DNA from: a virus
Reading direction: 5' to 3' (one strand)
Length of the DNA stretch: 64,000 nt
Virus record (IMG/VR): IMGVR_UViG_3300023175_000005
Span: 124,001-188,000 of that record
In this document: in pieces, positions 1 to 64,000 of the stretch
Position numbering within the stretch: the first letter of the stretch is position 1
How the letters are laid out: every line of letters starts with the position of its first letter
Notes under the pieces: generated by a model
The model's database searches: none
Told to the model about the DNA's origin: nothing
The model's input: only the letters and a program-made list of their open reading frames with translations
Position numbers and translations under genes: made by a program

Positions 1-3000
1 AGGATTACACAATTAATTACGAAACTATTGGTCGCCAAAACGGCACTATTAAATTAAGTAACAAACTTTATAATTTCTTAGAAGCTGCTGGCGGTTTTGA
101 TACTGAAATATACGATACATCATTCTATGATAGAGAACCTATCCAAGAACTTAGAAATATTTTAAGTGCATTAAAAAATGACATCTATATAAATGATTTA
201 GCAGTAGAGTGGAATAACTTATTCTTTGCAAGTTTAAAATATGCAATGAGCGAACAAACTGACTTAGACTGGGCGTTTAAATCTAGTTTCATTAGAGTAA
301 AACACGTACTTGGCGATTTTGAACAAAAATTGTCTTACCAAAATGACAACTTAGAAAATTATGAAGACTACGTAAAAGAAGTTAAGCCATATCATAGTAA
401 GATAAGAGAGTACATTAGTTCTTATGATCATGTTGAACCTACAAACAGTTTAACAACTGACTTTGATGTACCTCCTAGTTATAGTACTTCAAAAGAAATC
501 GAAACAATTGCTGCAAAATATGATAATGGTAATGTTACAGATATTATTGAAAAGTATCAGCAATATCCTTACAAAAGTTGGGTAGACAATAACGGATATG
601 ACATCATTCAAATAGAAGTTACTAACGGAGGATCAAACTATAAAGAAACTCCTCCTGTGACTATTTTAGGAGATAGCGGAGCAACAGCAAAAGCATATTT
701 GTCTAAAGGTAGTGTTAGCAAAATTGAAATTGTCAATATAGGTAGTAAAGTTTATGAAGCACCATTAGTAGTAATTGACGAACCAAGTCCTGGAGGAATA
801 CAGGCTAAAGCAACTGCTATTATTGGAAACCCATTAGTGCGTTCTACACACATGGTAATGAAGTTTGATAGAACAACAGGCACATACTTGATGACAAATG
901 TAGACGAATCTGAAACGTTTACTGGCACAGGTTCTACTACTAAGTTTTCTTTAAAATGGCCAATTAATAGAAATACAAATACGTATGAAGTAACTGTAGA
1001 TGGATTACCAATTTTAAAAGGTGAATATTCTGTAGACAATGAAAACGACACATCAAAAGGTTATGACAGAGAATTAGGGTATATTACATTTGAAGAAGCA
1101 CCTGCGACAGGAGCAACAATTGTAATTACATATAAGCGTAATCTAAACATGCTTACAGCAGCAGATAGAATTTATCATGCTTATAACCCAACCGCAGGCA
1201 TGCCTGGCAAGGACCTATCACAACTAATGGACGGTGTTGATTATGATGGCGCTGTATATGATGGTATTAGTTTTGGTACTGAACAAGGTTTTGATATCGG
1301 CGGTTTTGCAGAATACAGATTTGATACCATTGCAAATACAACAGATGATGAAATTTTTGTTTTAGATGGTAGCACAACAACATTTACACTAAGCACTCCG
1401 TTAGAAGACGGTGTGCAATACAACGTATATTGGAAGTCGATAAATGCAAAATTAAATGATGATCCAATAAGACTAGATGATCCTGACTATGATGGAATAA
1501 CAGTATTAGATAACAAATATGCACTAATGTTGCCATTATCAGGTGATGGTGTTACTGATACTGTAAATATCGATTGGACAAAATGGAAAACTGTAGAAGA
1601 CAGAGATTTTCTTGTTGCAGGTGACACAGTAATAATTAGAAAATCAACAAGTGACGGAAGTTTTGAACTTGCAGGAAGCACATATGACGTTGATTTATCA
1701 GGTGGTGATATTGACTATGGAGATGCACTGGGCGTAAGTCCTAGCGATATTGTTGTAGATGGTGATGGATTTGTAACTCCAACAACTTCAAAAGGACCTG
1801 AGGAACTTGTACCAGGACAATTATTAGATACACTAGACATTTCAGTATATCATAGAACAACAGACGGTACAGGAATGATTGGTTCAATAAATTATATTAT
1901 TGATGAATCAACTTCAGTTTATGTGTTGCCTAGTGTTCCACATAGCAATGATGCTATTATTGTAAAACTAGATAATGAAACTATTGATAATGATAGATAT
2001 GAAGTTGACTGGGATACACAAACACTTACATTTACTGATAGCACAGTGCCTTACGGAACACATTTAAACATTACAACCATTGGTACAAATGGTGCAGAAA
2101 TGCTTGATACTGATTATGTAAAATTTGATGGCAGTACATATTCATACATTACAGCAGCAAAATGGTCAGATGCATTAACAGCATTTGTAACAATTAATGG
2201 CGTTGTTCAACAGCAAGGCGTAAACTTTACTGTAGAACGTAGCACTTCATCAGATGTATTTGAAAATAGAGTAAAACTTACATTTGAAGATGGAACAATG
2301 CAACCAGATGATTATATTCAATGGAGCATTTATGCAAGTAATCTAAAAACATATAGTCAAGTGTTAATCGATAACACATTTGAACCAGATGGACAAAATG
2401 ATTATTATCAGTTTACAACAACTGAATTTCCTATTCCTTTCAATAGAAAGCCATTAGGACATCAAATATTAGTATTCCAAAACAAAAGATTGTTACAACC
2501 AGGATATAGTATCAAACATACTGCAACAAATTCAGTAACCTATGAAATAGAAAAATGGCAGTTCAATGATCCTACACTAATTGAAAGTGAAAACATTTTA
2601 GTTTTTGTTAATGATAGACAACTTACAAAAAATGAATTTACTTATGATACAGTAAATGCTAGAGTGTTCTTAAGTAGAAGAGATATCTTTGAAGAAGGTG
2701 ATACTATTGGTATCTATGTTATTCAGTATGCAGATTACTATTTTGTTGATACAAAACTTACATGTGTACTAGATGATAGTACTGCACCTGCGTTAGACAC
2801 ATACTTAGAAGTAGGTAATGAACTTGTTATAGAATCAATTGGTGATAGCACAACTTATACAAGTACAATTGTTGCAGTAGAGGAAAACACTGTAACAATT
2901 AGAAGCAAACGTGATGATATATTTGCAAGTTGGGTTGCAGGTAATGATTTTGTAATTAGTGTAAATGATGGCGATAGTACACCATTGCAAATGAGTGATA

Positions 3001-4112
3001 TCGAATACGTTTCAAGCGATTCAATGACATTTGCAACAGCACCTAGCAGCGGTGCTAACATCGAAGTTTACCAATTTAGTAATCATGATATTAATAATTT
3101 TGAAAGACAGCAATACGATGTATTAGCAACAACAACTGTAAGTGCAGGTACAGATGCGTACTTCAAACGCAACCTACTATCACAAGGGTTTGTTAATTTA
3201 AGAAGTAATATTCAAAACGTACAATATGTTTGGGTTGCAAAAAATGGCGAACTACTAAGTCCAAACGCAGATTATACGTTAAATGCAAAATACAATGCAG
3301 TAAGTTTGAATTTGCCTGTTTTAGATGGCGATAGAATTGATGTGTTAGAATTTGGTAATGATCCAGCAACACCTAGATTTGGATATAGAATATTTAGAGA
3401 TATTCTAGGTAGAACACATTACAAACGATTAAATGAAGAAAATGCGTTCTCACTTAAAGATCCTTTGAACTATTACGATACACGTATTGTACTCGAAGGC
3501 GGCGCAGATAATTTATATAGACCATCCAAAGGATCGACACTACCTGGAGTAGTATGGATTGACGGCGAACGTATTGAATATTATGATATTAAGGGAACTA
3601 CATTGTTGCAATTACGTAGAGGTACGTTAGGTACTGGTGTAATTGAGTATTGTGCAGCAGGTACAAGAGTGTTAGGTCAAGGCCCTAATGAAACTATTGA
3701 GTATTCAGATACAACATATGAACAAGAAATTATTGCAGACGGTAGTTCTAGTGCAACTGAATATACACTAAACTTTACACCGTCATCAGTTAATGAAATT
3801 GATGTATTCTTAGGAGGCAAGCGTTTGCGTAAAACAGGTATGCAAATGTTTAATTGGCAAACTAATCAAGACAGCACAGAAGCAGACTATACTCTTGATG
3901 CAGAGTATAGAGTAAGCGGTTCAAATATATACATTGAACCAAGAAATCCTTTAACAAATGACATTATTCCACCGTCGGACTTTGAAGGACAAAAAATTAA
4001 AATCGTTAGAAAAACAGGAAAAGTATGGAATGATACAGGTAAATCGTTGGCAAATAGCGATAATAAAATTGCAAAATTTATTAGAGCAGCCACAATCCGT
4101 TTGCCTAAATAA
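1..4112 (+). CDS. Large virion structural protein, 5'-truncated by the window
   Basis: The frame is open from base 3 to the stop at 4110-4112. The Met at 246 is internal, because the codons before it read as ordinary protein (for example LRNILSALKNDIYINDL). At least 1369 residues are visible. Just after 246 comes a segment with NYEDYVKEVKPYHSKIREY, which I recall from large structural proteins of marine T4-like phages. The rest is a chain of beta-rich modules that repeat a pattern like 'DGSTTTFTLSTPLEDG...V.V.G..L..G.Y...' (around bases 920-1130, 1365-1440, 1880-2090 and later). Cys is rare. The protein is probably part of the baseplate or tail tip. The exact T4 counterpart cannot be assigned. 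The next gene starts within 20 bases, after a late-promoter-like element that begins over the stop codon. Confidence 0.8.
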   Translation, partial: DYTINYETIGRQNGTIKLSNKLYNFLEAAGGFDTEIYDTSFYDREPIQELRNILSALKNDIYINDLAVEWNNLFFASLKYAMSEQTDLDWAFKSSFIRVKHVLGDFEQKLSYQNDNLENYEDYVKEVKPYHSKIREYISSYDHVEPTNSLTTDFDVPPSYSTSKEIETIAAKYDNGNVTDIIEKYQQYPYKSWVDNNGYDIIQIEVTNGGSNYKETPPVTILGDSGATAKAYLSKGSVSKIEIVNIGSKVYEAPLVVIDEPSPGGIQAKATAIIGNPLVRSTHMVMKFDRTTGTYLMTNVDESETFTGTGSTTKFSLKWPINRNTNTYEVTVDGLPILKGEYSVDNENDTSKGYDRELGYITFEEAPATGATIVITYKRNLNMLTAADRIYHAYNPTAGMPGKDLSQLMDGVDYDGAVYDGISFGTEQGFDIGGFAEYRFDTIANTTDDEIFVLDGSTTTFTLSTPLEDGVQYNVYWKSINAKLNDDPIRLDDPDYDGITVLDNKYALMLPLSGDGVTDTVNIDWTKWKTVEDRDFLVAGDTVIIRKSTSDGSFELAGSTYDVDLSGGDIDYGDALGVSPSDIVVDGDGFVTPTTSKGPEELVPGQLLDTLDISVYHRTTDGTGMIGSINYIIDESTSVYVLPSVPHSNDAIIVKLDNETIDNDRYEVDWDTQTLTFTDSTVPYGTHLNITTIGTNGAEMLDTDYVKFDGSTYSYITAAKWSDALTAFVTINGVVQQQGVNFTVERSTSSDVFENRVKLTFEDGTMQPDDYIQWSIYASNLKTYSQVLIDNTFEPDGQNDYYQFTTTEFPIPFNRKPLGHQILVFQNKRLLQPGYSIKHTATNSVTYEIEKWQFNDPTLIESENILVFVNDRQLTKNEFTYDTVNARVFLSRRDIFEEGDTIGIYVIQYADYYFVDTKLTCVLDDSTAPALDTYLEVGNELVIESIGDSTTYTSTIVAVEENTVTIRSKRDDIFASWVAGNDFVISVNDGDSTPLQMSDIEYVSSDSMTFATAPSSGANIEVYQFSNHDINNFERQQYDVLATTTVSAGTDAYFKRNLLSQGFVNLRSNIQNVQYVWVAKNGELLSPNADYTLNAKYNAVSLNLPVLDGDRIDVLEFGNDPATPRFGYRIFRDILGRTHYKRLNEENAFSLKDPLNYYDTRIVLEGGADNLYRPSKGSTLPGVVWIDGERIEYYDIKGTTLLQLRRGTLGTGVIEYCAAGTRVLGQGPNETIEYSDTTYEQEIIADGSSSATEYTLNFTPSSVNEIDVFLGGKRLRKTGMQMFNWQTNQDSTEADYTLDAEYRVSGSNIYIEPRNPLTNDIIPPSDFEGQKIKIVRKTGKVWNDTGKSLANSDNKIAKFIRAATIRLPK

Positions 4113-4115
4113 ATA
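4108..4115 (+). promoter_or_regulatory. T4-type late promoter element (AATAAATA)
   Basis: AATAAATA differs from the T4 late consensus TATAAATA at one base. It overlaps the stop of the large structural gene and lies about 15-20 bases before the next start, followed by CAGTATAGG. The same 'TAAATACAGTA' context recurs in the gaps before 8734 and 11131. In T4 such elements are read by host polymerase with the gp55 sigma factor and the gp45 clamp. Use here is inferred from motif and position only. Confidence 0.5.
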
Positions 4116-4129
4116 CAGTATAGGTGATT

Positions 4130-4744
4130 ATGATGAATGAAATAAATGAATTAAACGGCATACATGTAGAAGGTCATATTAAGATTTTTGACCCTAAAAC
4201 TGATGAAGTTTTTATAAACCAACGTAATGCTATTCATTACGAAAATATGAGTATTGCATTGGCAGAAAGTTTGTCTAATGCAGGACAAGGGTTCATAAAT
4301 GAAATGGTATTTGGCAATGGCGGAACAAGTGTTGATCCAACAGGGATTATTACATATTTGACTCCTAACACAACAGGAACAAATGCAAGTCTTTACAACC
4401 AAACCTATACTAAAGTTGTAGATGATCAAAATGTAAACAACACAGATGCCAGCAGAAACAAAACAGAAATTAGACATGTAAGTGGAACTAATTATACTGA
4501 TATTTTAGTAAGTTGTTTATTAGATTACGGCGAACCAGAAGGACAAGATGCTTTCGATACTGCTAATGATACAGAACAACTATATGTGTTTGACGAACTA
4601 GGCTTGCGTAGTTATGCAAGTTCTGGCACAGGTCGTTTAATCACACACGTAATTTTCCATCCTGTACAAAAATCTTTGAACAGACTAATTCAAATTGATT
4701 ATACTGTAAGGGTACAAAGTTTAAGCGGATTCAACGAGGTGTAA
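4130..4744 (+). CDS. Marine T4-like phage tail/baseplate-type structural protein
   Basis: About 204 residues. Candidate starts are GTG 4124, ATG 4130 and ATG 4133. AGG at 4122-4124 sits 5 and 8 bases before the two ATGs, so I prefer an ATG. The N-terminus (NGIHVEGHIKIFDPKTDEVF, then NQRNAIHYENMS) matches my recollection of a protein found beside tail-fibre genes in cyanophages and pelagiphages. No enzyme motif or membrane segment is visible. The gene sits one base before the first tail-fibre paralogue and is probably co-expressed with it as a late structural gene. The exact function is unknown. Confidence 0.7.
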   Translation: MMNEINELNGIHVEGHIKIFDPKTDEVFINQRNAIHYENMSIALAESLSNAGQGFINEMVFGNGGTSVDPTGIITYLTPNTTGTNASLYNQTYTKVVDDQNVNNTDASRNKTEIRHVSGTNYTDILVSCLLDYGEPEGQDAFDTANDTEQLYVFDELGLRSYASSGTGRLITHVIFHPVQKSLNRLIQIDYTVRVQSLSGFNEV

Positions 4745-4745
4745 C

Positions 4746-6815
4746 ATGAGTGATCAATATGATGTAAGATTTACAGATTTTAGCAACAAGGGCAGTGTTA
4801 CAGTCGATGCCGATGAAATAAACACAGAAACAAGTGTTAGTTTTATTGGTCGGAACAAATCAGATTATGGTTTGTCCTTAAATGAAAACTTCTTGCATTT
4901 ACTTGAAAACTTTGCAAACAATGATTCTCCATCAAATCCAGTTGAAGGACAACTTTGGTATGACACAACCGCAGGAGTTGATCAATTAAAAATTTATGAT
5001 GGCACTGGTTGGGTCAGTGCAGGCGGCATTAAAAAAGCCAGTTCTGCACCTGACAATAGTGCATCTACTGTAGGAGACCTTTGGGTCGATACTGTTAACC
5101 AACAGTTGTTCATTTATACAGGAAGTAATTATGTTTTAGTAGGACCGACTTACACACAAGGGTCTGCAACAGGACCACAATTTGTAAGTGTTCTGGGAAC
5201 TGATAACATAGAATATCCAGTTGTAATAAATTATGTAAACAGTGTTCCTATTACAATTTATGCTGAAACAGAATTTACACCCAAAGCAACACTAGCAGGT
5301 TTTACCACAATTAAAAAAGGTATGACTGTAACTAGCAACGGCAAGTATTATGGTGTTTCAGAAAAAGCAGAAAATCTTTTAGTAAGCGGGCAAACATATG
5401 CAGGTAGTGAATTTGCAAGATTAAGTGCTGCTAATACATTTACACAGCCTGTTAGAATTTCAAACAGCAATGGATTAGTTGTCGGAGAAACAGAAACACT
5501 TGCTTTTAATATTACAGGTAGTAATTCACAGATTGTTAATAAAGCATCGGATGGTGCGATTGATTTTAGAGTCCAGTCTACTCAAACTGCAATTAGAATA
5601 AAGTCAGATGGCAATGTAGGCATTGGCACACTTGCAGCAGAAGAAAAACTTCAAGTTGAAGGCAATATTAAATCTAGCGGAAAACTATCAATTGGATCTA
5701 CAAATGATAGTTCAAGCATTAGTGATTCAAATGCAAGTTTATATACACCAGGCGGCGTAGCAATTAGTAAGTCGTTGAATGTAGGTGGTAGTGCAAATAT
5801 TGGAGGAAACTTAGAAGTAGGAGATATTACTCCACAGGCGCTTGGAAAAAATCTAGGCACTGCTGCTTTGCCTTACAATAATGTTTATGGTAATACATTT
5901 AGAGGCAACCTAGTAGGTAATGTTACAGGTTCACTCACAGGTAGTGTTAGCGGATCAGCAGCAAAATTAAACAGTGCAACAACGTTTAGTATAAGTGGTG
6001 ATGTTTCTACATTAGCTGACTATAGTTTTGATGGTACACAAGGTGCAATTGAAATGGTAGTAGAAATTGATCCTGACTTAATTGCAGATAAAACAATTTA
6101 CACTGATGATGATAAATTAAATGGCACAGAAACATTATTAATTTACAAAGAACAAAGAAACGCAAGTGATCCTGATAACAATCTTCCGTTAGGATTATAC
6201 AAGACAACAGTTGATAGTGTTCTTGCAACAATACCACAATTTCAACCAGGTATGATTATGCCATATGGTGCAGGAACCGCACCAACCGGTTGGCTATTGT
6301 GTTACGGACAAGAAGTTCTAATAACTGATTATCAAGCATTATACGACATTATAGGAACAACATTTGGTACACCTAGCAGCGCACTAAAATTTAAAGTACC
6401 TGATTTAAGAGGCAGATTTCCATTGGGTTATCTTGCTGGTGAGGGTAGAACACTTTCGACAGATGAAGACAGAGTGTATGACGATGCAGCCGCAGATATT
6501 TTAGGTGCAGATGGTGGTAGCAATAGAGACTGGATTACAAAAGATCAACTTCCAGAACACGAGCATACATTGATGGGAGATGCAGGTAATCAATATTATG
6601 CTGTAAACAATCTACCTAGCGCAGGTGATGGAAATAGTGTTGCTGTTAATACATTAGGGACTAATCCAGGAAGAGGTTTACAAGGAACAGAAGGCGTTGA
6701 TGGTTTAACAACTACAACAGAAACAATAGACGGTACACCACAAGACGTTGGTAACAAGTTTGATACTGTGCCTCCTTTCTTAGCAGTCAATTATATCATT
6801 TACACAGGGGCATAA
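4746..6815 (+). CDS. Tail-fibre protein with C-terminal phage tail-collar domain
   Basis: 689 residues. The N-terminal domain (about residues 1-135) has the block FIGRNKSDYG...NENFLHLLENFAN...P.EGQLWYD, shared with the next two genes and probably the virion attachment or trimerisation part. The middle is low-complexity, Ser/Thr/Gly-rich fibre sequence. Around residues 500-565 there is a phage tail-collar domain (GMIMPYGAGTAPTGWLLCYG, then DLRGRFPLGY), as in T4 gp12-type short fibres. After that comes a His-containing tip (DQLPEHEHTLMGD) and a Gly-rich end (VPPFLAVNYIIYTGA). The start follows a GAGGT site, and the gap to the next gene is one base. It very likely contacts the host surface; the receptor is unknown. 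Confidence 0.88.
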   Translation: MSDQYDVRFTDFSNKGSVTVDADEINTETSVSFIGRNKSDYGLSLNENFLHLLENFANNDSPSNPVEGQLWYDTTAGVDQLKIYDGTGWVSAGGIKKASSAPDNSASTVGDLWVDTVNQQLFIYTGSNYVLVGPTYTQGSATGPQFVSVLGTDNIEYPVVINYVNSVPITIYAETEFTPKATLAGFTTIKKGMTVTSNGKYYGVSEKAENLLVSGQTYAGSEFARLSAANTFTQPVRISNSNGLVVGETETLAFNITGSNSQIVNKASDGAIDFRVQSTQTAIRIKSDGNVGIGTLAAEEKLQVEGNIKSSGKLSIGSTNDSSSISDSNASLYTPGGVAISKSLNVGGSANIGGNLEVGDITPQALGKNLGTAALPYNNVYGNTFRGNLVGNVTGSLTGSVSGSAAKLNSATTFSISGDVSTLADYSFDGTQGAIEMVVEIDPDLIADKTIYTDDDKLNGTETLLIYKEQRNASDPDNNLPLGLYKTTVDSVLATIPQFQPGMIMPYGAGTAPTGWLLCYGQEVLITDYQALYDIIGTTFGTPSSALKFKVPDLRGRFPLGYLAGEGRTLSTDEDRVYDDAAADILGADGGSNRDWITKDQLPEHEHTLMGDAGNQYYAVNNLPSAGDGNSVAVNTLGTNPGRGLQGTEGVDGLTTTTETIDGTPQDVGNKFDTVPPFLAVNYIIYTGA

Positions 6816-6816
6816 C

Positions 6817-8697
6817 ATGAGTTATAAGATTAATAAAACAGATGGTACATTACTAGTAGATTTGATAGATGGGCGTATCGATCAAGATACCACTGACTTA
6901 ACTCTTGTAGGACGTAACTATAAAGGTTACGGAGAAATTTTTAACGAAAATTTTGTGCAAATGTTAGAAAACTTTTCTAATAATGCTCCGCCGAGCAATC
7001 CATTAAGAGGTCAACTTTGGTACGACACAGAAGAAGGCAGATTAAAAGTTTGGACAGGAACAGAATTTAAAGCAACTGATACAACAACAGTTTCAGACAC
7101 ACAGCCTACACTTATTGCAGGCGATGTTTGGATTGACAGCGGACGTAAGCAAATTTATTTTTCAGATGGTACATCAGATCTTATATTAGCAGGCCCTGGG
7201 TATACAGCACAGCAAGGCGAAACAGGCTGGCGTACTGTAACTGTAATTGATAATTTTGGTATTGAAAGAATAGTCGCCTTACTAATGATTTCAGGTTCTC
7301 CTGCTGCACTTGTAAGTAAAGAAGACTTTACAGCAGCAGCAACAGATGCAAATCTAGCACTTATTCCTAATTTTGCAATTACAATCAAAGCAGGTTTTAA
7401 TATTTCAACAGCATTTGCTGATTTTGAGTTTGATGGCAATGCTGCAACTACAAGTGCATTACTTGACTCAACATTACAAAGTTATACACCAGACGATTTC
7501 TTAAAACTAGATCCGCCATTAGATAGTGGCAGCGGTCAGCGTAGAAATACTAGTAATGGTGTTATTTTTGTAAATGATGATAACGGTCTTTATGTAGGAA
7601 CAGATGGTGATTTAAGAACTTTTGTATCAGGAAATGAAGTATACCAAAGATTGCAAAACACTACAACCACTGCATTTAGAATGCAATACAAGTCAAGCGG
7701 TATTGACACTGACTTCTTTACCTTAGATAGATCATCTGGTAGAATTGGTTTATTTACATCATCACCTACATCCACAGTTGACATTACAGGTGATTTAAAA
7801 ATATCAGGAGATTTATTAGTTGAAGGCGATGCAACTTATTTGAATGTTGCGACATTACGTGTTGAAGACAAACAAATAGAATTAGCAACTACAGACGATA
7901 GTAGTACACAAACAGATGCACAAGTTAATGAATCTGGTATTGTTGTTAAGGTAGACGATGGCGATGATAAAGAATGGATTTGGGAACTAGCAAATAATGC
8001 ATGGAACACAAATAAACAAAATATAAATCTAACAAGTGGCTATGCTTATATGATAGGAAACTCAAATGTTTTAACACAAAATGAATTGGGTGCAAGTGTT
8101 GTGAGTGCTCCAGGATTAACAAGCCTTGGTACACTGTCGAGTCTACAAGTAGATTATTTGAATTTGGATAATGCAACTATTACAGCAACTACTTTCCCGC
8201 TTAACATTATAAGTGAAGGCGATATTGTTGTTGCAGGCACAGGCGGTAGTCCAAATGTAAAAATTACAGGTGTAACATCACCTGAAGTTAGTGATCCGCC
8301 AGACTATGTTGCAACCAAGGGTTATGTAGACGAACTATATAAAGATACAGATATTAAATTTTCATTAGATATTACAGGACTTTCTAATATACAAATTGCA
8401 TTAGTTTTAGAAGACTTGTTCCCTGCTGTAGGTTATAACACAGGTGTGTACTGTTTTGTTCACACTGTTGATTATAGTGCAGGCGGTACTACAAGTTTTG
8501 ATGTAGATGATAGTTTAACAAAAAGTTTAGTTGCAGTTGATAGTAATGGTGTTCAAAACCAATCGGTCTTACAGGACATAAGTTTTACTACACAAGTAGC
8601 AACAGTATCATTTTCACCAACAAGAGGACTAAAACGGTTTATTATTGACGGTGCCTATAACTGGATATTTGTTGACGATTTGGTATCTAGTGTGTAA
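6817..8697 (+). CDS. Tail-fibre paralogue with shared N-terminal domain
   Basis: 626 residues. The N-terminus repeats the attachment block of the neighbouring fibres (TLVGRNYKGYGEIFNENFVQ, PPSNPLRGQLWYD) and a second module (AGDVWIDSGRKQIYFSDG). The central part has beta-helix-like fibre sequence, including a GDLKISGDLLVEGDATYL stretch typical of phage fibre shafts, and then GGSPNVKITGVTSPEV and DYVATKGYVDELY. Unlike the upstream paralogue it has no tail-collar motif and ends in a different ~120-residue domain. It is therefore a fibre or fibre-hinge protein with its own tip specificity. It starts one base after the upstream stop, so translation is probably coupled. Confidence 0.82.
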   Translation: MSYKINKTDGTLLVDLIDGRIDQDTTDLTLVGRNYKGYGEIFNENFVQMLENFSNNAPPSNPLRGQLWYDTEEGRLKVWTGTEFKATDTTTVSDTQPTLIAGDVWIDSGRKQIYFSDGTSDLILAGPGYTAQQGETGWRTVTVIDNFGIERIVALLMISGSPAALVSKEDFTAAATDANLALIPNFAITIKAGFNISTAFADFEFDGNAATTSALLDSTLQSYTPDDFLKLDPPLDSGSGQRRNTSNGVIFVNDDNGLYVGTDGDLRTFVSGNEVYQRLQNTTTTAFRMQYKSSGIDTDFFTLDRSSGRIGLFTSSPTSTVDITGDLKISGDLLVEGDATYLNVATLRVEDKQIELATTDDSSTQTDAQVNESGIVVKVDDGDDKEWIWELANNAWNTNKQNINLTSGYAYMIGNSNVLTQNELGASVVSAPGLTSLGTLSSLQVDYLNLDNATITATTFPLNIISEGDIVVAGTGGSPNVKITGVTSPEVSDPPDYVATKGYVDELYKDTDIKFSLDITGLSNIQIALVLEDLFPAVGYNTGVYCFVHTVDYSAGGTTSFDVDDSLTKSLVAVDSNGVQNQSVLQDISFTTQVATVSFSPTRGLKRFIIDGAYNWIFVDDLVSSV

Positions 8698-8700
8698 TTA

Positions 8701-8708
8701 GGTAAATA
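8701..8708 (+). promoter_or_regulatory. Weak late-promoter-like element (GGTAAATA)
   Basis: This has the TAAATA core with two mismatches to TATAAATA. It is followed by CAGTGCAGAGGGAG, which supplies a strong ribosome site before the ATG at 8734. It is included because the other 18-40 base gaps in the structural block have the same layout (TAAATACAGT, then a purine-rich site). On its own the match would not be convincing. Confidence 0.35.
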
Positions 8709-8733
8709 CAGTGCAGAGGGAGTAAGCTCACAA

Positions 8734-10197
8734 ATGGCATATACAATTAATAGATTTAACGGCACAGTCTTAACAAATGTTGAAGACGGCACAATTAACA
8801 CTACTACAGATTTGAAGTTAGTAGGGAAGAATTATAGTGGTTACGGTGAAAGCCAAAACGAAAACTTTTTGTTTTTGTTAGAAAATTTTGCAGGTGTAAA
8901 TGCACCTACAAAACCAATCAGTGGTATGATTTGGTTTGACAGTGGAACTAACAAACTTAAATTTTATAATGGAACATCATGGAAGCCAGCAGGCGGCACT
9001 GAAATAAGCACAACAGCACCAGCAGGATCATCAGAGGGAGACTTTTGGTGGGATAGCAACAACGAGCAGTTTTATGTAAGATCAGCATCTGGCAACTGGG
9101 TGTTAATTGGTCCACAAGGTGTTGGCGCAGGATTTGGTGTAACACAAACTAAAAGTCTTACACTTACAGATACTACAGGTACCATTCATGCCATTTTGGC
9201 TACCTATGTAGAAGACACTGTAATTTCAACTATCAGTCCAGATACATTTACTCCTAACACAGCAAGTGCAATTACAGGTTTCCCAACAATTTATGCAGGT
9301 ATTACACTCCTAAATTCAAATTCAGGAGAAACAACAACTACACATAGATTCTATGGTACTGCAACTAATGCTGACAAACTAGGTGGATTAAGTTCTAGTG
9401 ATTTTGTTAGATCAACAGGTACAACAAACTTTAGTTCTCTAGTTACATTTAGTGATATTGGATTTACATTAGGTACAGGCACAGATTTAACTTTTGAAAT
9501 AGATACAGACGGTATTACACCTGTATTTAAAATGAATCAAGATAAGTTGCGTATTAAAGATAGTTCAGGCAATGTTGTAGTTTATTGGGATGCAACAGGT
9601 ATGCATCCTGGTGCAAATGCAAACGGCACAATTTACAATTTAGGAAAAGGTGCTGAAAAATTTGAAAATGTATATGCAACAACTTTTAATGGTACAGCAA
9701 CACAAGCAGATACTTTAAAAGTTGGAAGTGCATATAGAAGTGCAGCAACTTCTGCAACATTTGATAGTATTGCAGCAAGAGATAGTGCAGGTAACCTAAC
9801 AGCCGTTGTGTTTAGTGGTACAGCAACTAAAGCAAGATATGCCGACTTAGCAGAAAAATATACTACAGGTGATATAGATTTAGAGCCAGGAACAGCAGTA
9901 GCAGTAGGTACAGATGATTGTTGCGAAGTAGTACCAGCAAAGTCAAGCGATATTTGCATTGGAGTTGTATCAACTGATCCTGCAATTATGATGAATAGTG
10001 AAGCAGATGGTCAATACATTGCACTAAAAGGTCGTGTTCCTGTAAAAGTAGAAGGTCCTGTAAAAAAAGGACAAGCAATTTATGCATGGGAAGATGGTAT
10101 TTGTAAAACAGTAGCAACCACTGCACTAATAGGTGTAGCACTTGAAACTAAAGACTCAGATGATGTAGGATTAGTGGAGTGTGTGCTAAAAGTATAA
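8734..10197 (+). CDS. Tail-fibre paralogue with 'DLAEKY' C-terminal domain
   Basis: 487 residues. The N-terminal ~130 residues repeat the shared attachment module (KLVGKNYSGYGESQNENFLF, then PTKPISGMIWFD). The middle has fibre-type sequence. From about residue 370 (ARYADLAEKYTTG) to the end there is a compact domain with EPGTAVAVGTDD, GVVSTDPAIMMN and ALKGRVPVKVEGPVKKGQAI. I recall such domains at the C-terminus of structural proteins in T4-like marine phages and tailspike-like proteins, where they act as an end-cap or assembly domain. The ribosome site is AGAGGGAG at 8715-8722. This is the third member of a tandem paralogue set with three different C-termini. Confidence 0.82.
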   Translation: MAYTINRFNGTVLTNVEDGTINTTTDLKLVGKNYSGYGESQNENFLFLLENFAGVNAPTKPISGMIWFDSGTNKLKFYNGTSWKPAGGTEISTTAPAGSSEGDFWWDSNNEQFYVRSASGNWVLIGPQGVGAGFGVTQTKSLTLTDTTGTIHAILATYVEDTVISTISPDTFTPNTASAITGFPTIYAGITLLNSNSGETTTTHRFYGTATNADKLGGLSSSDFVRSTGTTNFSSLVTFSDIGFTLGTGTDLTFEIDTDGITPVFKMNQDKLRIKDSSGNVVVYWDATGMHPGANANGTIYNLGKGAEKFENVYATTFNGTATQADTLKVGSAYRSAATSATFDSIAARDSAGNLTAVVFSGTATKARYADLAEKYTTGDIDLEPGTAVAVGTDDCCEVVPAKSSDICIGVVSTDPAIMMNSEADGQYIALKGRVPVKVEGPVKKGQAIYAWEDGICKTVATTALIGVALETKDSDDVGLVECVLKV

Positions 10198-10200
10198 ATA
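10193..10200 (+). promoter_or_regulatory. T4-type late promoter, exact TATAAATA
   Basis: An exact match to the T4 late consensus. It overlaps the stop codon at 10195-10197 and lies 24 bases before the ATG at 10225, with an AGGAG ribosome site at 10215-10219 between them. This is the best promoter in the window and the anchor for interpreting the weaker copies. Confidence 0.7.
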
Positions 10201-10224
10201 TACTAGTACTTATTAGGAGTTTCG

Positions 10225-11112
10225 ATGGCAGTAGGATCAGTAATATCAGCAGCACGTTACAATGCAATTCAGTCTCAAGTTGAACAAGTTTTAGGTGTTG
10301 GATCCGGCCGATTTGGTTATAACAATACAGTAACTAGTGCTCCGGTTTCAAGCGGATCAGGCACAGTAAACGAAGTGCATATGTCAGCACTAAAAGCAGA
10401 CTTAACAGATGCTTATGTACACCAAACTGGATCATCTCCTACACCTTTAACTAGTGTTGCTGTTGCAGATGATATTACAGATGCTGTATATTTAGAATAC
10501 GAAACAATTGGAAATTACATATATCTAAATAAAGATGATTTGTATGCTTCTACTCAAGCAAGTGTAGAATCTAAAGTTTCATCATCAAGAGGTACTTCTA
10601 GTCCTTGGGGAGATATTTCATCAAGAGAAACAATTACACACGAATTTACAGCGACATTTACTGATGCAAATCATAGACGTGCATTTTTCAATGCAGGAGG
10701 TCAAGTTAGAGTTAGCACAACAGTAACAAATGCATCTGGTGCAAAAGGATCTGACTGGGCATCTATGATGTCAGCAATAGGTACAGTCGCTATGGATAGA
10801 TCACAAACTACTGCATCATCGCCTGGAACATCGATTGGTAATTATGATCTTAACACAACGTATCAAACAATTTTTACTAAATCAGGTTCTGGTGTTTATG
10901 CAAGCAATAGTTATACTATTAAAGCTAAAGCAGACAGTGATACAGTTTTAAGATTTAAAGTTGAATTTTATGACGGTATTCCTGCAATTGGTGCTGGTGG
11001 CACTGATGAAGCAGTTATTGCAGATATTACATCAAGTGTTTCTCAACTAAGGGCAACGGGTTCATATGTGTCAGTACCGACTCCGACATACGCTAACGTT
11101 TCTACCTTATAA
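10225..11112 (+). CDS. Fibre-like virion protein, paralogue of next gene
   Basis: 295 residues. Layout: an N-terminal helical segment (SAARYNAIQSQVEQVLGVG), a VHMSALKADLTDAYVHQTGS block, a linker, then a beta domain with HRRAFFNAGGQVRV and DWASMMSAIGTVAMD, and a C-terminal part with TIFTKSGSGVYASNSY. The next gene has the same order of blocks (YLHQTGS, YYFNAGGQIRF, GMLSAMGTISFD, LLTKSGSGAYANNEY), so the two arose by duplication. There is no signal peptide or enzymatic motif. Its placement in the late block argues for a fibre or fibre-accessory role. Similar pairs occur, as far as I recall, beside fibre genes of pelagiphages and cyanophages. Confidence 0.75.
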   Translation: MAVGSVISAARYNAIQSQVEQVLGVGSGRFGYNNTVTSAPVSSGSGTVNEVHMSALKADLTDAYVHQTGSSPTPLTSVAVADDITDAVYLEYETIGNYIYLNKDDLYASTQASVESKVSSSRGTSSPWGDISSRETITHEFTATFTDANHRRAFFNAGGQVRVSTTVTNASGAKGSDWASMMSAIGTVAMDRSQTTASSPGTSIGNYDLNTTYQTIFTKSGSGVYASNSYTIKAKADSDTVLRFKVEFYDGIPAIGAGGTDEAVIADITSSVSQLRATGSYVSVPTPTYANVSTL

Positions 11113-11115
11113 GTA
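11108..11115 (+). promoter_or_regulatory. T4-type late promoter element (TATAAGTA)
   Basis: Seven of eight bases match TATAAATA. The element overlaps the preceding stop at 11110-11112, is followed by CAGTAGGAG and lies 15 bases before the ATG at 11131. If this is a true late promoter, the leader would be very short. It may instead act mainly through the AGGAG ribosome site. Confidence 0.45.
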
Positions 11116-11130
11116 CAGTAGGAGTTACTA

Positions 11131-12402
11131 ATGCCGTTTACTATTGGCCAAACAATTACTGCATCTAATTATAATACACTTCGTACAAACGTACTAGGTG
11201 TGTATCAAACTCTGTACGGACAATCACCTTATTCTAGCACAGTAACTGGTAATAGCACTCCTAATGCAGGTGATGGTGATCAAATTACAACCACTGAAAT
11301 GTTGAATTTATTTTTAGATGTTCAGGCAGCATACTTGCATCAAACAGGAAGTGTTAACAGTAATATTGCAGTACCAGAAGTTGGTTTAACAGTATCAGCA
11401 GACGAATCTGAAGCAGGCGGCCATAGCGGTATGATACTTGCTGTAGGTTTAACAAATCCTGCAACTATAACAACAGACACAAACCATAATTTAAAAGATG
11501 GAGTGTTAATAACATTTAATGACGTAGAAGGTACTACTGAACTAAACGGATTAAGTTACTATGTCAAAGTTACAGGGTCAGCCGATATAGAATTGTATAC
11601 AAACAGTGCGTTGACAACAGGTCTAAATGCAACAGGCTATACTACATTTAGCGGATACGGGCATTGGAATGCTCAAGCAACAGCAGTAACAGACGGCACA
11701 AAAATGGGTTACAATGATTATGAAACAGCGATTTTAGATGTTGTAAACTTTAATGGAGAAGTATCAGGTTGGCCTTTGCTTACCAACTTTACTTTAGGAA
11801 CACCTACTGCAAGTGCAACAAGAACAGCAAGTTGGGGCGGTACAGGTACAGGCGGCAGCGGTCCGCCTAATAGCATTTATCATGTAGTAACAGTGACATT
11901 TACAAGTGCTGCCGCATTAGGATATTATTTCAACGCTGGCGGCCAAATAAGATTTAATGCTTCTGCGTCAGGCGGCTCTGATCCTAAAGATACAGAATGG
12001 ATCGGTATGCTTAGTGCTATGGGCACAATATCATTTGACAAATATGATACTTCTGCAAGTAGCGGTACAAGTGCAGGCTTAGGCGCAGACGATCTAACAG
12101 CCTCATATCAAACTTTGCTAACTAAATCAGGAAGCGGTGCTTATGCAAATAACGAATATACACTTGAAGGACTTAAATCTGCTGGTAATGTGTTGAGATT
12201 TAGAATCAGCATGAATGACGATTACACCGGTACATTTTTTGATTACGACATAACTGCTGATTTTGATAGTTCTTGCACTTCTTTTAGACCAGACAGTAGT
12301 TTTACATATAATTCTACAACATATACAGCAGTTGATTTACCTCATCCTACAATATCAAACGCTACAGAATTGACTGCCGATTTAGCAAGTCCTCCGTCAT
12401 AA
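11131..12402 (+). CDS. Fibre-like virion protein, larger paralogue
   Basis: 423 residues. It shares the block order of the upstream 295-aa protein: TASNYNTLRTNVLGVYQ, AAYLHQTGS, FNAGGQIRF, GMLSAMGTISFD and SGSGAYANNEY. About 90 extra residues are inserted after the N-terminal block, between roughly residues 95 and 185 (including LAVGLTNPATITTDTNHNLK). That insert resembles a small beta domain seen in phage structural proteins that begin 'ITTDTPHGL'. A GTGTGGSGPP linker precedes the C-terminal beta domain. The ATG follows AGGAG with normal spacing. A tail-fibre or fibre-tip role is inferred from context. Confidence 0.75.
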   Translation: MPFTIGQTITASNYNTLRTNVLGVYQTLYGQSPYSSTVTGNSTPNAGDGDQITTTEMLNLFLDVQAAYLHQTGSVNSNIAVPEVGLTVSADESEAGGHSGMILAVGLTNPATITTDTNHNLKDGVLITFNDVEGTTELNGLSYYVKVTGSADIELYTNSALTTGLNATGYTTFSGYGHWNAQATAVTDGTKMGYNDYETAILDVVNFNGEVSGWPLLTNFTLGTPTASATRTASWGGTGTGGSGPPNSIYHVVTVTFTSAAALGYYFNAGGQIRFNASASGGSDPKDTEWIGMLSAMGTISFDKYDTSASSGTSAGLGADDLTASYQTLLTKSGSGAYANNEYTLEGLKSAGNVLRFRISMNDDYTGTFFDYDITADFDSSCTSFRPDSSFTYNSTTYTAVDLPHPTISNATELTADLASPPS

Positions 12403-12406
12403 TTAA

Positions 12407-12414
12407 GTTAAATA
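12407..12414 (+). promoter_or_regulatory. Weak late-promoter-like element (GTTAAATA)
   Basis: TAAATA core with two mismatches to the consensus, located in the 39-base gap before the 115-aa gene, 27 bases before its ATG, and followed by GTAGGAG. The position is better than that of the 8701 copy. It is the last plausible late promoter seen in the window: everything downstream is tightly packed. Confidence 0.4.
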
Positions 12415-12441
12415 CGTACATTATTATGTAGGAGTATCCGT

Positions 12442-12789
12442 ATGGACGATCGTCTTGAACAAGCAATAGATTCTGCCAATTTTTTAATTACATTAGAAAA
12501 TACAAAACGCATATTGAAAGAGCAATATAAAGAATCTTTGGTTTGCTATCATAACAAAGGACAATTTAGTATTAGCATGGAACTTATAAGTTATTTGCAA
12601 ACACTAATAGGCATGAATCAAACAGAAACTGTTCTAATTGACGATCACGATATTCCTATTCAAATCGAAAATTTAAAACTTTTTGTTTTAGAAGTAATGA
12701 ATCAATTTTATAATGCAAACAACAAATATCTTATAGAGTATAACAAACTTGTTAAAAAGAGGTCAACAAAGGATATTGTAGAAGTATGA
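12442..12789 (+). CDS. Conserved small phage protein next to fibre genes, function unknown
   Basis: 115 residues, acidic N-terminus, mostly helical by eye. It begins MDDRLEQAIDSANFLITLEN and contains SMELISYLQTLIGMNQTETV and FYNANNKYLIEYNKL. I recall similar ~110-aa proteins beside tail-fibre genes in marine T4-like phages, but no function is known to me. There is no signal peptide or Cys-pair motif. The GTAGGAG ribosome site at 12428-12434 fixes the start. Its stop overlaps the ATG of the first glycosyltransferase-like gene (ATGA), so it links the structural block to the accessory array. Confidence 0.7.
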   Translation: MDDRLEQAIDSANFLITLENTKRILKEQYKESLVCYHNKGQFSISMELISYLQTLIGMNQTETVLIDDHDIPIQIENLKLFVLEVMNQFYNANNKYLIEYNKLVKKRSTKDIVEV

Positions 12790-13637
12790 GCAAAGGTGTC
12801 CTCTTTATTGCAAGAAACAATAAAGAAATTAACTATCTTTACCAAGCAGTGTTCAATGCACACAGAGTACACAAATATTTAGGTGTACCTGTTTCGATAA
12901 TTACAGATAACAAAGAATATTTAGAAACACGATTCGATAGTCATCCTTTTGAACATGTTATAGAAATTCCAAACGATCAAGATTATGGATATAGAAAATA
13001 CAATGACGGAACGTATTCTAAAAGAAATTTAGAATGGAAAAACACTTCACGGGCAAAAGCATACGACCTTTCTCCTTACGAAGAAACACTATTATTAGAT
13101 ACAGATTATATAATTGCAAATAGTTTGTTAAAAGATTGTTTTAACCAATTACATGATTTTTTAATTTATAAGGATAGTGTTGAACTTAGTGGATGGAGAG
13201 ACGTATCAGAATTTGAATTATGTAGTGACAAGACAATAGATTTTTATTGGGCAACTTGTGTATATTTTAGAAAAAGTCCTGACAACAAACGGTTCTTTGA
13301 TCTGCTTCATCATATATCAGAGAATTGGGAACATTATAGAAACTTGTACCAAATTAAAAGTGCAATTTTTCGTAATGATTATGTTTTTAGTGTTGCAATA
13401 CACATAATGAATGGACATTATAAAAACGGGTTTGCAAAAACTTTACCTGGTAAATTGTTTTATACAATTGATAGAGATTTGCTTATTGACATTGATGGCG
13501 ATGATTTTTTATTTTGTTTAGAGAAAAAAGATAGTTTTGGTAATTACATGCCATTGAGAATGAGAGGTTCTAATGTACATGTAATGAATAAATTTAGTTT
13601 AACGAGAGCAATGTATGTCCCAGAATTCAAAGATTAA
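12786..13637 (+). CDS. GT-A-type glycosyltransferase-like protein with DTD motif
   Basis: 283 residues. The N-terminus (GVLFIARNNKEINYLYQAVF) begins a nucleotide-sugar-binding-like fold. A DxD-type metal motif appears at residues 105-107 in LLLDTDYI, followed by an acceptor-side region (DFYWATCVYFRKSPDNKRFF). The arrangement resembles GT8-like or phage glycosyltransferase-like proteins. The next gene is a distant paralogue with VLDVDMLVLDD. The ATGA overlap with the upstream gene and the 23-base overlap with the downstream gene suggest coupled translation. The transferred sugar and acceptor are unknown. Fold assignment rests on motif and order, not on an alignment. Confidence 0.6.
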   Translation: MSKGVLFIARNNKEINYLYQAVFNAHRVHKYLGVPVSIITDNKEYLETRFDSHPFEHVIEIPNDQDYGYRKYNDGTYSKRNLEWKNTSRAKAYDLSPYEETLLLDTDYIIANSLLKDCFNQLHDFLIYKDSVELSGWRDVSEFELCSDKTIDFYWATCVYFRKSPDNKRFFDLLHHISENWEHYRNLYQIKSAIFRNDYVFSVAIHIMNGHYKNGFAKTLPGKLFYTIDRDLLIDIDGDDFLFCLEKKDSFGNYMPLRMRGSNVHVMNKFSLTRAMYVPEFKD

Positions 13638-14469
13638 TTTTACATTGTTTGCACAAAATACAGATGTTGATTATGTTCAGCAAGCATGTCTTTGCGCAAT
13701 GAGTATTAAAAATTCAAATCCGAACAGTTCTATTTGTTTGGTAACAAATGATGTTGTGCCTGATAAGTATCAAAATTTATTTGATTATATAAAAGAAATA
13801 CCTTGGGGAGATGCTGCACAAGGACAAGAATGGAAGATTCATAATCGCTGGAAATTATACCATGTTACTCCGTATGATAATACAATTGTATTAGATGTTG
13901 ATATGCTTGTGCTAGACGACATTAGCCGTTGGTGGGAATTTTTACAAACAAAGGAATTATTTTTTACATCAAATGTAAGAACATATAGAAATGATATTGT
14001 CACAAGTAGATTTTATAGGCCAGCATTTGATAAATTTTATTTGCCAGATACTTATGTGGGATTTTATTATTTTAAAAAATCTGATCTAGCACACACTTAT
14101 TTTAAATGGCTCGAACTAGCAGTTAATAATTGGGAAAAGTTTCAAGGAGATTTTGCAGGAGGCAAATACTATCAGCGTGTAGCAAGTATTGACATGCTGA
14201 CTGCAATAATTATAAAAATTCTTGGAATCGAAAACGAAGTCACCTGCAAAGTTAGAGATTATCCCCATTTTACACATATGAAGTTACATTGCCAAAATTG
14301 GACTAATGTTAAAGTAGACAGTTGGCAAAAGTATGTAGGCACATATCTTACAAATGACGGTAAATTAAAAATAGGCAACTATTTCCAACAAGGTGTCTTT
14401 CATTATACAGAAGATGACTTTGTAAACGATAGAATTATAAACATATATGAAAAGCTTGTAGGAGTTTAA
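13615..14469 (+). CDS. GT-A-type glycosyltransferase-like protein (DVD motif)
   Basis: 284 residues, paralogue of the preceding gene. N-terminal FTLFAQNTDVDYVQQACLCA, then NRWKLYHVTPYDNTIVLDVD with the DxD at residues 94-96, and YVGFYYFKKSDLAHTYFKWL in the acceptor half. GT8-like enzymes place a DxD after a similar 'K...l.....yd.vlylD.D' stretch, which supports a retaining glycosyltransferase-like role. The gene overlaps its upstream neighbour by 23 bases. It may modify a virion or host-surface glycan; this is inference. Confidence 0.6.
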   Translation: MSQNSKINFTLFAQNTDVDYVQQACLCAMSIKNSNPNSSICLVTNDVVPDKYQNLFDYIKEIPWGDAAQGQEWKIHNRWKLYHVTPYDNTIVLDVDMLVLDDISRWWEFLQTKELFFTSNVRTYRNDIVTSRFYRPAFDKFYLPDTYVGFYYFKKSDLAHTYFKWLELAVNNWEKFQGDFAGGKYYQRVASIDMLTAIIIKILGIENEVTCKVRDYPHFTHMKLHCQNWTNVKVDSWQKYVGTYLTNDGKLKIGNYFQQGVFHYTEDDFVNDRIINIYEKLVGV

Positions 14470-15048
14470 ATGTTACAAATATCTACTAACAAATTTATTT
14501 ACTTTGATGAAAATGGAGAACTTTTATCTGTTAGCAATACTAACGCAGAAGAAGGGAACTGGATTGAAGTAGACATTGATGCAGTTAAAGATATTTTAGA
14601 TGCAAAGGATTCTATGACAAATTATAGTGTTGCATTTGATAGCACTACAAAAAAATATGAACTAAAGCATAAACTTATAGCAGTAGACTTCAATACTGAT
14701 ATATGGTATGACATTTTTGAAATACCAATTACAGAAAAAGCAGATGTAATTGTTACACAAGATTGTAAAAATAAAGAATGGTTATTTGAACTAGATCCTA
14801 TGATAGTAAAAGAAACAAAATCTAAAGACTCTTTTTATAACTTTCCTATGCAATTCTCGATCACAGAGTTTAATGATCCTCATAATTTATTGCAGTTTAT
14901 TAAGTTTGGCTTTAGAGATTTGATAGAAGAAAATGTAGTAAAAGTTGCGTTTGATGATAATTTTAAGGTAGACAAAACTGACATAAGTGTGTATACTATT
15001 AAAAAATTCGATACCTATTGTCGGAGAACGGTGAATGAGCAAATTTAA
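14470..15048 (+). CDS. Hypothetical protein in glycosyltransferase block
   Basis: 192 residues. Not recognised. It begins MLQISTNKFIYFDENGELLS and is rich in acidic residues and beta-type sequence, with no Cys cluster, signal peptide or nucleotide-binding motif. Two Cys are present, neither in a paired motif. The start directly follows the upstream stop and is preceded by GTAGGAGTTTAA, a good ribosome site. It overlaps the next gene by 14 bases. It could be a small accessory or virion-associated protein; no function is claimed. Confidence 0.6.
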   Translation: MLQISTNKFIYFDENGELLSVSNTNAEEGNWIEVDIDAVKDILDAKDSMTNYSVAFDSTTKKYELKHKLIAVDFNTDIWYDIFEIPITEKADVIVTQDCKNKEWLFELDPMIVKETKSKDSFYNFPMQFSITEFNDPHNLLQFIKFGFRDLIEENVVKVAFDDNFKVDKTDISVYTIKKFDTYCRRTVNEQI

Positions 15049-15976
15049 AATACTAGACTATGACATTATCTATCTTAGTTATGACGAACCTAATGCTGAA
15101 AAAAACTATGCAGATTTGTGTAGGAAAATTCCTTGGGCTAAACGTGTACACGGTGTAGACGGAAGTGATGCAGCACACAAGGCATGTGCAGAACTTTCAG
15201 AGACGGATAGATTTATTACTATCGATGGCGATAATATTATTGATTCTGAGTTTCTTACAAAAGAATATGATTTAGAAACACACGAAGACATGCACTGGAA
15301 TCGTGATATAAAGTTTGAAGACTGTGTAGTAAGTTGGAGTGCTAGAAATACAATTAACGGACTAATGTACGGTAACGGCGGTATTAAATGCTGGCCTAAA
15401 GATAAAGTGTTAAACATGCGTACACACGAAAATGCAGATCCTAATAATGCACATGCTCAAGTTGATTTTTGTTGGGACTTAGAATATATTCAAATGAATG
15501 CGTGTTATAGCGAAATTATGAATAATGCTACTCCGCAGCAAGCATGGCGTGCTGGATTTAGAGAAGGTGTCAAAATGGCACTTGACAGAGGTATGAAACC
15601 TACTTTGAATGATTTTAAACGTAATCATTGGAAGAACTTGCATCGTTTGTATATTTGGCTAATGATAGGCGCTGATGTAGAAAATGGTAAATGGGCTATT
15701 TACGGCGCAAGAGAAGGTCTTTATAAAACAATGTGTACGGATTGGGACTTTGTAAATGTTCGTGATTTTAAATGGTTAAATGAATATTGGGCAAATGAAG
15801 TTGAATCTAAAGTATCTTTAGAAGGACTTGAAGATTCAATTGAGGAATATGGTATTAAACTAATTAACGAACTCGATTTACCTATTGCTGAAGAATGCTT
15901 AACTGCACAACAAAGTAATTTTTTCAAAACAGTATATCAAAATCCGGGTAGAACTGCTGGACAACAATTTATATGA
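15035..15976 (+). CDS. DGD-motif glycosyltransferase-like protein
   Basis: 313 residues. N-terminal YDIIYLSYDEPNAEKNY, then RVHGVDGSDAAHKACAE and DRFITIDGDNII, with a DxD-type motif at residues 64-66. NTINGLMYGNGGIKCWPKD follows. The same order of blocks forms the C-terminal domain of the 854-aa repeat protein at 31720 (YDVVFISYQEPNADENY, RVHGVKG, IVDGDAQIV, NPINDLVYGYGGLKLFP), so the two share a family. The later part (residues ~165-250, QAWRAGFREGVKMALDRG and WAIYGAREGLYKTM) is also shared. An enzymatic role is inferred from the DGD motif. The gene overlaps its neighbours by 14 and 4 bases. Confidence 0.6.
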   Translation: MSKFKILDYDIIYLSYDEPNAEKNYADLCRKIPWAKRVHGVDGSDAAHKACAELSETDRFITIDGDNIIDSEFLTKEYDLETHEDMHWNRDIKFEDCVVSWSARNTINGLMYGNGGIKCWPKDKVLNMRTHENADPNNAHAQVDFCWDLEYIQMNACYSEIMNNATPQQAWRAGFREGVKMALDRGMKPTLNDFKRNHWKNLHRLYIWLMIGADVENGKWAIYGAREGLYKTMCTDWDFVNVRDFKWLNEYWANEVESKVSLEGLEDSIEEYGIKLINELDLPIAEECLTAQQSNFFKTVYQNPGRTAGQQFI

Positions 15977-17355
15977 AATCAGAAACAGATAGAATTAAAG
16001 AAGCCGCTAGTATAATGGAGGATGTAAGTCCGACATTCTGTTTGGCTAAGTGGCATCATACTACAATTTATTTACACACAGGTGATACACACAGTTGCTA
16101 TCATCCGTCGCCGCATAAGATTGATTTAGAAGAAATTAAAAACAATCCTAGTGCATTGCACAATACACTTACAAAGAAAAAAGAACGTGCAAAAATGCTT
16201 GTAGGTGAAAAACCTAAAGGCTGTACCTATTGCTGGAATGTCGAAGCACTAGGAGATGATCATATTTCTGATAGAAACATTCGTAATGAAAGTATTTACA
16301 AGCCTGAGCGATTACAAGAAATTGTAGATTCGCCTTGGGATTTTGACGTAAATCCAGAATATATCGAAATTGCATTTAGTAATGAATGCAATTTTAAATG
16401 TGGATATTGTTCACCTATGGCAAGTAGTAGCTTTTATAACGAAGTCAAAAAACATGGTCCGTATGATATGGTTAAAAATCATCGATGCGATGTTGATTGG
16501 TTTCAGCCTATGGAAGAAGGATCAAATCCTTACGTAGATGCATGGTGGAAATGGTGGCCTGAAGTAAGTAAGACACTAAACATTTTACGCATTACAGGCG
16601 GTGAGCCTCTTATGCATAAAAGCACATGGCGTATATTTGACGAACTTAAAGAAAATCCACGTCCTCATATTGAACTTAACCTCAATAGTAACATGGGTTT
16701 AAGTCCACGCATTGTGTCTAAGTTTGCCGATAATGTAAAAGAACTTTTAGAAGGTAACAAAATTAAAAAGTTTAAAGTATATTCTAGTATAGATACATTT
16801 GATAATCGTGCAGAATATCTTCGCACAGGTTTAGATGTAAATCTTTGGGAAAGTAATATGAAAAACTTTTTAAATATTACTGGCTCCGATTTAACAATCA
16901 TGTGTACGTTTAATATTCTTAGTGTTACAAGTTTTAATTTATTCCTACAAAAAGTTTTAGATTGGCGTAAAGAATTTTATGATCCTAAGCGTAGACGTAT
17001 TAGATTTGATACACCTTATCTAAAAGAACCGTTACAATATGATATGCATATTTTACCTAAGGATGAATTTTTGCCTTACATGGATAAAATTTTACAATTT
17101 ATTAATGACAATAGAGACGACAAAGACACTACGAAATTTAGTGATTTAGAATATGAACGTTTTCGTAGAGTAAGAAATTATTTTGCAAATGTTAACTATG
17201 ACGAACCGAGAGTAAAAGAAGGCAGAGCAGATTTTTACAATTGGTTTAATGAATATGATGTTAGAAGAAACGTTAATTTTTTAGAAACATTTCCTGAGAT
17301 GGAAGGGTTTTATAATTTATGTAAGCAAACTAAGGATGAACTAGAAGTTGTCTAA
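15973..17355 (+). CDS. Radical SAM protein with N-terminal twitch-like Cys module
   Basis: 460 residues. The radical SAM CxxxCxxC is at Cys139, Cys143 and Cys146 (CNFKCGYC), and the SAM-contacting GGEP is at 209-212 (RITGGEPLM). Before the barrel, Cys23, Cys42, Cys84 and Cys87 (CTYC) form a module likely to bind an auxiliary [4Fe-4S] cluster. Such proteins are called twitch-domain radical SAM proteins. All four N-terminal Cys positions are identical in the 507-aa protein at 30197, its closest relative here. The C-terminus (RRNVNFLETFPEMEGFY) carries a tail shared by several paralogues. Substrate unknown. It overlaps both neighbours by 4-8 bases. Confidence 0.88.
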   Translation: MKSETDRIKEAASIMEDVSPTFCLAKWHHTTIYLHTGDTHSCYHPSPHKIDLEEIKNNPSALHNTLTKKKERAKMLVGEKPKGCTYCWNVEALGDDHISDRNIRNESIYKPERLQEIVDSPWDFDVNPEYIEIAFSNECNFKCGYCSPMASSSFYNEVKKHGPYDMVKNHRCDVDWFQPMEEGSNPYVDAWWKWWPEVSKTLNILRITGGEPLMHKSTWRIFDELKENPRPHIELNLNSNMGLSPRIVSKFADNVKELLEGNKIKKFKVYSSIDTFDNRAEYLRTGLDVNLWESNMKNFLNITGSDLTIMCTFNILSVTSFNLFLQKVLDWRKEFYDPKRRRIRFDTPYLKEPLQYDMHILPKDEFLPYMDKILQFINDNRDDKDTTKFSDLEYERFRRVRNYFANVNYDEPRVKEGRADFYNWFNEYDVRRNVNFLETFPEMEGFYNLCKQTKDELEVV

Positions 17356-18190
17356 TTTGTTTTGTTACGGGTGCAGTTTTACAAATTACAGTTGGCCTAT
17401 GTATCCTGAATACTTGGCACAGGAGTTTGATAAAACATTTAATTGTGGATTATCTGGTTTAGGTAATTTTGCAATATATCATAGATTACTAGGCACTGTT
17501 TTAGAAAACAAAATTAAAGAAAATGATACTGTAATTGTTCAGTGGTCAGAGCCATCAAGGCATGATTACCTTGACAAAGAAGAAGAATGGTCTAATATTG
17601 GCGGCGGCTTAGCCTTAGAACTAACTGCAAAAAGATTAGATCATATTATATCTCATAGTTCGTCTTACGTTAAAACTTTGACATATATGTTTCATACAGT
17701 TAACTTACTTGAATCTTTAAAAGTTAACTGGACTTTTCTTTTTCTTACACCAGATGCAATGGCACACCTAAGTATTCAAAGAGGTAAACATATAGATTTA
17801 GCAGGACATCAAAAACGCATAGCACAAAATATGACGAACAAAGTTAACAAGTATCGTCATAAGTTTATCGAGTTACCATTAATGCATCACTTTAATCATA
17901 AAGATCCTGTGTTTATGACAAATCATGGTGGCAATTGGTGGGATGACCATCCTAGACCTAAATCAACATATAAATTTGTAAAGGAAGTTTTAGCACCAAA
18001 ATTACAAATTAATACTAATAATATAACTAGTTACAACAAATATGTTTGTAACAGAATATTTGTACCTGTAAAAGAAAGAACATACAATCAAGAATTTATG
18101 ATTGAAGCAATGCGTGAGTTACCTGACAATCTCAAGTATAGTTATGATATAAGTGAATTAATAAATGAAACAATTGATATGGGCATATAA
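17348..18190 (+). CDS. SGNH/GDSL hydrolase-like protein
   Basis: 280 residues, TTG start inside the preceding gene. The N-terminal FCYGCSFTNYSW resembles the GDS block I with the candidate nucleophile Ser10. NCGLSGLGNFAIYH resembles block II, VIVQWSEPSR block III, and WWDDHPRPKS could supply the C-terminal Asp/His. SGNH enzymes are esterases or O-acetyl transferases and deacetylases that act on glycans or lipids. Relatives lie at 29287 and 36450. A role in de-/acylating a glycan is plausible, but divergence is high, so activity is not certain. Confidence 0.55.
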   Translation: MSNLFCYGCSFTNYSWPMYPEYLAQEFDKTFNCGLSGLGNFAIYHRLLGTVLENKIKENDTVIVQWSEPSRHDYLDKEEEWSNIGGGLALELTAKRLDHIISHSSSYVKTLTYMFHTVNLLESLKVNWTFLFLTPDAMAHLSIQRGKHIDLAGHQKRIAQNMTNKVNKYRHKFIELPLMHHFNHKDPVFMTNHGGNWWDDHPRPKSTYKFVKEVLAPKLQINTNNITSYNKYVCNRIFVPVKERTYNQEFMIEAMRELPDNLKYSYDISELINETIDMGI

Positions 18191-19472
18191 TTGGATTGGG
18201 CCACTAGGTCCTTTAAATAACCATAAGATACCAGATGTATATGATCTGGCTAAGCGCATTGACGACATTGATGTTAAGTTTAGCGATGCAACAATGGAGC
18301 ATGATCCTGCTGTTATGGAGATAGGAAATTTTGTACCTTGCAAAATTATTCCATCTTCCGAGATAAAAGATATAGGGGATAGCAAATTTTTCTATGAAGT
18401 TATTTTAAGTCCTAACTTAAATTACATGTCTATCACAATGGATATGTTTTGCGGATTTTTACAAAGAACGCCTATTCCTGGCGAGGTTTGGGATAAAATT
18501 TACAATGGTAACGGATATCTATTTGTAAACTGTAGATATGAAAGTTTTGTTACGCATAGAGATTTTCAAACATTACATGATTATTTTAATAGTCAAGGTG
18601 TGCCCTTGAACAAAGTTATCTATGCAACAAACTGTGCAAATATACAAACTATTTACGACAAGTACTGTTTACAAGCAGGTGTAGGCGAAGATAAATTAAA
18701 TGTCGAATATATGGGTTTGTATATACAAATTACAAAAGACATTTTACGTGATGAAGTTTATGAAAGTCGTGTTGACTTGGGCAAACAAGATAGATTGTTT
18801 TTAAATTTTAACAGACGTAGTCATGAACATCGTATGTTGCTGTTATTGCAAATGATTAAAAATGATATGCTAGATGACTGTCATATGAGTTTTGACAGAC
18901 ATGGAGGTGTTAATAGACCATTTGAACATTTTATATACGATTTTGAGAGAACTTCTTCAAAATATAATTTAGAATTTGAAAGAGAAGATTTTGAAAATTT
19001 ATGGGACGATTTGCCTTTTGTGCTAGACAGTAAACATTTTGACAGATTTCCTGTAGAAGAACACTTAATGGATACTGCTGAATGGTATGATCGAACATAT
19101 ATTCATCTTGCAAGCGAAACAAATTTTGAAAATAATGTAATTCATTTGACAGAAAAAACAATGAAGCCAATTATATTCAAACAACCATTTATTATTGTTG
19201 GCCCTGCGTTTACACTTCAGTATCTTAAAAAATTAGGATTTAAAACTTTTGATGCTTGGTGGGACGAAAGTTATGATGAAACACTAAATGGGAAAGATAG
19301 AATGCAAGCAATTATAAAAGTATGTAAAGATATCAAGTCTTGGCCTAAACAAAAATTAAAACAGTTATATACACAAACACATGAGATACGAGAATACAAT
19401 ATTCAACATTTTAAAAATTTAAAACCTGTAGAACTATTAGATCTTGTTGAAAAATATGGAGCAGACATATGA
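18165..19472 (+). CDS. GT10-like (fucosyltransferase-type) glycosyltransferase-like protein
   Basis: 435 residues. An N-R-R-x-x-x-x-R block (FLNFNRRSHEHR) lies near residues 212-223. The C-terminal signature is HLTEKTMKPIIFKQPFIIVG (TEK at 329-331), followed by LKKLGFKTFDAWWDESYDE. The E-K-x(4)-P-type signature resembles the donor-binding region of family GT10 fucosyltransferases. The same two blocks occur in the 409-aa gene at 20434 and twice in the 721-aa gene at 23554, defining a local family. ATG at 18165 overlaps the upstream gene by 26 bases. Donor and acceptor unknown. The neighbouring GDP-sugar epimerase would fit a GDP-sugar donor. Confidence 0.5.
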   Translation: MKQLIWAYNWIGPLGPLNNHKIPDVYDLAKRIDDIDVKFSDATMEHDPAVMEIGNFVPCKIIPSSEIKDIGDSKFFYEVILSPNLNYMSITMDMFCGFLQRTPIPGEVWDKIYNGNGYLFVNCRYESFVTHRDFQTLHDYFNSQGVPLNKVIYATNCANIQTIYDKYCLQAGVGEDKLNVEYMGLYIQITKDILRDEVYESRVDLGKQDRLFLNFNRRSHEHRMLLLLQMIKNDMLDDCHMSFDRHGGVNRPFEHFIYDFERTSSKYNLEFEREDFENLWDDLPFVLDSKHFDRFPVEEHLMDTAEWYDRTYIHLASETNFENNVIHLTEKTMKPIIFKQPFIIVGPAFTLQYLKKLGFKTFDAWWDESYDETLNGKDRMQAIIKVCKDIKSWPKQKLKQLYTQTHEIREYNIQHFKNLKPVELLDLVEKYGADI

Positions 19473-20437
19473 GTAAGGTATTAGTATGCGGAGCCGGAGG
19501 ATTCATTGGAGTTCATTTGGTAAGAAGTTTAAAAGCACAAGGACATTATGTAATTGGTGCAGATTTAGAGTATCCTGAATTTAGCGAAACCGAATGTGAT
19601 GAATTTCATATTGTAGATTTGCGAGAACAAGCAGATGTACGTAAATTAATTACAGAAGACATTTATGAAATATATCAACTTGCTGCGGATATGGGAGGAG
19701 CAGGATATATTTTTACAGGCGATAATGATGCTGATATTATGCACAACTCTGCTATGATTAATCTTAACATTTTGAAAGAAATGGTTGTTAAAGGTGTAAA
19801 ACGTATTTTTTATAGTTCAAGTGCTTGCATGTATCCTGAACACAATCAGATGGATCCTGATAATCCTTTGTGTAGCGAAGAAAGTGCGTATCCAGCAAAT
19901 CCTGATTCTGAATATGGTTGGGAAAAATTATTCAGCGAACGCTTGTGTATGTCTTTTGAAAAGAATTATGGTATACGTGCAAGAATGTGTCGTTTTCATA
20001 ATGTGTTTGGACCAGAAAGCACATGGACTGGAGGTAAAGAAAAATCTCCCGCAGCCTTATGTAGAAAAGTTGCAATGAGCGAAGACGAAACTGTAGAAAT
20101 TTGGGGACCTGGCACACAAACAAGAAGTTTTCTTTATATCGATGAAGCTATTGAAGGCATTCATAGGATTATGGAAAGCGATTATAATCAGCCGTTAAAT
20201 CTTGGCAGTGAACGTATGATTGCTATAAATGATTTAGCACACCTAATTGCGAGTGTTAACACTAACAAAAAACTGAGAATTAATAATGTGCCAGGACCTG
20301 TTGGTGTTAATGGCAGAAACAGTCATAATAAACTTATTAAGGAAACCATTGGTTGGGCACCGCAAGACAATTTAGAATATGGCTTGCAACAAACTTATCA
20401 ATGGATACTACAACAAATTGAGAAACAAGAAAATTGA
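19469..20437 (+). CDS. gme: GDP-mannose 3,5-epimerase-like SDR enzyme
   Basis: 322 residues, full length for an extended SDR. NAD-binding GAGGFIG at residues 8-14; catalytic Ser within SSSACMYPE (116-124); YGWEK with Tyr149 and Lys153. RFHNVFGPESTWTGGKEKSP, AALCRKVA, EIWGPGTQTRSFLYIDE and NLGSERMIAINDLA follow the order and wording of plant-type GDP-mannose 3',5'-epimerase, which makes GDP-L-galactose and GDP-L-gulose. This is the most specific assignment in the array. The product would supply an unusual L-hexose to the GT10-like neighbours on both sides. It overlaps them by 4 bases each. Confidence 0.85.
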   Translation: MSKVLVCGAGGFIGVHLVRSLKAQGHYVIGADLEYPEFSETECDEFHIVDLREQADVRKLITEDIYEIYQLAADMGGAGYIFTGDNDADIMHNSAMINLNILKEMVVKGVKRIFYSSSACMYPEHNQMDPDNPLCSEESAYPANPDSEYGWEKLFSERLCMSFEKNYGIRARMCRFHNVFGPESTWTGGKEKSPAALCRKVAMSEDETVEIWGPGTQTRSFLYIDEAIEGIHRIMESDYNQPLNLGSERMIAINDLAHLIASVNTNKKLRINNVPGPVGVNGRNSHNKLIKETIGWAPQDNLEYGLQQTYQWILQQIEKQEN

Positions 20438-21663
20438 AACTTGCTGCATACTATCATGATAAAATAGGAAATATGCACGGTGTACAGCCGTACATTTTTG
20501 ATACGTGGTTATATTCTCGAACACTGAAAAAAGCAGGTTTTGGTATAAAACAAATTAAAGATGGGTGGAACTGGCCTGGAATATATTTTGTAAGTGTTGC
20601 AGGTCATTCTAATGATTGGGGAACACATGACAATCATGTGTTAAACAATTTGCCCAGCGAAGTTGCTAATGCAGTTCGTAGAGGAAAAATTAAAATTGTA
20701 ATTGATAATTCGTCTGAAGGTATGAATATGATATTTCCTGGATGTGATGGGTTTTATAATATGCACGAAATAATGGAAGAAAATGATTTTCATAAAAATA
20801 GTGTTATACTTATGGACGGCAATGCAGATTTCTCTACAAATTATTTAACATGGTGTAACAGAAATTGGGATATACCGTTGTTTGCACATGTTCATAGTTT
20901 TACGCATACCTTTTATTTCGATAATAGAATACCACAAAGCGCACTAGTTATAAATGCTATTAAAAATAAAGATTCCAAAGATTTCCTTAGCATGAATAGA
21001 AATACAAGACCATCAAGGCTGGAGCATTTATTTTGGTTGTTAGATACAGGTTATGTAAGCAAGGGACTTGTAAGTGGAAGTTTACCGCAAAAAGAACAAG
21101 TAGGTGCGCCTAGTAGAATTACACTACAGGATGACAATTTATGGAATAAAACCTTGCTCAAAGGTTTGCCTTTAGACATAGATGGCGTAGATTGTAAAAG
21201 TGACCCTGACAAAGATGCCACTATTTTTAATCATGCCCTTTATGAAAATAGTTTGCTCAGTGTGGTTACAGAAACTGCATTTGCAGAAGAAGGGATGTTT
21301 ATTACAGAAAAAGTAATGAAACCCATTGCAGCAGGACATCCTTTTATGATATTAGGACAATTTAGAGTCTTAAAATATCTAAGAAGTTTAGGTTATAAAA
21401 CTGACTTTGAAGGCATAGATCAAAGTTACGATGAGATTTTAAATCCTAACGAAAGATTCCAAGCATTTCATAAAAGTTTAGAAAATTGGATTAAATTGAC
21501 AAGAGCACAAAAAGAAGATATAATTATGGAAAATCTAAATAAGATTACATATAATCAAAATTTATTTAGATCTACAAATTATAATAGAGATACTGGATTG
21601 CGACTCATGACAACTGTTCAAAATCTTTTTAACAATAAATATACTATCAATGAAAAAAATTAG
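20434..21663 (+). CDS. GT10-like glycosyltransferase-like protein
   Basis: 409 residues, TTG start overlapping the epimerase stop. FLSMNRNTRPSRLEHLFWLL parallels the N-R...R block of the 18165 protein. FITEKVMKPIAAGHPFMILG, then LRSLGYKTDF and DQSYDEILN, parallel its C-terminal signature. The N-terminal ~200 residues are not recognisable but contain a Trp/His-rich stretch (AGHSNDWGTHDNHVL). The likely fold is GT-B with a donor site around TEK. Context between an NDP-sugar epimerase and a radical SAM gene supports glycan assembly. Specificity unknown. Confidence 0.5.
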   Translation: MKLAAYYHDKIGNMHGVQPYIFDTWLYSRTLKKAGFGIKQIKDGWNWPGIYFVSVAGHSNDWGTHDNHVLNNLPSEVANAVRRGKIKIVIDNSSEGMNMIFPGCDGFYNMHEIMEENDFHKNSVILMDGNADFSTNYLTWCNRNWDIPLFAHVHSFTHTFYFDNRIPQSALVINAIKNKDSKDFLSMNRNTRPSRLEHLFWLLDTGYVSKGLVSGSLPQKEQVGAPSRITLQDDNLWNKTLLKGLPLDIDGVDCKSDPDKDATIFNHALYENSLLSVVTETAFAEEGMFITEKVMKPIAAGHPFMILGQFRVLKYLRSLGYKTDFEGIDQSYDEILNPNERFQAFHKSLENWIKLTRAQKEDIIMENLNKITYNQNLFRSTNYNRDTGLRLMTTVQNLFNNKYTINEKN

Positions 21664-23614
21664 TTTTGTAAATCCGAATTTCCAGCAAGGACCTAAAGAG
21701 TTTAACGCTTATTACTTACCGTATAGTGTTGGCATACTTTGGTCTTATGTAAACCAGTTTGAATCTATTAATACCCAATATGAACTTGATGAGTTTGTAT
21801 GGCGAAGAGATCCTATTGCTGAAACAGTTGAACTTTTAAAAGATAACACAGTAGTAGGCTTTTCTACATACATATGGAACAAGCAATACAATAATGTTTT
21901 AGCCAGAGAATTAAAAAAAGCAAATCCAAATATTGTAATTTTATTTGGCGGACCTGAGCCGCCTATCGAAGACCCAAACTTTTTTGAACGTTTTCCTTAT
22001 ATTGATGTTTGTGTAAAACAGGAAGGAGAAAGAAGTTTTAGAAAAATTCTTGAAGCATTAGACGATAGAGATTCTTGGTTAGATGTAAAAGGTTTAATTG
22101 TAAATGTAGATGGTGAAACTGTAGACACAGGTGCTCAACCAAGAATTAACGAATTAGATGAGATACCTAGTCCTTATCTAACTGGTGTGTTTGATAAACT
22201 TATGGTAAAGCATCCTGAAGTGACATGGAATGCTACACTGGAAACAAATCGAGGTTGTCCGTATGCTTGTACTTTTTGTGACTGGGGCAGTTTAACATAT
22301 AATAAAGTTAAAAAGTTTAATTTAGAACGTGTGTTTGATGAATTAGAATGGATCGGTAAAACAGGTTGCGACTTTGTAAGTTTAACGGATGCAAACTTTG
22401 GTATTTTTGCAGAACGTGATAGTATGATTGCAGATAAACTTATTCAAGTGCAAAAAACATACGATAACCCAAAAGCATATACTATTGCTTGGGCTAAAAA
22501 TCAAAAGAAAGAAGTTGTAGATATTGTTAGAAAACTTATCTATGATGGCGGTGCAAAAATTGGATTGAATTTATCTGTACAGTCAATGGATGAAAATGTT
22601 TTAGAAATTATCAAACGTAAAAATCTTGAAATGAATAAAATTGAACAAGTGTTTGATATGTGCGAAGAAAATAATATTCCGTTATATACAGAGTTAATTT
22701 TAGGGTTACCCGGAGAAACATTAGAAACATGGAAAGATAATTTTTATAGTCTATACAAAGCTGGTAACCATACAGGCGTTACAGTATATCAAGCACAGTT
22801 GCTTGAAAATGCAGAAATGAATCTTGTGCAAAAACAAGAATTCAAAATTGAAGGTAGAAAAGTTACTGACTATCTTGTTGGCGCTTATAACGAAGATGAA
22901 CTTAAAGAAGGTATAGATATTGTTGTATCTACAAAAGACTTATCTTATGAAAAGATGCTAGATGCACAAGTGTTTAGTTGGTTTCAAAATACTTTCCATA
23001 TCAACGGTATCACAAATTATATCAGTCGATTTTTATACAACTTTAGCAACATAGAATATAGTGAATTTTACGAAAAATTATTTGACCATATAAGCCGAGA
23101 TCCTTGGTTAAAAAGCGAAATTGATCGCATAAGAAAATACTATATTAACTGGGGTACTAACGGTAGAATTGATCACCCTAAAATTCAAGGTATTGAAATA
23201 CACGGATGGAATCTTATCCACAGCACTATTATTAATTTACACAGTGAAGATAAAGCATCACATGTGTTTAGTGTTGTAAAAGATTTTATGCAAAAAGAAT
23301 ACGCACATTTTCCACAAGATGTAATGGACCAACTTATGGACTTCCAATCTAGTTACCTTATCGATTACAACAAAATTAAATCTTACCCGCTCACAAAAGA
23401 TTACGATTACGATTTTCTCGGATACATACATAGTGGGGAAGAATTGAATAATAAGAGTACTTTATTTTTTGATTTTCCTGAAAACCAAGATATGAGTTTA
23501 CAACAATTTTGTGAACAGATATTTTTTGCAAGAAGAAGGAATTTTGGTAAAGCATGGGTGACCAAGAAAAAGTTGCACACATTTACGCATGGCAATATGG
23601 AAATGCAGAACTAG
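21650..23614 (+). CDS. Radical SAM protein with cobalamin-binding-type N-terminal domain
   Basis: 654 residues. Residues 1-170 look like the Rossmann-type B12-binding domain that precedes class B radical SAM enzymes (VGFSTYIWN, ILFGGPEPPIEDP, KQEGERSF), ending in IPSPYLTG. The radical SAM core has NRGCPYACTFCDWGS with Cys203, Cys207 and Cys210. No DxHxxG cobalamin His motif is visible, so any cobalamin would be bound without the usual axial His, or not at all. Family members perform methylations, ring contractions and similar reactions. Paralogues lie at 51751 and 55293. The ~200-residue C-terminal region is family-specific. Substrate unknown. Confidence 0.82.
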   Translation: MKKISFVNPNFQQGPKEFNAYYLPYSVGILWSYVNQFESINTQYELDEFVWRRDPIAETVELLKDNTVVGFSTYIWNKQYNNVLARELKKANPNIVILFGGPEPPIEDPNFFERFPYIDVCVKQEGERSFRKILEALDDRDSWLDVKGLIVNVDGETVDTGAQPRINELDEIPSPYLTGVFDKLMVKHPEVTWNATLETNRGCPYACTFCDWGSLTYNKVKKFNLERVFDELEWIGKTGCDFVSLTDANFGIFAERDSMIADKLIQVQKTYDNPKAYTIAWAKNQKKEVVDIVRKLIYDGGAKIGLNLSVQSMDENVLEIIKRKNLEMNKIEQVFDMCEENNIPLYTELILGLPGETLETWKDNFYSLYKAGNHTGVTVYQAQLLENAEMNLVQKQEFKIEGRKVTDYLVGAYNEDELKEGIDIVVSTKDLSYEKMLDAQVFSWFQNTFHINGITNYISRFLYNFSNIEYSEFYEKLFDHISRDPWLKSEIDRIRKYYINWGTNGRIDHPKIQGIEIHGWNLIHSTIINLHSEDKASHVFSVVKDFMQKEYAHFPQDVMDQLMDFQSSYLIDYNKIKSYPLTKDYDYDFLGYIHSGEELNNKSTLFFDFPENQDMSLQQFCEQIFFARRRNFGKAWVTKKKLHTFTHGNMEMQN

Positions 23615-25719
23615 AAAATAAAATCTGTTCACGTGTATGGGATCATATTTATTTTTGGTGGTATCATGAATTTGAAATTGATCTTTCCCAAAAATCTGTA
23701 AAACACATAAACAAAAACAATATAAAATATACTGTTGTAACTTGCATTAACGATTTACCTTTACTTCAAAAAAGACTACGAGTAATAGGCTTACGGCCAC
23801 ATGGCAGAGCAGATATTTGGCCTGAGTTCTTCATTGTAAGAGCACATCAAGAACTGTTGAATAACAACTTCTTGTATGATGATTTAATATTACAAGACAA
23901 ACATACTTGGGATATATGGAAGCATCCTTTCTTATCGATGAATGGTAGAGAGCGTCATCATAGAGATGTTTTCATTGATGTTCTTGCTAGAGAAAATTTA
24001 ATAGATAAAGGATTAATAACATACCATCAGACTCATCGGAATGATGATCCTACTCAGTATTTTAAGTATCATGATGGTAGTAGATTGACTACAAATGATA
24101 GGTTTACTGAAAAATTATGTAGTTTTGATTTTAATGATGACTTTATCTATAGTTTCCTACATATTCCTACCGAAAGTTATACAGAAGGTATGACAATAAC
24201 AGAAAAGACAGCCACACCTATGTTATGTAAACTTCCGTTCTTAACTGTCGGTAGTAGATATTTCCATTCTAAATTAATGGAAATGGGTTTCGAAATATAT
24301 GATGAAGTTTTTGACTATAGTTTTGACAATTTAAAAACTGACGAAGAACGTATCGAAGGTATAGTTAAAAATATAAAATATGTTGTAGATAACAAACATA
24401 ATTTGCAAGGTATGTATGACACACTAAAGCCTAAATTACAAAAAAATGTAGAACACATATTTGACAAATACATATCAAAGTTTGAACACGTGCCTTCCAC
24501 TGTGCAAAATAGGATTTTGGAAATTACTGCACCAGGAGGTGTAATGGAAGGCGATGAAGGAGAACTTTTAACTTTAGCAAAAAGGTTTACTGATAGAAAA
24601 ATCAAAGCCAAAGGTCTAAAAGAAAGAAGAGATTATCTTTGGTATAATTATTGGTGTTCACATGAAAATGGAGATGGTTTTAATTTTAGACAAATTTTAA
24701 AAGATCTTAAAACTGTAAAAACTGATAAAGTTGTAATAGATGGTAGCGCAGAATGGGAACCATGGTTTGATCCAGAATATGTAGAATATGTGAATGCTAA
24801 TCCTAATATAGAAACTATTGTGATTAGTGGTTGTGCAAAAAATTCTTATTATGAAAATAAATTAAAAACAAGCGGCATAAACAGAATTAGAAGTTTACAC
24901 TGGTCGACTTTCTTTTTCCATTATTCTACAAAAACAATTCTTGATGCATACGAGGATTATAACACACCAAAAGATGTTAGAGAATATTGGAATATAGATG
25001 ACACAACAACAAAATGGCCTTGGATTTGTTTGCAAAACAGAGCACATTTACATCGTTGTCATTTAATTGATAATATTAAAAAATATAATTTACAAGATGC
25101 AGGTTATGTAACATGGATCGATGGCGGCAAAGAAAGACCAGACTTTCCATACAAATACCATGATGGTAAACAAATGACGCTAGAAAATGATACTTTTAGT
25201 CTTGATATGGATTCATACAAATTACCTGAAGAATATTGGCATACACTATGTGATTTTGTATCTGAAGCATGTTGGGAAACTATATTTGTTACTGAAAAAA
25301 CAATATATCCTTTGTTAAGTAAAAAATTATTTTTGGTATGCGGAGCACAAGGATTTCACGAACATTTAGATAAACTTGGGTTTGTTAGATATGATGAAAT
25401 ATTCGACTACAGTTTTGATAAAGAAACAGACTTAGCAAAACGTGTAGCAATGTATACTGAAGAAATGAGAAAGTACAGTGAAAATACTTTTTCTACTATT
25501 AAGACACACATACAAGAATACAATGAGTTGTATCATAAAATTGAATATAACCACAAGCGTGTGTTTGAAATCTTAAAAAGAGATCCTTACATGCCTAAAG
25601 CAGTAAAATATCAATGGTCAAGAATTGATACTGAAATACAAGATCAAGCATTGCCGCCGTGGCAAAAGTTATATTTAGAACTTAAAAAACAAGTGATACG
25701 TGCGAGAAAAGAATTATGA
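23554..25719 (+). CDS. Tandem fusion of two GT10-like units
   Basis: 721 residues. Two copies of the local GT10-like unit lie head to tail. Copy 1 has SMNGRERHHRDVF (~128-140), KYHDGSRLT (~171), TITEKTATPMLCKLPFLTVG (215-233) and FDYSFD (253-258). Copy 2 has LQNRAHLHRCHLI (~493-505), KYHDGKQMT (~534), FVTEKTIYPLLSKKLFLVCG (578-597) and FDYSFD (617-622). Each copy thus carries the N-R-region, KYHDG and TEK signatures. The 61-base overlap with the upstream gene is large, but no later Met is close to the conserved region, so the true start is slightly uncertain. It could be a bifunctional glycosyltransferase. Confidence 0.55.
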   Translation: MGDQEKVAHIYAWQYGNAELENKICSRVWDHIYFWWYHEFEIDLSQKSVKHINKNNIKYTVVTCINDLPLLQKRLRVIGLRPHGRADIWPEFFIVRAHQELLNNNFLYDDLILQDKHTWDIWKHPFLSMNGRERHHRDVFIDVLARENLIDKGLITYHQTHRNDDPTQYFKYHDGSRLTTNDRFTEKLCSFDFNDDFIYSFLHIPTESYTEGMTITEKTATPMLCKLPFLTVGSRYFHSKLMEMGFEIYDEVFDYSFDNLKTDEERIEGIVKNIKYVVDNKHNLQGMYDTLKPKLQKNVEHIFDKYISKFEHVPSTVQNRILEITAPGGVMEGDEGELLTLAKRFTDRKIKAKGLKERRDYLWYNYWCSHENGDGFNFRQILKDLKTVKTDKVVIDGSAEWEPWFDPEYVEYVNANPNIETIVISGCAKNSYYENKLKTSGINRIRSLHWSTFFFHYSTKTILDAYEDYNTPKDVREYWNIDDTTTKWPWICLQNRAHLHRCHLIDNIKKYNLQDAGYVTWIDGGKERPDFPYKYHDGKQMTLENDTFSLDMDSYKLPEEYWHTLCDFVSEACWETIFVTEKTIYPLLSKKLFLVCGAQGFHEHLDKLGFVRYDEIFDYSFDKETDLAKRVAMYTEEMRKYSENTFSTIKTHIQEYNELYHKIEYNHKRVFEILKRDPYMPKAVKYQWSRIDTEIQDQALPPWQKLYLELKKQVIRARKEL

Positions 25720-26891
25720 AAAAAGTAGCAATGATAGGATGCGGCAAATTAGGACAAGATTGTGCCGAAGTAATGGCAACACATTATGATGTTGTAGGTT
25801 ATGATGTTGCAAAGCGGACACCGCGAAACTTTTCTATGTGTCAAACTATAAAAGACGCAGTTACAGATACAAATATAATTTTTGTTGCAGTGCCCACACC
25901 ACACGAAGCACAATATGGAGGCGAGACTCCTACTAGTCATTTGCCTAATAAAGATTTTGACTATAGTATTGTTGAATCTGTGTTACGTAAAATTAACAAG
26001 CATGTAAACAAATCACAGTTAGTTGTGCTTATTAGTACAGTTCTTCCTGGTACAACTAGAAATAGATTTATCAAACTAATAAAAAATGCACGTTTTGTTT
26101 ACAATCCTTACTTAATAGCAATGGGTACAATTAAATGGGACATGGTAAATCCTGAAATGGTTATTATTGGCACTGAAGACGGTAGCACTACAGATGATGC
26201 AAAAGAGTTGATCGACTTTTATAAGCCTATAATGCAAAACAATCCTAGATATGAAATAGGCACATGGGATGAAGCAGAAGCTATAAAAATATTTTACAAT
26301 ACGTTTATCAGTACTAAACTAAGTTTAGTTAATATGATACAAGATGTTGCTGAAACAAGTGGTAATATTAATGTTGATGTTGTTACAGAAGCCCTTGCAA
26401 AAAGCACATACCGAATTATGGGGCCAGGCTATATGCAAGCAGGTATGGGAGACGGAGGCGCATGTCATCCTAGAGATAATATTGCTTTACGATATCTAGC
26501 ACAACGGTTAGACTTAGGTTATGATTTGTTTGATAGTATTATGACTGCAAGAGAAGTACAAGCCAAAAGAATGGCACAGAGATTGATTAGAGAAGGTAAT
26601 GATATTTGTATTGTAGGAAAAGCCTATAAGCCAGGAGTTTATTACACTATAGGCAGTAGTAGTATGCTAGTAGGACATTATGTAGAAGAATTAGGAGGGT
26701 CTCTAACTTATTATGACATCAACACAGGAGATACGGTATTTCCTAAAGCAGATGTATATCTAATAGGTTATTGGGAACAGTATGTAGAAGAAATTGAATG
26801 GCCGCTTGGGTCTACAGTAGTAGATCCTTGGAGGAAACTTAGAGATTCAAACGAATTCAAAGTTGTACATTACGGTAACACACGGAGTTAA
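25716..26891 (+). CDS. UDP-glucose/GDP-mannose dehydrogenase family protein
   Basis: 391 residues. NAD-binding GCGKLG at 8-13; VAVPTP at 58-62; NPYLIAMGTIKWDMVNPEMV at 130-148, matching the family's 'NPEFLREG...NP..IVIG'; EAIKIFYNTF with Lys191 and Asn195; catalytic Cys250 in GGACHPRD (usual form GGSCFPKD); and VGKAYKPG in the C-terminal NAD domain. The enzyme oxidises an NDP-sugar C6 alcohol to a uronate. UDP-glucose, GDP-mannose or another sugar cannot be separated here. With the epimerase at 19469 it would supply a second modified sugar. It overlaps its upstream neighbour by four bases (ATGA). Confidence 0.82.
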   Translation: MKKVAMIGCGKLGQDCAEVMATHYDVVGYDVAKRTPRNFSMCQTIKDAVTDTNIIFVAVPTPHEAQYGGETPTSHLPNKDFDYSIVESVLRKINKHVNKSQLVVLISTVLPGTTRNRFIKLIKNARFVYNPYLIAMGTIKWDMVNPEMVIIGTEDGSTTDDAKELIDFYKPIMQNNPRYEIGTWDEAEAIKIFYNTFISTKLSLVNMIQDVAETSGNINVDVVTEALAKSTYRIMGPGYMQAGMGDGGACHPRDNIALRYLAQRLDLGYDLFDSIMTAREVQAKRMAQRLIREGNDICIVGKAYKPGVYYTIGSSSMLVGHYVEELGGSLTYYDINTGDTVFPKADVYLIGYWEQYVEEIEWPLGSTVVDPWRKLRDSNEFKVVHYGNTRS

Positions 26892-26898
26892 ATATTGC

Positions 26899-27639
26899 AT
26901 GGAACTAGTAACACATCTTAAAACAACATATCCAAACATTAAAAAATTAAATTATGAATTTGTAGGAACACCGCCATATCCTATGATTACATTAGACAAT
27001 TTTTTGCCAGAATCAATGGCAAAAGCAATGGAACTTGAGTGCGAAAGCATACCAGAATTCCATTGGAAAGAATTTACCCGTCGCGATAGTTATATGCGTG
27101 AACTTACAAATTTAGAGGTAGCACCTGTAGCACAAAATTTTACAAATCAAATGCACAGTCAAGCAGGTATGCAATGGTTGATTAAACTTACTGGTATTAA
27201 GGATCTTATTCCTGATCCTTATATTGTAGGTGCAGGTTATAGTAGAAGTTATCCAGGATGTAAATTATCAATCCATACAGATTTTAACTGGAATGATACA
27301 ATTAAAGTACATCGTATGCTGAGTATGATAATTTATCTAGGATCGGATTGGGAAGAAGAATGGGGCGGCCATTTACATTTCAATGACTTCAACAATAAAG
27401 GTCCTGTACAAAAAGTTGCACCAATGTTTAATAGAGCAATTATTTGGAGACACCATGAAAGAGGGTTCCATGGGTTTCCTGATGCACTAGCATGTCCTGA
27501 AGGGCGTACAAGAAATGCATTTAGATTGTTCTTTTACGTAAGCAATGCAAAACACGATGATGAGAATTTACCTCATCGTAGTTTGTATTGGTTTGATGAA
27601 GAAACAGGCGAACCCTATGATATTACAACTGAAAGATAG
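26899..27639 (+). CDS. Fe(II)/2-oxoglutarate dioxygenase-like protein (prolyl hydroxylase type)
   Basis: 246 residues from ATG 26899, which follows CGGAG at 26883-26887. A TTG at 26863 would add 12 residues that overlap the previous gene. YPGCKLSIHTDFNW gives the iron-binding H-x-D at His126/Asp128. GFHGFPDAL supplies the distal His191. RNAFRLFFYVS supplies a 2-oxoglutarate-binding Arg. GSDWEEEWGGHLHF matches the 'W....GG.L..F' core of the P4H superfamily. The reaction is probably hydroxylation of a small molecule, sugar or side chain. It is followed by an overlapping DegT-like gene. Confidence 0.78.
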   Translation: MELVTHLKTTYPNIKKLNYEFVGTPPYPMITLDNFLPESMAKAMELECESIPEFHWKEFTRRDSYMRELTNLEVAPVAQNFTNQMHSQAGMQWLIKLTGIKDLIPDPYIVGAGYSRSYPGCKLSIHTDFNWNDTIKVHRMLSMIIYLGSDWEEEWGGHLHFNDFNNKGPVQKVAPMFNRAIIWRHHERGFHGFPDALACPEGRTRNAFRLFFYVSNAKHDDENLPHRSLYWFDEETGEPYDITTER

Positions 27640-28267
27640 AACTGTAGAGTTAAACGATCCTTGGGATGCAGTCACAGTATTTGAAGATAGACTAGCAGAA
27701 TATGCTGGATCTAAATATGCAGTATGTGTTGATAGTTGTAGTAATTCAATGTTTCTTTGTATGAAATACTTAGGCGTAACAGGTCAAACAATTACATTGC
27801 CTGCACATACATATTCAAGCACACCAATGCAGTGTATTCACGCAGGTAATAAAATTAAATTTATTGATAAAGAATGGAGTGGTGATTATTTTTTAGATCC
27901 TACTCCTATTGTTGACGGAGCAACTAGATTCCGTAAAGGAATGTATATACCTGAGTCATATTATTGTGTAAGTTTTCATCATAGAAAAACACTTAAATTA
28001 GGTAAAGGTGGAGTAATACTAACAGATGACATAGACTTTGTAGAATGGTGCCGTCCTATGATTTATGATGGGCGCCACAAATATGTTAGACATGAAGATG
28101 ACGATTATAGTTGTATAGGCTATCATATGTATATGACTCCAGAAGAAGCCATAAGAGGTATTACACTCTTTGAAGAATTAGGACCAGATAATCCTGATAC
28201 AGGTTCTAGTACAACATACAAAGATTTACGAAAACAGAAAGTATTTGACGAGTATAGAGATGAGTAA
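27617..28267 (+). CDS. C-terminally short DegT/DnrJ-type PLP protein
   Basis: About 216 residues from ATG 27617. An upstream Met at 27545 adds out-of-family residues from inside the preceding gene. AEYAGSKYAVCVDSCSNSMF, TLPAHTYSSTPM, PIVDGATRF (Asp100) and SFHHRKTLKLGKGGVILTDD with Lys124 match the DegT/DnrJ/EryC1/StrS sugar aminotransferase N-terminal large domain. Normal members are ~370-400 residues; this one ends soon after the PLP Lys region and lacks most of the C-terminal small domain. It may be a reduced but working enzyme, may need a partner, or may be inactive. It overlaps the amidinotransferase gene. Confidence 0.72.
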   Translation: MILQLKDRTVELNDPWDAVTVFEDRLAEYAGSKYAVCVDSCSNSMFLCMKYLGVTGQTITLPAHTYSSTPMQCIHAGNKIKFIDKEWSGDYFLDPTPIVDGATRFRKGMYIPESYYCVSFHHRKTLKLGKGGVILTDDIDFVEWCRPMIYDGRHKYVRHEDDDYSCIGYHMYMTPEEAIRGITLFEELGPDNPDTGSSTTYKDLRKQKVFDEYRDE

Positions 28268-29303
28268 AATAAACGCAAACACAGAATGGGGCACACTTAA
28301 AGAAGTAATTTTAGGTAATGCAGAGTGGGCTCAAGTTCCTAGGATCAAAAACAAAGATATACATTGTGTTGACTATGCTAACATAGATGATTTATCCGAC
28401 ATGCCGGGCGGGCAATATCCAGAAGATGTTATTAACGAAACTATAGAAGACTTAAACGTGTTTCAAAAACAACTTGAAGACATTGGTGTAAAAGTCATGC
28501 GTCCTACAAAGTTTAATCATGGAGTTACACACATGTCTCCTGATTGGTCTACTGATGCATACTATAGTTATTGTCCACGTGATAGTGTGCTTACTATTGG
28601 TGATATGCTTATCGAAACTCCTATGCCTCTTAGAAGTAGATATTTTGAAACATTTGGTATGAGAAGTATTTTCAAAGAGTATTTTGTAAACGGCAGTAGA
28701 TGGATTGCAGCACCTAAGCCTAGATTACCAGATAAACTTTATGATAGATCAGATCTAAATGCTCCTACACTTACTGAATATGAACCAGCATTTGATGCTG
28801 CTAACTGTGTAAAGATAGGTAAAGATATATTATATCTTGTTTCAAACAGCGGAAACAAAATGGGCGCACGGTGGCTACAAAGTACACTTGGTGAAAAGTA
28901 TACAGTGCATATGTTAGAAAACGTGTATGCATATGTACATTTAGATACTAGTATTATGCCATTGGCACCTGGTAAAGTATTATTAAATTCTGAAAGAGTA
29001 AAAGAAGAACAACTACCTGACATATTCAACAAGTGGGAAAAAATATGGGCACCTGAACCACATGAAACACAGGTTATGCATGATTGGGCACCTGCAAGTC
29101 CTTGGCTAGGAATGAATATTTTAAGTTTAAGTGAATCTTTAGTTGCCGTTGAAGAAAATCAACATAGTTTAACAAAAACTTTAGAAAATTCAGGCTTTGA
29201 TGTTATGCACGTAAAGATGAGACATTGTCGAACACTAAGCGGCGGCCCCCATTGTGTTACACTTGATACAGTTAGAGAGGATGAATATGCAGACTATCGA
29301 TAA
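28260..29303 (+). CDS. Glycine amidinotransferase (AGAT)-like protein
   Basis: 347 residues from ATG 28260; a TTG at 28245 would add five. The fold family is indicated by EWGTLKEVILGN at the start, CPRDSV (~105-110), FDAANCVKIG with Asp179, YVHLDTSIMPLAPG with His227, and GGPHCVTLD with nucleophile Cys332. The Asp/His/Cys triad of AGAT and inosamine-phosphate amidinotransferases is thus complete. Such enzymes move an amidino group from arginine to an amine. Next to an aminotransferase-like gene, the likely product is a guanidino group on an aminosugar or amino acid. A second, altered copy is at 44020. Confidence 0.82.
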   Translation: MSKINANTEWGTLKEVILGNAEWAQVPRIKNKDIHCVDYANIDDLSDMPGGQYPEDVINETIEDLNVFQKQLEDIGVKVMRPTKFNHGVTHMSPDWSTDAYYSYCPRDSVLTIGDMLIETPMPLRSRYFETFGMRSIFKEYFVNGSRWIAAPKPRLPDKLYDRSDLNAPTLTEYEPAFDAANCVKIGKDILYLVSNSGNKMGARWLQSTLGEKYTVHMLENVYAYVHLDTSIMPLAPGKVLLNSERVKEEQLPDIFNKWEKIWAPEPHETQVMHDWAPASPWLGMNILSLSESLVAVEENQHSLTKTLENSGFDVMHVKMRHCRTLSGGPHCVTLDTVREDEYADYR

Positions 29304-30177
29304 AGCAATTATTGGCTTAGGTTGTAGTTGGACACAGGGCGAAGGCGGCTATACAGAAGAAACATGGAAGAAACACAACGGAAAGATGAATTTTCCTATG
29401 GATCAAAGCACAGACCTTATTCCTATGGAATGGGAAAACAGTTGGGTTAATGTATTAGCAAGGGATCATTTTACGGATTATACAGCAGTTAATTTAGGTC
29501 AGCGAGGTATAGGTAACAGAGCAGCAGCAAGGTGTTTGTACTTGACAGATATAGATTGGGATGCAATGGAAGATTGCATTATTGTGTTTATGCTAAGTGG
29601 ATACGAACGTTTTGATTTTTTTAGACAAGACATGCATTTTGACGAAGAGCCGCATTTTACAAGACACAGAGAACACCCTTATAAACGTGCTCATCATTAT
29701 AACTTTAATACTGTATGGCCTAATGATAGTGACAAGTTTTGGAAAGCATATACAAGAACTTGTTGGAGCGAAACATGTGCAAGTATGGAAACTCTATGTA
29801 GTATTTTAGAAGTGCAAAATTTTTGTAAGGCCTATGGATTTAAATTTGTTCTTGCAAATGCATTTGATTATAGAGGAAAACATGATTTAGAAACAAGAAC
29901 AGGCGGTTTGCACGATCAAATAGATTGGACAAAGTATATACACGATTATAGACATTATGATCAATTTGTAGATTTGCTAGTAGAAGCAGATGATTGGTTA
30001 CAAGGTGAACATGAAAGATCACAATGGTGGGATAGATATCATAATTTAGATTATCCTAAACAGTTTCTAACAAATGATATTCATCCAAATATCAATGGCT
30101 ACAAGTTAATGGCAAAAGAACTTGCAGAATTTATTACAGAAACATATGGCTTGACAACTGCAAAAAATCCTGTATAA
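29287..30177 (+). CDS. SGNH hydrolase-like protein
   Basis: 296 residues from ATG 29287; GAGAGG at 29275-29280 is correctly spaced for this start and too close for ATG 29281. GLGCSWTQGEGG holds a candidate nucleophile Ser14 (GDS-like block I). NLGQRGIGNRAAAR resembles block II, and TNDIHPNINGYKLM provides a clear D-x-x-H block V. It is the best-preserved of the three SGNH-like proteins here. Likely reaction: ester hydrolysis or acyl transfer on a glycan; inference. The gap to the next gene is 19 bases. Confidence 0.65.
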   Translation: MQTIDKAIIGLGCSWTQGEGGYTEETWKKHNGKMNFPMDQSTDLIPMEWENSWVNVLARDHFTDYTAVNLGQRGIGNRAAARCLYLTDIDWDAMEDCIIVFMLSGYERFDFFRQDMHFDEEPHFTRHREHPYKRAHHYNFNTVWPNDSDKFWKAYTRTCWSETCASMETLCSILEVQNFCKAYGFKFVLANAFDYRGKHDLETRTGGLHDQIDWTKYIHDYRHYDQFVDLLVEADDWLQGEHERSQWWDRYHNLDYPKQFLTNDIHPNINGYKLMAKELAEFITETYGLTTAKNPV

Positions 30178-30196
30178 TTTATAAAAAGGATTTCGT

Positions 30197-31720
30197 ATGA
30201 GCGATTATAATCAGTCTGCAGATATTGCAGAAAAGCAGTTAAAGAATATCAGCAAGACAATGTGTTATGCAAAATGGACACAGGTTTCTATGCATCTTAC
30301 AAATGGTAAAACGCATAGTTGCTATCATCCGCCATTGCATGATATGGATGTTGATGCTGTAAAAGCAAATCCTAAAGCCTTACATAATACTGCACAAAAG
30401 AAAGAAGAACGTGCAATGATGCTCAAAGGCGAGCGTCCTGCAGGTTGTGCATATTGCTGGAAGATTGAAGACGTAGGAGGTCGCAGTGATAGAATATACC
30501 GTTCCGGAGAGTATTGGGCACAGAATAGTAGAAGTGATATTATTGATGCACTAGATACAGGTGACGTAGATCCACGTTATATGGAAGTTAATTTTAACCA
30601 AGCATGTAATTTTTCTTGTATGTATTGTTCTCCACATTTAAGCACAACATGGGAAGAAAAAATCAAAGAACATGGCGAATTTAAAATACTAGATGCAGAG
30701 GGCAAGGAAACAGGACATAACAATCTAGAGTATTTGCAAGAAAAAGGACTTATGCCTTTGAAAGTACGGCAAAGCGAAAATCCTTATCTTGAAGCTTTTT
30801 GGAAATGGTGGCCTAGTTTATATAACAAACTAGAAGTATTTCGTATTACAGGCGGCGAGCCGTTAATGGACATCAACACATTTCGTGTACTTGAATATAT
30901 CTATGAAAATCCAAACACATGGCTTGAATTAAGTATTACAACAAACATGTGTCCTCCTAAAGAAGAACTTATGGATAGATTCTTATCTAAAGTAAAAAAA
31001 CTTGAAGAGATACAAATTTGGGAAGATAAAAATCGTTGGAATCCAGGTAGCGGAAACAACTGGTATGTTAACATGGCATTGAAAAACTTTGCGTTGTTTA
31101 TTTCAGTTGACAGCGTAGGCTCACAAGCAGAATACATACGTGGCGGATTAAAGTGGGATACAATGACACGTAATACTATGCGTTTTCTAACAGAAACAAA
31201 AAATACAACTGTTACATTTATTAATACTTTTAATGCTTTGTCTGTGCCAAAAGTAAAAGACTATTTAGAATACGTGTTAAAATTAAGACAGCGTTTTAGT
31301 GCAAGTAATCAAGGTGTGCAATATATTCCTATACACGACCCTTACACTAAACACGATGATTATGAAATACATCCTCGTCAGCGTATTTGGTTTGATATAC
31401 CTCTAATTAGATATCCTGACTGGCAAACTATTCAAATTTTAACACCAGACTTTGACAAGTATCTTGAAGAAGCAATTGACTTTATGAAACAAAATAGCAA
31501 TGTAAGCGATTTTGCAGGATTCTATGATTTTGAAATTGCAAAACTAGAACGCAATCTTGCTATAATGCGTGAACGTGTTGACATTAATCAAAACAAAATA
31601 GAATTAGATAGAAAAAACTTTGCAAGGTTTTTTGATCAGTATGACGAAAGGAACTTCTTAAAATTTGTAGAAGTGTTTCCTGAAATGGAAGATTTCTACA
31701 AGTTATGTAAAACTCTATAA
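30197..31720 (+). CDS. Radical SAM protein with N-terminal twitch-like Cys module
   Basis: 507 residues. Radical SAM Cys137, Cys141 and Cys144 (CNFSCMYC); GGEP at 219-222 (FRITGGEPLMD). N-terminal Cys23, Cys42, Cys84 and Cys87 (CAYC) match exactly those of the 460-aa protein at 15973, as do the HSCYHPPLHDM, ALHN and FWKWWPSL blocks, so these are close paralogues. The C-terminus is KFVEVFPEMEDFYKLCK. An AAAAAGGA ribosome site precedes the ATG in one of the few gaps of the array. Substrate unknown; the family includes enzymes of RiPP and cofactor modification. Confidence 0.88.
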   Translation: MSDYNQSADIAEKQLKNISKTMCYAKWTQVSMHLTNGKTHSCYHPPLHDMDVDAVKANPKALHNTAQKKEERAMMLKGERPAGCAYCWKIEDVGGRSDRIYRSGEYWAQNSRSDIIDALDTGDVDPRYMEVNFNQACNFSCMYCSPHLSTTWEEKIKEHGEFKILDAEGKETGHNNLEYLQEKGLMPLKVRQSENPYLEAFWKWWPSLYNKLEVFRITGGEPLMDINTFRVLEYIYENPNTWLELSITTNMCPPKEELMDRFLSKVKKLEEIQIWEDKNRWNPGSGNNWYVNMALKNFALFISVDSVGSQAEYIRGGLKWDTMTRNTMRFLTETKNTTVTFINTFNALSVPKVKDYLEYVLKLRQRFSASNQGVQYIPIHDPYTKHDDYEIHPRQRIWFDIPLIRYPDWQTIQILTPDFDKYLEEAIDFMKQNSNVSDFAGFYDFEIAKLERNLAIMRERVDINQNKIELDRKNFARFFDQYDERNFLKFVEVFPEMEDFYKLCKTL

Positions 31721-34284
31721 TGTATGACATCTTTTTTATTGGTGTAAAAAATGACACTTATGAATATCTAAAAGCAAATTTTGTTACAGCAAAATATGCA
31801 CCTAATTTTTTAACTGCCCAAAGTCAATCCTTAACAGACTTTTTTTGGGTAGTTCCTGATGATGTAAGTATAGTAGAAAATTTTACATTTGACTATGAGC
31901 CTGATGATTGGAGCAAGAATTACAACCATGTGTTTCTTAATGACACCAAATATGACGGTGTGTGTTTGATTCCTAAAGATAATGAAATTACTCTAGACGA
32001 AATTGAAAAAAGATGTTATAATAAACAAAAACAAGTAGAATTACAAGTTAGCGTACCAAAACCGTATGATAAGTTTTATATTGAAACATACGATGATTAT
32101 AAAGACGCACTGGAGTCGTCAAACACTGCAATGTTTTGGGCATTGTCATACAACTTAGAATTAAAGGAAGACTTTGACTTTGATTTACATTTTGCACATG
32201 ATAACATATATGACAAAGAAACAAATCATGTGTTCGTTCACGAAGTAAATGGACAAAAGTTATACAATGGAGTAGCACTGTTGACAAAAGCAAGAATTTT
32301 AACAAAAAAAGAAATTGAACATCGTTTTATTGTAAACAGAAAAGAATGGAACATTGTAGCAAGTGGACCTGTAAAATATAATAAATTTGTAATTGATAGT
32401 TGGGAAGACTATCAATATGCACTTGAAAATTCAAATACAGAAATGTTTTGGGGAACAAGTGTTAATATCGATACAAGCGGGTTTGCATTTGATACTTATT
32501 TTACACATGACAATGAATATGATAGAAAAACAAATCATGCATTTATACATCGTGTAGATGATAATGATTTATACAATGGTGTATTTTTATTTTCAAAACA
32601 TGCACCAGTATCGCAAAGAGAAATTGAGCATAGATTTATTGTAAATCACAAACCATGGGATGTAGTGGCAAGTAAACCTATACAATATGATAAGTTTCCT
32701 ATAGACAGTTATCAAGACTATGTAACAGCATTAAATTCAAGCACAACAGAAATGTTTTGGGGTATTCCTAAAGATGTAGACGTTGCTGATGATTTTAAAT
32801 TTGATCTATACTTTGAACATTCTAATACATATGACCGCAGTGTTAATCATGCATTTTTAAATAATGATACATATGACGGCATTATGCTTTTTAGTAAGCA
32901 GTCGCCGGTATCACAACGTGAAGTTGATTATAGATTCTATGCAAACAAAAAAGAATGGGACATTGTAGCAAGTACACCTAAACCGTTTGATGTGTTTAAT
33001 ATTGATACGTATGAACAATATCTACAAGCCTTAGACAATACAACAACAGAATTATTCTGGTTTAGTACAAATAATATTGCACTTGATGAAAAGTTTGTTA
33101 ATAGTTTTTATATCAGTCATCATGAGCAAATTGATAGAAAACAAAATCATAGTTTTGTACATAAAGTAGAAGATAAAGACTTGCGTACTGGTGCATATCT
33201 ATGTAGTATCCATAAACCTGTAAGTAAAAAAGAAATAGAACACAGGCATCTAGTAGAGCGTAAAGAATGGAATAATGTTGCTAGTGGACCTGCACAATAC
33301 GATAGATTTAATGTTGAGTCTTGGGAAGATTATTTACGTGCAGTTAAGATGAGTAAAACTGAATTATTTTATGCAGATGATCCTAATATTGATACAAGCA
33401 AGTTTAGATTTAATATGTATTTTGATCATGCAAACACATATGACAGAAAACAAAACCATGCATTTGTACACAAAGATGGCTCTGAAACAGGTTACAATGG
33501 ATTGTTTTTGTTGTCTAAACAATCTCCTATTACCAAAAAAGAAATTGAACACAGATTTGTTGTTAATCACAAGCCTTGGAATATTATGGCAAGTGAATAC
33601 AAAATTTATGATGTTGTGTTTATTTCATATCAAGAACCTAATGCAGACGAAAATTATGAACTACTGCTAGAACGTGTACCAAATGCAAAACGTGTACATG
33701 GAGTAAAAGGTATTCACCAAGCACATATCGAAGCAGCAAAACTTTGCGAAACTGAAATGTTTTGGATTGTTGACGGTGACGCACAAATTGTAGATGATTT
33801 TAGTTTTGAATATCGTGTTCCACGTTGGGACAGAGACATGGTGCATGTATGGCGTACACAAAACCCAATTAATGATCTAGTATATGGTTATGGCGGACTA
33901 AAACTGTTTCCAAGAATGTTAACTATTAATATGGATACAAGTAAGCCTGACATGACAACAAGTATTACAAACAAATTCAAGGCTGTCCAACAAATATCAA
34001 ACTTAACTTGTTTTAATACAGGACCTTTTGAAACATGGAAGTCAGCATTTAGAGAATGCTGTAAACTTTCATCAGGTGTTATTGACAGACAAAAAGACTT
34101 AGAAACACAAGAGCGTTTGGATATTTGGTGTACAAAAGGTGTAGATAAACCATATGGTGAATATGCTATAGCAGGTGCAAAAGCAGGCGCAGCATATGGT
34201 AAAGAAAATGCAACTAATATTGCTGCACTAAAACTTATTAATGACTTTGATTGGCTAAAGGATAAGTTCAATGCAGACACATGA
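31720..34284 (+). CDS. 854-aa protein: tandem ~100-aa repeats plus DGD glycosyltransferase-like domain
   Basis: 854 residues. Residues 112-625 are five tandem repeats of 100-105 residues, starting at about 112, 217, 320, 420 and 524. Each has a 'Y..F.IDS.EDY..AL..S.TEMFWG' opening, an 'YDRK.NHAF.H' middle and an 'EIEHRFIVN.K.W..VAS' end. Residues 1-111 are a more divergent copy. Residues 626-854 form a domain homologous to the 15035 protein, with VDGDAQIV (Asp685/Asp687). The repeats resemble this domain (ETEMFWIVDGDAQIVDDFSF versus NTEMFWGTSVNIDTSGFAF) but lack DGD. The active domain is probably C-terminal and the repeats may act as a scaffold or binding array. Confidence 0.72.
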   Translation: MYDIFFIGVKNDTYEYLKANFVTAKYAPNFLTAQSQSLTDFFWVVPDDVSIVENFTFDYEPDDWSKNYNHVFLNDTKYDGVCLIPKDNEITLDEIEKRCYNKQKQVELQVSVPKPYDKFYIETYDDYKDALESSNTAMFWALSYNLELKEDFDFDLHFAHDNIYDKETNHVFVHEVNGQKLYNGVALLTKARILTKKEIEHRFIVNRKEWNIVASGPVKYNKFVIDSWEDYQYALENSNTEMFWGTSVNIDTSGFAFDTYFTHDNEYDRKTNHAFIHRVDDNDLYNGVFLFSKHAPVSQREIEHRFIVNHKPWDVVASKPIQYDKFPIDSYQDYVTALNSSTTEMFWGIPKDVDVADDFKFDLYFEHSNTYDRSVNHAFLNNDTYDGIMLFSKQSPVSQREVDYRFYANKKEWDIVASTPKPFDVFNIDTYEQYLQALDNTTTELFWFSTNNIALDEKFVNSFYISHHEQIDRKQNHSFVHKVEDKDLRTGAYLCSIHKPVSKKEIEHRHLVERKEWNNVASGPAQYDRFNVESWEDYLRAVKMSKTELFYADDPNIDTSKFRFNMYFDHANTYDRKQNHAFVHKDGSETGYNGLFLLSKQSPITKKEIEHRFVVNHKPWNIMASEYKIYDVVFISYQEPNADENYELLLERVPNAKRVHGVKGIHQAHIEAAKLCETEMFWIVDGDAQIVDDFSFEYRVPRWDRDMVHVWRTQNPINDLVYGYGGLKLFPRMLTINMDTSKPDMTTSITNKFKAVQQISNLTCFNTGPFETWKSAFRECCKLSSGVIDRQKDLETQERLDIWCTKGVDKPYGEYAIAGAKAGAAYGKENATNIAALKLINDFDWLKDKFNADT
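32053..33594 (+). repeat. Five in-frame tandem ~300-base repeats inside the 854-aa gene
   Basis: Repeat units start at about 32053, 32368, 32677, 32977 and 33289 and end at about 33594. They are evident at the protein level from recurring EIEHRFIVN...W..VAS ends and YDRK.NHAF middles. They are divergent enough that no long exact DNA repeat is obvious, so this is an old expansion rather than an assembly artefact. Confidence 0.75.
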
Positions 34285-35179
34285 GTTACTTGATAGATTT
34301 GAATTGATGTATCCTAGAGATACTAGATTAAGTGATTTACGTAGAGCATATATTGACAAAGATATGAGTAGTATCTTTAGACTACTTCCTACTGTTATAC
34401 GTGGAAGTACAGATGATTTGCGTAAAGTAATGATGGAAAATAATTTACACAGTTTGTTTAGACTTGCAGAAGATGAAGAATTGCGTAAGTTATTATTAGA
34501 AAACAATACATATAAACTTTGGCCAGTATTGAAAAGATTTAAAGATACAAGATTTATTGATGCGTTTAAAAATCTACAAATAAACAATATTGAATACGAT
34601 ACAGATTGTTTTAGTAGAGGACAACTTGAAAGTAAACTTTGGTTAGTACAAGAATTACAAAGACAAAAAATTGATTTAGGCACAGTATTTCTTTGTGCAG
34701 GATGGTACGCTACACTTGCTACAATGTTATTTGAAAGTAACATTAAGTTGGATAAAGTTAGATCTTTTGACGTTGATCCTACTTGCGCAAACATTGCTGA
34801 AGTTTTCAATAAGCCTTGGGTAAAAGAAGAATGGCAGTTTAAAGCCTGTACACAAGATATTATGGAAATACAATGGGATGGGCATAGTTATCCTGTAAAT
34901 AGAAGTGATGGTAGTGTTTGTATGCTTTATGATACACCAGATACAATTATTAATACTAGTTGCGAACATATAGAAAACTTTGCAAAATGGTATGATTCAA
35001 TACCAGAAGGTAAATTAGTTGTACTACAAAGCAACAACTATTATGAAATTGAAGAACATGTAAATTGTGTAGGAAGTATTGAAGAGTTTGCAGTAAAGGC
35101 ATCTATGAATAATATTTTATATGCAGGTGAATTTGATTTGCCCAAGTATACGAGGTTTATGTTAATTGGATTTAAGTAA
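34271..35179 (+). CDS. Class I SAM-dependent methyltransferase-like protein
   Basis: 302 residues. The N-terminal ~110 residues are helical and charged (SDLRRAYIDKDMSSIFRLLP). From about 137 a Rossmann-like segment appears: TVFLCAGWYATLATMLF is a motif I-like glycine loop, and VRSFDVDPTCANIAEVF has an acidic motif II at Asp167. CMLYDTPDTIINTSCEHIENF would be motif IV. The glycine loop is less canonical than usual, so methyl transfer is likely but not proven. It overlaps the 854-aa gene by 14 bases. Confidence 0.55.
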   Translation: MQTHELLDRFELMYPRDTRLSDLRRAYIDKDMSSIFRLLPTVIRGSTDDLRKVMMENNLHSLFRLAEDEELRKLLLENNTYKLWPVLKRFKDTRFIDAFKNLQINNIEYDTDCFSRGQLESKLWLVQELQRQKIDLGTVFLCAGWYATLATMLFESNIKLDKVRSFDVDPTCANIAEVFNKPWVKEEWQFKACTQDIMEIQWDGHSYPVNRSDGSVCMLYDTPDTIINTSCEHIENFAKWYDSIPEGKLVVLQSNNYYEIEEHVNCVGSIEEFAVKASMNNILYAGEFDLPKYTRFMLIGFK

Positions 35180-35393
35180 GTTTACAACTAGACAGTTGCA
35201 ATTAGAATGTGCAAGAGCACTGAGCACAATGCAAGCAACTAATAACAACATATGGCAGTTTAACAAAGAAGCACACCATAACAGTTGGAATTGGTATTGT
35301 GCTGTCATACACTGGTATATTGAACAGTATGGTGATTTACCTAGTAAAGTCGGCCCTGGCAAGGATGTGGAGTTAGTTTACGATAATGTATAA
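35166..35393 (+). CDS. Small Trp/His-rich hypothetical protein
   Basis: 75 residues, TTG start; GAGG at 35152-35155 is an acceptable ribosome site. Sequence features include TRQLQLECARALSTMQ and NSWNWYCAVIHWYIEQYG. Not recognised. It exactly fills the space between the methyltransferase-like and radical SAM genes, overlapping both by 14 and 8 bases, which fits the packing of the array and supports it as real. It is the only protein this small in the array, so a role as a carrier, chaperone or modified peptide can be considered but is not supported by a recognisable leader or Cys pattern. Confidence 0.5.
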   Translation: MDLSKFTTRQLQLECARALSTMQATNNNIWQFNKEAHHNSWNWYCAVIHWYIEQYGDLPSKVGPGKDVELVYDNV

Positions 35394-36453
35394 TTATGAA
35401 GATATTAAAACTATTCATTTAGAAGTTACACAAAACTGTCAAGCCAGTTGTCCAATGTGTGATCGAAACATGAATGGTGAAGGAATAAATCCTCATATTA
35501 ACCTTGATGAATTGTACTATGAAGATTGCGTAAAGATATTTGATGCTTCCTTTATAAAACAATTGGATACTATGTACATGTGTGGTAATTTGGGCGATCC
35601 TATTGTTGCACAAGATACACTTGAAATATTCAAATATTTTAGAAAGCATAACCCTAATATGTGGTTAAGCATGAATACAAACGGAGGAGCAAAAAATGAA
35701 GAATGGTGGAGACAACTGGCTGAAGTTTTTGGAAGGATGGGTGCCGTTATATTTAGTGTTGACGGTTTGCGTGACACTAATCATCTATATCGCCAAGGTG
35801 TTGTATGGGATAATGTAGAACGCAATATGAGAGCCTTTATAGACGCAGGTGGCAGGGCACGTTGGGACTATTTGATATTTGAACATAACCAGCATCAAGT
35901 AGAAGAAGCAGAAGCACTTGCTAATGAATGGGGTTGCGAAAAGTTTATGAAGAAAAAGACTGGACGCTTTATTACACAAGATTCAAAAAAGAAAGAATCG
36001 CATCAAGCAGTTGATCGTAAAGGTAAAGAAACTACTGAACTAAAAAAACCTGATGAAAAGTACCAAAACAAAGCTTTAACTAAACAAGATAAAATTATAG
36101 AAAAATACGGAAGTATGGATGCATATTACAATGCTGTTCCTGTAATATGTAAAGTAAAAAAAGAAAACAGTCTGTTTATAACAGCAGAAGGACTTGCGTT
36201 GCCCTGCTGCTGGACTGCTGGACGTATGTACAAATGGTGGCATAAAGATCCTAAAATAGAACAAATATGGGATTTCATTGAAGATAAAACAAAATTAGAT
36301 GCACGTAATGGATTAGAAAAAGTTTTTAAAACAGGTATTTTTGATGCTATACAAAACAGTTGGAATAAGCCGAGTTGTTTTGCAGGTAAATTAAAAGTTT
36401 GTGCTATGAAGTGCGGTGCGGAGTTTGATCCATTTGCGGAGCAATTTAAATGA
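35386..36453 (+). CDS. Radical SAM/SPASM-type protein
   Basis: 355 residues. Core Cys18, Cys22 and Cys25 (CQASCPMC) lie at the very N-terminus with no upstream twitch module. FSVDGLRDTNHLYRQGV, then FEHNQHQVEEAEALA, are shared with 39492, 41793 and 62685. The C-terminal SPASM-like region has Cys255, LPCCW (Cys274/275) and CFAGKLKVCAMKCG. Residues ~195-240 form a Lys-rich insert (SKKKESHQAVDRKGKETTEL) absent from the paralogues. MCGNLGDPIV replaces GGEP, as in the paralogues. Substrate unknown. Confidence 0.85.
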   Translation: MYNYEDIKTIHLEVTQNCQASCPMCDRNMNGEGINPHINLDELYYEDCVKIFDASFIKQLDTMYMCGNLGDPIVAQDTLEIFKYFRKHNPNMWLSMNTNGGAKNEEWWRQLAEVFGRMGAVIFSVDGLRDTNHLYRQGVVWDNVERNMRAFIDAGGRARWDYLIFEHNQHQVEEAEALANEWGCEKFMKKKTGRFITQDSKKKESHQAVDRKGKETTELKKPDEKYQNKALTKQDKIIEKYGSMDAYYNAVPVICKVKKENSLFITAEGLALPCCWTAGRMYKWWHKDPKIEQIWDFIEDKTKLDARNGLEKVFKTGIFDAIQNSWNKPSCFAGKLKVCAMKCGAEFDPFAEQFK

Positions 36454-37175
36454 TATTATTTAATGGATGCAGTTTTACATACGGCGATGAATTAATAGAT
36501 GCTGAAAATACATGTTTTGCTGCACTTGCAGGAAAAAAATTAAATCAAGATTTTAAAAATTTAGGAACACTCGGCGGCAGTAATCATAGGATTGTTAGAA
36601 CTACATTTGCAAATTTAGATGAAAATATTAAAGCAGCAGTTATACAATGGACATCTCCTACAAGATTTGAACATTTTGTACAAGATAGTTTAGAGACAAA
36701 CGATGGATATAGAAAAGTTACTTTACAAAAATTAGGACCTATAGGTCACCATCATGATAGGACTATATGGAGAATGTTTAATGCAAACCAGTATAGTAAA
36801 ACAAATCTTGCACTTAAAAAATATGCAGTGCAAGTTAGAACTTATAGAGCAAACTGTATAGAATTTTTATATCAAGTACATCAAATTCAAACAGCCTTAA
36901 GATTAGCAGATATACCTTATTTTATGGTAAACGGAATAAAAGAAATACATCAAGATATATTTCCAGATAATTTATCTCATTTAAGAAATAGTTGTCCTGT
37001 ATATAATAAAATTGACTGGAGTGACAAAGTTTGGTTGTTAGATCCAAAAACTGATAGTATAGAAGACTGGACTAAACGTAATAACTATGCTATAGGTAGC
37101 GGCGAGCATCCACTTGAGGAAGCACATGATGCTTTTTCTGATATAATACTACATAGATTGAAAGATAAAATATGA
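36450..37175 (+). CDS. SGNH-like protein
   Basis: 241 residues. ILFNGCSFTYGDEL contains candidate Ser8 in a GDS-like block. NLGTLGGSNHRIVR resembles block II, and AAVIQWTSPTRFEHF parallels VIVQWSEPSRHDY in the 17348 protein, showing common descent. GSGEHPLEEAHDAF would supply the His, but no clear D-x-x-H is seen. It starts inside the upstream radical SAM gene (AAATGA overlap). Enzymatic activity is less certain than for the 29287 paralogue. Confidence 0.5.
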   Translation: MILFNGCSFTYGDELIDAENTCFAALAGKKLNQDFKNLGTLGGSNHRIVRTTFANLDENIKAAVIQWTSPTRFEHFVQDSLETNDGYRKVTLQKLGPIGHHHDRTIWRMFNANQYSKTNLALKKYAVQVRTYRANCIEFLYQVHQIQTALRLADIPYFMVNGIKEIHQDIFPDNLSHLRNSCPVYNKIDWSDKVWLLDPKTDSIEDWTKRNNYAIGSGEHPLEEAHDAFSDIILHRLKDKI

Positions 37176-38170
37176 TAGAGGTACATTCAGAACCGTTTAC
37201 ATACTATACTAAAGAAGAGTTTTTTAATGCTGCGGTATTTTCTTACTTAGATAAAACTTATCCCTACGATAAAATTTATCAATATGCAAAACTCGAAGGT
37301 ACCCATGAAGCAAAAGGTATTGCTGAAAATAATTATGTTTTACCATTAGAAATTGCAGATTATGAAGACGGCATTGATGAAGGAAAACAAAAACAGTTTT
37401 ATCCTGCATTTGACACTATACTTAATGAATTGCCTAAACTAAAAAAAGTAATTTTTGGTAAAGATTTTAATCATGATAGTTTTTATGTAAATTATCATCA
37501 CGACCTTGACGGTAGTTTTATAGAAACGCACAATGATTTAAAAGACTTTAGGTGGTTGGTAACTTGTCAAATTTATTTCGATTACGGTAATCAAGGTGCT
37601 TGGACAGTAGACAAACGCGGAGAAATGCACAGTCAAGTACCTCAAAAACCTAACTTCTTTTATGCTATACCTGCTACTAATTACAGTTGGCATTGTGTAG
37701 ATGACATTGTTGATACCAAAAGATCTATATTATTTAGATTTGCTAAACGCAGACACAGAAGTGTGTTACGACCAAGTAAAAGTAAATTAGCATTTGTTAT
37801 CGATAATACAATTAAACATAGTGATAAGACTTATATTAAAATGAGTATGCGAATGGGCAATCTTACAGAAGCATGGCTTGCCTCAAAAGACTGTGAAAAT
37901 ATTTTCCATACAAAATGGAAAGATGAAGATCAAAAAGAACGATTATTATACCATCTTATAGAAAAAGGTTATGATCCGATTGTTATTCCGTCAGGTTGTT
38001 TTCCTAACAATCCGTTAAGTCCTGAACACGATGAATATAGAGTAATTCAAGAATCAGATGCTCAACAATATGATGATATGGTTTTTAGAAAAGATGATTC
38101 TGATCCTCTGTTTTGTAAAGCAGAAGAAATATTAGAAAAACATAATCCTATGGAATACGAAGACGTATGA
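37172..38170 (+). CDS. Fe(II)/2OG oxygenase-like domain plus unknown C-terminal domain
   Basis: 332 residues. Residues ~95-195 resemble a 2-oxoglutarate oxygenase: FIETHNDLKDFRWLV (His120-x-Asp122), CQIYFDYG, then YSWHCVDDIVDTKRSILFRF (His174, Arg184 or Arg189). Residues ~200-332 are a separate, unrecognised domain (KLAFVIDNTIKHSDKTYIKM, GYDPIVIPSGCFPNNPL). It may hydroxylate a glycan or peptide intermediate; the second domain could bind the substrate. ATGA overlap with the upstream gene. Confidence 0.6.
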   Translation: MIEVHSEPFTYYTKEEFFNAAVFSYLDKTYPYDKIYQYAKLEGTHEAKGIAENNYVLPLEIADYEDGIDEGKQKQFYPAFDTILNELPKLKKVIFGKDFNHDSFYVNYHHDLDGSFIETHNDLKDFRWLVTCQIYFDYGNQGAWTVDKRGEMHSQVPQKPNFFYAIPATNYSWHCVDDIVDTKRSILFRFAKRRHRSVLRPSKSKLAFVIDNTIKHSDKTYIKMSMRMGNLTEAWLASKDCENIFHTKWKDEDQKERLLYHLIEKGYDPIVIPSGCFPNNPLSPEHDEYRVIQESDAQQYDDMVFRKDDSDPLFCKAEEILEKHNPMEYEDV

Positions 38171-39492
38171 TTAAAACACTTGAAGATATGCGAAACGAAT
38201 TAGAAAAGTTAGGATTAAATCCCGATACATTCTGTTTTGCACCTTACATTAACGCTGACTTGGATCAATCCGGTTCTGTATATACATGCTACAGGGGTAG
38301 AGAACGTGTAGGCAATTGGAAGAAACAACCATTTACAAAACTGTTTAACAATGATTATTATAAAAATATTAGGAATGACCTGTATTGCGGACAAAGAAAT
38401 AAAAATTGCGTAAGTTGTTGGAATGCAGAAGATTCTAATAGTAAGTCGCCTAGAATGGATTTTTTTGGAGATTTTGAAAGACAAGTTGAAGATAAAGATG
38501 CACTTATAGATTTTATAAAAAATAATCCAGACGAATCTAGACTTACTGATCTTGAAAGGATAGAAATACGTCCTAGTAATTTATGTAATTTGCAATGTAT
38601 GCACTGCGGCCCAGGCAGTAGTACACTTTGGGTAACAAGTTTAACTGACAAAGAAACTTTTGAAATATATGAAGAAACATCTTACGATGTTGGTAAAGAA
38701 GTTGATGATTTAGATGAATCTGTTACACATAATAATATATCTAAATTATTCAAAGTTGCTCTCAATAGCGAAAGCAGATATAAAGAAGACATAAAAGAAT
38801 TACTCGCATCTGCTTCTATGATTCATTTTACAGGCGGTGAACCGTTACTTACTCCAGAACATATAGACTGGTTAGAATATATGACAAGTAAAAATCCGCA
38901 AGATCAAAAATTAGTCTATAATACAAATCTTAATGTCAAAGACATATCAAAGTATTTAAAGTATTGGATGAAGTTTAAACAAGTAGAAATTGTTTGTAGT
39001 ATAGATGCATCGTTTGACACATATGATTTTTTTAGAATGCGTGGAGATATTGAACTTGTTAAAAGCAATTTACGCAGAATTAAAGATTTCAATTTAAGTA
39101 ACATAATTCTAAAAGGCACTGTAACATTTAACATGTTTAGTGCTTTGCGTTGGACTGATATTTTAAACAATTGGTTAGAGTATGATTTATTATTTCATAC
39201 TAGTCTAGTACTAGATAATCCTGTATCTAGTTTAGAATTACCAGATTCTATTAGACAAAGATGTATAAACGAAATGCAAGACAGTATAGAAAAAGCAAAA
39301 CTGTCGACAAATAATAAAGATTTTATTGATAGGTGGGAATACTTTACAAATGATTGTTTGAATTATATGAAAAATAATTTTAACGGCCAAGAAAAATTAT
39401 CTGAAAGATCTACAAAATATATTAAACTGTGTGAACGTATTAACAATAAAAAAATGTTAGATTATTTTCCTGAACTAGAGGAATATGTTTAG
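38167..39492 (+). CDS. Radical SAM protein with N-terminal twitch-like Cys module
   Basis: 441 residues. Core Cys140, Cys144 and Cys147 (CNLQCMHC); FTGGEPLLTPEH follows. N-terminal Cys23 (TFCFAPY), Cys41 and the pair Cys81/Cys84 (CVSCW) would hold an auxiliary cluster. About 60 residues between the core Cys and GGEP are an acidic insert (GKEVDDLDESVTHNNIS). The C-terminus is CERINNKKMLDYFPELEEYV, a form of the shared tail. The stop (39490-39492) overlaps the GTG start of the next radical SAM gene. Substrate unknown. Confidence 0.87.
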   Translation: MIKTLEDMRNELEKLGLNPDTFCFAPYINADLDQSGSVYTCYRGRERVGNWKKQPFTKLFNNDYYKNIRNDLYCGQRNKNCVSCWNAEDSNSKSPRMDFFGDFERQVEDKDALIDFIKNNPDESRLTDLERIEIRPSNLCNLQCMHCGPGSSTLWVTSLTDKETFEIYEETSYDVGKEVDDLDESVTHNNISKLFKVALNSESRYKEDIKELLASASMIHFTGGEPLLTPEHIDWLEYMTSKNPQDQKLVYNTNLNVKDISKYLKYWMKFKQVEIVCSIDASFDTYDFFRMRGDIELVKSNLRRIKDFNLSNIILKGTVTFNMFSALRWTDILNNWLEYDLLFHTSLVLDNPVSSLELPDSIRQRCINEMQDSIEKAKLSTNNKDFIDRWEYFTNDCLNYMKNNFNGQEKLSERSTKYIKLCERINNKKMLDYFPELEEYV

Positions 39493-40157
39493 TGGATTAC
39501 AGAAAGTTTGAAACATTAGAATTTAGTCCTACAACTTATTGCCAAGCAAAATGTCCTTTATGTCCAAGAACAGAGTTAGATGCAAAGGACAAATTAGTAT
39601 ATAGACATTTTTCCTTAGAAACTTATAAGAAGATGGTAGACACTGCTCCGAGTGCAGTCGAAGTAATTTATTTTTGCGGAGATTATGGAGATCCATTAAT
39701 GCATCCTGATATAGAAGAAATGATAGATTATGGATGTGCTTCAGGTAAAGAAGTTCAAGTAGCAACAAACGGTGGCCTAAGACAGAAAGATTGGTATGTA
39801 AGTATTGCAAAACGTTGGAAAGATCAACTACGTTTGAATTTTGGTATAGATGGTATAACAGCAGAACAGAGTAGTAAATATAGAATTGAGGTAGATTTTA
39901 ACAGAGCGTGGGAACATATGATTGCTGCAAATGAATCAGGTGCTGTAGTATGTTGGGATTTTTTAGTGTTTACATTTAATTATAGAAGTGTACCCGAAGC
40001 TATTGAATTAGCAAGGAAAAATAAATTAGAAATGGATATAAAATTAAATACTAGAGATTGGAAGTATAAAATTGTAGACAAAGAAATGAAAGAACAAGTT
40101 TTTGCTTGGGCAAATAAAGTCAGCGAATGGAAATGGTATGACAAAGATAAAGTGTAG
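39492..40157 (+). CDS. Radical SAM core, SPASM part out of frame downstream
   Basis: 221 residues from a GTG start. Core Cys17, Cys21 and Cys24 (CQAKCPLC), then VIYFCGDYGDPLMHPD, NFGIDGITAEQS and FTFNYRSVPEAIELA as in the paralogues at 35386, 41793 and 62685. The frame stops at 40155-40157 just before the region that should hold the SPASM cysteines. These are encoded in the +1 frame from 40138. Removing one A from the AAA near 40140 would give an uninterrupted WYDKIKCRTKGIVID. Natural frameshift, programmed shift, split gene and sequencing error are all possible. Confidence 0.75.
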   Translation: MDYRKFETLEFSPTTYCQAKCPLCPRTELDAKDKLVYRHFSLETYKKMVDTAPSAVEVIYFCGDYGDPLMHPDIEEMIDYGCASGKEVQVATNGGLRQKDWYVSIAKRWKDQLRLNFGIDGITAEQSSKYRIEVDFNRAWEHMIAANESGAVVCWDFLVFTFNYRSVPEAIELARKNKLEMDIKLNTRDWKYKIVDKEMKEQVFAWANKVSEWKWYDKDKV

Positions 40158-40416
40158 GACAAAAGGTATTGTTATAGACACTGACGGACATGCATGGCCC
40201 TGTTGCTGGACACTTACTGAGCCAAGCATGTCTCCTTATCTAAAAAGTTTAGATAAAGACTGGAATTCTATTGCAAAAAATGGATTAGATGCTATAATAG
40301 ATAGTGAAGCATTCAGTAAACATTTTAACACTGAAGGTTGGGAAACAGATCCTGATCCTATATGCAAAAAATTTTGTAAAGCGATAAACAATGAATACAA
40401 AACACACAAAGATTAG
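40138..40416 (+). CDS. Detached SPASM-like C-terminal domain
   Basis: 92 residues if read from ATG 40138 (the frame is open further upstream). KCRTKGIVIDTDGHAWPCCW followed by PICKKFCKAI is the SPASM-type ending that the three paralogues carry fused to their radical SAM core. It overlaps the end of the 39492 core gene by 20 bases and the next radical SAM gene by 26. No strong ribosome site precedes the ATG, which makes independent translation doubtful and a frameshifted single gene more likely. Confidence 0.6.
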   Translation: MTKIKCRTKGIVIDTDGHAWPCCWTLTEPSMSPYLKSLDKDWNSIAKNGLDAIIDSEAFSKHFNTEGWETDPDPICKKFCKAINNEYKTHKD

Positions 40417-41815
40417 CGACACATTTTGTTTATTACCTTGGGTGCATCTAAGCACAAGACCAGACGGTAGTATGAGAGTATGCTGCACAGCAAATGCAAG
40501 TTCAGTTGGTGCAACAAATGATAAAGAACACGGGGGCCAAGTAGGCATTCTTAAGGATGATGAAGGACGTCCTAACAATTTAAATGTAAGTGATTTTCAA
40601 AGTGCTTGGAACAGCACATACATGAAGAATGTACGTAAGCAAATGCTTGCTGGTGAAAAGCCACCTAGTTGTTTAAAATGTTTTAAAGAAGAAGCAGCAG
40701 GTCATCGTAGTAAACGTATGTGGGAAACAGACTACTGGAGTCAGCGTGTTGATGTAGATAAGATACTACAAGAAACAAATGAAGACGGCAGTGTGCCACC
40801 TAATCTAGCGTATATTGATTTACGTTTCGGAACAAAATGTCAACTTGCATGTGTAATGTGTTCACCGCATGATAGTTCAGGTTGGATTAAAGATTGGAAG
40901 GCAATTTTTCCTGCTGTTAAAAATGAGTCTCTCAAAGAAATTATGCAATGGGAAAACAAAGGCAGTACAAACGGAAGTAGTTACAACTGGCACAAACAAA
41001 ATCCTGTGTTTTGGGAGCAATTCTATGAACAAATGCCGAGTATGCAGCAGATTTATTTTGCCGGTGGCGAGAGTCTTATTATCGAGGAACACTATGAAAT
41101 ACTTGAACATGCAATTAAAATGGGTTATGCAAAAGATCTTGAACTACGTTATAACTCAAATGGAGTTGAATGGAGAGAAGATTTATTTGATTTATGGCGA
41201 GAATTCAAACTTGTGCGTTTTCACTATTCGATAGATAGTATTAAAGAAATGAATAGTTATATTCGTTATCCAAGCGAATGGAAACGTCAAGAAGAAGTGT
41301 TTCGTATTTTAGATACACAAACTAGTAATAATGTAGAAGTTACTATTGCATGTGCAGTTCAAGCACTTAATGTATATTATCTTCCTGACTTTATTCAATG
41401 GAAACTAGAACAAGGTTTTAAGAAAATAAACATGTGGCCATTTGGCGCAGGTGGCATTAGTCAGCATTTTGTATATTGGCCTGCCCATTTAAATGTAAAA
41501 GTTTTGCCTAAATGGTTTAAAGAAGAATGTAGACGCAAGTACGAATCATGGTATCCTTGGTGGGAAGAAAACTGGGAACTTGGTATTCCTAGATGGCACA
41601 AAGGTAAAGTTACGTATGAACAATTCCGTAGTGCAGAATACGGAATTAAACGTCTTAATGGTATTTTAAGTTTTATGGAAAGTGAAGACTGGAGTAGACG
41701 CTTACCAGAAATGAAAGAATTTTTAGATTTGTGCGATCGCCAACGTGGCATAACATTTGCAGAAACTTTTCCTGAAATGAAAGATATATTCGATGTTTCA
41801 TTTGAAACACAGTGA
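40391..41815 (+). CDS. Radical SAM protein with N-terminal twitch-like Cys module (GGES variant)
   Basis: 474 residues. Core Cys150, Cys154 and Cys157 (CQLACVMC). The N-terminal module has TFCLLPWVHLSTRPDGSMRV, then Cys31/Cys32 and Cys94/Cys97 (CLKCFKEE), with Cys13 at the start. The usual GGEP is GGES (FAGGESLIIEEHYE). The C-terminus is DRQRGITFAETFPEMKDIF. The C-terminal ~140 residues are Trp-rich (YESWYPWWEENWELG). The LPW...CC pattern is closest to the 49441 protein. The gene overlaps both neighbours by more than 20 bases. Substrate unknown. Confidence 0.87.
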   Translation: MNTKHTKISDTFCLLPWVHLSTRPDGSMRVCCTANASSVGATNDKEHGGQVGILKDDEGRPNNLNVSDFQSAWNSTYMKNVRKQMLAGEKPPSCLKCFKEEAAGHRSKRMWETDYWSQRVDVDKILQETNEDGSVPPNLAYIDLRFGTKCQLACVMCSPHDSSGWIKDWKAIFPAVKNESLKEIMQWENKGSTNGSSYNWHKQNPVFWEQFYEQMPSMQQIYFAGGESLIIEEHYEILEHAIKMGYAKDLELRYNSNGVEWREDLFDLWREFKLVRFHYSIDSIKEMNSYIRYPSEWKRQEEVFRILDTQTSNNVEVTIACAVQALNVYYLPDFIQWKLEQGFKKINMWPFGAGGISQHFVYWPAHLNVKVLPKWFKEECRRKYESWYPWWEENWELGIPRWHKGKVTYEQFRSAEYGIKRLNGILSFMESEDWSRRLPEMKEFLDLCDRQRGITFAETFPEMKDIFDVSFETQ

Positions 41816-42809
41816 TATATTCACGTTACAAATAGAATTTACATCTTATTGTAATGCTAGTTGTGGTAGTTGTGATCGCAACATCGATGGCGGCAAAATA
41901 AATCCTAGACTTAAACTAAAACACTTTCCGGTAAGAGCTTGGCACAGTTTATGTAAGTCTAATTTGTCAACTGTTAAAGAAATAGTGTTTAATGGATCAG
42001 TAGGTGATTTTCAAATGCATCCTAGTGCATTAGAAATGATTAATTATCTTGCCGAAACTAATCCACACTTATATGTTGTTATTCATACAAACGGTAGTGC
42101 AAGAAATAAAGAATGGTGGTATTCTTTAGGTAAAACATTACAAAAGTTTAAAGCACATGACTTAATTTTCAGTATTGATGGATTGGAAGATACTAATCAT
42201 ATTTACAGACGAGGAGTAAACTGGCACAAAGTTATAGAAAACGCTACTTCTTTTATCGAGTCTGGTGCTAATGCTGTATGGAGAACGATTGTTTTTGATT
42301 ACAATTTGCATCAAATAGAAGAAATAAGTAATACAGCAAAAAAACTTGGTTTTGTAGGCTTTCAAGTTAACAGATCTTGTGTAAAAGAAATTGATATGGT
42401 TGAATATAAGAGTTATACTGCAACTAAAATCAAAGGTATCGATTTTCAAACTGTAAAAGAATTACAAAAATTCAACTACAAAACTGTGTCAGTAGATATA
42501 GGAGATCAACCTACTTTTAAAACTGTATGTCCTTGGATGAAAAGAGGTGAAATACAAATAAGCGAAACTGGTCATGTATGGCCGTGTTGTTATAGTTTAA
42601 AATCTATGACATACGAAAATGAACAATACAATGATTTAAAAGAATTTATACATGCACCAGATTTATACGGACAAAATTTTAATAGTTTAAATAGTTTTAC
42701 ATTACAAGAAATATTAGAGCATACTTTTTTCAAAGACACTTTGCCAAAAAAAATTACTAATAACGAAATAGGCGAATGTAATAAATGTTCAGAAAGGGAA
42801 TTTTTTTGA
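41793..42809 (+). CDS. Radical SAM/SPASM-type protein
   Basis: 338 residues. Core Cys20, Cys24 and Cys27 (CNASCGSC). FNGSVGDFQMHP stands in the GGEP position. FSIDGLEDTNHIYRRGVNW and FDYNLHQIEEISNTAK match the 35386 and 62685 paralogues. The C-terminal SPASM-like part has TVCPWMKRG, ETGHVWPCCYS and a final CNKCSE. The family resemblance to the split 39492/40138 gene shows what that gene should look like when intact. Its stop overlaps the TTG start of the next gene. Confidence 0.86.
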   Translation: MFHLKHSDIFTLQIEFTSYCNASCGSCDRNIDGGKINPRLKLKHFPVRAWHSLCKSNLSTVKEIVFNGSVGDFQMHPSALEMINYLAETNPHLYVVIHTNGSARNKEWWYSLGKTLQKFKAHDLIFSIDGLEDTNHIYRRGVNWHKVIENATSFIESGANAVWRTIVFDYNLHQIEEISNTAKKLGFVGFQVNRSCVKEIDMVEYKSYTATKIKGIDFQTVKELQKFNYKTVSVDIGDQPTFKTVCPWMKRGEIQISETGHVWPCCYSLKSMTYENEQYNDLKEFIHAPDLYGQNFNSLNSFTLQEILEHTFFKDTLPKKITNNEIGECNKCSEREFF

Positions 42810-43993
42810 GTAAGAACAGTTGTGTATTACCATGGAAGCATATGGCATTAGGTGCTGAGAACGGGAAGCCTACTGTTTTGCCGTGTTGCAGATTTAAGGC
42901 ATTTGGAGAAAGTGAATTTAAAGAATATAAGTTTTTACCACCAGAGGAAGCAGTTAATCACCCAGAATACTTTCAAAAAATTAGAGATAAAATGAAAGCA
43001 GGTGAAAAATTGCCTGAATGTGTTAAATGTTGGGAAGAAGAAAAACTTGGCGGTCGCAATATGCGTATGCACTTTAACCAACTTTACGGCTATATAGAAG
43101 ATAAATTTGAACTAGATTACTTAGAAGTGTTTTTAAGTAATCATTGTAATCTTGCATGTAGAATGTGTAATGTAGATGAAAGCACAACGTGGGCAAGATT
43201 ATATAATGCTGCATGGAAAGATGCTCCTAGAACAGACAGCATGATGCATCATGTACCAGATCATTATTATAATCAAGGTGCCAAGGTTAAACCAGAAGTA
43301 AACACAGTACGTGACTTTGATTTAACAAAATTTAACAAACCAACAATGATTAAAATACTCGGAGGCGAACCCTTTATGTCTCCTGAACATTCGCCTTTTT
43401 TACAAGACCTAGCAAAATACGATGATTTATCCGATGTATCTATAGTCTATCATACAAATGCAACTAAATTTCCTACAAAGGAAGATATTGAAGTTTGGAA
43501 AAAATGTAAAAGTGTTGAATTATGCTTTTCGATTGATGGCTATGGTTATGGTAATGATTACAATCGTACACTAAGCAATTGGAATGAAATTGAAGAAAAT
43601 GTAAAAAAGTATTTAGATTTAGATGCTAATTTAATTTTTAGTGTTCATAGTTGTTTAAGTGTATTTTCTATTTGGAGTTTTAACGAATTATCTAAATGGG
43701 TACAAAGTATTATACACAAAGACAAGCATTCTATAGATTGTATAAGATGGCCGGAATATACTTCTATTGGTACAATGCCAGAAGAGTATAAGCAACACCT
43801 AATAGATAAAATGGAAACTTGGGATAACGTCCAGCCCTTTCATAAACGTGCAATAATGCAAGGACTTAAAGGTGGCGAGACAGATTTAGAGTTATGGAAC
43901 GAACTTCTAGAACGGTCAGCGGAAATGGATGCCGTAACAGGATTAGACTATAAGAAGGTTTTACCTATTGACAATAAAGGAAATTTATGTTAG
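42806..43993 (+). CDS. Radical SAM protein with N-terminal twitch-like Cys module
   Basis: 395 residues from TTG 42806, chosen because AAAGGG at 42793-42798 is well spaced and the family N-terminus (SKNSCVLPWKHM) begins there. ATG 42785 would add seven residues. Core Cys114, Cys118 and Cys121 (CNLACRMC); KILGGEPFMSPEH follows. N-terminal Cys6, Cys27/Cys28 and the pair Cys72/Cys75 (CVKCWEEEKLGGR). CFSIDGYGYGNDYNR is the barrel strand that follows. The shared FPEM-type tail is not evident here. Substrate unknown. Confidence 0.86.
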   Translation: MSKNSCVLPWKHMALGAENGKPTVLPCCRFKAFGESEFKEYKFLPPEEAVNHPEYFQKIRDKMKAGEKLPECVKCWEEEKLGGRNMRMHFNQLYGYIEDKFELDYLEVFLSNHCNLACRMCNVDESTTWARLYNAAWKDAPRTDSMMHHVPDHYYNQGAKVKPEVNTVRDFDLTKFNKPTMIKILGGEPFMSPEHSPFLQDLAKYDDLSDVSIVYHTNATKFPTKEDIEVWKKCKSVELCFSIDGYGYGNDYNRTLSNWNEIEENVKKYLDLDANLIFSVHSCLSVFSIWSFNELSKWVQSIIHKDKHSIDCIRWPEYTSIGTMPEEYKQHLIDKMETWDNVQPFHKRAIMQGLKGGETDLELWNELLERSAEMDAVTGLDYKKVLPIDNKGNLC

Positions 43994-44019
43994 TATAGTA
44001 CTAATAATGGAGAACTATA

Positions 44020-45066
44020 TTGGCAACTTTTACCGAATTTCAAAAACTTACTGATATCATTGTAGGCGGCACTTATAACGCTGAAGATTTTAATGATGTT
44101 CCTGACTCAAATGCAAGAGATTTACTAAAACGTGTAAATGAAGAAACTGCTGAAGACTTAGAATCTTTAGTAAAAATACTTGAAGATTTAGATGTTACAG
44201 TACACCGTCCTAATAATCTAATGCAATATAGTTGGGATAAAGCAACTGTACAAACGCCATGGTTTGGTAGTCATTTTCCTAACCATCCACTTATGCCAAG
44301 AGATGTGTTAGGTGTGTTTGGCAACACTATTGTAGAGCACTATACAGCAAGCGGTGGTAGATTTTTTGAGAATCTTGCATATACTGACATTAGTAGACAA
44401 TTCTATAATAATGGTTATAGATGGTTAAGTATGCCTATGGCAAAACTTACAAGCAAAGCACCTCCATATAATGAAAACGATCAAATTATGTTTCATGCTG
44501 CAAACATTATTAAGTGTGGTAAAGATTTGTTTCATTCTCAAAGTGGTAATAAAGATCTTAAAAAAGGCAAAGGTACCGATGTTGGATTAGACTGGCTGAA
44601 AAAAGAACTAGGCGATGAGTTTAGATGGAACGAAGTTGCTGTCGGCGGACACTGTGACGGCAAGATTGCACTATTAAAGCCGGGTGTACTAATGACATGG
44701 AATAAAAAATGGATACCAGAAAAATTACAAAACTGGGATATTATTGAAGTGTCTAGCGAAACAGAACTTCCAGACGAATTTGATAAAATGCGTAAGCAAC
44801 GTTTTTACAAAGACTTTATTGATGAATATTTTAGTCATTGGACAGGTTACGTAGATGAAACAGTTTTTGATGTAAATGTGTTAAGTGTGTCTGAAGATTA
44901 TGTTATTTGCACTGGCACAAACAAAGAAGCATTTGCAAGAATGGAAAAACAAGGTATTACACCTATCTACTGGAACTTTAGACACCAGTATTTTTGGGAT
45001 GGCGGTGTGCATTGTGTAACACAAGACTTAGCAAGACAAGGTTCTCAGGAGGACTACTTTGCTTAG
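44020..45066 (+). CDS. Amidinotransferase-like protein, catalytic Asp changed to His
   Basis: 348 residues, TTG start preceded by a GGAGA site, in one of the few gaps of the array (26 bases). It is a paralogue of the 28260 protein: LMPRDVLGVFGN, MFHAANIIKCGKDL, AVGGHCDGKIALLKPG with His211, and GGVHCVTQDLARQG with Cys332. The Asp of the AGAT triad (FDAAN in the paralogue) is His159 here (FHAAN). The Cys and the His-x-Asp are kept. It may transfer a different group, use other chemistry, or be a partner subunit. It overlaps the next gene by eight bases. Confidence 0.75.
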   Translation: MATFTEFQKLTDIIVGGTYNAEDFNDVPDSNARDLLKRVNEETAEDLESLVKILEDLDVTVHRPNNLMQYSWDKATVQTPWFGSHFPNHPLMPRDVLGVFGNTIVEHYTASGGRFFENLAYTDISRQFYNNGYRWLSMPMAKLTSKAPPYNENDQIMFHAANIIKCGKDLFHSQSGNKDLKKGKGTDVGLDWLKKELGDEFRWNEVAVGGHCDGKIALLKPGVLMTWNKKWIPEKLQNWDIIEVSSETELPDEFDKMRKQRFYKDFIDEYFSHWTGYVDETVFDVNVLSVSEDYVICTGTNKEAFARMEKQGITPIYWNFRHQYFWDGGVHCVTQDLARQGSQEDYFA

Positions 45067-46279
45067 TAACTATAACTGCATTGCGCCGTTTAAATGCGTT
45101 GCTATTGATTATGATGGCAATGTAAAGCCTGATGCAATTTATAAAGTTCCACTAGGTAATTTGAACAATAATTCTTTAGTGGAAATATGGAATGACAATC
45201 CTTGGACACAACTAAGGAAAGATCATTCACAGTTTCAACAAAACAAAGGCTGTGAAAAGTGTTATAAAAAAGAAGAACTAAGTGGACACAGTCGTAGATT
45301 GTTTTTTGAAACACTATTTGTTGACCGAGCAACTTGTTACAATAATAAACCTATAGTAACAGATATTAACACACCTAGTTTTTTAATGCTTGATGTTATT
45401 CCTAGTAACAAGTGCAATTTAAAATGTATACATTGTAGCGGTGCAGTTAGTACAGCATGGGTTGCAGATGAAAAAAAATTATTAAAAAACAAAACAGGTT
45501 ATTGGAGAAACAGCGATTACGGACATTTTGTATTAGATGATTCTGTTATAGACAACGTTTTTGCTGATACTAGTGTATTTGAAGATTTGTGTTATGTTGC
45601 TATACGTGGCGGTGAACCAATGTATGAGCCTAAAAATAGAGCAATTTTACAAAAGTTAATTGACTTGGGACTTAACAAACAAGTTACTATTGATATAAGC
45701 ACAAATGCTACAGTAGATGATGAGCAATTGTTTGATCATTTACGACAGTTTAAAAGTCTTATATTTTATATTAGTATAGAAGGTACAGGAGAACTGTATA
45801 ATTATACAAGAGGCGGCAATAATTATGATATATCTGTTGTTGAGAACATGATCGAAAAACTAAAAACATTTGATAACCTTGAAGAAGTGTGTATAACATT
45901 TACAACAATGGCTGCAAATGTATTTGCAATTAGAGATGCATGGAATTTTGTTCAAAAGTATAAAGATTTTTGTAGTTTTAGTTTTTCAAATACAGTTGTT
46001 AATCCTGCTTATCTTAGTTTAGATGTGTTAAGTGCAGAAATGAAAGAACAAGCAGCATCTATGATTGAAGACATAGACGATAAAATAAAATGGCCAGGCC
46101 AAGATAATTATTATTCTGTAGGTATAAGCAAATTGGCACAACAACTTAAAAAACCAGAACATGCAGAACAACAAAAATTGTGGAAATATTTCAAAGAATA
46201 CATTGTTGATTTAGATAAAATAAGAAATACAGACTTTATTAGTGCTGCTCCGCAATTTAAGGAGTATTGGAATGAGTAA
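45059..46279 (+). CDS. Radical SAM protein with reduced N-terminal twitch-like module
   Basis: 406 residues from a TTG start; CAGGAGGA at 45046-45053 is a strong ribosome site. Core Cys119, Cys123 and Cys126 (CNLKCIHC); IRGGEPMYEPKNR follows. The N-terminus has Cys7 (NCIAPFKC), but the usual CC is replaced by DGNVKPDAIYK; the pair Cys65/Cys68 (CEKCYKKEE) remains. SIEGTGELYNYTRGGNNYD is like the 60847 protein. The C-terminus is LDKIRNTDFISAAPQFKEYW. The auxiliary cluster may therefore have one fewer Cys ligand. Substrate unknown. Confidence 0.85.
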   Translation: MLSNYNCIAPFKCVAIDYDGNVKPDAIYKVPLGNLNNNSLVEIWNDNPWTQLRKDHSQFQQNKGCEKCYKKEELSGHSRRLFFETLFVDRATCYNNKPIVTDINTPSFLMLDVIPSNKCNLKCIHCSGAVSTAWVADEKKLLKNKTGYWRNSDYGHFVLDDSVIDNVFADTSVFEDLCYVAIRGGEPMYEPKNRAILQKLIDLGLNKQVTIDISTNATVDDEQLFDHLRQFKSLIFYISIEGTGELYNYTRGGNNYDISVVENMIEKLKTFDNLEEVCITFTTMAANVFAIRDAWNFVQKYKDFCSFSFSNTVVNPAYLSLDVLSAEMKEQAASMIEDIDDKIKWPGQDNYYSVGISKLAQQLKKPEHAEQQKLWKYFKEYIVDLDKIRNTDFISAAPQFKEYWNE

Positions 46280-47198
46280 ACAATGGGAATCACTATATAA
46301 AAAGTATTTAGGCACAACAGGAAATAGTGCTAAGATACATGAGTGTCCTAAATTCTTATCACGACATGTGAAAGAGCATGGCTGGTTTAATAGAGATTTT
46401 AATGTTCAAGACGAATATTTAGATTTTTATCCTAAATGGATTGAATCATCTGTAAGTACAAAGGTCAAAGGATTAGAAACTTTACCTAATCGTTATGTAA
46501 GTCTTGGTGTAACACAAACACTAGATTGGTTTCATTTAGAATGTGCAAGAAATGGTTGGCGTATGCGCTTGCTTCGTGGCGAATATCCTTATAACAGAGA
46601 TGTGTTCGACTTTGATTGGGATACTTATATTGATGATGCACCATTAGAGCGTGGAGATGCTGTAATTATTAGTGTGCCATTTAGTGGATCTGGCAGTGTG
46701 CATCCAATGTACGAAGAGATTATGGAAACTTGTACAAAACTTGATATTCCTGTAATGGTTGATTGTGCTTGGTTTGGTACATGTTACGATTTAGAATGGA
46801 GTGTAGACTATGATTGTGTTAAGGTAGTTGCATTTAGTACAACAAAAGGTTTGCAAACAGGTAATTTCCGTAGCGGTATATGTTTTAGTAAATGGACACA
46901 TGGCTCTCTTGCTGTACAAACTGAATGGCATCACGGAATACATGCAAATACATATGCAGGACTAATGCTAATGAAGGAATTTTCACCAGATTTGGCTGCA
47001 AATATATACAAAGAACACCAAAAACAAGTTTGCGAAAAATTTGGACTTATAGCTACTAATACAGTGCATGTTGCATTAGGAAATGAAGAATGGAATTACT
47101 TTCATAGAGATAAAGCATATAACAGAATTAACATTAGATTGCCTTTATTAGATGCAAGACAAGGAAAATTAGAAGATGAAATACATAGAATGCTGTGA
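46272..47198 (+). CDS. PLP-dependent fold-type I (aminotransferase-like) protein
   Basis: 308 residues from ATG 46272; AAGGAG at 46259-46264 has good spacing. An upstream in-frame start at 46242 has none. IPVMVDCAWFGTCYDLEW with Asp164, and VVAFSTTKGLQTGNFRSG with Lys192, match the Asp and Schiff-base Lys of fold-type I PLP enzymes. YVSLGVTQTLDWFHLECARN resembles the cofactor-phosphate loop region. At ~308 residues it is shorter than most class I/II aminotransferases (~390). It could install an amino group, possibly the acceptor for the amidinotransferase-like neighbour. Confidence 0.68.
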   Translation: MSKQWESLYKKYLGTTGNSAKIHECPKFLSRHVKEHGWFNRDFNVQDEYLDFYPKWIESSVSTKVKGLETLPNRYVSLGVTQTLDWFHLECARNGWRMRLLRGEYPYNRDVFDFDWDTYIDDAPLERGDAVIISVPFSGSGSVHPMYEEIMETCTKLDIPVMVDCAWFGTCYDLEWSVDYDCVKVVAFSTTKGLQTGNFRSGICFSKWTHGSLAVQTEWHHGIHANTYAGLMLMKEFSPDLAANIYKEHQKQVCEKFGLIATNTVHVALGNEEWNYFHRDKAYNRINIRLPLLDARQGKLEDEIHRML

Positions 47199-47949
47199 AT
47201 ATTATAAAAATAATATAATACACAATTTTAGTCCTGCAAAAAAGATTGATAATTTTTTTACAGCAGAAGAAATAGAAATTCTGAGACTTTATCAATTTCA
47301 AAATGCAAGAACAGTAAAGTTTCAAGCATCTAGTAGTAATATTCAGCCATTAGCAAGTATTCCTATGCTATTTAGAAATGAAAAATGGTTAAGACACAAG
47401 TTTTTAGATATTTTTGGAGACTTTAGTGGTAATCATTCAGGTAACTATTTTATTTCTAATCAGCCGCACGATGCACACCTTGATTTGATTACTGAGGAAG
47501 AAGGCGCCCCTGAAGATCCATATTTTGATAATGTTATACCTTTTAAGAGTGTAATTATTCCTTTGTTTTTGACAAAAGGAGCACGAGCACATACTGCTTT
47601 TATGAATCAACGCAGAATCGGTTATAGTGTTATTTTAGACAGAGACGCAGAAAAAAGCCAAGATACAGCAATGTATGAAATATCAAGAAATTATAATAAT
47701 TTTATTGATATAAATGGCGAGTCTATGAACCCGGAAAAAGATTATGGTGAATGGGATCCAAATAAATATCCACATATAAGTGAAAATAGTTTTCGTGGAT
47801 TAAGTCATGAAACTATATTAGAACAGGATGTAGGCAGTATTTTAGTTTTTGATGCATGTCAAGTACATGCAAGTATTGTAATAGATAAAGAGCCTTGGTT
47901 AAAAAATGCAATTAACGTACAATTTTACAAAAGTTATAACGAAGACTGA
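47176..47949 (+). CDS. Fe(II)/2OG oxygenase-like protein
   Basis: 257 residues. SNQPHDAHLDLITEEEG gives His101-x-Asp103. VGSILVFDACQVHASIVI gives the distal His231. NVIPFKSVIIPLFLTKGAR lies between, as expected for the double-stranded beta-helix fold. The C-terminus is KNAINVQFYKS. No obvious Arg follows the distal His, so the 2-oxoglutarate site is less clear than in the 26899 protein. It overlaps its neighbours by 23 and 44 bases. Confidence 0.55.
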   Translation: MKYIECCEYYKNNIIHNFSPAKKIDNFFTAEEIEILRLYQFQNARTVKFQASSSNIQPLASIPMLFRNEKWLRHKFLDIFGDFSGNHSGNYFISNQPHDAHLDLITEEEGAPEDPYFDNVIPFKSVIIPLFLTKGARAHTAFMNQRRIGYSVILDRDAEKSQDTAMYEISRNYNNFIDINGESMNPEKDYGEWDPNKYPHISENSFRGLSHETILEQDVGSILVFDACQVHASIVIDKEPWLKNAINVQFYKSYNED

Positions 47950-48388
47950 TTTTGACAGTTTTCAAAAAGAGTTTTTAGATTGGGTAGAAGAAAAAATAGA
48001 AAAGATTCGACCTGAAAATGGTTTTCCTATTTGTCCTTTTGCACGACGGGCTCGATTAGACAACAAAATACAATTAATAGACGGTAGAGAAAACTACCAA
48101 CATGACATATACCAATTTGACAGACGCAACTATGATATAGGTGTTGTTTGGCTAGGACCTAATGCAAATCTTTTAGAAGCAGAAAAATTTGTAAACAGAT
48201 TAAAGGGTAGAGAATTACTTTATTTTTTAAGTACACCTACTTCTGGGTATTTTGCTAAAAATCCATGTAATTGTATTTTTATACAAGACAAAGGAGATAT
48301 TCAAGTTAAGCGTAAATATCTTGCGTCAACAGAATATTACAGAGATTGGCCAGAACAATACTTCTTTGAGATAATGAATAATGTCTGA
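47906..48388 (+). CDS. Stand-alone copy of a domain otherwise fused to a methyltransferase
   Basis: 160 residues. Not recognised as a named family, but DFDSFQKEFLDWVEEK, CPFARRARLDNKIQLIDG, GVVWLGPN and NPCNCIFIQDKGDIQVKRKY align with the N-terminal ~140 residues of the 57721 protein (FDSFVHDFLEWSK, CPFAKTSRVKNQIQFLDG, GVVYLGQD, NPFQCIIIHNKKEFMLKQR). The conserved CPFA and hydrophobic strands suggest a small alpha/beta binding domain. The 44-base overlap with the upstream gene makes the exact start uncertain. Confidence 0.65.
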   Translation: MQLTYNFTKVITKTDFDSFQKEFLDWVEEKIEKIRPENGFPICPFARRARLDNKIQLIDGRENYQHDIYQFDRRNYDIGVVWLGPNANLLEAEKFVNRLKGRELLYFLSTPTSGYFAKNPCNCIFIQDKGDIQVKRKYLASTEYYRDWPEQYFFEIMNNV

Positions 48389-49454
48389 TACTTATTGCCC
48401 GTTGCCGTGGACTATGTTAACAAGCACTACCAATGGGTCTTATAGACCTTGTTGTGAATTTGTTTCTCAAGGTAACAAAAAACAAGTCTTGTGGAATCAA
48501 GATATTGAATTATACGAAGAATATATTGAACCTATAAAACAACAACTGTTAAATAACCAAAAACCTTTAGAATGTAAACGTTGTTGGGATAGAGAAGAGC
48601 GTGGATTAGAAAGCCAACGAACACGGCACTTGCATGAAAAAGGTCAAACGTACAATTCAATTGATTTAAAATTAGGTAATAAATGTAATTTAGGATGTAG
48701 ACATTGCGAAGCAAATAGTAGTAGTGTACTACAATCAGAAATAAACAGAAATCCTAACGAAGATTGGACAGAAACACAAGTGTCTGATGCACGTATTAAC
48801 TTTAGTGGAGACAATTGGGTAGATGCTGCACTAGATAAAATTACAAAAATGGAAGGAATAAAACAACTAAAGTTTACAGGCGGTGAACCTTTATATATTC
48901 CTAAAGTAAAAGATTTAATAAAAAATCATCCTAATAAAAAAGACATTAGTATTGATATTGTAACAAATGGTTTACTTTTTACTGAAGAAATGGCCAACGA
49001 TTTAGATGCCTGGAAAAGTGTGTTAGTTAATGTAAGTGTGGATGCAATTAAAGATCATTACAGTTATGTTCGTTGGCCTGGTAAATGGGAAGATTTGGAA
49101 CCTAAATTAGATTTACTTGCAACAAAAAAACATTGGAGAATTAATATTTGCATATCGGTTAGTGCATGGAATATTTGGCACTTACCTGAGACAATATTAT
49201 ATTTTAAAAAGAAAGGGTTTACCTATGATTTAAATTTTGTTGATGACCCTATTTGGCAGCATCCTTGGATATATCCTGAAAATTTAAGGAATCACATTAT
49301 AAACAAATTTGAGAATTATAATAATCGATTATTAGACGATTTAGCATCAGTTGTAAGTTTTATAAAACCATATGATGAAAAGTTATACAAAGAATTTTTA
49401 AAACAAAAAGAAATAAAAGACAGATTAAGGAAACAAACTTTTGAATTTGGATAG
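48381..49454 (+). CDS. Radical SAM protein with N-terminal twitch-like Cys module
   Basis: 357 residues, the shortest twitch-type member here. Core Cys102, Cys106 and Cys109 (CNLGCRHC); FTGGEPLYIPK follows. N-terminal Cys6 (YCPLPW), Cys24/Cys25 (RPCCEF) and Cys65/Cys68 (CKRCWDREERG). NVSVDAIKDHYSYVRWPG is the barrel strand with the VD motif and the 'YIRYP/YVRWP' segment common to 40391 and 49441. It ends directly in a Lys-rich tail without the FPEM motif. Substrate unknown. Confidence 0.86.
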   Translation: MSDTYCPLPWTMLTSTTNGSYRPCCEFVSQGNKKQVLWNQDIELYEEYIEPIKQQLLNNQKPLECKRCWDREERGLESQRTRHLHEKGQTYNSIDLKLGNKCNLGCRHCEANSSSVLQSEINRNPNEDWTETQVSDARINFSGDNWVDAALDKITKMEGIKQLKFTGGEPLYIPKVKDLIKNHPNKKDISIDIVTNGLLFTEEMANDLDAWKSVLVNVSVDAIKDHYSYVRWPGKWEDLEPKLDLLATKKHWRINICISVSAWNIWHLPETILYFKKKGFTYDLNFVDDPIWQHPWIYPENLRNHIINKFENYNNRLLDDLASVVSFIKPYDEKLYKEFLKQKEIKDRLRKQTFEFG

Positions 49455-50604
49455 TACATTTTGTATTTTACCGTGGATGCATCTTGCTACAAACGCAAGT
49501 GGTAATCTTCGTGTATGCTGTAACTCAACTCCTGGTAAGAATTTTGTAACGAAATCAGACGGCAAGCCTTACAAAGTTTATAAAGACGATTTACAAGAAG
49601 CATGGAATAGCGAAGTTTATACAAATATTAGAAAACAAATGCTAAACGGTGAACGACCTGATATGTGTCAGCGTTGTTTTAGAGAAGAAGATGCAGGTGT
49701 TAGAAGTGCAAGACAAGCATGGAATGATAAATGGCAGCAAGACAAAGAATATGAAGAATATGCACCTTTTGATATACAGTATGTAGATATACGATTAGGT
49801 AATTTATGTAACCTAAAGTGCCGTATGTGCAATCCTTATGCAAGTAATCAATGGGTAAAAGAATGGGCGTTGGTTGAGGATGCGTTAGAACCTAGTGAAT
49901 ATGAACGGTTAAGCAAAATGGACTGGCCTGAGAATGAAAAGACATGGGAAAATCTTTTTAGTATTGCAAACACTGTAGAAGAAATATATCTAACAGGTGG
50001 CGAGCCTACAATTATCAAAGAACAGCATAAGCTTTTAGATTATTATATTGATAATAGTACTGCACATAAAATTAAATTAAAATATAACACAAACTTAACA
50101 AATGTTCCGCAGCATTTAATAGACAAATGGAGTGAGTTTAAACAGATACAATTAAACTGTTCTATTGATGCAACAGACAATTTAGATAGATATATCAGAT
50201 ATCCAAGTAATTGGAAAAAAATTGTCGAAAACTTTGAAACAATACGACAATTGCCTAATGCAAATATAGAAATACATTGCACAGTACAAATGTATAATAT
50301 TTTAAGATTAGATAAACTTATAGATTGGGCAGAACCTTACGGACATAAAATTTATTTTAACATTTTAAATCATCCTGAATATTTAAACATAAGATGTTTA
50401 CCTAAAGAACTTAAAACACAAGCAAACATAATGCTTTGTAGATATAAACATTTAGAAAAGGTACAAGGTATAATTGATTACATGTATGCAGAAGACTGGA
50501 GCGATAAGTTGCCGCAGTTTTATGAATACACAGCACAGTTAGATAAAAGTAGAAATGAAAATTTGTTTGACATTATCCCTGAATTGCGTTATAATAAACC
50601 ATGA
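49441..50604 (+). CDS. Radical SAM protein with N-terminal twitch-like Cys module
   Basis: 387 residues, TTG start overlapping the upstream gene by 14 bases. Core Cys123, Cys127 and Cys130 (CNLKCRMC); YLTGGEPTIIKEQH follows. N-terminal TFCILPWMHLATNASGNLRV with Cys8, then Cys26/Cys27 and Cys76/Cys79 (CQRCFREEDAG). NCSIDATDNLDRYIRYPSNW parallels the 40391 protein. The C-terminus is LDKSRNENLFDIIPELRY, the shared tail. It is a canonical member of the phage twitch-type group. Substrate unknown. Confidence 0.88.
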   Translation: MNLDSTFCILPWMHLATNASGNLRVCCNSTPGKNFVTKSDGKPYKVYKDDLQEAWNSEVYTNIRKQMLNGERPDMCQRCFREEDAGVRSARQAWNDKWQQDKEYEEYAPFDIQYVDIRLGNLCNLKCRMCNPYASNQWVKEWALVEDALEPSEYERLSKMDWPENEKTWENLFSIANTVEEIYLTGGEPTIIKEQHKLLDYYIDNSTAHKIKLKYNTNLTNVPQHLIDKWSEFKQIQLNCSIDATDNLDRYIRYPSNWKKIVENFETIRQLPNANIEIHCTVQMYNILRLDKLIDWAEPYGHKIYFNILNHPEYLNIRCLPKELKTQANIMLCRYKHLEKVQGIIDYMYAEDWSDKLPQFYEYTAQLDKSRNENLFDIIPELRYNKP

Positions 50605-51779
50605 CTGAAGATTTAAAGTGGAGCGAATACGATTTTACGAAAATTCCGTTCGATGATATCGTTAGCGTCGGCCAACGCACTATGCTATATAGAGATTTGT
50701 TTACTGTCTCTTGGCTTCTTGGTAGATTTTGTAATTATCGTTGCAGTTATTGTTGGCCATACGCTCGTAGCGACAAAAAAGATCATAGACCTACAGAACT
50801 ATGTTTAAAAACAATTGATGAAATAAAGAGGCAAGCCCGTGAGAATGGATTTAATTCTTATCATTTTAGTCTTAGTGGTGGGGAGCCTACTTTCCATCCT
50901 GGCTACTTGGACATTTTACAGCATTTGGCAGATGATGTAGATAATACAAATTATACAAGTGTACACATGACGTCAAACTGTTCACGTCCTATGCGTTGGT
51001 TTGAACAGTATGTAGAATGTGTAAAGCCATTTCATAGAGCAAGTATTACAGCAAGTTTACACACAGAACATTTAAATTCTACTGAAAAGTTACAAGACTT
51101 TGCAGACAAACTTATACTGTGTCAAGAGCATGATGTACAAGTTACAATTAATATGGTTATGGTGCCAGACTGGTTTGAAAGAGATTGGGAAAACGCTTTG
51201 TTCTTTCATGAGCAAGGTATCAACGTCACCCTTAAACCGCAGTCCGACCCTACGGCGTCGAGAGTTGTTGAAGGCTACACAGACGAAATGCTCAAGCGAT
51301 TATGGAACGGAATGCCACAAAGAGCATATACAGAAGAAAAGCGTAAATGGGCAGAACGTCCAAAGCCAAATTTTAGAGTAGATAAAGACGATAAATATTT
51401 ACATCAGCAAAAGAGTGTTCCTTGGCACATGCAAGTAGAGTTTAAAGACTCTAAAGGAAAAACTTGGTATATGGATCAAGCAGAACGCTTTAATGCTTTT
51501 AACTTTAATAAATTCTGCGGATGGGAATGTAGTTCAGGTTTTAGAAGCATTATTATCCGCGAACCAGACGGTTCTATAAAACGATCATATTCTTGTCATG
51601 ATGCTCCGCTTGGCAATATCGAAACAGGGTTTAAACTGTTTGATAAGCCAATGCCTTGTACAACACAAAGTTGTGTAAGTTCAGCAGATAGTAAAATACC
51701 AAAGCGTAGAGCAGGAGAAAAAATCCCGTTATATCCGGGAGACAAGACATATGAAGAAAGTTTATTTCACTCAAATTAA
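50601..51779 (+). CDS. Radical SAM protein of a distinct subfamily
   Basis: 392 residues. Core Cys44, Cys48 and Cys51 (CNYRCSYCWPYARS); HFSLSGGEPTFHPGYLD follows. It has neither the N-terminal twitch-like module nor the short SPASM pattern of its neighbours. The C-terminal half carries its own Cys set (FCGWECSSGF, RSYSCHDAPLGNI, PCTTQSCVSSADSKIPKRR), probably a C-terminal auxiliary cluster. ITASLHTEHLNSTEKLQDFA is the mid-barrel segment. The start overlaps the preceding stop (ATGA). The context between twitch-type and B12-type members suggests a different step in the same pathway. Confidence 0.85.
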   Translation: MTEDLKWSEYDFTKIPFDDIVSVGQRTMLYRDLFTVSWLLGRFCNYRCSYCWPYARSDKKDHRPTELCLKTIDEIKRQARENGFNSYHFSLSGGEPTFHPGYLDILQHLADDVDNTNYTSVHMTSNCSRPMRWFEQYVECVKPFHRASITASLHTEHLNSTEKLQDFADKLILCQEHDVQVTINMVMVPDWFERDWENALFFHEQGINVTLKPQSDPTASRVVEGYTDEMLKRLWNGMPQRAYTEEKRKWAERPKPNFRVDKDDKYLHQQKSVPWHMQVEFKDSKGKTWYMDQAERFNAFNFNKFCGWECSSGFRSIIIREPDGSIKRSYSCHDAPLGNIETGFKLFDKPMPCTTQSCVSSADSKIPKRRAGEKIPLYPGDKTYEESLFHSN

Positions 51780-53604
51780 CAATGTTATTGCTGAAGCAAC
51801 TTTTCTGCCTCTCAGTGTTGCCTATGTTTGGGAATACTGTAGAGCCAATGTTGAAGGTTGGGAATTAGGCGACATTATATTTGAACGTGATACTGTAGAA
51901 AATTATATGGAGAATATAAAAGATCCTGATGTATTTGCAATAAGCACATATGTTTGGAATTGGAATATTAGCCAAGAACTTGCACGAGCAGTAAAAAGCA
52001 AATATCCTAATTGTTTGGTTGTAATGGGAGGTCCACAAGTACCATACGATCAAACTTGGCTTTCAAAAAACAAAGATATCTGTGATGTTATTGTTACTTA
52101 TGCAGGAGAAAGAACTTTTGCAGAAATATTAAATGGTAACTTAGATGCACCTGGTGTTATGACCGTAGAAAGTTATACACCTCCTAAGCCAGATAAAGAT
52201 GTTACTGATATTCCTAGTCCTTATCTAAGCGGGCTAATGGACAGCCTTATGAAGCCTGACAGACAATATAGTGCAATTATTGAAACCAACAGAGGTTGTC
52301 CATATGCTTGTACATTTTGTGATCAAGAAGCATTATATTATAATAAGATTGCAAAATTTGAATACGCTAGAGTTATAAGAGAAATAGATTGGGTGGTTGA
52401 TCATAACATTGACTTTTTGTATTTTGCAGATAGTAATGTAGGCATATTTGACAGAGATGTTGATTTTATAAAATACATTGCACATTGTCGAAAAGCGACA
52501 GGATTTCCTAGACAGATAGATTACAGCACTGCAAAACAACAACCTAAACGCATTGTAGAATTAGGACGTATATTAAATCAAGAAGCAAATATAAAACGTG
52601 GTGTAACAATTGCATTACAAAGTATGAATCCTGATACTCTCAAAGCTATTAAGCGTATCAACATTGCTAATACTAAATTAGAGGAAATGGTAGGAGAATA
52701 CAATGCAGCAGGTGTTGATAATTATTGCGAACTCATAGTTGGCTTGCCAGAAGAAACACTAGACAGTTGGATACAAGGTATAGGAAAAATACTCGAACTA
52801 GGTAGTGATCATGCTTTAACTGTACACCCCCTAAGTATTGTTCCTAACACACCTTTTGCAAAAGAGGAGTATAAAGAAAAATACGGGTTAAAATATGTGC
52901 CAACACCTGCACCTGCAGGTGGCAATACATATCCCGACGCAAGTGAAGGAGAAATTGATTTTGTTTGCCACCAAAGCAATAGTTTTACAACACAAGATTA
53001 TATAGATATGTATTTCTTTGCAAAAGGCATTGTTATTCCGCATCATTATCACGGAGTATCACAAGTAGTTGCAACATATTTGCAAAGAGAACATGACATA
53101 CCATTAATTGAATTTTACAAATTATTATTTGATTGGAGTAAAAATAGTGGTACTGTGTTTAATAAAGAATATGAAAATCATACAAATAGTTTAAAGGATA
53201 GTTTGTTTAATATGAAAACATGGGGCAGACCTATTGAGGGAGGTGACAATTTCCACTTCCAAGATAATGGTGCTACTGCTGCAACATTATATAAAAATAT
53301 AGATGATTTTTATAAACAAATTAAAATGCTTTGTTTAGCAAAATACAATGTTGATGTTGAAGAAGCACTAAAATTTAACAAACACATTTTAGATTTATAT
53401 GGTAAAAAAAGGAATGTAGAAACATTTACAAAAAATTGGCACAGTTGGTTTTTTGATGGCGAGCCATTAAAAGATGTAAACACAAGTGTTTCGGTTAAGC
53501 CAAATGTATATCATAGTATAACTGATCATGCAAGACATTTATTTTGGTATGGACGTAAAAGTAAAAGATGTTTTTTAAAATCTACGGAGGAAATTAATGA
53601 TTAG
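51751..53604 (+). CDS. Radical SAM protein with cobalamin-binding-type N-terminal domain
   Basis: 617 residues. N-terminal Rossmann-like region (AISTYVWNWNISQELARAV, VMGGPQVPYDQ, TYAGERTFAEIL), DIPSPYLSG linker, then NRGCPYACTFCDQEA with Cys183, Cys187 and Cys190. ADSNVGIFDRDVDFI and ELIVGLPEETLDSW are the later barrel strands. It closely follows the 21650 protein in layout. The DxHxxG cobalamin motif is not seen. CHQSNSFTTQDYIDMYFFAK lies in the C-terminal region. It starts 29 bases inside the upstream radical SAM gene. Substrate unknown. Confidence 0.82.
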   Translation: MKKVYFTQINNVIAEATFLPLSVAYVWEYCRANVEGWELGDIIFERDTVENYMENIKDPDVFAISTYVWNWNISQELARAVKSKYPNCLVVMGGPQVPYDQTWLSKNKDICDVIVTYAGERTFAEILNGNLDAPGVMTVESYTPPKPDKDVTDIPSPYLSGLMDSLMKPDRQYSAIIETNRGCPYACTFCDQEALYYNKIAKFEYARVIREIDWVVDHNIDFLYFADSNVGIFDRDVDFIKYIAHCRKATGFPRQIDYSTAKQQPKRIVELGRILNQEANIKRGVTIALQSMNPDTLKAIKRINIANTKLEEMVGEYNAAGVDNYCELIVGLPEETLDSWIQGIGKILELGSDHALTVHPLSIVPNTPFAKEEYKEKYGLKYVPTPAPAGGNTYPDASEGEIDFVCHQSNSFTTQDYIDMYFFAKGIVIPHHYHGVSQVVATYLQREHDIPLIEFYKLLFDWSKNSGTVFNKEYENHTNSLKDSLFNMKTWGRPIEGGDNFHFQDNGATAATLYKNIDDFYKQIKMLCLAKYNVDVEEALKFNKHILDLYGKKRNVETFTKNWHSWFFDGEPLKDVNTSVSVKPNVYHSITDHARHLFWYGRKSKRCFLKSTEEIND

Positions 53605-54184
53605 AGTAGGAGATAAAATACCTAACATAAAGACTATGCACAAAGTTGGTACAACAACACGGTGGATTGATACTTATGAATTATTTGAAAACAAGAAAAT
53701 ATTGCTGTTAGGTTTACCTGGATTGTTTTTAGTCGAATACGCTGCAAGTCAAGCAAGAACTTATGATTTTTATTATGATAGATTTAAAGAACTAGGTTTA
53801 GACGAAATTTGGTTTACAAGTATAGATGACACATATGTACAACGTGCATGGATTAAAAACGATGGTTTGCAAAATATACAAGCGTTGCCAGATCCTACAG
53901 GCAAATGGGCAGAAACCATAGGAATGGCAGAAGATATGAGCAGAGAAGGTTTAGGAGAAAAGCGTAGTCATAGATATGCGATGGTAATAGATAATTTGAT
54001 TATGAAACATATGAAGTACGAAGATTTTACACACAACCCTATGACCTGTTTTCAAGTAACAGATGCAGATACAATGATAAAGTATTTTGAAATTATACAA
54101 ACAAATTATGAAAGGTGGAACGATGACGCAAGAGACAAAGTCGATGTTCTCGGAAGAGACAAAGTCAACACCGTACTGTCGTGA
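53597..54184 (+). CDS. Peroxiredoxin-fold protein lacking the peroxidatic Cys
   Basis: 195 residues; GGAGG at 53586-53590 fixes the start. VGDKIPNIK and LFENKKILLLGLPGLF, then LGLDEIWFTSIDD, ALPDPTGKWAETIGM, GEKRSHRYAMVIDN match Prx5-type peroxiredoxins in order. In those the loop reads PGAFTPTCS, with the catalytic Cys; here it is PGLFLVEYA, so the Cys position is Tyr48. The only Cys is near the C-terminus (NPMTCFQ). The conserved Arg before the YAMVIDN strand is present. It is probably not a peroxidase; a binding or redox-independent role is likely. It overlaps the next gene. Confidence 0.72.
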   Translation: MIRVGDKIPNIKTMHKVGTTTRWIDTYELFENKKILLLGLPGLFLVEYAASQARTYDFYYDRFKELGLDEIWFTSIDDTYVQRAWIKNDGLQNIQALPDPTGKWAETIGMAEDMSREGLGEKRSHRYAMVIDNLIMKHMKYEDFTHNPMTCFQVTDADTMIKYFEIIQTNYERWNDDARDKVDVLGRDKVNTVLS

Positions 54185-54764
54185 ACTTCCGACACTTTGG
54201 TACGATAGGGAATATTTGCTAGATCATTTAGAAAATATTGATAATGAAGATTGGTATCAATTTGATTGCGGCCATATTAGATGGACAGTGCATGAAGCGT
54301 TTAATCCAAGATTAGAATGTAAAAACTATAAATGGAGCGAGTTTCATTATGAACTTGCAATGTTGTTTAAGCCTGCTATTACACCTGACACAATGTTATA
54401 CACAAGCACACCTATAGGAGGCACACCACCGCATCAAGACAGAAACAGACCTGCTGTGCTTAACTTTGCTGTGCGTGGAAAGTTTGAAGATGTAAGTCCG
54501 CAAACATTTTATGAAGATTTTGATAGAAGTACTAAAAAATATGTAATGCCTTATAGTGTTAGCGAAAAAACTAATGAATTTGCTCCATGGATGTTCAAAG
54601 GTCCAGAAATACACGGAGTAGATAATGATGCTGATGAAGATAGAGTGATTATTACAAGTTGCTGGCGTCATAATAGTTATGCCGAAATAGAACAAGGAAT
54701 ATTAGACGGTAGCATCATTGACTGGGATCAAAATGAAAAGAATAAAAGGATAAAATTTTTATGA
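54123..54764 (+). CDS. AspH/cupin-type Fe(II)/2OG oxygenase-like protein
   Basis: 213 residues from ATG 54123, which follows AAAGGTGG at 54110-54117; the upstream in-frame ATG at 54087 lies deep inside the previous gene. IGGTPPHQDRNRPAVLNFAV gives His104-x-Asp106. FKGPEIHGVDNDADEDRVII gives the distal His164 and Arg174. The layout fits the aspartyl/asparaginyl beta-hydroxylase-like group. The next gene is a related oxygenase. It could hydroxylate an amino acid or sugar intermediate; substrate unknown. Confidence 0.62.
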   Translation: MTQETKSMFSEETKSTPYCRELPTLWYDREYLLDHLENIDNEDWYQFDCGHIRWTVHEAFNPRLECKNYKWSEFHYELAMLFKPAITPDTMLYTSTPIGGTPPHQDRNRPAVLNFAVRGKFEDVSPQTFYEDFDRSTKKYVMPYSVSEKTNEFAPWMFKGPEIHGVDNDADEDRVIITSCWRHNSYAEIEQGILDGSIIDWDQNEKNKRIKFL

Positions 54765-55300
54765 ATTGGTATCACAGAAAACTTAAATTACAATACGATC
54801 CTAAGATTTTTAATGATATAGTAGAGTATGCTAAATCAAAAGATTGGAAACAAGGCTATGATCAAAACGGACTACAGTGGAACGTAGAAGAACTTCCGCT
54901 TGACGTTAAAGACTTTCCTATACTTGAAGAAATTTACGAAGGGTTTAACGCAGAATTTAAACGTCCGAGTTTCTTCCTAAGCAGTGTAAAGCCAGGCGGC
55001 CTAGTAAATCATATAGATCATCGCAAGTGGGGAAATTTTGGCATACCTCTTGTAGGAGACTTTAGCAAGACTCCTCAGTATTACTATGATCAATTTAATC
55101 ATCCTGTAGAAAAATTTGTAATGGATGCACCTACAATATTTTATACAAGGATGTTACATGCAGTGCCACGCAAACTTGATGATACGGAACCACGTTGGAT
55201 TCTAATGATGGATTTGTTTGATTGGATTGATAATTTGTTTAACAAAATAGATGACAACACAATATGGAAAAATACAGAACATTTTAAATATAATGGATAA
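54761..55300 (+). CDS. AspH-type Fe(II)/2OG oxygenase-like protein
   Basis: 179 residues; AAAAGGA at 54744-54750 precedes the ATG. KPGGLVNHIDHRKWGNFGIP gives His84-x-Asp86. APTIFYTRMLHAVPRKLDDT then EPRWILMMDL gives His133 and Arg145. The His-x-Asp ... His ... Arg order is that of small aspartyl hydroxylase-like dioxygenases. It overlaps the upstream oxygenase by four bases and the downstream B12-type radical SAM gene by eight, so radical and oxygenase steps may act together. Confidence 0.65.
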   Translation: MNWYHRKLKLQYDPKIFNDIVEYAKSKDWKQGYDQNGLQWNVEELPLDVKDFPILEEIYEGFNAEFKRPSFFLSSVKPGGLVNHIDHRKWGNFGIPLVGDFSKTPQYYYDQFNHPVEKFVMDAPTIFYTRMLHAVPRKLDDTEPRWILMMDLFDWIDNLFNKIDDNTIWKNTEHFKYNG

Positions 55301-56957
55301 TCTATATTTTATACAAATCCCACTAACAAGAAGTATGGCGTGTTTACCTCAAGCAGTAGGCACTATCTGGGGATATTGTGAACAGTTTAAAGAAGTTACT
55401 GATAGATATCAATTAGCAGGTGTTTTGTGGAAAGATAATATCGATATACAAAATCCTAAAGTTGTTGCTGCAAGTTGTTATATGTGGAATTGGAAGGAAA
55501 CATATGATATTATAAAAAAAATTAAAAAAGAATATCCTGATTGTATAATAGTAGTGGGCGGCCCAGATCCAAAATACACAAGTGAATGGTGTAAAGATCA
55601 TCCAGAAATAGATGCAGTAATTGCGTACTATGGCGAAGAAACAATGCGTAAAATTCTTGTTAGTGATACTTTAGACTTGCCTGGTGTAGTAACAAAAGAG
55701 TTTAACAATGCATTAGAAGCAGAATATGCTGATCCAAAAGATATACCAAGTCCTTATCTTAACGGGTTTTTTGATACATTGTTAAAAGGAAATAAACAAA
55801 AAATAAGAGTAGTTTTTGAAGGAAATCGAGGTTGTCCATATAGTTGTAGTTTTTGCGACATAGGGCATAAAAAGTACCAAAAAATACAAATGTTCGATAC
55901 TGAAAGATGCTTGGCAGAATTAGAATGGATATGTAATAATAATGTTAGAGTAATTGATGTAGCAGATAGTAATTTTGGTATATTTCCAAGAGATGAACAA
56001 TTAGTAGATTATATTGTAGAGCAAAAAGAGAAAGGTAATTTTGACGGTACTTTTATGCCTACGTGGGCGAAAACACATGGAGAAAAAATTATTAAACTTG
56101 CTAAAAAATTACAACAAAGTGGTGTTGACGAGGTATTTGGATTTAGTTTACAAAGCACAAATCCAAAAACACTAAAAAATGTTAAAAGAAAAAATACATA
56201 CGATATAAAGGGCTTTGCTCCAATTATTAAAGATTTGTCTGATGCAAACTTAAGCTCTTATACAGAACTAATTTTTCCTATGCCAGGAGATACTATAGAT
56301 AATTTTAAAAGCGGGCTACACGAGATATTAGATATGCCTGCCCCTTTTCAGATGCTACAAGTGAATAGTTTAAGTAGGTTAAGTAATACAGAGTTCAATA
56401 CAGGATTTAAAAAACTTACCTGGGCAAACATAAAAGGCACAGCAAAACCATATGATAATGATGTTGTAGATGAAATATGCGTAGCAACAGATACACTTAC
56501 AAAAGGAGAGGTGTTTGAAGGACTGTTTTACAGTAGGTCTTTTGTAATTCCTATGTATTGGTATGGACTAGCAACATACATGCTTGATGAGAATTATAAA
56601 ATGCATAGCACTAGGAGTAAACTTATTAAAAACATTTATACTAAACTTTTTGAGATAAGTAAATTTCAAAAACTTAAACAAGAAATGAAAGATCATTATT
56701 TTAAAAGTATTGAAAAATACGATCATATAGGCTACCGTATTATTAATAGAGAACTATCAGACTATTATACTGATACAGCTTATAGCCATTTGTATTACAT
56801 TAAAAATAATATATTTGATGTGTTAGTAGATATATATCCTCAATATAGTGATATTATCAATAAAAATAAAAAAGATATGAAAAGCATAGATAATTTAGAA
56901 GATTGGCTACAAGACATACATGTTAGAAGGAGATTTACAACAGCATGGAAAAGTTGA
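55293..56957 (+). CDS. Radical SAM protein with cobalamin-binding-type N-terminal domain
   Basis: 554 residues from ATG 55293; an ATG-less extension to 55251 overlaps the previous gene and is not needed. N-terminal region VAASCYMWNWKETYDIIKKI, IIVVGGPDPKYTSEW, AYYGEETMRKIL, then IPSPYLNGFF. Core NRGCPYSCSFCDIGHKKYQK has Cys181, Cys185 and Cys188. VADSNFGIFPRDEQ and ELIFPMPGDTIDNF are later strands. It is the shortest of three paralogues (21650, 51751). No DxHxxG is visible. A Lys-rich C-terminus runs to the stop. Substrate unknown. Confidence 0.82.
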   Translation: MDNLYFIQIPLTRSMACLPQAVGTIWGYCEQFKEVTDRYQLAGVLWKDNIDIQNPKVVAASCYMWNWKETYDIIKKIKKEYPDCIIVVGGPDPKYTSEWCKDHPEIDAVIAYYGEETMRKILVSDTLDLPGVVTKEFNNALEAEYADPKDIPSPYLNGFFDTLLKGNKQKIRVVFEGNRGCPYSCSFCDIGHKKYQKIQMFDTERCLAELEWICNNNVRVIDVADSNFGIFPRDEQLVDYIVEQKEKGNFDGTFMPTWAKTHGEKIIKLAKKLQQSGVDEVFGFSLQSTNPKTLKNVKRKNTYDIKGFAPIIKDLSDANLSSYTELIFPMPGDTIDNFKSGLHEILDMPAPFQMLQVNSLSRLSNTEFNTGFKKLTWANIKGTAKPYDNDVVDEICVATDTLTKGEVFEGLFYSRSFVIPMYWYGLATYMLDENYKMHSTRSKLIKNIYTKLFEISKFQKLKQEMKDHYFKSIEKYDHIGYRIINRELSDYYTDTAYSHLYYIKNNIFDVLVDIYPQYSDIINKNKKDMKSIDNLEDWLQDIHVRRRFTTAWKS

Positions 56958-57703
56958 CCCTTAACAAAAAAATGTTTATTGATTTAGACGAAATTATACA
57001 AGTTGAAAAGTGTCCAGATATAACAGATATGATTGTGGATAGTGTGAATCATATCAGACACAACTGTAATATTAGAACTTTTGATCTCAAAGGAAATCAA
57101 ATTAAAGATGCTTGGTATGCAAAACAGATATTAGACTGTGACCTTAAAGATAATAAAAAAATATTACAAGCAGAACTAAAACATGGTGTTAGAAGTCCTT
57201 ACTATGTATTAGCATTAAGAGAAGGTGGTCATGATAGTTATGTCTACGATTCGATAAACACAGATGATAATGTGTGGAAGAAGATAAAGTGGAAAGAAGA
57301 TTTAAAAGACACTTTTGCCCCTCTAATAGAATATATAGAATCTTTACCTTTAGATAGAATAGGTCATTGTAGTTTTTTTATAAACAGACCAGACATTATT
57401 CCTTGGTATCATGTCGATAGTGGCACAGACGACGAACTAGAAACGTGGAAACCGAAACCACACAGAGAAGAGTTTATATGGATAAACTTTAGCTCGGACA
57501 AAACATTTTACGTCTTAGACGAAAAGGTACCTGTTCCAATAACATCTAGAAGTGCTTTTTTTAACACAAACAACTATCATGGATCGCACGAAAGCACACC
57601 GAGGTATTCTTTCAGTTTACGTATTGAATGCGTTTTTTCGGAAAAATTAAGACAACAAATGGGAATTGCTCATTTAGAAAGGTACTATTACGAAAATGTA
57701 TAA
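56945..57703 (+). CDS. Fe(II)/2OG oxygenase-like protein
   Basis: 252 residues. IIPWYHVDSGTDDE gives His156-x-Asp158. FIWINFSSDKTFYVLDEKVP and SRSAFFNTNNYHGSHESTPR give the distal His212 (or 215) and Arg220, followed by YSFSLRIECVF. The first 130 residues are not recognised but include GVRSPYYVLALREGG. The layout is again AspH-like. It overlaps the B12-type radical SAM gene by 13 bases. A 17-base gap with GAGATA precedes the next gene. Confidence 0.62.
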   Translation: MEKLTLNKKMFIDLDEIIQVEKCPDITDMIVDSVNHIRHNCNIRTFDLKGNQIKDAWYAKQILDCDLKDNKKILQAELKHGVRSPYYVLALREGGHDSYVYDSINTDDNVWKKIKWKEDLKDTFAPLIEYIESLPLDRIGHCSFFINRPDIIPWYHVDSGTDDELETWKPKPHREEFIWINFSSDKTFYVLDEKVPVPITSRSAFFNTNNYHGSHESTPRYSFSLRIECVFSEKLRQQMGIAHLERYYYENV

Positions 57704-57720
57704 CAATAACGAGATATTTT

Positions 57721-58719
57721 ATGTCGACTAAATTATTTGATTCTTTTGTGCATGATTTTTTAGAATGGAGCAAAACAAGTGTTGAACCAAAAAATGCTTG
57801 TCCATTTGCAAAAACTTCACGTGTCAAAAATCAAATACAATTTTTAGATGGCAGTTCTAATTTTGATGTTATTAAAGATTGGGATTCTTCTAAAGAAATG
57901 GGTGTGGTGTATCTTGGACAAGATGTAGACAAAGAAATAATAATGGAAAAAATATATAAAGCAAGGGCTAACGATCCTAGTAAAGTTTTTTTCTACACTG
58001 CACCTATTAAAGGAGTAAAAGATAATAATCCCTTTCAGTGTATAATAATTCATAATAAAAAAGAATTTATGTTGAAACAGCGTATTTTATACGAAAAAGG
58101 AGACTATTATAAAAATTATCCAGGAGAAAAATTAGACAAATTTATAAGTGTCTATCCAATAACAAAAACAACAAAGCAAAAAATTGGAACTGCAAAGCAA
58201 GGTAAAGTATTCCAACATTATTTTAAAGGACAAGGTAGTGTTTTAGATATTGGAGGCGCAGCAGGTAATTTATTATACTATGTACCTATAGCACAATACA
58301 CATGTATAGATGTAAATGAAAAAGCAATCAAGTTAGGTAAAGAAATTTATCCTGAGCATAATTTTATACATTGGAATAGGTACAACAGATACTATAATAA
58401 AACAGGATATGCTCTTTTGGAGTTTCCAAAAGTCAGTCCACATGATTTTACATTTGTTAACAGTGTTTTTACCAGTTGTGATCACGACACTATAATGCAC
58501 ATAATGTCAAATATTCTTAAAATAACAAATAAAAAAGTTGTTTTTAGTGTATTTGATTATAACAACAAAGAATTAAAAAACAAGTTAGGAAATGCTGTAA
58601 ATTATCATGACGTATTTAAATTAAAAAATGTTTTAGAATTTGAATTTAAAATAGATTGTAAAGTTTATAATCCTTGTAGTATAGATAATAATTTTGCAGT
58701 GTTTAGTATAGAAAGGTAA
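57721..58719 (+). CDS. Two-domain protein: CPFA domain plus class I methyltransferase
   Basis: 332 residues from ATG 57721, which lies in a gap; the frame is open to 57628 but that part overlaps the upstream gene. Residues 1-145 (FDSFVHDFLEWSK, CPFAKTSRVKNQIQFLDG) match the stand-alone 160-aa protein at 47906. Residues ~160-332 form a SAM-dependent methyltransferase: SVLDIGGAAGN at 173-183, CIDVNEKAIKLGK with acidic Asp197, and FVNSVFTSCDHDTIMHI as the later motif. The fusion suggests that the first domain presents the substrate. Target unknown. Confidence 0.72.
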   Translation: MSTKLFDSFVHDFLEWSKTSVEPKNACPFAKTSRVKNQIQFLDGSSNFDVIKDWDSSKEMGVVYLGQDVDKEIIMEKIYKARANDPSKVFFYTAPIKGVKDNNPFQCIIIHNKKEFMLKQRILYEKGDYYKNYPGEKLDKFISVYPITKTTKQKIGTAKQGKVFQHYFKGQGSVLDIGGAAGNLLYYVPIAQYTCIDVNEKAIKLGKEIYPEHNFIHWNRYNRYYNKTGYALLEFPKVSPHDFTFVNSVFTSCDHDTIMHIMSNILKITNKKVVFSVFDYNNKELKNKLGNAVNYHDVFKLKNVLEFEFKIDCKVYNPCSIDNNFAVFSIER

Positions 58720-58721
58720 AC

Positions 58722-59639
58722 ATGTATAACAATCCTCTTAATAAATTAATTTGGGATAAAGTGCAAGAAATGTTTTATTGGAACATTGCACCAGAATCTC
58801 CAATATGCCAATTGCCGTTTACACAAGAATTTATTGACGCATGTGAACAAGAATTTTCAATGACTGTTCGTGATATGCATTATCCTATTTCCTTAGGAAA
58901 AGTTGATCAATGGTTTGGTAAACGTATGCAAGATTTTGTAAAAGAAATTGACGCACAATATCAGCACAATTATTTTGTCGGAGAAAATGGAACTAGCACA
59001 ACTGGTGTAGTAGGAACTATATATGATGTTGACGAAAAACCTATTACAAACAAATGGAATATTAGAGGACAAGCACTTGTAGACAGATTACAGGCTATGC
59101 AAAAAGAAAATCCTAATTTAACAATTTTAGATATGGGTTGCGGAGTTAACGAATACAAAAAACATTTGAATAATGTTACTGGAGTTGATCCGTATAGAGA
59201 AGAAGCAGATATTTTGTCCAAGCAAAGTGATTTTATTACGCAAGGTAAAACTTGGGATATAATCATTTGCTTTGGCCCACAGAATTGGTATACTTACGAT
59301 GAACAATTTAGAAACTTCAAAAAACTCAAAGAATGTTTGGCACCGGGCGGGTTACTTTTGTGGTCGCACGTACATCACTATTATAAAGTATTTCAGCCCG
59401 ATCATCTTTATGCGCACACTTGGATACACGGAGACATGGATCATGCTCAACGTAATAGTGCTTTTTATTTTTATGATCGCGATTGGAAATATACTTGGTA
59501 TTTCAATTGGACCGAACATGCCGTAGAAACACTTGCTAAACATGTAGGACTGTCTATTGATAAAGTAGATTATGATCATTGTAATTTATATAGACCGCCT
59601 ATGTATAGAATATTTGTGGAGATGACACATGAAAAATAG
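58722..59639 (+). CDS. Class I SAM-dependent methyltransferase
   Basis: 305 residues; GAAAGG at 58711-58716 precedes the ATG. TILDMGCGVNEY at 134-145 is motif I. VTGVDPYREEADIL with Asp156 is the acidic strand-2 end. IIICFGPQNWYTYDEQFRNF and LAPGGLLLWSHVHHYYKVF are motifs IV-V. The N-terminal ~110 residues carry a separate helical region (QWFGKRMQDFVKEIDAQ). It is the clearest methyltransferase here. With neighbouring AspH-like genes it likely acts on the same intermediate or polymer. Substrate unknown. Confidence 0.78.
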   Translation: MYNNPLNKLIWDKVQEMFYWNIAPESPICQLPFTQEFIDACEQEFSMTVRDMHYPISLGKVDQWFGKRMQDFVKEIDAQYQHNYFVGENGTSTTGVVGTIYDVDEKPITNKWNIRGQALVDRLQAMQKENPNLTILDMGCGVNEYKKHLNNVTGVDPYREEADILSKQSDFITQGKTWDIIICFGPQNWYTYDEQFRNFKKLKECLAPGGLLLWSHVHHYYKVFQPDHLYAHTWIHGDMDHAQRNSAFYFYDRDWKYTWYFNWTEHAVETLAKHVGLSIDKVDYDHCNLYRPPMYRIFVEMTHEK

Positions 59640-60198
59640 ATGGGACGTAACAGTAGCAGCGTCTAATTATCATTGGGATCCTAACGCAAACGATAGCAAT
59701 ACTATTAGAATAATAAGTAATGTGTTTGATGAATGGAATGATGAAATCGAACGTGCTATAGAATTACAAAAACCTGTTATTAGTGACGGAACAATCGAAA
59801 AGCACATATCTGCCGGAACGCACATGTATAACGGAGTTATAGTTGATACTACAGAATTTCCAATACTCGGTAGTATCGGTAAAAAACTAGGATTTGAAGA
59901 ATATAATACAAGTATTCAAACACAAACTACTGGAATGACAACTCCATTGCATATAGATTCATCTTCTGGAGATAAAGAAAGAGTTATTGTTATGCTTCAA
60001 GACTGGTACTGGGGACAAATACTTCAATTTGGTAATATAGTATTACATAATTGGAAAGCAGGGGATGTATTATATTTTAGTATCAATGGTACACCGCATA
60101 GTACAGCAAATTTAAGTCCACATAGTAGAACTATAGCAAAAATTACAGGACGCACAACAGATGCATTTGAAAAATTATTAAAGGGAGAGTCTCAGTGA
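59629..60198 (+). CDS. Small Fe(II)/2OG (AspH-like) oxygenase, tandem copy 1
   Basis: 189 residues. TTPLHIDSSSGDKERVIVML gives His108-x-Asp110. WKAGDVLYFSINGTPHSTAN gives the distal His157; LSPHSRTIAKITG gives Arg167. It starts MKNRWDVTV, identical to the next gene, with which it shares a 27-base exact DNA match, QTQ.TGM and QFGN segments and the IPHSTAN/TPHSTAN site. It is a recent tandem duplicate. It overlaps the methyltransferase gene by 11 bases and the next gene by 4. Confidence 0.68.
   Translation: MKNRWDVTVAASNYHWDPNANDSNTIRIISNVFDEWNDEIERAIELQKPVISDGTIEKHISAGTHMYNGVIVDTTEFPILGSIGKKLGFEEYNTSIQTQTTGMTTPLHIDSSSGDKERVIVMLQDWYWGQILQFGNIVLHNWKAGDVLYFSINGTPHSTANLSPHSRTIAKITGRTTDAFEKLLKGESQ
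59630..59656 (+). repeat. 27-base direct repeat, copy 1
   Basis: The first codons of the tandem oxygenase genes are identical over 27 bases (from TGAAAAATAG to ACAGTAG); copy 2 lies at 60196-60222, 566 bases away. The match ends abruptly, while protein similarity continues. This fits a duplication whose 5' end was conserved or converted. Confidence 0.8.
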
Positions 60199-60857
60199 AA
60201 AATAGATGGGACGTAACAGTAGAACAAAGTAATTATGATTTTAATCCGTTTAGAGAAAGTGATCATGGCAAAAGCTTTAGAACAGTAGGAAATATAGAAC
60301 CTACATGGAAAGATGAAATACCTATTGCAAATGCTAATCAATACGACTTTTATTGGCCTTCGCCTGTGTCTCCAGAAGGCGACAGTTTTAATTATGACTA
60401 TGAAGAATTGCTTTGCAAGGATTGGGGTATACCTTTAGACTTTGTTGTATACAGACAGTGGACAACAACGGATGAAACACCAATACTAAACAGTCTAGCC
60501 GAACAAATCGGTTTAGAAAATGCACAAACAAATATTCAAACTCAACATACAGGAATGATGCTACATTTACATATAGATAGTTTAACTGGTTTACGAAAAG
60601 AACGTACAGATCAAACAAGTAGTAGAGCAACAGACGATGAATGGGGTAGATGCTTTGTAATGCTTGATGATTGGGCACCTGGACATATTATTCAATTTGG
60701 TAATACCTACGTACCACCTTGGCATGCAGGAGATGTAATTTGGTTTGATTGGGCAAACATACCACATAGCACTGCTAACACTGGACCATGGCCTAGAAAC
60801 ATTGCAAAAATTACAGGTAAAGTTACGCAAAGGTATAAAGAGTTTGTTGGAATCTAA
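60195..60857 (+). CDS. Small Fe(II)/2OG (AspH-like) oxygenase, tandem copy 2
   Basis: 220 residues from a GTG start preceded by GGGAGAG. HLHIDSLTGLRKERTDQ gives His126-x-Asp128; WHAGDVIWFDWANIPHSTAN gives His191; GPWPRNIAKITGKVTQRY gives Arg201. It is 31 residues longer than copy 1, mostly from inserts at 50-90 and 132-150 around the iron site. The two copies thus keep the metal site but differ in substrate-facing regions. The last codons overlap the next radical SAM gene. Confidence 0.68.
   Translation: MKNRWDVTVEQSNYDFNPFRESDHGKSFRTVGNIEPTWKDEIPIANANQYDFYWPSPVSPEGDSFNYDYEELLCKDWGIPLDFVVYRQWTTTDETPILNSLAEQIGLENAQTNIQTQHTGMMLHLHIDSLTGLRKERTDQTSSRATDDEWGRCFVMLDDWAPGHIIQFGNTYVPPWHAGDVIWFDWANIPHSTANTGPWPRNIAKITGKVTQRYKEFVGI
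60196..60222 (+). repeat. 27-base direct repeat, copy 2
   Basis: Partner of the repeat at 59630-59656, at the start of the second tandem oxygenase gene. Copy 2 begins with GTG where copy 1 has ATG; identity starts at the second base of the start codon. Confidence 0.8.
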
Positions 60858-61953
60858 ACCTAGTTGTTGGTTTGCTTATAAAGGTTTATCTGTAGATTCT
60901 ACAGGCAATCTAAATCCTTGCGGCCATAGCACTTATAAGTTTGGAAAATTTACTGACTACAACTCTTTGAATGTTGACAGAACAAATGCTATAAAAGATT
61001 TTGATCAACATGTTCCGAAAGGGTGCATTTCTTGTACAAATAGAGAAGTGAGAAACGAACAAAGTAGACGTTTATATCATTACGATTGGTTCAGTCAACA
61101 GGTAAATTTTGATATAGAATTTTTAGATATTGATATAGGTAATCTATGCAATCTCAAATGTAGAATGTGTAATCCTGGACAGTCGTCTAGTTGGATAAAA
61201 GATGGACACCTTAAAGATAAAGTTGATTTTACGTTAGACGATTTTGATAATAATAAGATTCTTGATAATATAAATGGCGATATGATAAAATTTTTATCTA
61301 GTTTAGATTCTTTAAGGTATATTATTATAAAAGGTGGAGAACCTTTTATGCATCCAAGATTCTTTGAGTTTATAGAATGTATTCCAAACAAGCATAACGT
61401 AAAATTACAGATTATTACCAATGGCACACATAAATTGACTAAAGATGAAAAGAGATTGTTTGCTAAATTTGATAAACTGAATATTTTCTTTTCAGTAGAA
61501 TCTGATGGAGAGATGTATCAATACATTAGAGGCGGAAAATTTACATTTGAAGAATCATTAGATAATTGGAAATCTTACAAAACGTTTCCTAATGCAAATG
61601 AAATTGGATGGATTTATACTGCAAACATTTATGGTATCTATAATTTTGATAGTTTACAGAGTAAAATAGAAAACTCTATTGATTTTGGACATCAAGTTCT
61701 TGATCCTATGTATTTGAATCCGTTGATTACACCTTTACATATAAAACAAAAAATATTAGAAACTACAAACTATTCTCATTGGAAAAAATATTTTGCAACT
61801 AGTGCAACAGATTTGTTTGGTATAAGCATAGACAAACAATACAAACTTTTATGCAATTTGTATTCTTACACAACAACATTAGATAATATTAGAAGACAAC
61901 ACCTTTTAGATGTAGAGCCCAGGTTTGAGTGGATTTATGAATACAACAAATAA
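60847..61953 (+). CDS. Radical SAM protein with N-terminal twitch-like Cys module
   Basis: 368 residues from TTG 60847 (TTG 60844 is equally possible); the frame is open to 60745 but that part lies inside the oxygenase gene and does not look like the family. Core Cys101, Cys105 and Cys108 (CNLKCRMC); IIKGGEPFMHPRFF follows. N-terminal Cys7 (SCWFAYKGL), Cys25 (LNPCGHS) and Cys60/Cys63 (CISCTNREVRNEQ). SVESDGEMYQYIRGGKFT resembles the 45059 protein. The C-terminus is LDNIRRQHLLDVEPRFEWIY, the shared tail. Substrate unknown. Confidence 0.85.
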   Translation: MESKPSCWFAYKGLSVDSTGNLNPCGHSTYKFGKFTDYNSLNVDRTNAIKDFDQHVPKGCISCTNREVRNEQSRRLYHYDWFSQQVNFDIEFLDIDIGNLCNLKCRMCNPGQSSSWIKDGHLKDKVDFTLDDFDNNKILDNINGDMIKFLSSLDSLRYIIIKGGEPFMHPRFFEFIECIPNKHNVKLQIITNGTHKLTKDEKRLFAKFDKLNIFFSVESDGEMYQYIRGGKFTFEESLDNWKSYKTFPNANEIGWIYTANIYGIYNFDSLQSKIENSIDFGHQVLDPMYLNPLITPLHIKQKILETTNYSHWKKYFATSATDLFGISIDKQYKLLCNLYSYTTTLDNIRRQHLLDVEPRFEWIYEYNK

Positions 61954-61972
61954 TTAGTGTATAGGAGAAGGT

Positions 61973-62716
61973 ATGATTGAAAAAGGCGTTACAATAGATT
62001 TACACGGAACCAAAAGAATTGGTATGAAATTGTCAGGTGGACCTGACAGTGCAATGATTCTTTATATGATTTGTAAAAAAATAACTGATGAGAATATAGA
62101 TATTGAATATATTCAACCAATTACTGCTACAGCAGATGTTAAACCATACAATATAAAATTTGCCAGAAGAGTAATTGAATGGATGCGAAATAGATATCCT
62201 AATATTGAAATCAAAGATACACATTGTGCTGTATGCAGATATGAAGAATATAATTCTCGACAAGAAGAATTAGTAAGGGATTTAATTTTAAACAGAGATA
62301 TTGATATTACATTTGCAGGAATTACAGCAAATCCTCCCGATGAAAAAGGCAGGAATTTTTGGCCTTGCAATCCTAAATACACTAGAGCAATTGAATTAGA
62401 CTTTGACGAGCATCCTGAAGACATTTCAAATGCAGATTGGAATACAAGAGCAGTTGAAAGAGACGAACCTGATGTCGAAGTTTATTGGTCTACTTGGAGA
62501 GGCAAGGACGAAAAAGTTCCAATGGTAAGACCTTTTATTAATCATGATAAAAGGAAAGTAGCAGAATTATATCATCACTACGATATTATGGAATTGTTTG
62601 ATATAACAAGATCTTGTGAAAACAGAGATGGTCCTGCGCTAAACGATTTCGAAGATCATTGCGAAACAGAATGTTGGTGGTGCTATGAACGTAGATGGGC
62701 CTTTGGGCGAGTTTAA
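61973..62716 (+). CDS. PP-loop ATP pyrophosphatase, QueC-like
   Basis: 247 residues; AGGAGAAGG at 61963-61971 is a strong site. KLSGGPDSAMILYMI carries the SGGxDS PP-loop (21-26). Near the C-terminus Cys215, Cys230, Cys234 and Cys237 (RSCEN...HCETECWWCYERRW) could bind zinc, as in QueC, which makes the 7-cyano-7-deazaguanine precursor. The middle is divergent (TFAGITANPPDEKGRNFWPC), and the Cys spacing differs from QueC, so it may adenylate and amidate or thiolate another carboxylate. No other queuosine-precursor gene is visible in the window. Confidence 0.65.
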   Translation: MIEKGVTIDLHGTKRIGMKLSGGPDSAMILYMICKKITDENIDIEYIQPITATADVKPYNIKFARRVIEWMRNRYPNIEIKDTHCAVCRYEEYNSRQEELVRDLILNRDIDITFAGITANPPDEKGRNFWPCNPKYTRAIELDFDEHPEDISNADWNTRAVERDEPDVEVYWSTWRGKDEKVPMVRPFINHDKRKVAELYHHYDIMELFDITRSCENRDGPALNDFEDHCETECWWCYERRWAFGRV

Positions 62717-63620
62717 GTATACAGGCTGGCACATTGAACTAACAAACAGATGTCCACTAGCATGTCCTGCATGTATTAGAACTATGCACGGGCCTGGTTC
62801 TAAGTCAGACATTGATACTAAATTACTTCTCAACTTTTTGCCTAATCCTGAAAAATATGATTACATATTTTTTCAAGGTAATTTGGGAGATCCTATATAT
62901 CATCCTGATTTCCACAAAATTTCAGAACATTTTTTCCCAGCAAATGAATTACAAGTTACAACAAATGGAATGCAAACAAAAGAGTTTTGGCAAAGAGTGC
63001 TAGAAACATGGCCCGAGTCTAGTATTGTTGAACTTAGTATAGACGGCCTACAAGACACTAATAGCATATACAGAGTTAACAGTAATTGGAACAAAATACA
63101 AGAACTTTTTGAACTTATAGCAACTACTAAACGCAAATGTCAGATTATATGGAAGTATATTGTTTTTGAACACAATCATCATCAAGTTGAAGAAGCAATA
63201 GCCTTAAGTAAAAAAATAGGCATGAATGAATTTAAAATTAAAAAAAGTTGGACTATACATGATGACATGTCCAATAATGGCCAAGTTAAAGACTATTATA
63301 ATCCAGAATGGTTTGATTATGTAAAAAGAGAAACACTTGACGAATTAGCACCTTTCTGTTATACTGGAGACATGCATTATATAAATTCGCAAGGTAACTA
63401 TTATCCTTGTTGTTGGATAGATAACGACATAAGTTCTGTAGGACACATATCAGAAGGTTTAGATAGTATTAAAGATAAATTTTTAAACTTTAGTAACTTA
63501 TTAATTTGGAGTAAATGTCCTAAAGTATGCAGAAAAATGTGTTGTAAAATTAGTGATAACGATAAAGAAATGATTACACCTAACAACGTTGTTGATAGAA
63601 AAATAATAGTAAATGATTGA
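62685..63620 (+). CDS. Radical SAM/SPASM-type protein
   Basis: 311 residues. Core Cys23, Cys27 and Cys30 (CPLACPAC). FFQGNLGDPIYHPDFHK sits in the GGEP position. LSIDGLQDTNSIYRVNSNW and FEHNHHQVEEAIALSKK match 35386 and 41793. SPASM-like end: APFCYTGD, YYPCCWIDN, then KCPKVCRKMCCKIS. It is the last enzyme of the array; it overlaps the PP-loop gene by 32 bases and the transporter start by 8. Substrate unknown. Confidence 0.86.
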   Translation: MNVDGPLGEFKYTGWHIELTNRCPLACPACIRTMHGPGSKSDIDTKLLLNFLPNPEKYDYIFFQGNLGDPIYHPDFHKISEHFFPANELQVTTNGMQTKEFWQRVLETWPESSIVELSIDGLQDTNSIYRVNSNWNKIQELFELIATTKRKCQIIWKYIVFEHNHHQVEEAIALSKKIGMNEFKIKKSWTIHDDMSNNGQVKDYYNPEWFDYVKRETLDELAPFCYTGDMHYINSQGNYYPCCWIDNDISSVGHISEGLDSIKDKFLNFSNLLIWSKCPKVCRKMCCKISDNDKEMITPNNVVDRKIIVND

Positions 63621-64000
63621 ATTAGGAATTTGGAGTGGTATCGGTTTACTAACTGGTCTTTTAGCCGGGTTAGTGCCAGGTGCTGGTCCATTTGTTGCTA
63701 TTGGTGTCTTATACCCGTTTTTAGCGTCAACTAGTGCGGTTAATATTATGGCGTGTTATGTTGCTATACTCATTACCACTAACTATACTAATAGTGTTAC
63801 AGCAATCTTATACGGTATACCCGGAGATGCTACTGCAATTAGCACAGCAAGATACGGACATAAAATGTTTCAAAAAGGCGCAGGCGGCCTTGCTGTAACA
63901 AGTAACGCAATTAGTAGCACCGTTGGTGTAGCATTTGCAATGTGTTTGTTTTTAGTTGCCTTGCCTAGTATTATGCATGTATTCAAATTTTATAACAGTA
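63613..64000 (+). CDS. tctA: TctA-family transporter membrane protein, 3'-truncated by the window
   Basis: 129 residues visible from ATG 63613, which overlaps the preceding stop (ATGATTGA). The N-terminus is strongly hydrophobic: GIGLLTGLLAGLVPGAGPFV, with the family's G-x-x-x-G-x-x-P-G-x-G-P loop, then a second helix and VTAILYGIPGDATAISTARY, which matches the 'ITAILLNIPGTPAAAAT.LDGY' motif of TctA. TctA is the large membrane subunit of tripartite tricarboxylate transporters, which take up citrate-like acids with a TctB subunit and a periplasmic TctC. Neither partner is in the window. In a phage it would be a host-derived metabolic gene. Confidence 0.75.
   Translation, partial: MIELGIWSGIGLLTGLLAGLVPGAGPFVAIGVLYPFLASTSAVNIMACYVAILITTNYTNSVTAILYGIPGDATAISTARYGHKMFQKGAGGLAVTSNAISSTVGVAFAMCLFLVALPSIMHVFKFYNS

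Follow-up and report, generated by a model that had tools for sequence, protein, structure and literature searches.

The array described here comes from a 256,558-bp record of an uncultured T4-superfamily jumbo phage, of which a 64,000-nucleotide stretch, hereafter the window, was analysed. The T4-like character that an earlier note had read from the sequence is confirmed by gp23, gp20, gp17, gp43 and other markers at 25–42% identity, and the record's gp23 is nearest to those of Sinorhizobium phage Phosso, Vibrio phage 2.275.O and CBB-type phages (65–70%). The 17 overlapping radical SAM (rSAM) genes that it reported on one strand are also there, all 17 on the plus strand within 47.6 kb (15973–63620; Table 1). 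They fill 21,927 of the 47,648 nt of array DNA (46%); 41 of 45 gene junctions overlap, the remaining four total 66 nt, and coding coverage reaches 99.86%. For three rSAM genes the longest ORFs start at 42785, 55251 and 60745, against 42806, 55293 and 60847 in the first reading. PHROG tail or virion profiles match ORFs 4746, 6817 and 8734 of the upstream module, relatives of ORFs 8734 and 10225 stand before g01 in other array phages, and the tail-fibre module leads directly into the array start in the window and in loci L083–L086, L088, L089, L104 and L116.

Table 1. Genes of the array and of the module upstream, with the basis of each assignment
Feature	Position	Strand	Basis
Virion tail-fibre/structural module, directly upstream of array	246..12402	+	ORFs 246, 4124, 4746, 6817, 8734, 10225, 11131
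g01 conserved left-edge gene, 115 aa	12442..12789	+	relatives in other array phages
g02, g03 GT8/glycogenin-like glycosyltransferases, DxD	12786..14469	+	profile vs PDB glycogenin E 5e-4
g04	14470..15048	+	relatives in L104 and L116
g05 GT-A fold, probable glycosyltransferase	15035..15976	+	DxD invariant; model pLDDT 84
g06 rSAM, N-terminal twitch	15973..17355	+	PF04055; cysteines
g07 SGNH-like	17348..18190	+	GCSFT...DDHP motif
g08 glycosyltransferase-like by eye only	18165..19472	+	no profile match
g09 NDP-sugar epimerase/dehydratase	19469..20437	+	PF01370 E=1e-42
g10 distant relative of g08	20434..21663	+	no profile match
g11 B12-binding rSAM	21650..23614	+	PF02310 + PF04055
g12 glycosyltransferase-like by eye only	23554..25719	+	no profile match
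g13 UDP-glucose/GDP-mannose dehydrogenase	25716..26891	+	PF03721 + PF00984
g14 2OG-Fe(II) oxygenase	26863..27639	+	PF13640 E=9e-13
g15 compact DegT aminotransferase	27545..28267	+	PF01041 E=2e-18
g16 StrB1-like amidinotransferase	28245..29303	+	1bwd E=1.2e-96, HCxTLD aligned
g17 SGNH-like	29254..30177	+	motif
g18 rSAM, N-terminal twitch (NF033640)	30197..31720	+	302 bits, cut-off 170
g19 skeleton gene, g05-like GT-A domain + N-terminal repeats	31720..34284	+	family alignments; conserved loci
g20 skeleton gene, methyltransferase-like by eye	34271..35179	+	no profile/PDB match; conserved loci
g21 conserved gene, 75 aa	35166..35393	+	family alignment
g22 skeleton rSAM, C-terminal cysteines	35386..36453	+	PF04055; conserved loci
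g23 SGNH-like, DUF6071	36450..37175	+	Pfam; motif
g24 2OG-like	37172..38170	+	HxD...H...R motif only
g25 rSAM, N-terminal twitch	38167..39492	+	PF04055 + PF13186
g26 rSAM core + g27 SPASM piece, overlapping ORFs in different frames	39492..40416	+	Pfam
g28 skeleton rSAM, N-terminal twitch	40391..41815	+	Pfam; conserved loci
g29 rSAM-SPASM	41793..42809	+	Pfam (PF04055 below cut-off)
g30 rSAM, N-terminal twitch	42785..43993	+	PF04055 E=1e-6, below cut-off; cysteines
g31 second amidinotransferase	44020..45066	+	1bwd (StrB1) E=1e-25
g32 rSAM, N-terminal SPASM/twitch	45059..46279	+	second twitch Cys absent at usual spacing
g33 PLP-like by eye only	46242..47198	+	no profile or PDB match
g34 2OG-like	47176..47949	+	HxD...H only
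g35	47906..48388	+	no profile match
g36 rSAM, N-terminal twitch	48381..49454	+	Pfam; cysteines
g37 skeleton rSAM, N-terminal twitch	49441..50604	+	Pfam; AlphaFold pLDDT 91
g38 skeleton rSAM, best marker of such arrays	50601..51779	+	Pfam; locus survey
g39 B12-rSAM	51751..53604	+	PF02310 + PF04055
g40 redoxin/AhpC-like	53597..54184	+	PF08534
g41, g42 2OG-like	54087..55300	+	HxD...H...R motif only
g43 B12-binding rSAM	55251..56957	+	Pfam
g44 2OG-like	56945..57703	+	motif only
g45 (weak), g46 SAM methyltransferases	57628..59639	+	PF13847 E=0.0035, PF13489 E=5e-7
g47, g48 2OG-like pair	59629..60857	+	motif only
g49 rSAM, N-terminal twitch	60745..61953	+	Pfam; cysteines
g50 PP-loop/QueC-like	61973..62716	+	PF06508 E=1e-4
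g51 rSAM-SPASM	62685..63620	+	TIGR04317 E=3e-15, below cut-off

The CxxxCxxC motif is intact in all 17 rSAM genes. PF04055 matched all 16 that were scanned with Pfam, 13 above the cut-off and g18, g29 and g30 below it; g51 has a PF04055 match of 25.5 bits, below cut-off, in the genome search, and NCBIfam rSAM matches too. The whole record yields 19 PF04055 matches, 16 inside the window and three outside, in a count that missed g18. Nine of the 17 proteins carry a twitch domain at the N-terminus, which aligns weakly (E 9e-4) with the C-terminal twitch of the aminocyclitol enzyme BtrN, and three (g11, g39, g43) are of the B12-binding type. The g26/g27 split is seen in a relative as well. Among named families, g18 with its N-terminal twitch cysteines belongs to the twitch-domain family NF033640, for which g39 and g51 were below cut-off or unlisted in the NCBIfam scan of these two; the title of this model names no function. 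The family nearest to g39 is KedN5 (192 bits, below the cut-off of 700).

The sugar-nucleotide enzymes noted earlier are firmly assigned (g09, g13), as are the two amidinotransferases, both against StrB1 (g16 E=1e-96, g31 E=1e-25), the closest solved relative of g16. Of the two PLP proteins claimed, g15 is firm but truncated (it lacks its C-terminal domain and about 50 residues within the chain), its Lys-containing SFxxxK...GxGG region being kept in relatives; g33 is PLP-like by eye only, with no profile or PDB match. Relatives of g33 occur in some Bdellovibrionota arrays. The DegT gene g15 adjoins g16 in the window and in L075. Across two sets of array loci of at most 21 kb, an amidinotransferase occurs in 10/74 and 1/78 and DegT in 1/74 and 1/78; in other arrays these two enzymes, like UDP-glucose dehydrogenase, are accessory.

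The g05/g19 family is a probable GT-A glycosyltransferase on the strength of structural modelling. All eight Foldseek matches of the g05 model at E<=0.001 were to the S-glycosyltransferases SunS/ThuS, RmlT or cellulose synthase, with low TM-scores; SunS/ThuS, which glycosylate peptides, are nearest, and the fold is common to the nucleotidyltransferases MobA and IspD (VIA-align, Z 8.2–8.9). In g02/g03 the DxD residues D105 and D107 are invariant. Searched against genome G004, g08 matches the g10 ortholog best (27.5% over 178 aa). Genes for a flippase, a polymerase or an initiating transferase were not recognised.

About eight oxygenase-like genes had been proposed: g14 is supported by Pfam and the other seven by motif only, HxD...H...R being present in 7/8, with the spaced R absent from g34. 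A weak PHROG match to 'DNA endonuclease' (E 2e-4) was also recorded for g47. All three SGNH-like proteins carry GCS[FW]T and [DE]xHP, one of them (g23) with a Pfam match. The three methyltransferases reduce to one firm case (g46) and one weak (g45, E 0.0035), g20 having no match.

Six genes (g19, g20, g22, g28, g37, g38) were defined as the skeleton of such arrays. Their order in the window is kept in 31 of the 34 loci that bear at least four of them, and at least three further rSAMs lie within 10 kb upstream of g38 in 69/69 usable g38-anchored loci (mean 5.3; 348/364 on the same strand). Skeleton members vary, g28 being found in 38 and g37 in 18 of the 69 over the same 10 kb. CxxxCxxC is retained in 669/681 rSAM ORFs, and dN/dS values of 0.03–0.26 indicate purifying selection on the 15 of the 17 rSAM genes for which a close relative has an ortholog. 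Some array genes have been exchanged between close relatives. Unrelated cargo or decaying insertions accumulated in a hypervariable region would suit g08, g29, g42, g43 and g47, with low-identity matches only, and g44, with none, in the G004 stretches compared; such an origin is barely credible, contradicted as it is by purifying selection, the retained cysteine motif, conserved order and the clustering around g38. The array is a conserved system, not cargo. The suggestion of one dedicated pathway is thus supported: the order kept in related phages speaks against unrelated insertions, and the motifs and purifying selection speak against inactive remnants.

Three features lay beyond the view of the earlier note: conservation of the skeleton, the twitch placed at the N-terminus and the copies in Bdellovibrionota. 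This occurrence of g38, new here, concerns 17/290 Bdellovibrionota genomes, against 0/398 sampled Pseudomonadota and 0/199 Bacillota; T4 gp23 was found in none of 12 g38-positive genomes tested. The g05/g19 family is present in 10 of these 12, in six of them within 10 kb of g38, and array companions include GT2, a UDP-sugar dehydrogenase and a PMT-like gene. By eye, gmhA adjoins one such array. Among the loci compared from the bacterial collection, g21 was detected by tblastn only in L117, L142 and L152. Related runs turn up in many other viruses and in certain predatory bacteria, so the array is probably a real pathway, whose product is probably a surface sugar or protein with heavy decoration.

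The reading preferred here, at a probability of about one-half, is that the phage genes act as an assembly line making a heavily edited glycan, which would sit on virion fibres or on the host surface. Predicted sugar enzymes (g02, g03, g05, g19, g15, g16, g31, g09, g13) stand beside the 17 rSAMs. NDP-sugars, or cyclitols, would be produced and then aminated, the amines would become guanidines, and glycosyltransferases would build the chain. The rSAM paralogues may perform successive C–H steps (dehydrogenation, epimerisation, deoxygenation), with C-methylation by the three B12 enzymes and hydroxylation by 2OG enzymes; acyl groups would be trimmed or moved by SGNH enzymes. The amine/guanidine branch would be an accessory of the window phage and a few other phages, outside the core. 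Attachment is the least certain step: the glycan may go on the tail fibres, directly behind whose module the array sits, or on the host envelope, where it would serve to block superinfection. Bdellovibrionota arrays would make a related surface glycan.

Among the products envisaged earlier, the co-occurring GT-A family favours a surface glycan, as do UDP-glucose dehydrogenase, DegT and the StrB1-like amidinotransferase, these three being accessory elsewhere; a modified protein or peptide stays as the main rival, possible but doubtful. Here twitch/SPASM rSAMs, B12-rSAM C-methylases, 2OG hydroxylases and methyltransferases would modify a virion protein (a tail fibre) or a peptide, possibly glycosylated too; proteusins, which are heavily modified RiPPs, offer an analogy. 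To our knowledge, glycan pathways use few rSAMs. The profile and model of g37 place it near the peptide-acting SkfB, SuiB, EpeE and anSME, among others, and the model equally resembles the nucleotide/sugar-acting BlsE, viperin and DesII; as far as models can tell, this mixed neighbourhood counts against a glycan, as do the SunS/ThuS likeness of g05 and its nucleotidyltransferase-shared fold, the variable skeleton membership, the rarity of amidinotransferase and DegT genes in the loci surveyed, the truncation of g15 and the failure to recognise a flippase, polymerase or initiating transferase. Long structural proteins adjoin the array. In a scan of 109 non-rSAM proteins belonging to other phage arrays, Asp_Arg_Hydrox (Asp/Asn hydroxylase-like, 9), nitroreductase-like (4), AMP-binding (1) and Asn-synthase (1) matches occur, the first two fitting protein chemistry equally, and no Pfam glycosyltransferase appears in the family list, which covers 25 of 38. 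Against a protein or peptide, the probable glycosyltransferase family g05/g19 accompanies 43/49 other array records, a frequency which, the survey having no negative control, could merely reflect how common it is in such phages. Moreover, coding coverage is near-complete and no precursor-like gene was recognised, g21 (the sole listed array ORF under 100 aa) is evenly conserved without a variable core, and no PqqD/RRE domain figures among the Pfam matches of g01–g50.

A small-molecule or cofactor pathway, yielding an aminoglycoside-like metabolite or viperin-type nucleotide analogues against host, competitors or defence, is unlikely. The elements resembling StrB1 and BtrN are reminiscent of aminocyclitol antibiotics, and viperin and BlsE are among the g37 structural neighbours, but a free metabolite needs neither glycosyltransferases nor a tail-fibre position, genes for export or self-resistance were not recognised, and g18 scores 23 bits against the viperin family model (cut-off 180). 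Hypermodification of DNA, in which bases would receive sugars or amino groups, is very improbable: T4 relatives do glycosylate their DNA, a QueE-like gene lies elsewhere in the record and g50 is QueC-like, but the record gave no match to the thymidylate-synthase/hydroxymethylase family or to PTPS/QueD (controls positive in 9/14 genomes each), and related arrays reside in bacterial genomes without gp23.

The claim that no described system has such a composition does not stand, in view of reports on Campylobacter phages CP220/CPt10 (PMC2853527) and pelagimyophages (PMC7029224). The first of these gives 11 rSAM proteins for CP220 and 12 for CPt10, along with clusters in which a putative glycine amidinotransferase accompanies five rSAM genes (PMC2853527). 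These Firehammervirus members, T4-like as is the window phage, have 11 PF04055 matches each here, and g16 shares 34% (CP220) and 24% (CPt10) identity with their amidinotransferase. In the stretches compared, covering ORFs of at least 80 aa (the 75-aa g21 falling outside), no ORF had g19, g20, g28 or g37 as best match at E<=1e-3. The window array exceeds theirs in size and, unlike theirs, comes after tail-fibre genes, and the closest solved relative of its g16 is StrB1. The T4-like marine pelagimyophages possess a hypervariable host recognition cluster in which rSAM cassettes lie together with glycosyltransferases and tail fibres (PMC7029224); the comparison made here covers gene content rather than position between VrlC and gp14. 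The cultured HTVC008M has one PF04055 match, and the window phage differs from pelagimyophages in its gp23 affinities.

With aminocyclitol antibiotic enzymes, the array shares the alignment of g16/g31 with StrB1 and the weak one with BtrN, but neither a cyclitol synthase nor any further gene of such a pathway was identified, and the array twitch is N-terminal. The large T4-superfamily Vibrio phages KVP40, K566 and nt-1 contain distant g37/g49 relatives (20–29% identity); KVP40 and K566 have five and six PF04055 matches, and no best match to g19, g20, g28 or g38 in the stretches compared. Synechococcus phage S-SCSM2R (PQ898602; two PF04055 matches) has a cassette with one rSAM and no best match to g19, g20, g22, g28, g37 or g38, in which glycosyltransferases and a 2OG gene accompany a compact DegT (37% identity) and an inosamine-type amidinotransferase (41%).

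Radical SAM (rSAM) enzymes are the dominant constituents of the array. The 17 rSAM genes counted in an earlier note from the sequence alone are all present, on one strand, and each retains an intact CxxxCxxC motif. PF04055 matches every one of them, 16 in Pfam scans and g51 in a search of the whole genome, the match falling below the Pfam cut-off for g18, g29, g30 and g51. Together they occupy 21,927 of the 47,648 nt of the array, in which neighbouring genes overlap at 41 of the 45 junctions and 99.86% of the sequence is coding. The genome search detects 19 PF04055 matches in the record, 16 within the array and 3 outside it, and since g18 escaped this search the true number of rSAM genes is at least 20; whole records elsewhere give 5 (KVP40), 6 (K566), 1 (HTVC008M), 11 (CP220), 11 (CPt10) and 2 (S-SCSM2R). 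The companion genes are mostly as first described, with weaker backing for some of the 2OG, PLP and methyltransferase assignments; ten 2OG/SGNH-like genes yielded two weak matches in a PHROG scan and no more. RNA genes were considered as the key to the region and discarded, given that the window contains none and that the two tRNAs of the record lie elsewhere. A second small rSAM group is found outside the window, next to a g12-like gene. Inside the array, the redoxin/AhpC-like gene g40 adjoins a B12-rSAM gene and perhaps serves in oxygen protection of Fe-S enzymes. At the end of the window, g52 resembles by eye a TctA-type tricarboxylate transporter, a 429-aa copy of which follows in the close phage relative G004.

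Locations of the features discussed in the text (window positions in the first seven lines)
Feature	Genome or locus	Position	Strand
rSAM array (17 rSAM genes)	window	15973-63620	+
g15, compact DegT aminotransferase	window	27545-28267	+
g19, GT-A family protein	window	31720-34284	+
g26/g27, split rSAM	window	39492-40416	+
g35 and g45, genes with a common stretch	window	47906-48388 and 57628-58719	+
g40, redoxin/AhpC-like	window	53597-54184	+
g52, TctA-like	window	63613-64000	
Second small rSAM group	G000:C1	223516-225346	-
Right flank of the Bdellovibrionia (G044) array, by eye	L199 = G044:C15	668001-688000	
Split g38-like rSAM	L105, L113/L114, L020, L035, L140, L141, L176		

The window spans bases 124001-188000 of a 256,558-bp virus record. 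The virus belongs to the T4 superfamily, with gp23, gp20 and gp17 homologues in the record; T4 core genes, 25-42% identical to proteins of HTVC008M and KVP40, are spread across it. In its major capsid protein it shares 70% identity with Sinorhizobium phage Phosso and with Vibrio phage 2.275.O, and 65% with CBB/GAP32-type jumbo phages. A gp23 match (PF07068) above the Pfam cut-off occurs in 17 of 25 long array-bearing records, the window's own included. The array begins directly 3′ of tail-fibre and virion genes. A 6.7-kb query found no DNA-level relative in GenBank phage records, and the g38 protein, a marker of such arrays, had no match among 50,697 of them.

Conservation across viruses has been followed from two rSAM proteins, g37 and g38, which with g19, g20, g22 and g28 form the skeleton of the array. 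A search with g37 returned 113 relatives among viral stretches, from which 79 loci were kept; in 39 of these the record contains 5 to 22 PF04055 matches, dense examples being 19 in 57 kb, 17 in 46 kb and 13 in 33 kb. Distant g37 relatives also occur in the Vibrio natriegens phages nt-1, QD01 and CZ01. Within at most 21 kb around g37 in 74 loci (five near relatives left out), g28 is present in 54, g37 itself at 45% identity or more in 46, g38 in 43, g22 and the g05/g19 family in 37 each, g20 in 34 and g21 in 33. At least four of the six skeleton genes occur in 34 of the 74 loci, and 31 of these 34 keep the order of the window; the left edge is also kept, with fibre genes, g01, g02, g03 and then g05 in the window and in L083-L086, L088, L089, L104 and L116. 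The single dedicated pathway proposed in the earlier note, which unrelated insertions would have contradicted, is thus supported by synteny in related viral loci. The g38 search confirmed at least 579 viral stretches among the 600 pattern stretches listed. From 80 loci kept, 69 were counted after removal of two near relatives of the window and nine with less than 8 kb upstream; all 69, which share ancestry and hence are not independent events, have at least three other rSAM genes within 10 kb upstream of g38, 348 of 364 on the same strand. Over this distance g28 occurs in 38 and g37 in 18 of the 69 loci, so that individual rSAM genes are more variable than the run itself. The rSAM genes make up nearly half of a 48-kb island in the window, and with g38 relatives in hundreds of viral stretches, the array product would be common in viral metagenomes.

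Purifying selection is visible in the comparison of the window with G004, where dN/dS is 0.02-0.33 at all orthologues found, except that two genes whose proteins are identical give 0. The rSAM genes, of which 15 of 17 were compared, span 0.03-0.26; g08, g29, g42, g43 and g47 have low-identity matches at best, and g44 none. The CxxxCxxC motif is kept in 669 of 681 rSAM ORFs, from overlapping loci whose genes are not independent. These values speak against the other possibility raised at the outset, namely that most rSAM members are inactive remnants. Several skeleton genes are far closer to relatives in another phage than to their best paralogue in the window: 87% versus 23% for g38, 93% versus 31% for g28, 87% versus 30% for g22 and 77% versus 31% for g37, an excess absent for g39, g43 and g51. 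Several window rSAM genes are, by such identities, old enzymes that are each conserved separately, which agrees with distinct steps for each enzyme.

Copies of the array also occur in bacteria. A twitch-rSAM profile scan of bacterial genomes gave at least 71 loci, several per genome in some cases, of which at least 43 carry titles of Bdellovibrionota type. At least five of them combine several skeleton genes (L123, L124, L137, L144 and L162), with g28 at 59-62% identity, g38 at 57-66% in four of the five, and relatives of g20, g22 or g05/g19. In a census by phylum, each named by the title of its centre genome, g38 was found in 17 of 290 genomes of Bdellovibrionota; it was found in 0 of 398 genomes of the Sphingomonas phylum and 0 of 199 of the Paenibacillus phylum, searches that contained no positive genome of their own and that scored part of the first-look candidates in some genomes, the same query having matched in the Bdellovibrionota search. 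The idea that the bacterial array is T4 phage throughout was rejected, gp23 (PF07068) being found in 0 of 12 g38-positive Bdellovibrionota genomes. Two other g38-bearing MAGs, MED685 (L117) and MED657 (L142), were set aside as phage contamination from binning because both contain gp23, in MED685 on the same contig (C3) as g38. The g05/g19 family is present in 10 of the 12 genomes and lies within 10 kb of g38 in six (G043, G044, G049, G054, G217 and G265). In the Bdellovibrionia genome G044, inspection by eye places ligA, gatA, gatB, prfA, murA and serS on one flank of the array and, on the right flank, gmhA followed by two integrase/recombinase-like ORFs and one transposase-like ORF; a mobile island is possible. 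Among 46 non-rSAM proteins of the Bdellovibrionota arrays, two match GT2, two are QueC-like, one is a UDP-sugar dehydrogenase and one a PMT. A recent transfer of g38 was discarded, since 11 bacterial sequences group with a divergent sequence from a phage (L061) at a support of 1.0, apart from other phages, in an unrooted tree. The array is a conserved system, whose skeleton and bacterial copies turn an odd gene list into a testable pathway.

The rSAM enzymes are of several types. Nine have an N-terminal auxiliary-cluster (twitch) domain, with C-x17-20-C ... C-x2-C ahead of CxxxCxxC in eight and one cysteine missing in g32, while three have a B12 domain; the arrays therewith supply many enzymes of an unassigned twitch type. 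Among three proteins scanned with NCBIfam, g18 falls in NF033640 above cut-off, g51 reaches 35 bits and g39 is unlisted. A profile of the g37 family matches the unnamed rSAM protein 8vpo (E 6e-11), SkfB (9e-10) and BlsE (5e-6), and its N-terminal part weakly matches the C-terminal twitch of BtrN (9e-4). The g37 model (pLDDT 91) adopts an rSAM core fold (Z 11.8, rmsd 4.1 and 209 aligned residues against anSME), and SkfB, viperin, SuiB, BlsE and anSME are among the solved structures closest to it, a set of neighbours that does not discriminate between sugar and peptide substrates.

Probable glycosyltransferases and enzymes of amine and guanidine chemistry accompany them. In the g05/g19 family, D64 and D66 are invariant in the alignment. 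For the g05 model, Foldseek gives eight matches at E<=0.001, each of them either cellulose synthase or one of the glycosyltransferases SunS, ThuS and RmlT, all at low TM-scores; another alignment program places B4GALNT1 on top (Z 9.8) and also finds nucleotidyltransferases. Neither g05 nor g19 has a Pfam match, and the sequences of g05/g19 and g20 matched nothing in the PDB. The 854-aa g19 carries several N-terminal repeats, most relatives being ∼220-250 aa, with the C-terminal GT-A domain alone. The family is present in 43 of 49 whole array records, a count made without a negative control, and g02 and g03 match glycogenin. For g16, the match to StrB1 (E 1e-96) is better than that to glycine amidinotransferase (2e-52), and g31 also matches StrB1 (E 1e-25); both align near full length (8-345 of 352 and 37-346 of 348) with an HCxTLD-type motif, as StrB1-type enzymes. 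The aminotransferase g15 is missing part of its interior as well as the C-terminal domain; other phages encode relatives 195-242 aa long. Those in S-SCSM2R (37%) and L075 (36%) have a g16 relative close by or adjacent, and that in L286 (67%) has none listed. In the two sets of 74 and 78 loci, from which five and two near relatives had been left out, amidinotransferases are present in 10 and 1 loci, respectively, and DegT in one locus of each set; the pair is accessory. Of 115 non-rSAM phage-array proteins picked, the last six were left out and 109 scanned with Pfam, giving nine Asp/Asn hydroxylases, four nitroreductases and single matches to a carbamoyltransferase, an FkbM methyltransferase, an AMP-binding protein, an Asn synthase and a UDP-sugar dehydrogenase; the 25 families listed, out of 38, include no Pfam glycosyltransferase.

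Given this content, the array is best read as a glycan assembly line, with a probability of about one half. Three features favour this reading: probable glycosyltransferases of one family go with the rSAM run in both phages and bacteria; the array sits behind tail-fibre genes; and the phage has in addition an aminotransferase and an amidinotransferase, a pair of the sort that makes guanidino sugars or cyclitols and that is also seen with glycosyltransferases in another phage. Counts across loci and records cut both ways, the amidinotransferase being accessory and the GT-A family widespread, and leave that probability as it was. In such a line, the genes and their conservation are observed directly, and the substrates, the order of the steps and the attachment site are those that we infer. 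Modification of a protein or peptide is a serious rival, if a doubtful one, and agrees with the type of rSAM enzyme, the hydroxylases and the resemblance of g05 to SunS and ThuS. No precursor gene of a RiPP was recognised among the array ORFs, which leave 66 nt uncovered, in a search confined to the reading frames of these genes; g21 was judged an unlikely precursor. At E<=0.01, none of the 50 proteins g01-g50 has an RRE/PqqD family among its Pfam matches, a result that covers RREs recognisable by sequence. A fibre protein both glycosylated and edited would suit the glycan and the protein readings alike, and modification of DNA is unlikely.

A further proposal is improbable as a whole: T4-superfamily phages and predatory Bdellovibrionota would share a dedicated, anciently diverged line of N-terminal-twitch rSAM enzymes and GT-A glycosyltransferases. 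It would edit a surface conjugate used in host recognition, carried by the tail fibres of the phages and by the surface of the bacterial predators. The product would be a hyper-modified glycan or glycoprotein of an undescribed class, whose structural diversity would depend on how many rSAM paralogues, and which ones, are present. The skeleton and its bacterial copies would connect phage host recognition with predatory bacteria. Prey recognition by chimeric fibre proteins, reported for Bdellovibrio (PMC10769870), makes an array common to phages and predators suggestive, no more.

Runs of rSAM genes in T4-like phages have been described before. The Campylobacter phages CP220 and CPt10 are reported to encode 11 and 12 rSAM proteins; at their centre lies an interchangeable module in which five rSAM genes accompany a putative glycine amidinotransferase, and for which a metabolic, non-essential role was suggested (PMC2853527). 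The rSAM genes of Campylobacter phage IBB_35 have also been remarked on (PMC3322345). The window resembles CP220/CPt10 in combining an rSAM run with an amidinotransferase in a T4-like phage, but differs in that no ORF of L096/L097 has g19, g20, g28 or g37 as its best match. The host recognition cluster of pelagimyophages is reported to contain rSAM cassettes and glycosyltransferases, the latter interpreted as modifying the O-chain (PMC7029224). That cluster lies between VrlC and gp14, whose HTVC008M versions are unmatched in the window's record; the window array adjoins tail fibres. Tasman Sea viromes are reported to be enriched in rSAM, methyltransferase and glycosyltransferase genes (PMC7150976). 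Among the titles and opening lines of abstracts listed, none described the skeleton, g38 as a marker or the presence of such arrays in Bdellovibrionota.

Some genes of these arrays are split, fused or partly duplicated. The rSAM core g26 and its SPASM part g27 lie in two ORFs that overlap but differ in frame; because G004 and, more distantly, L110 of G020 are split likewise, a simple sequencing error is discounted, leaving two genes or a programmed frameshift. A g38-like rSAM of ∼225-250 aa followed by a separate g38-like piece of 112-129 aa recurs in phages and Bdellovibrionota. By eye, g35 resembles the N-terminal half of g45, the common CPFA-type stretch looking like an unnamed domain duplicated inside the array. 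Fused proteins reach 1412 aa with three rSAM matches (L079) and ∼850-864 aa with two (L105 and L114).
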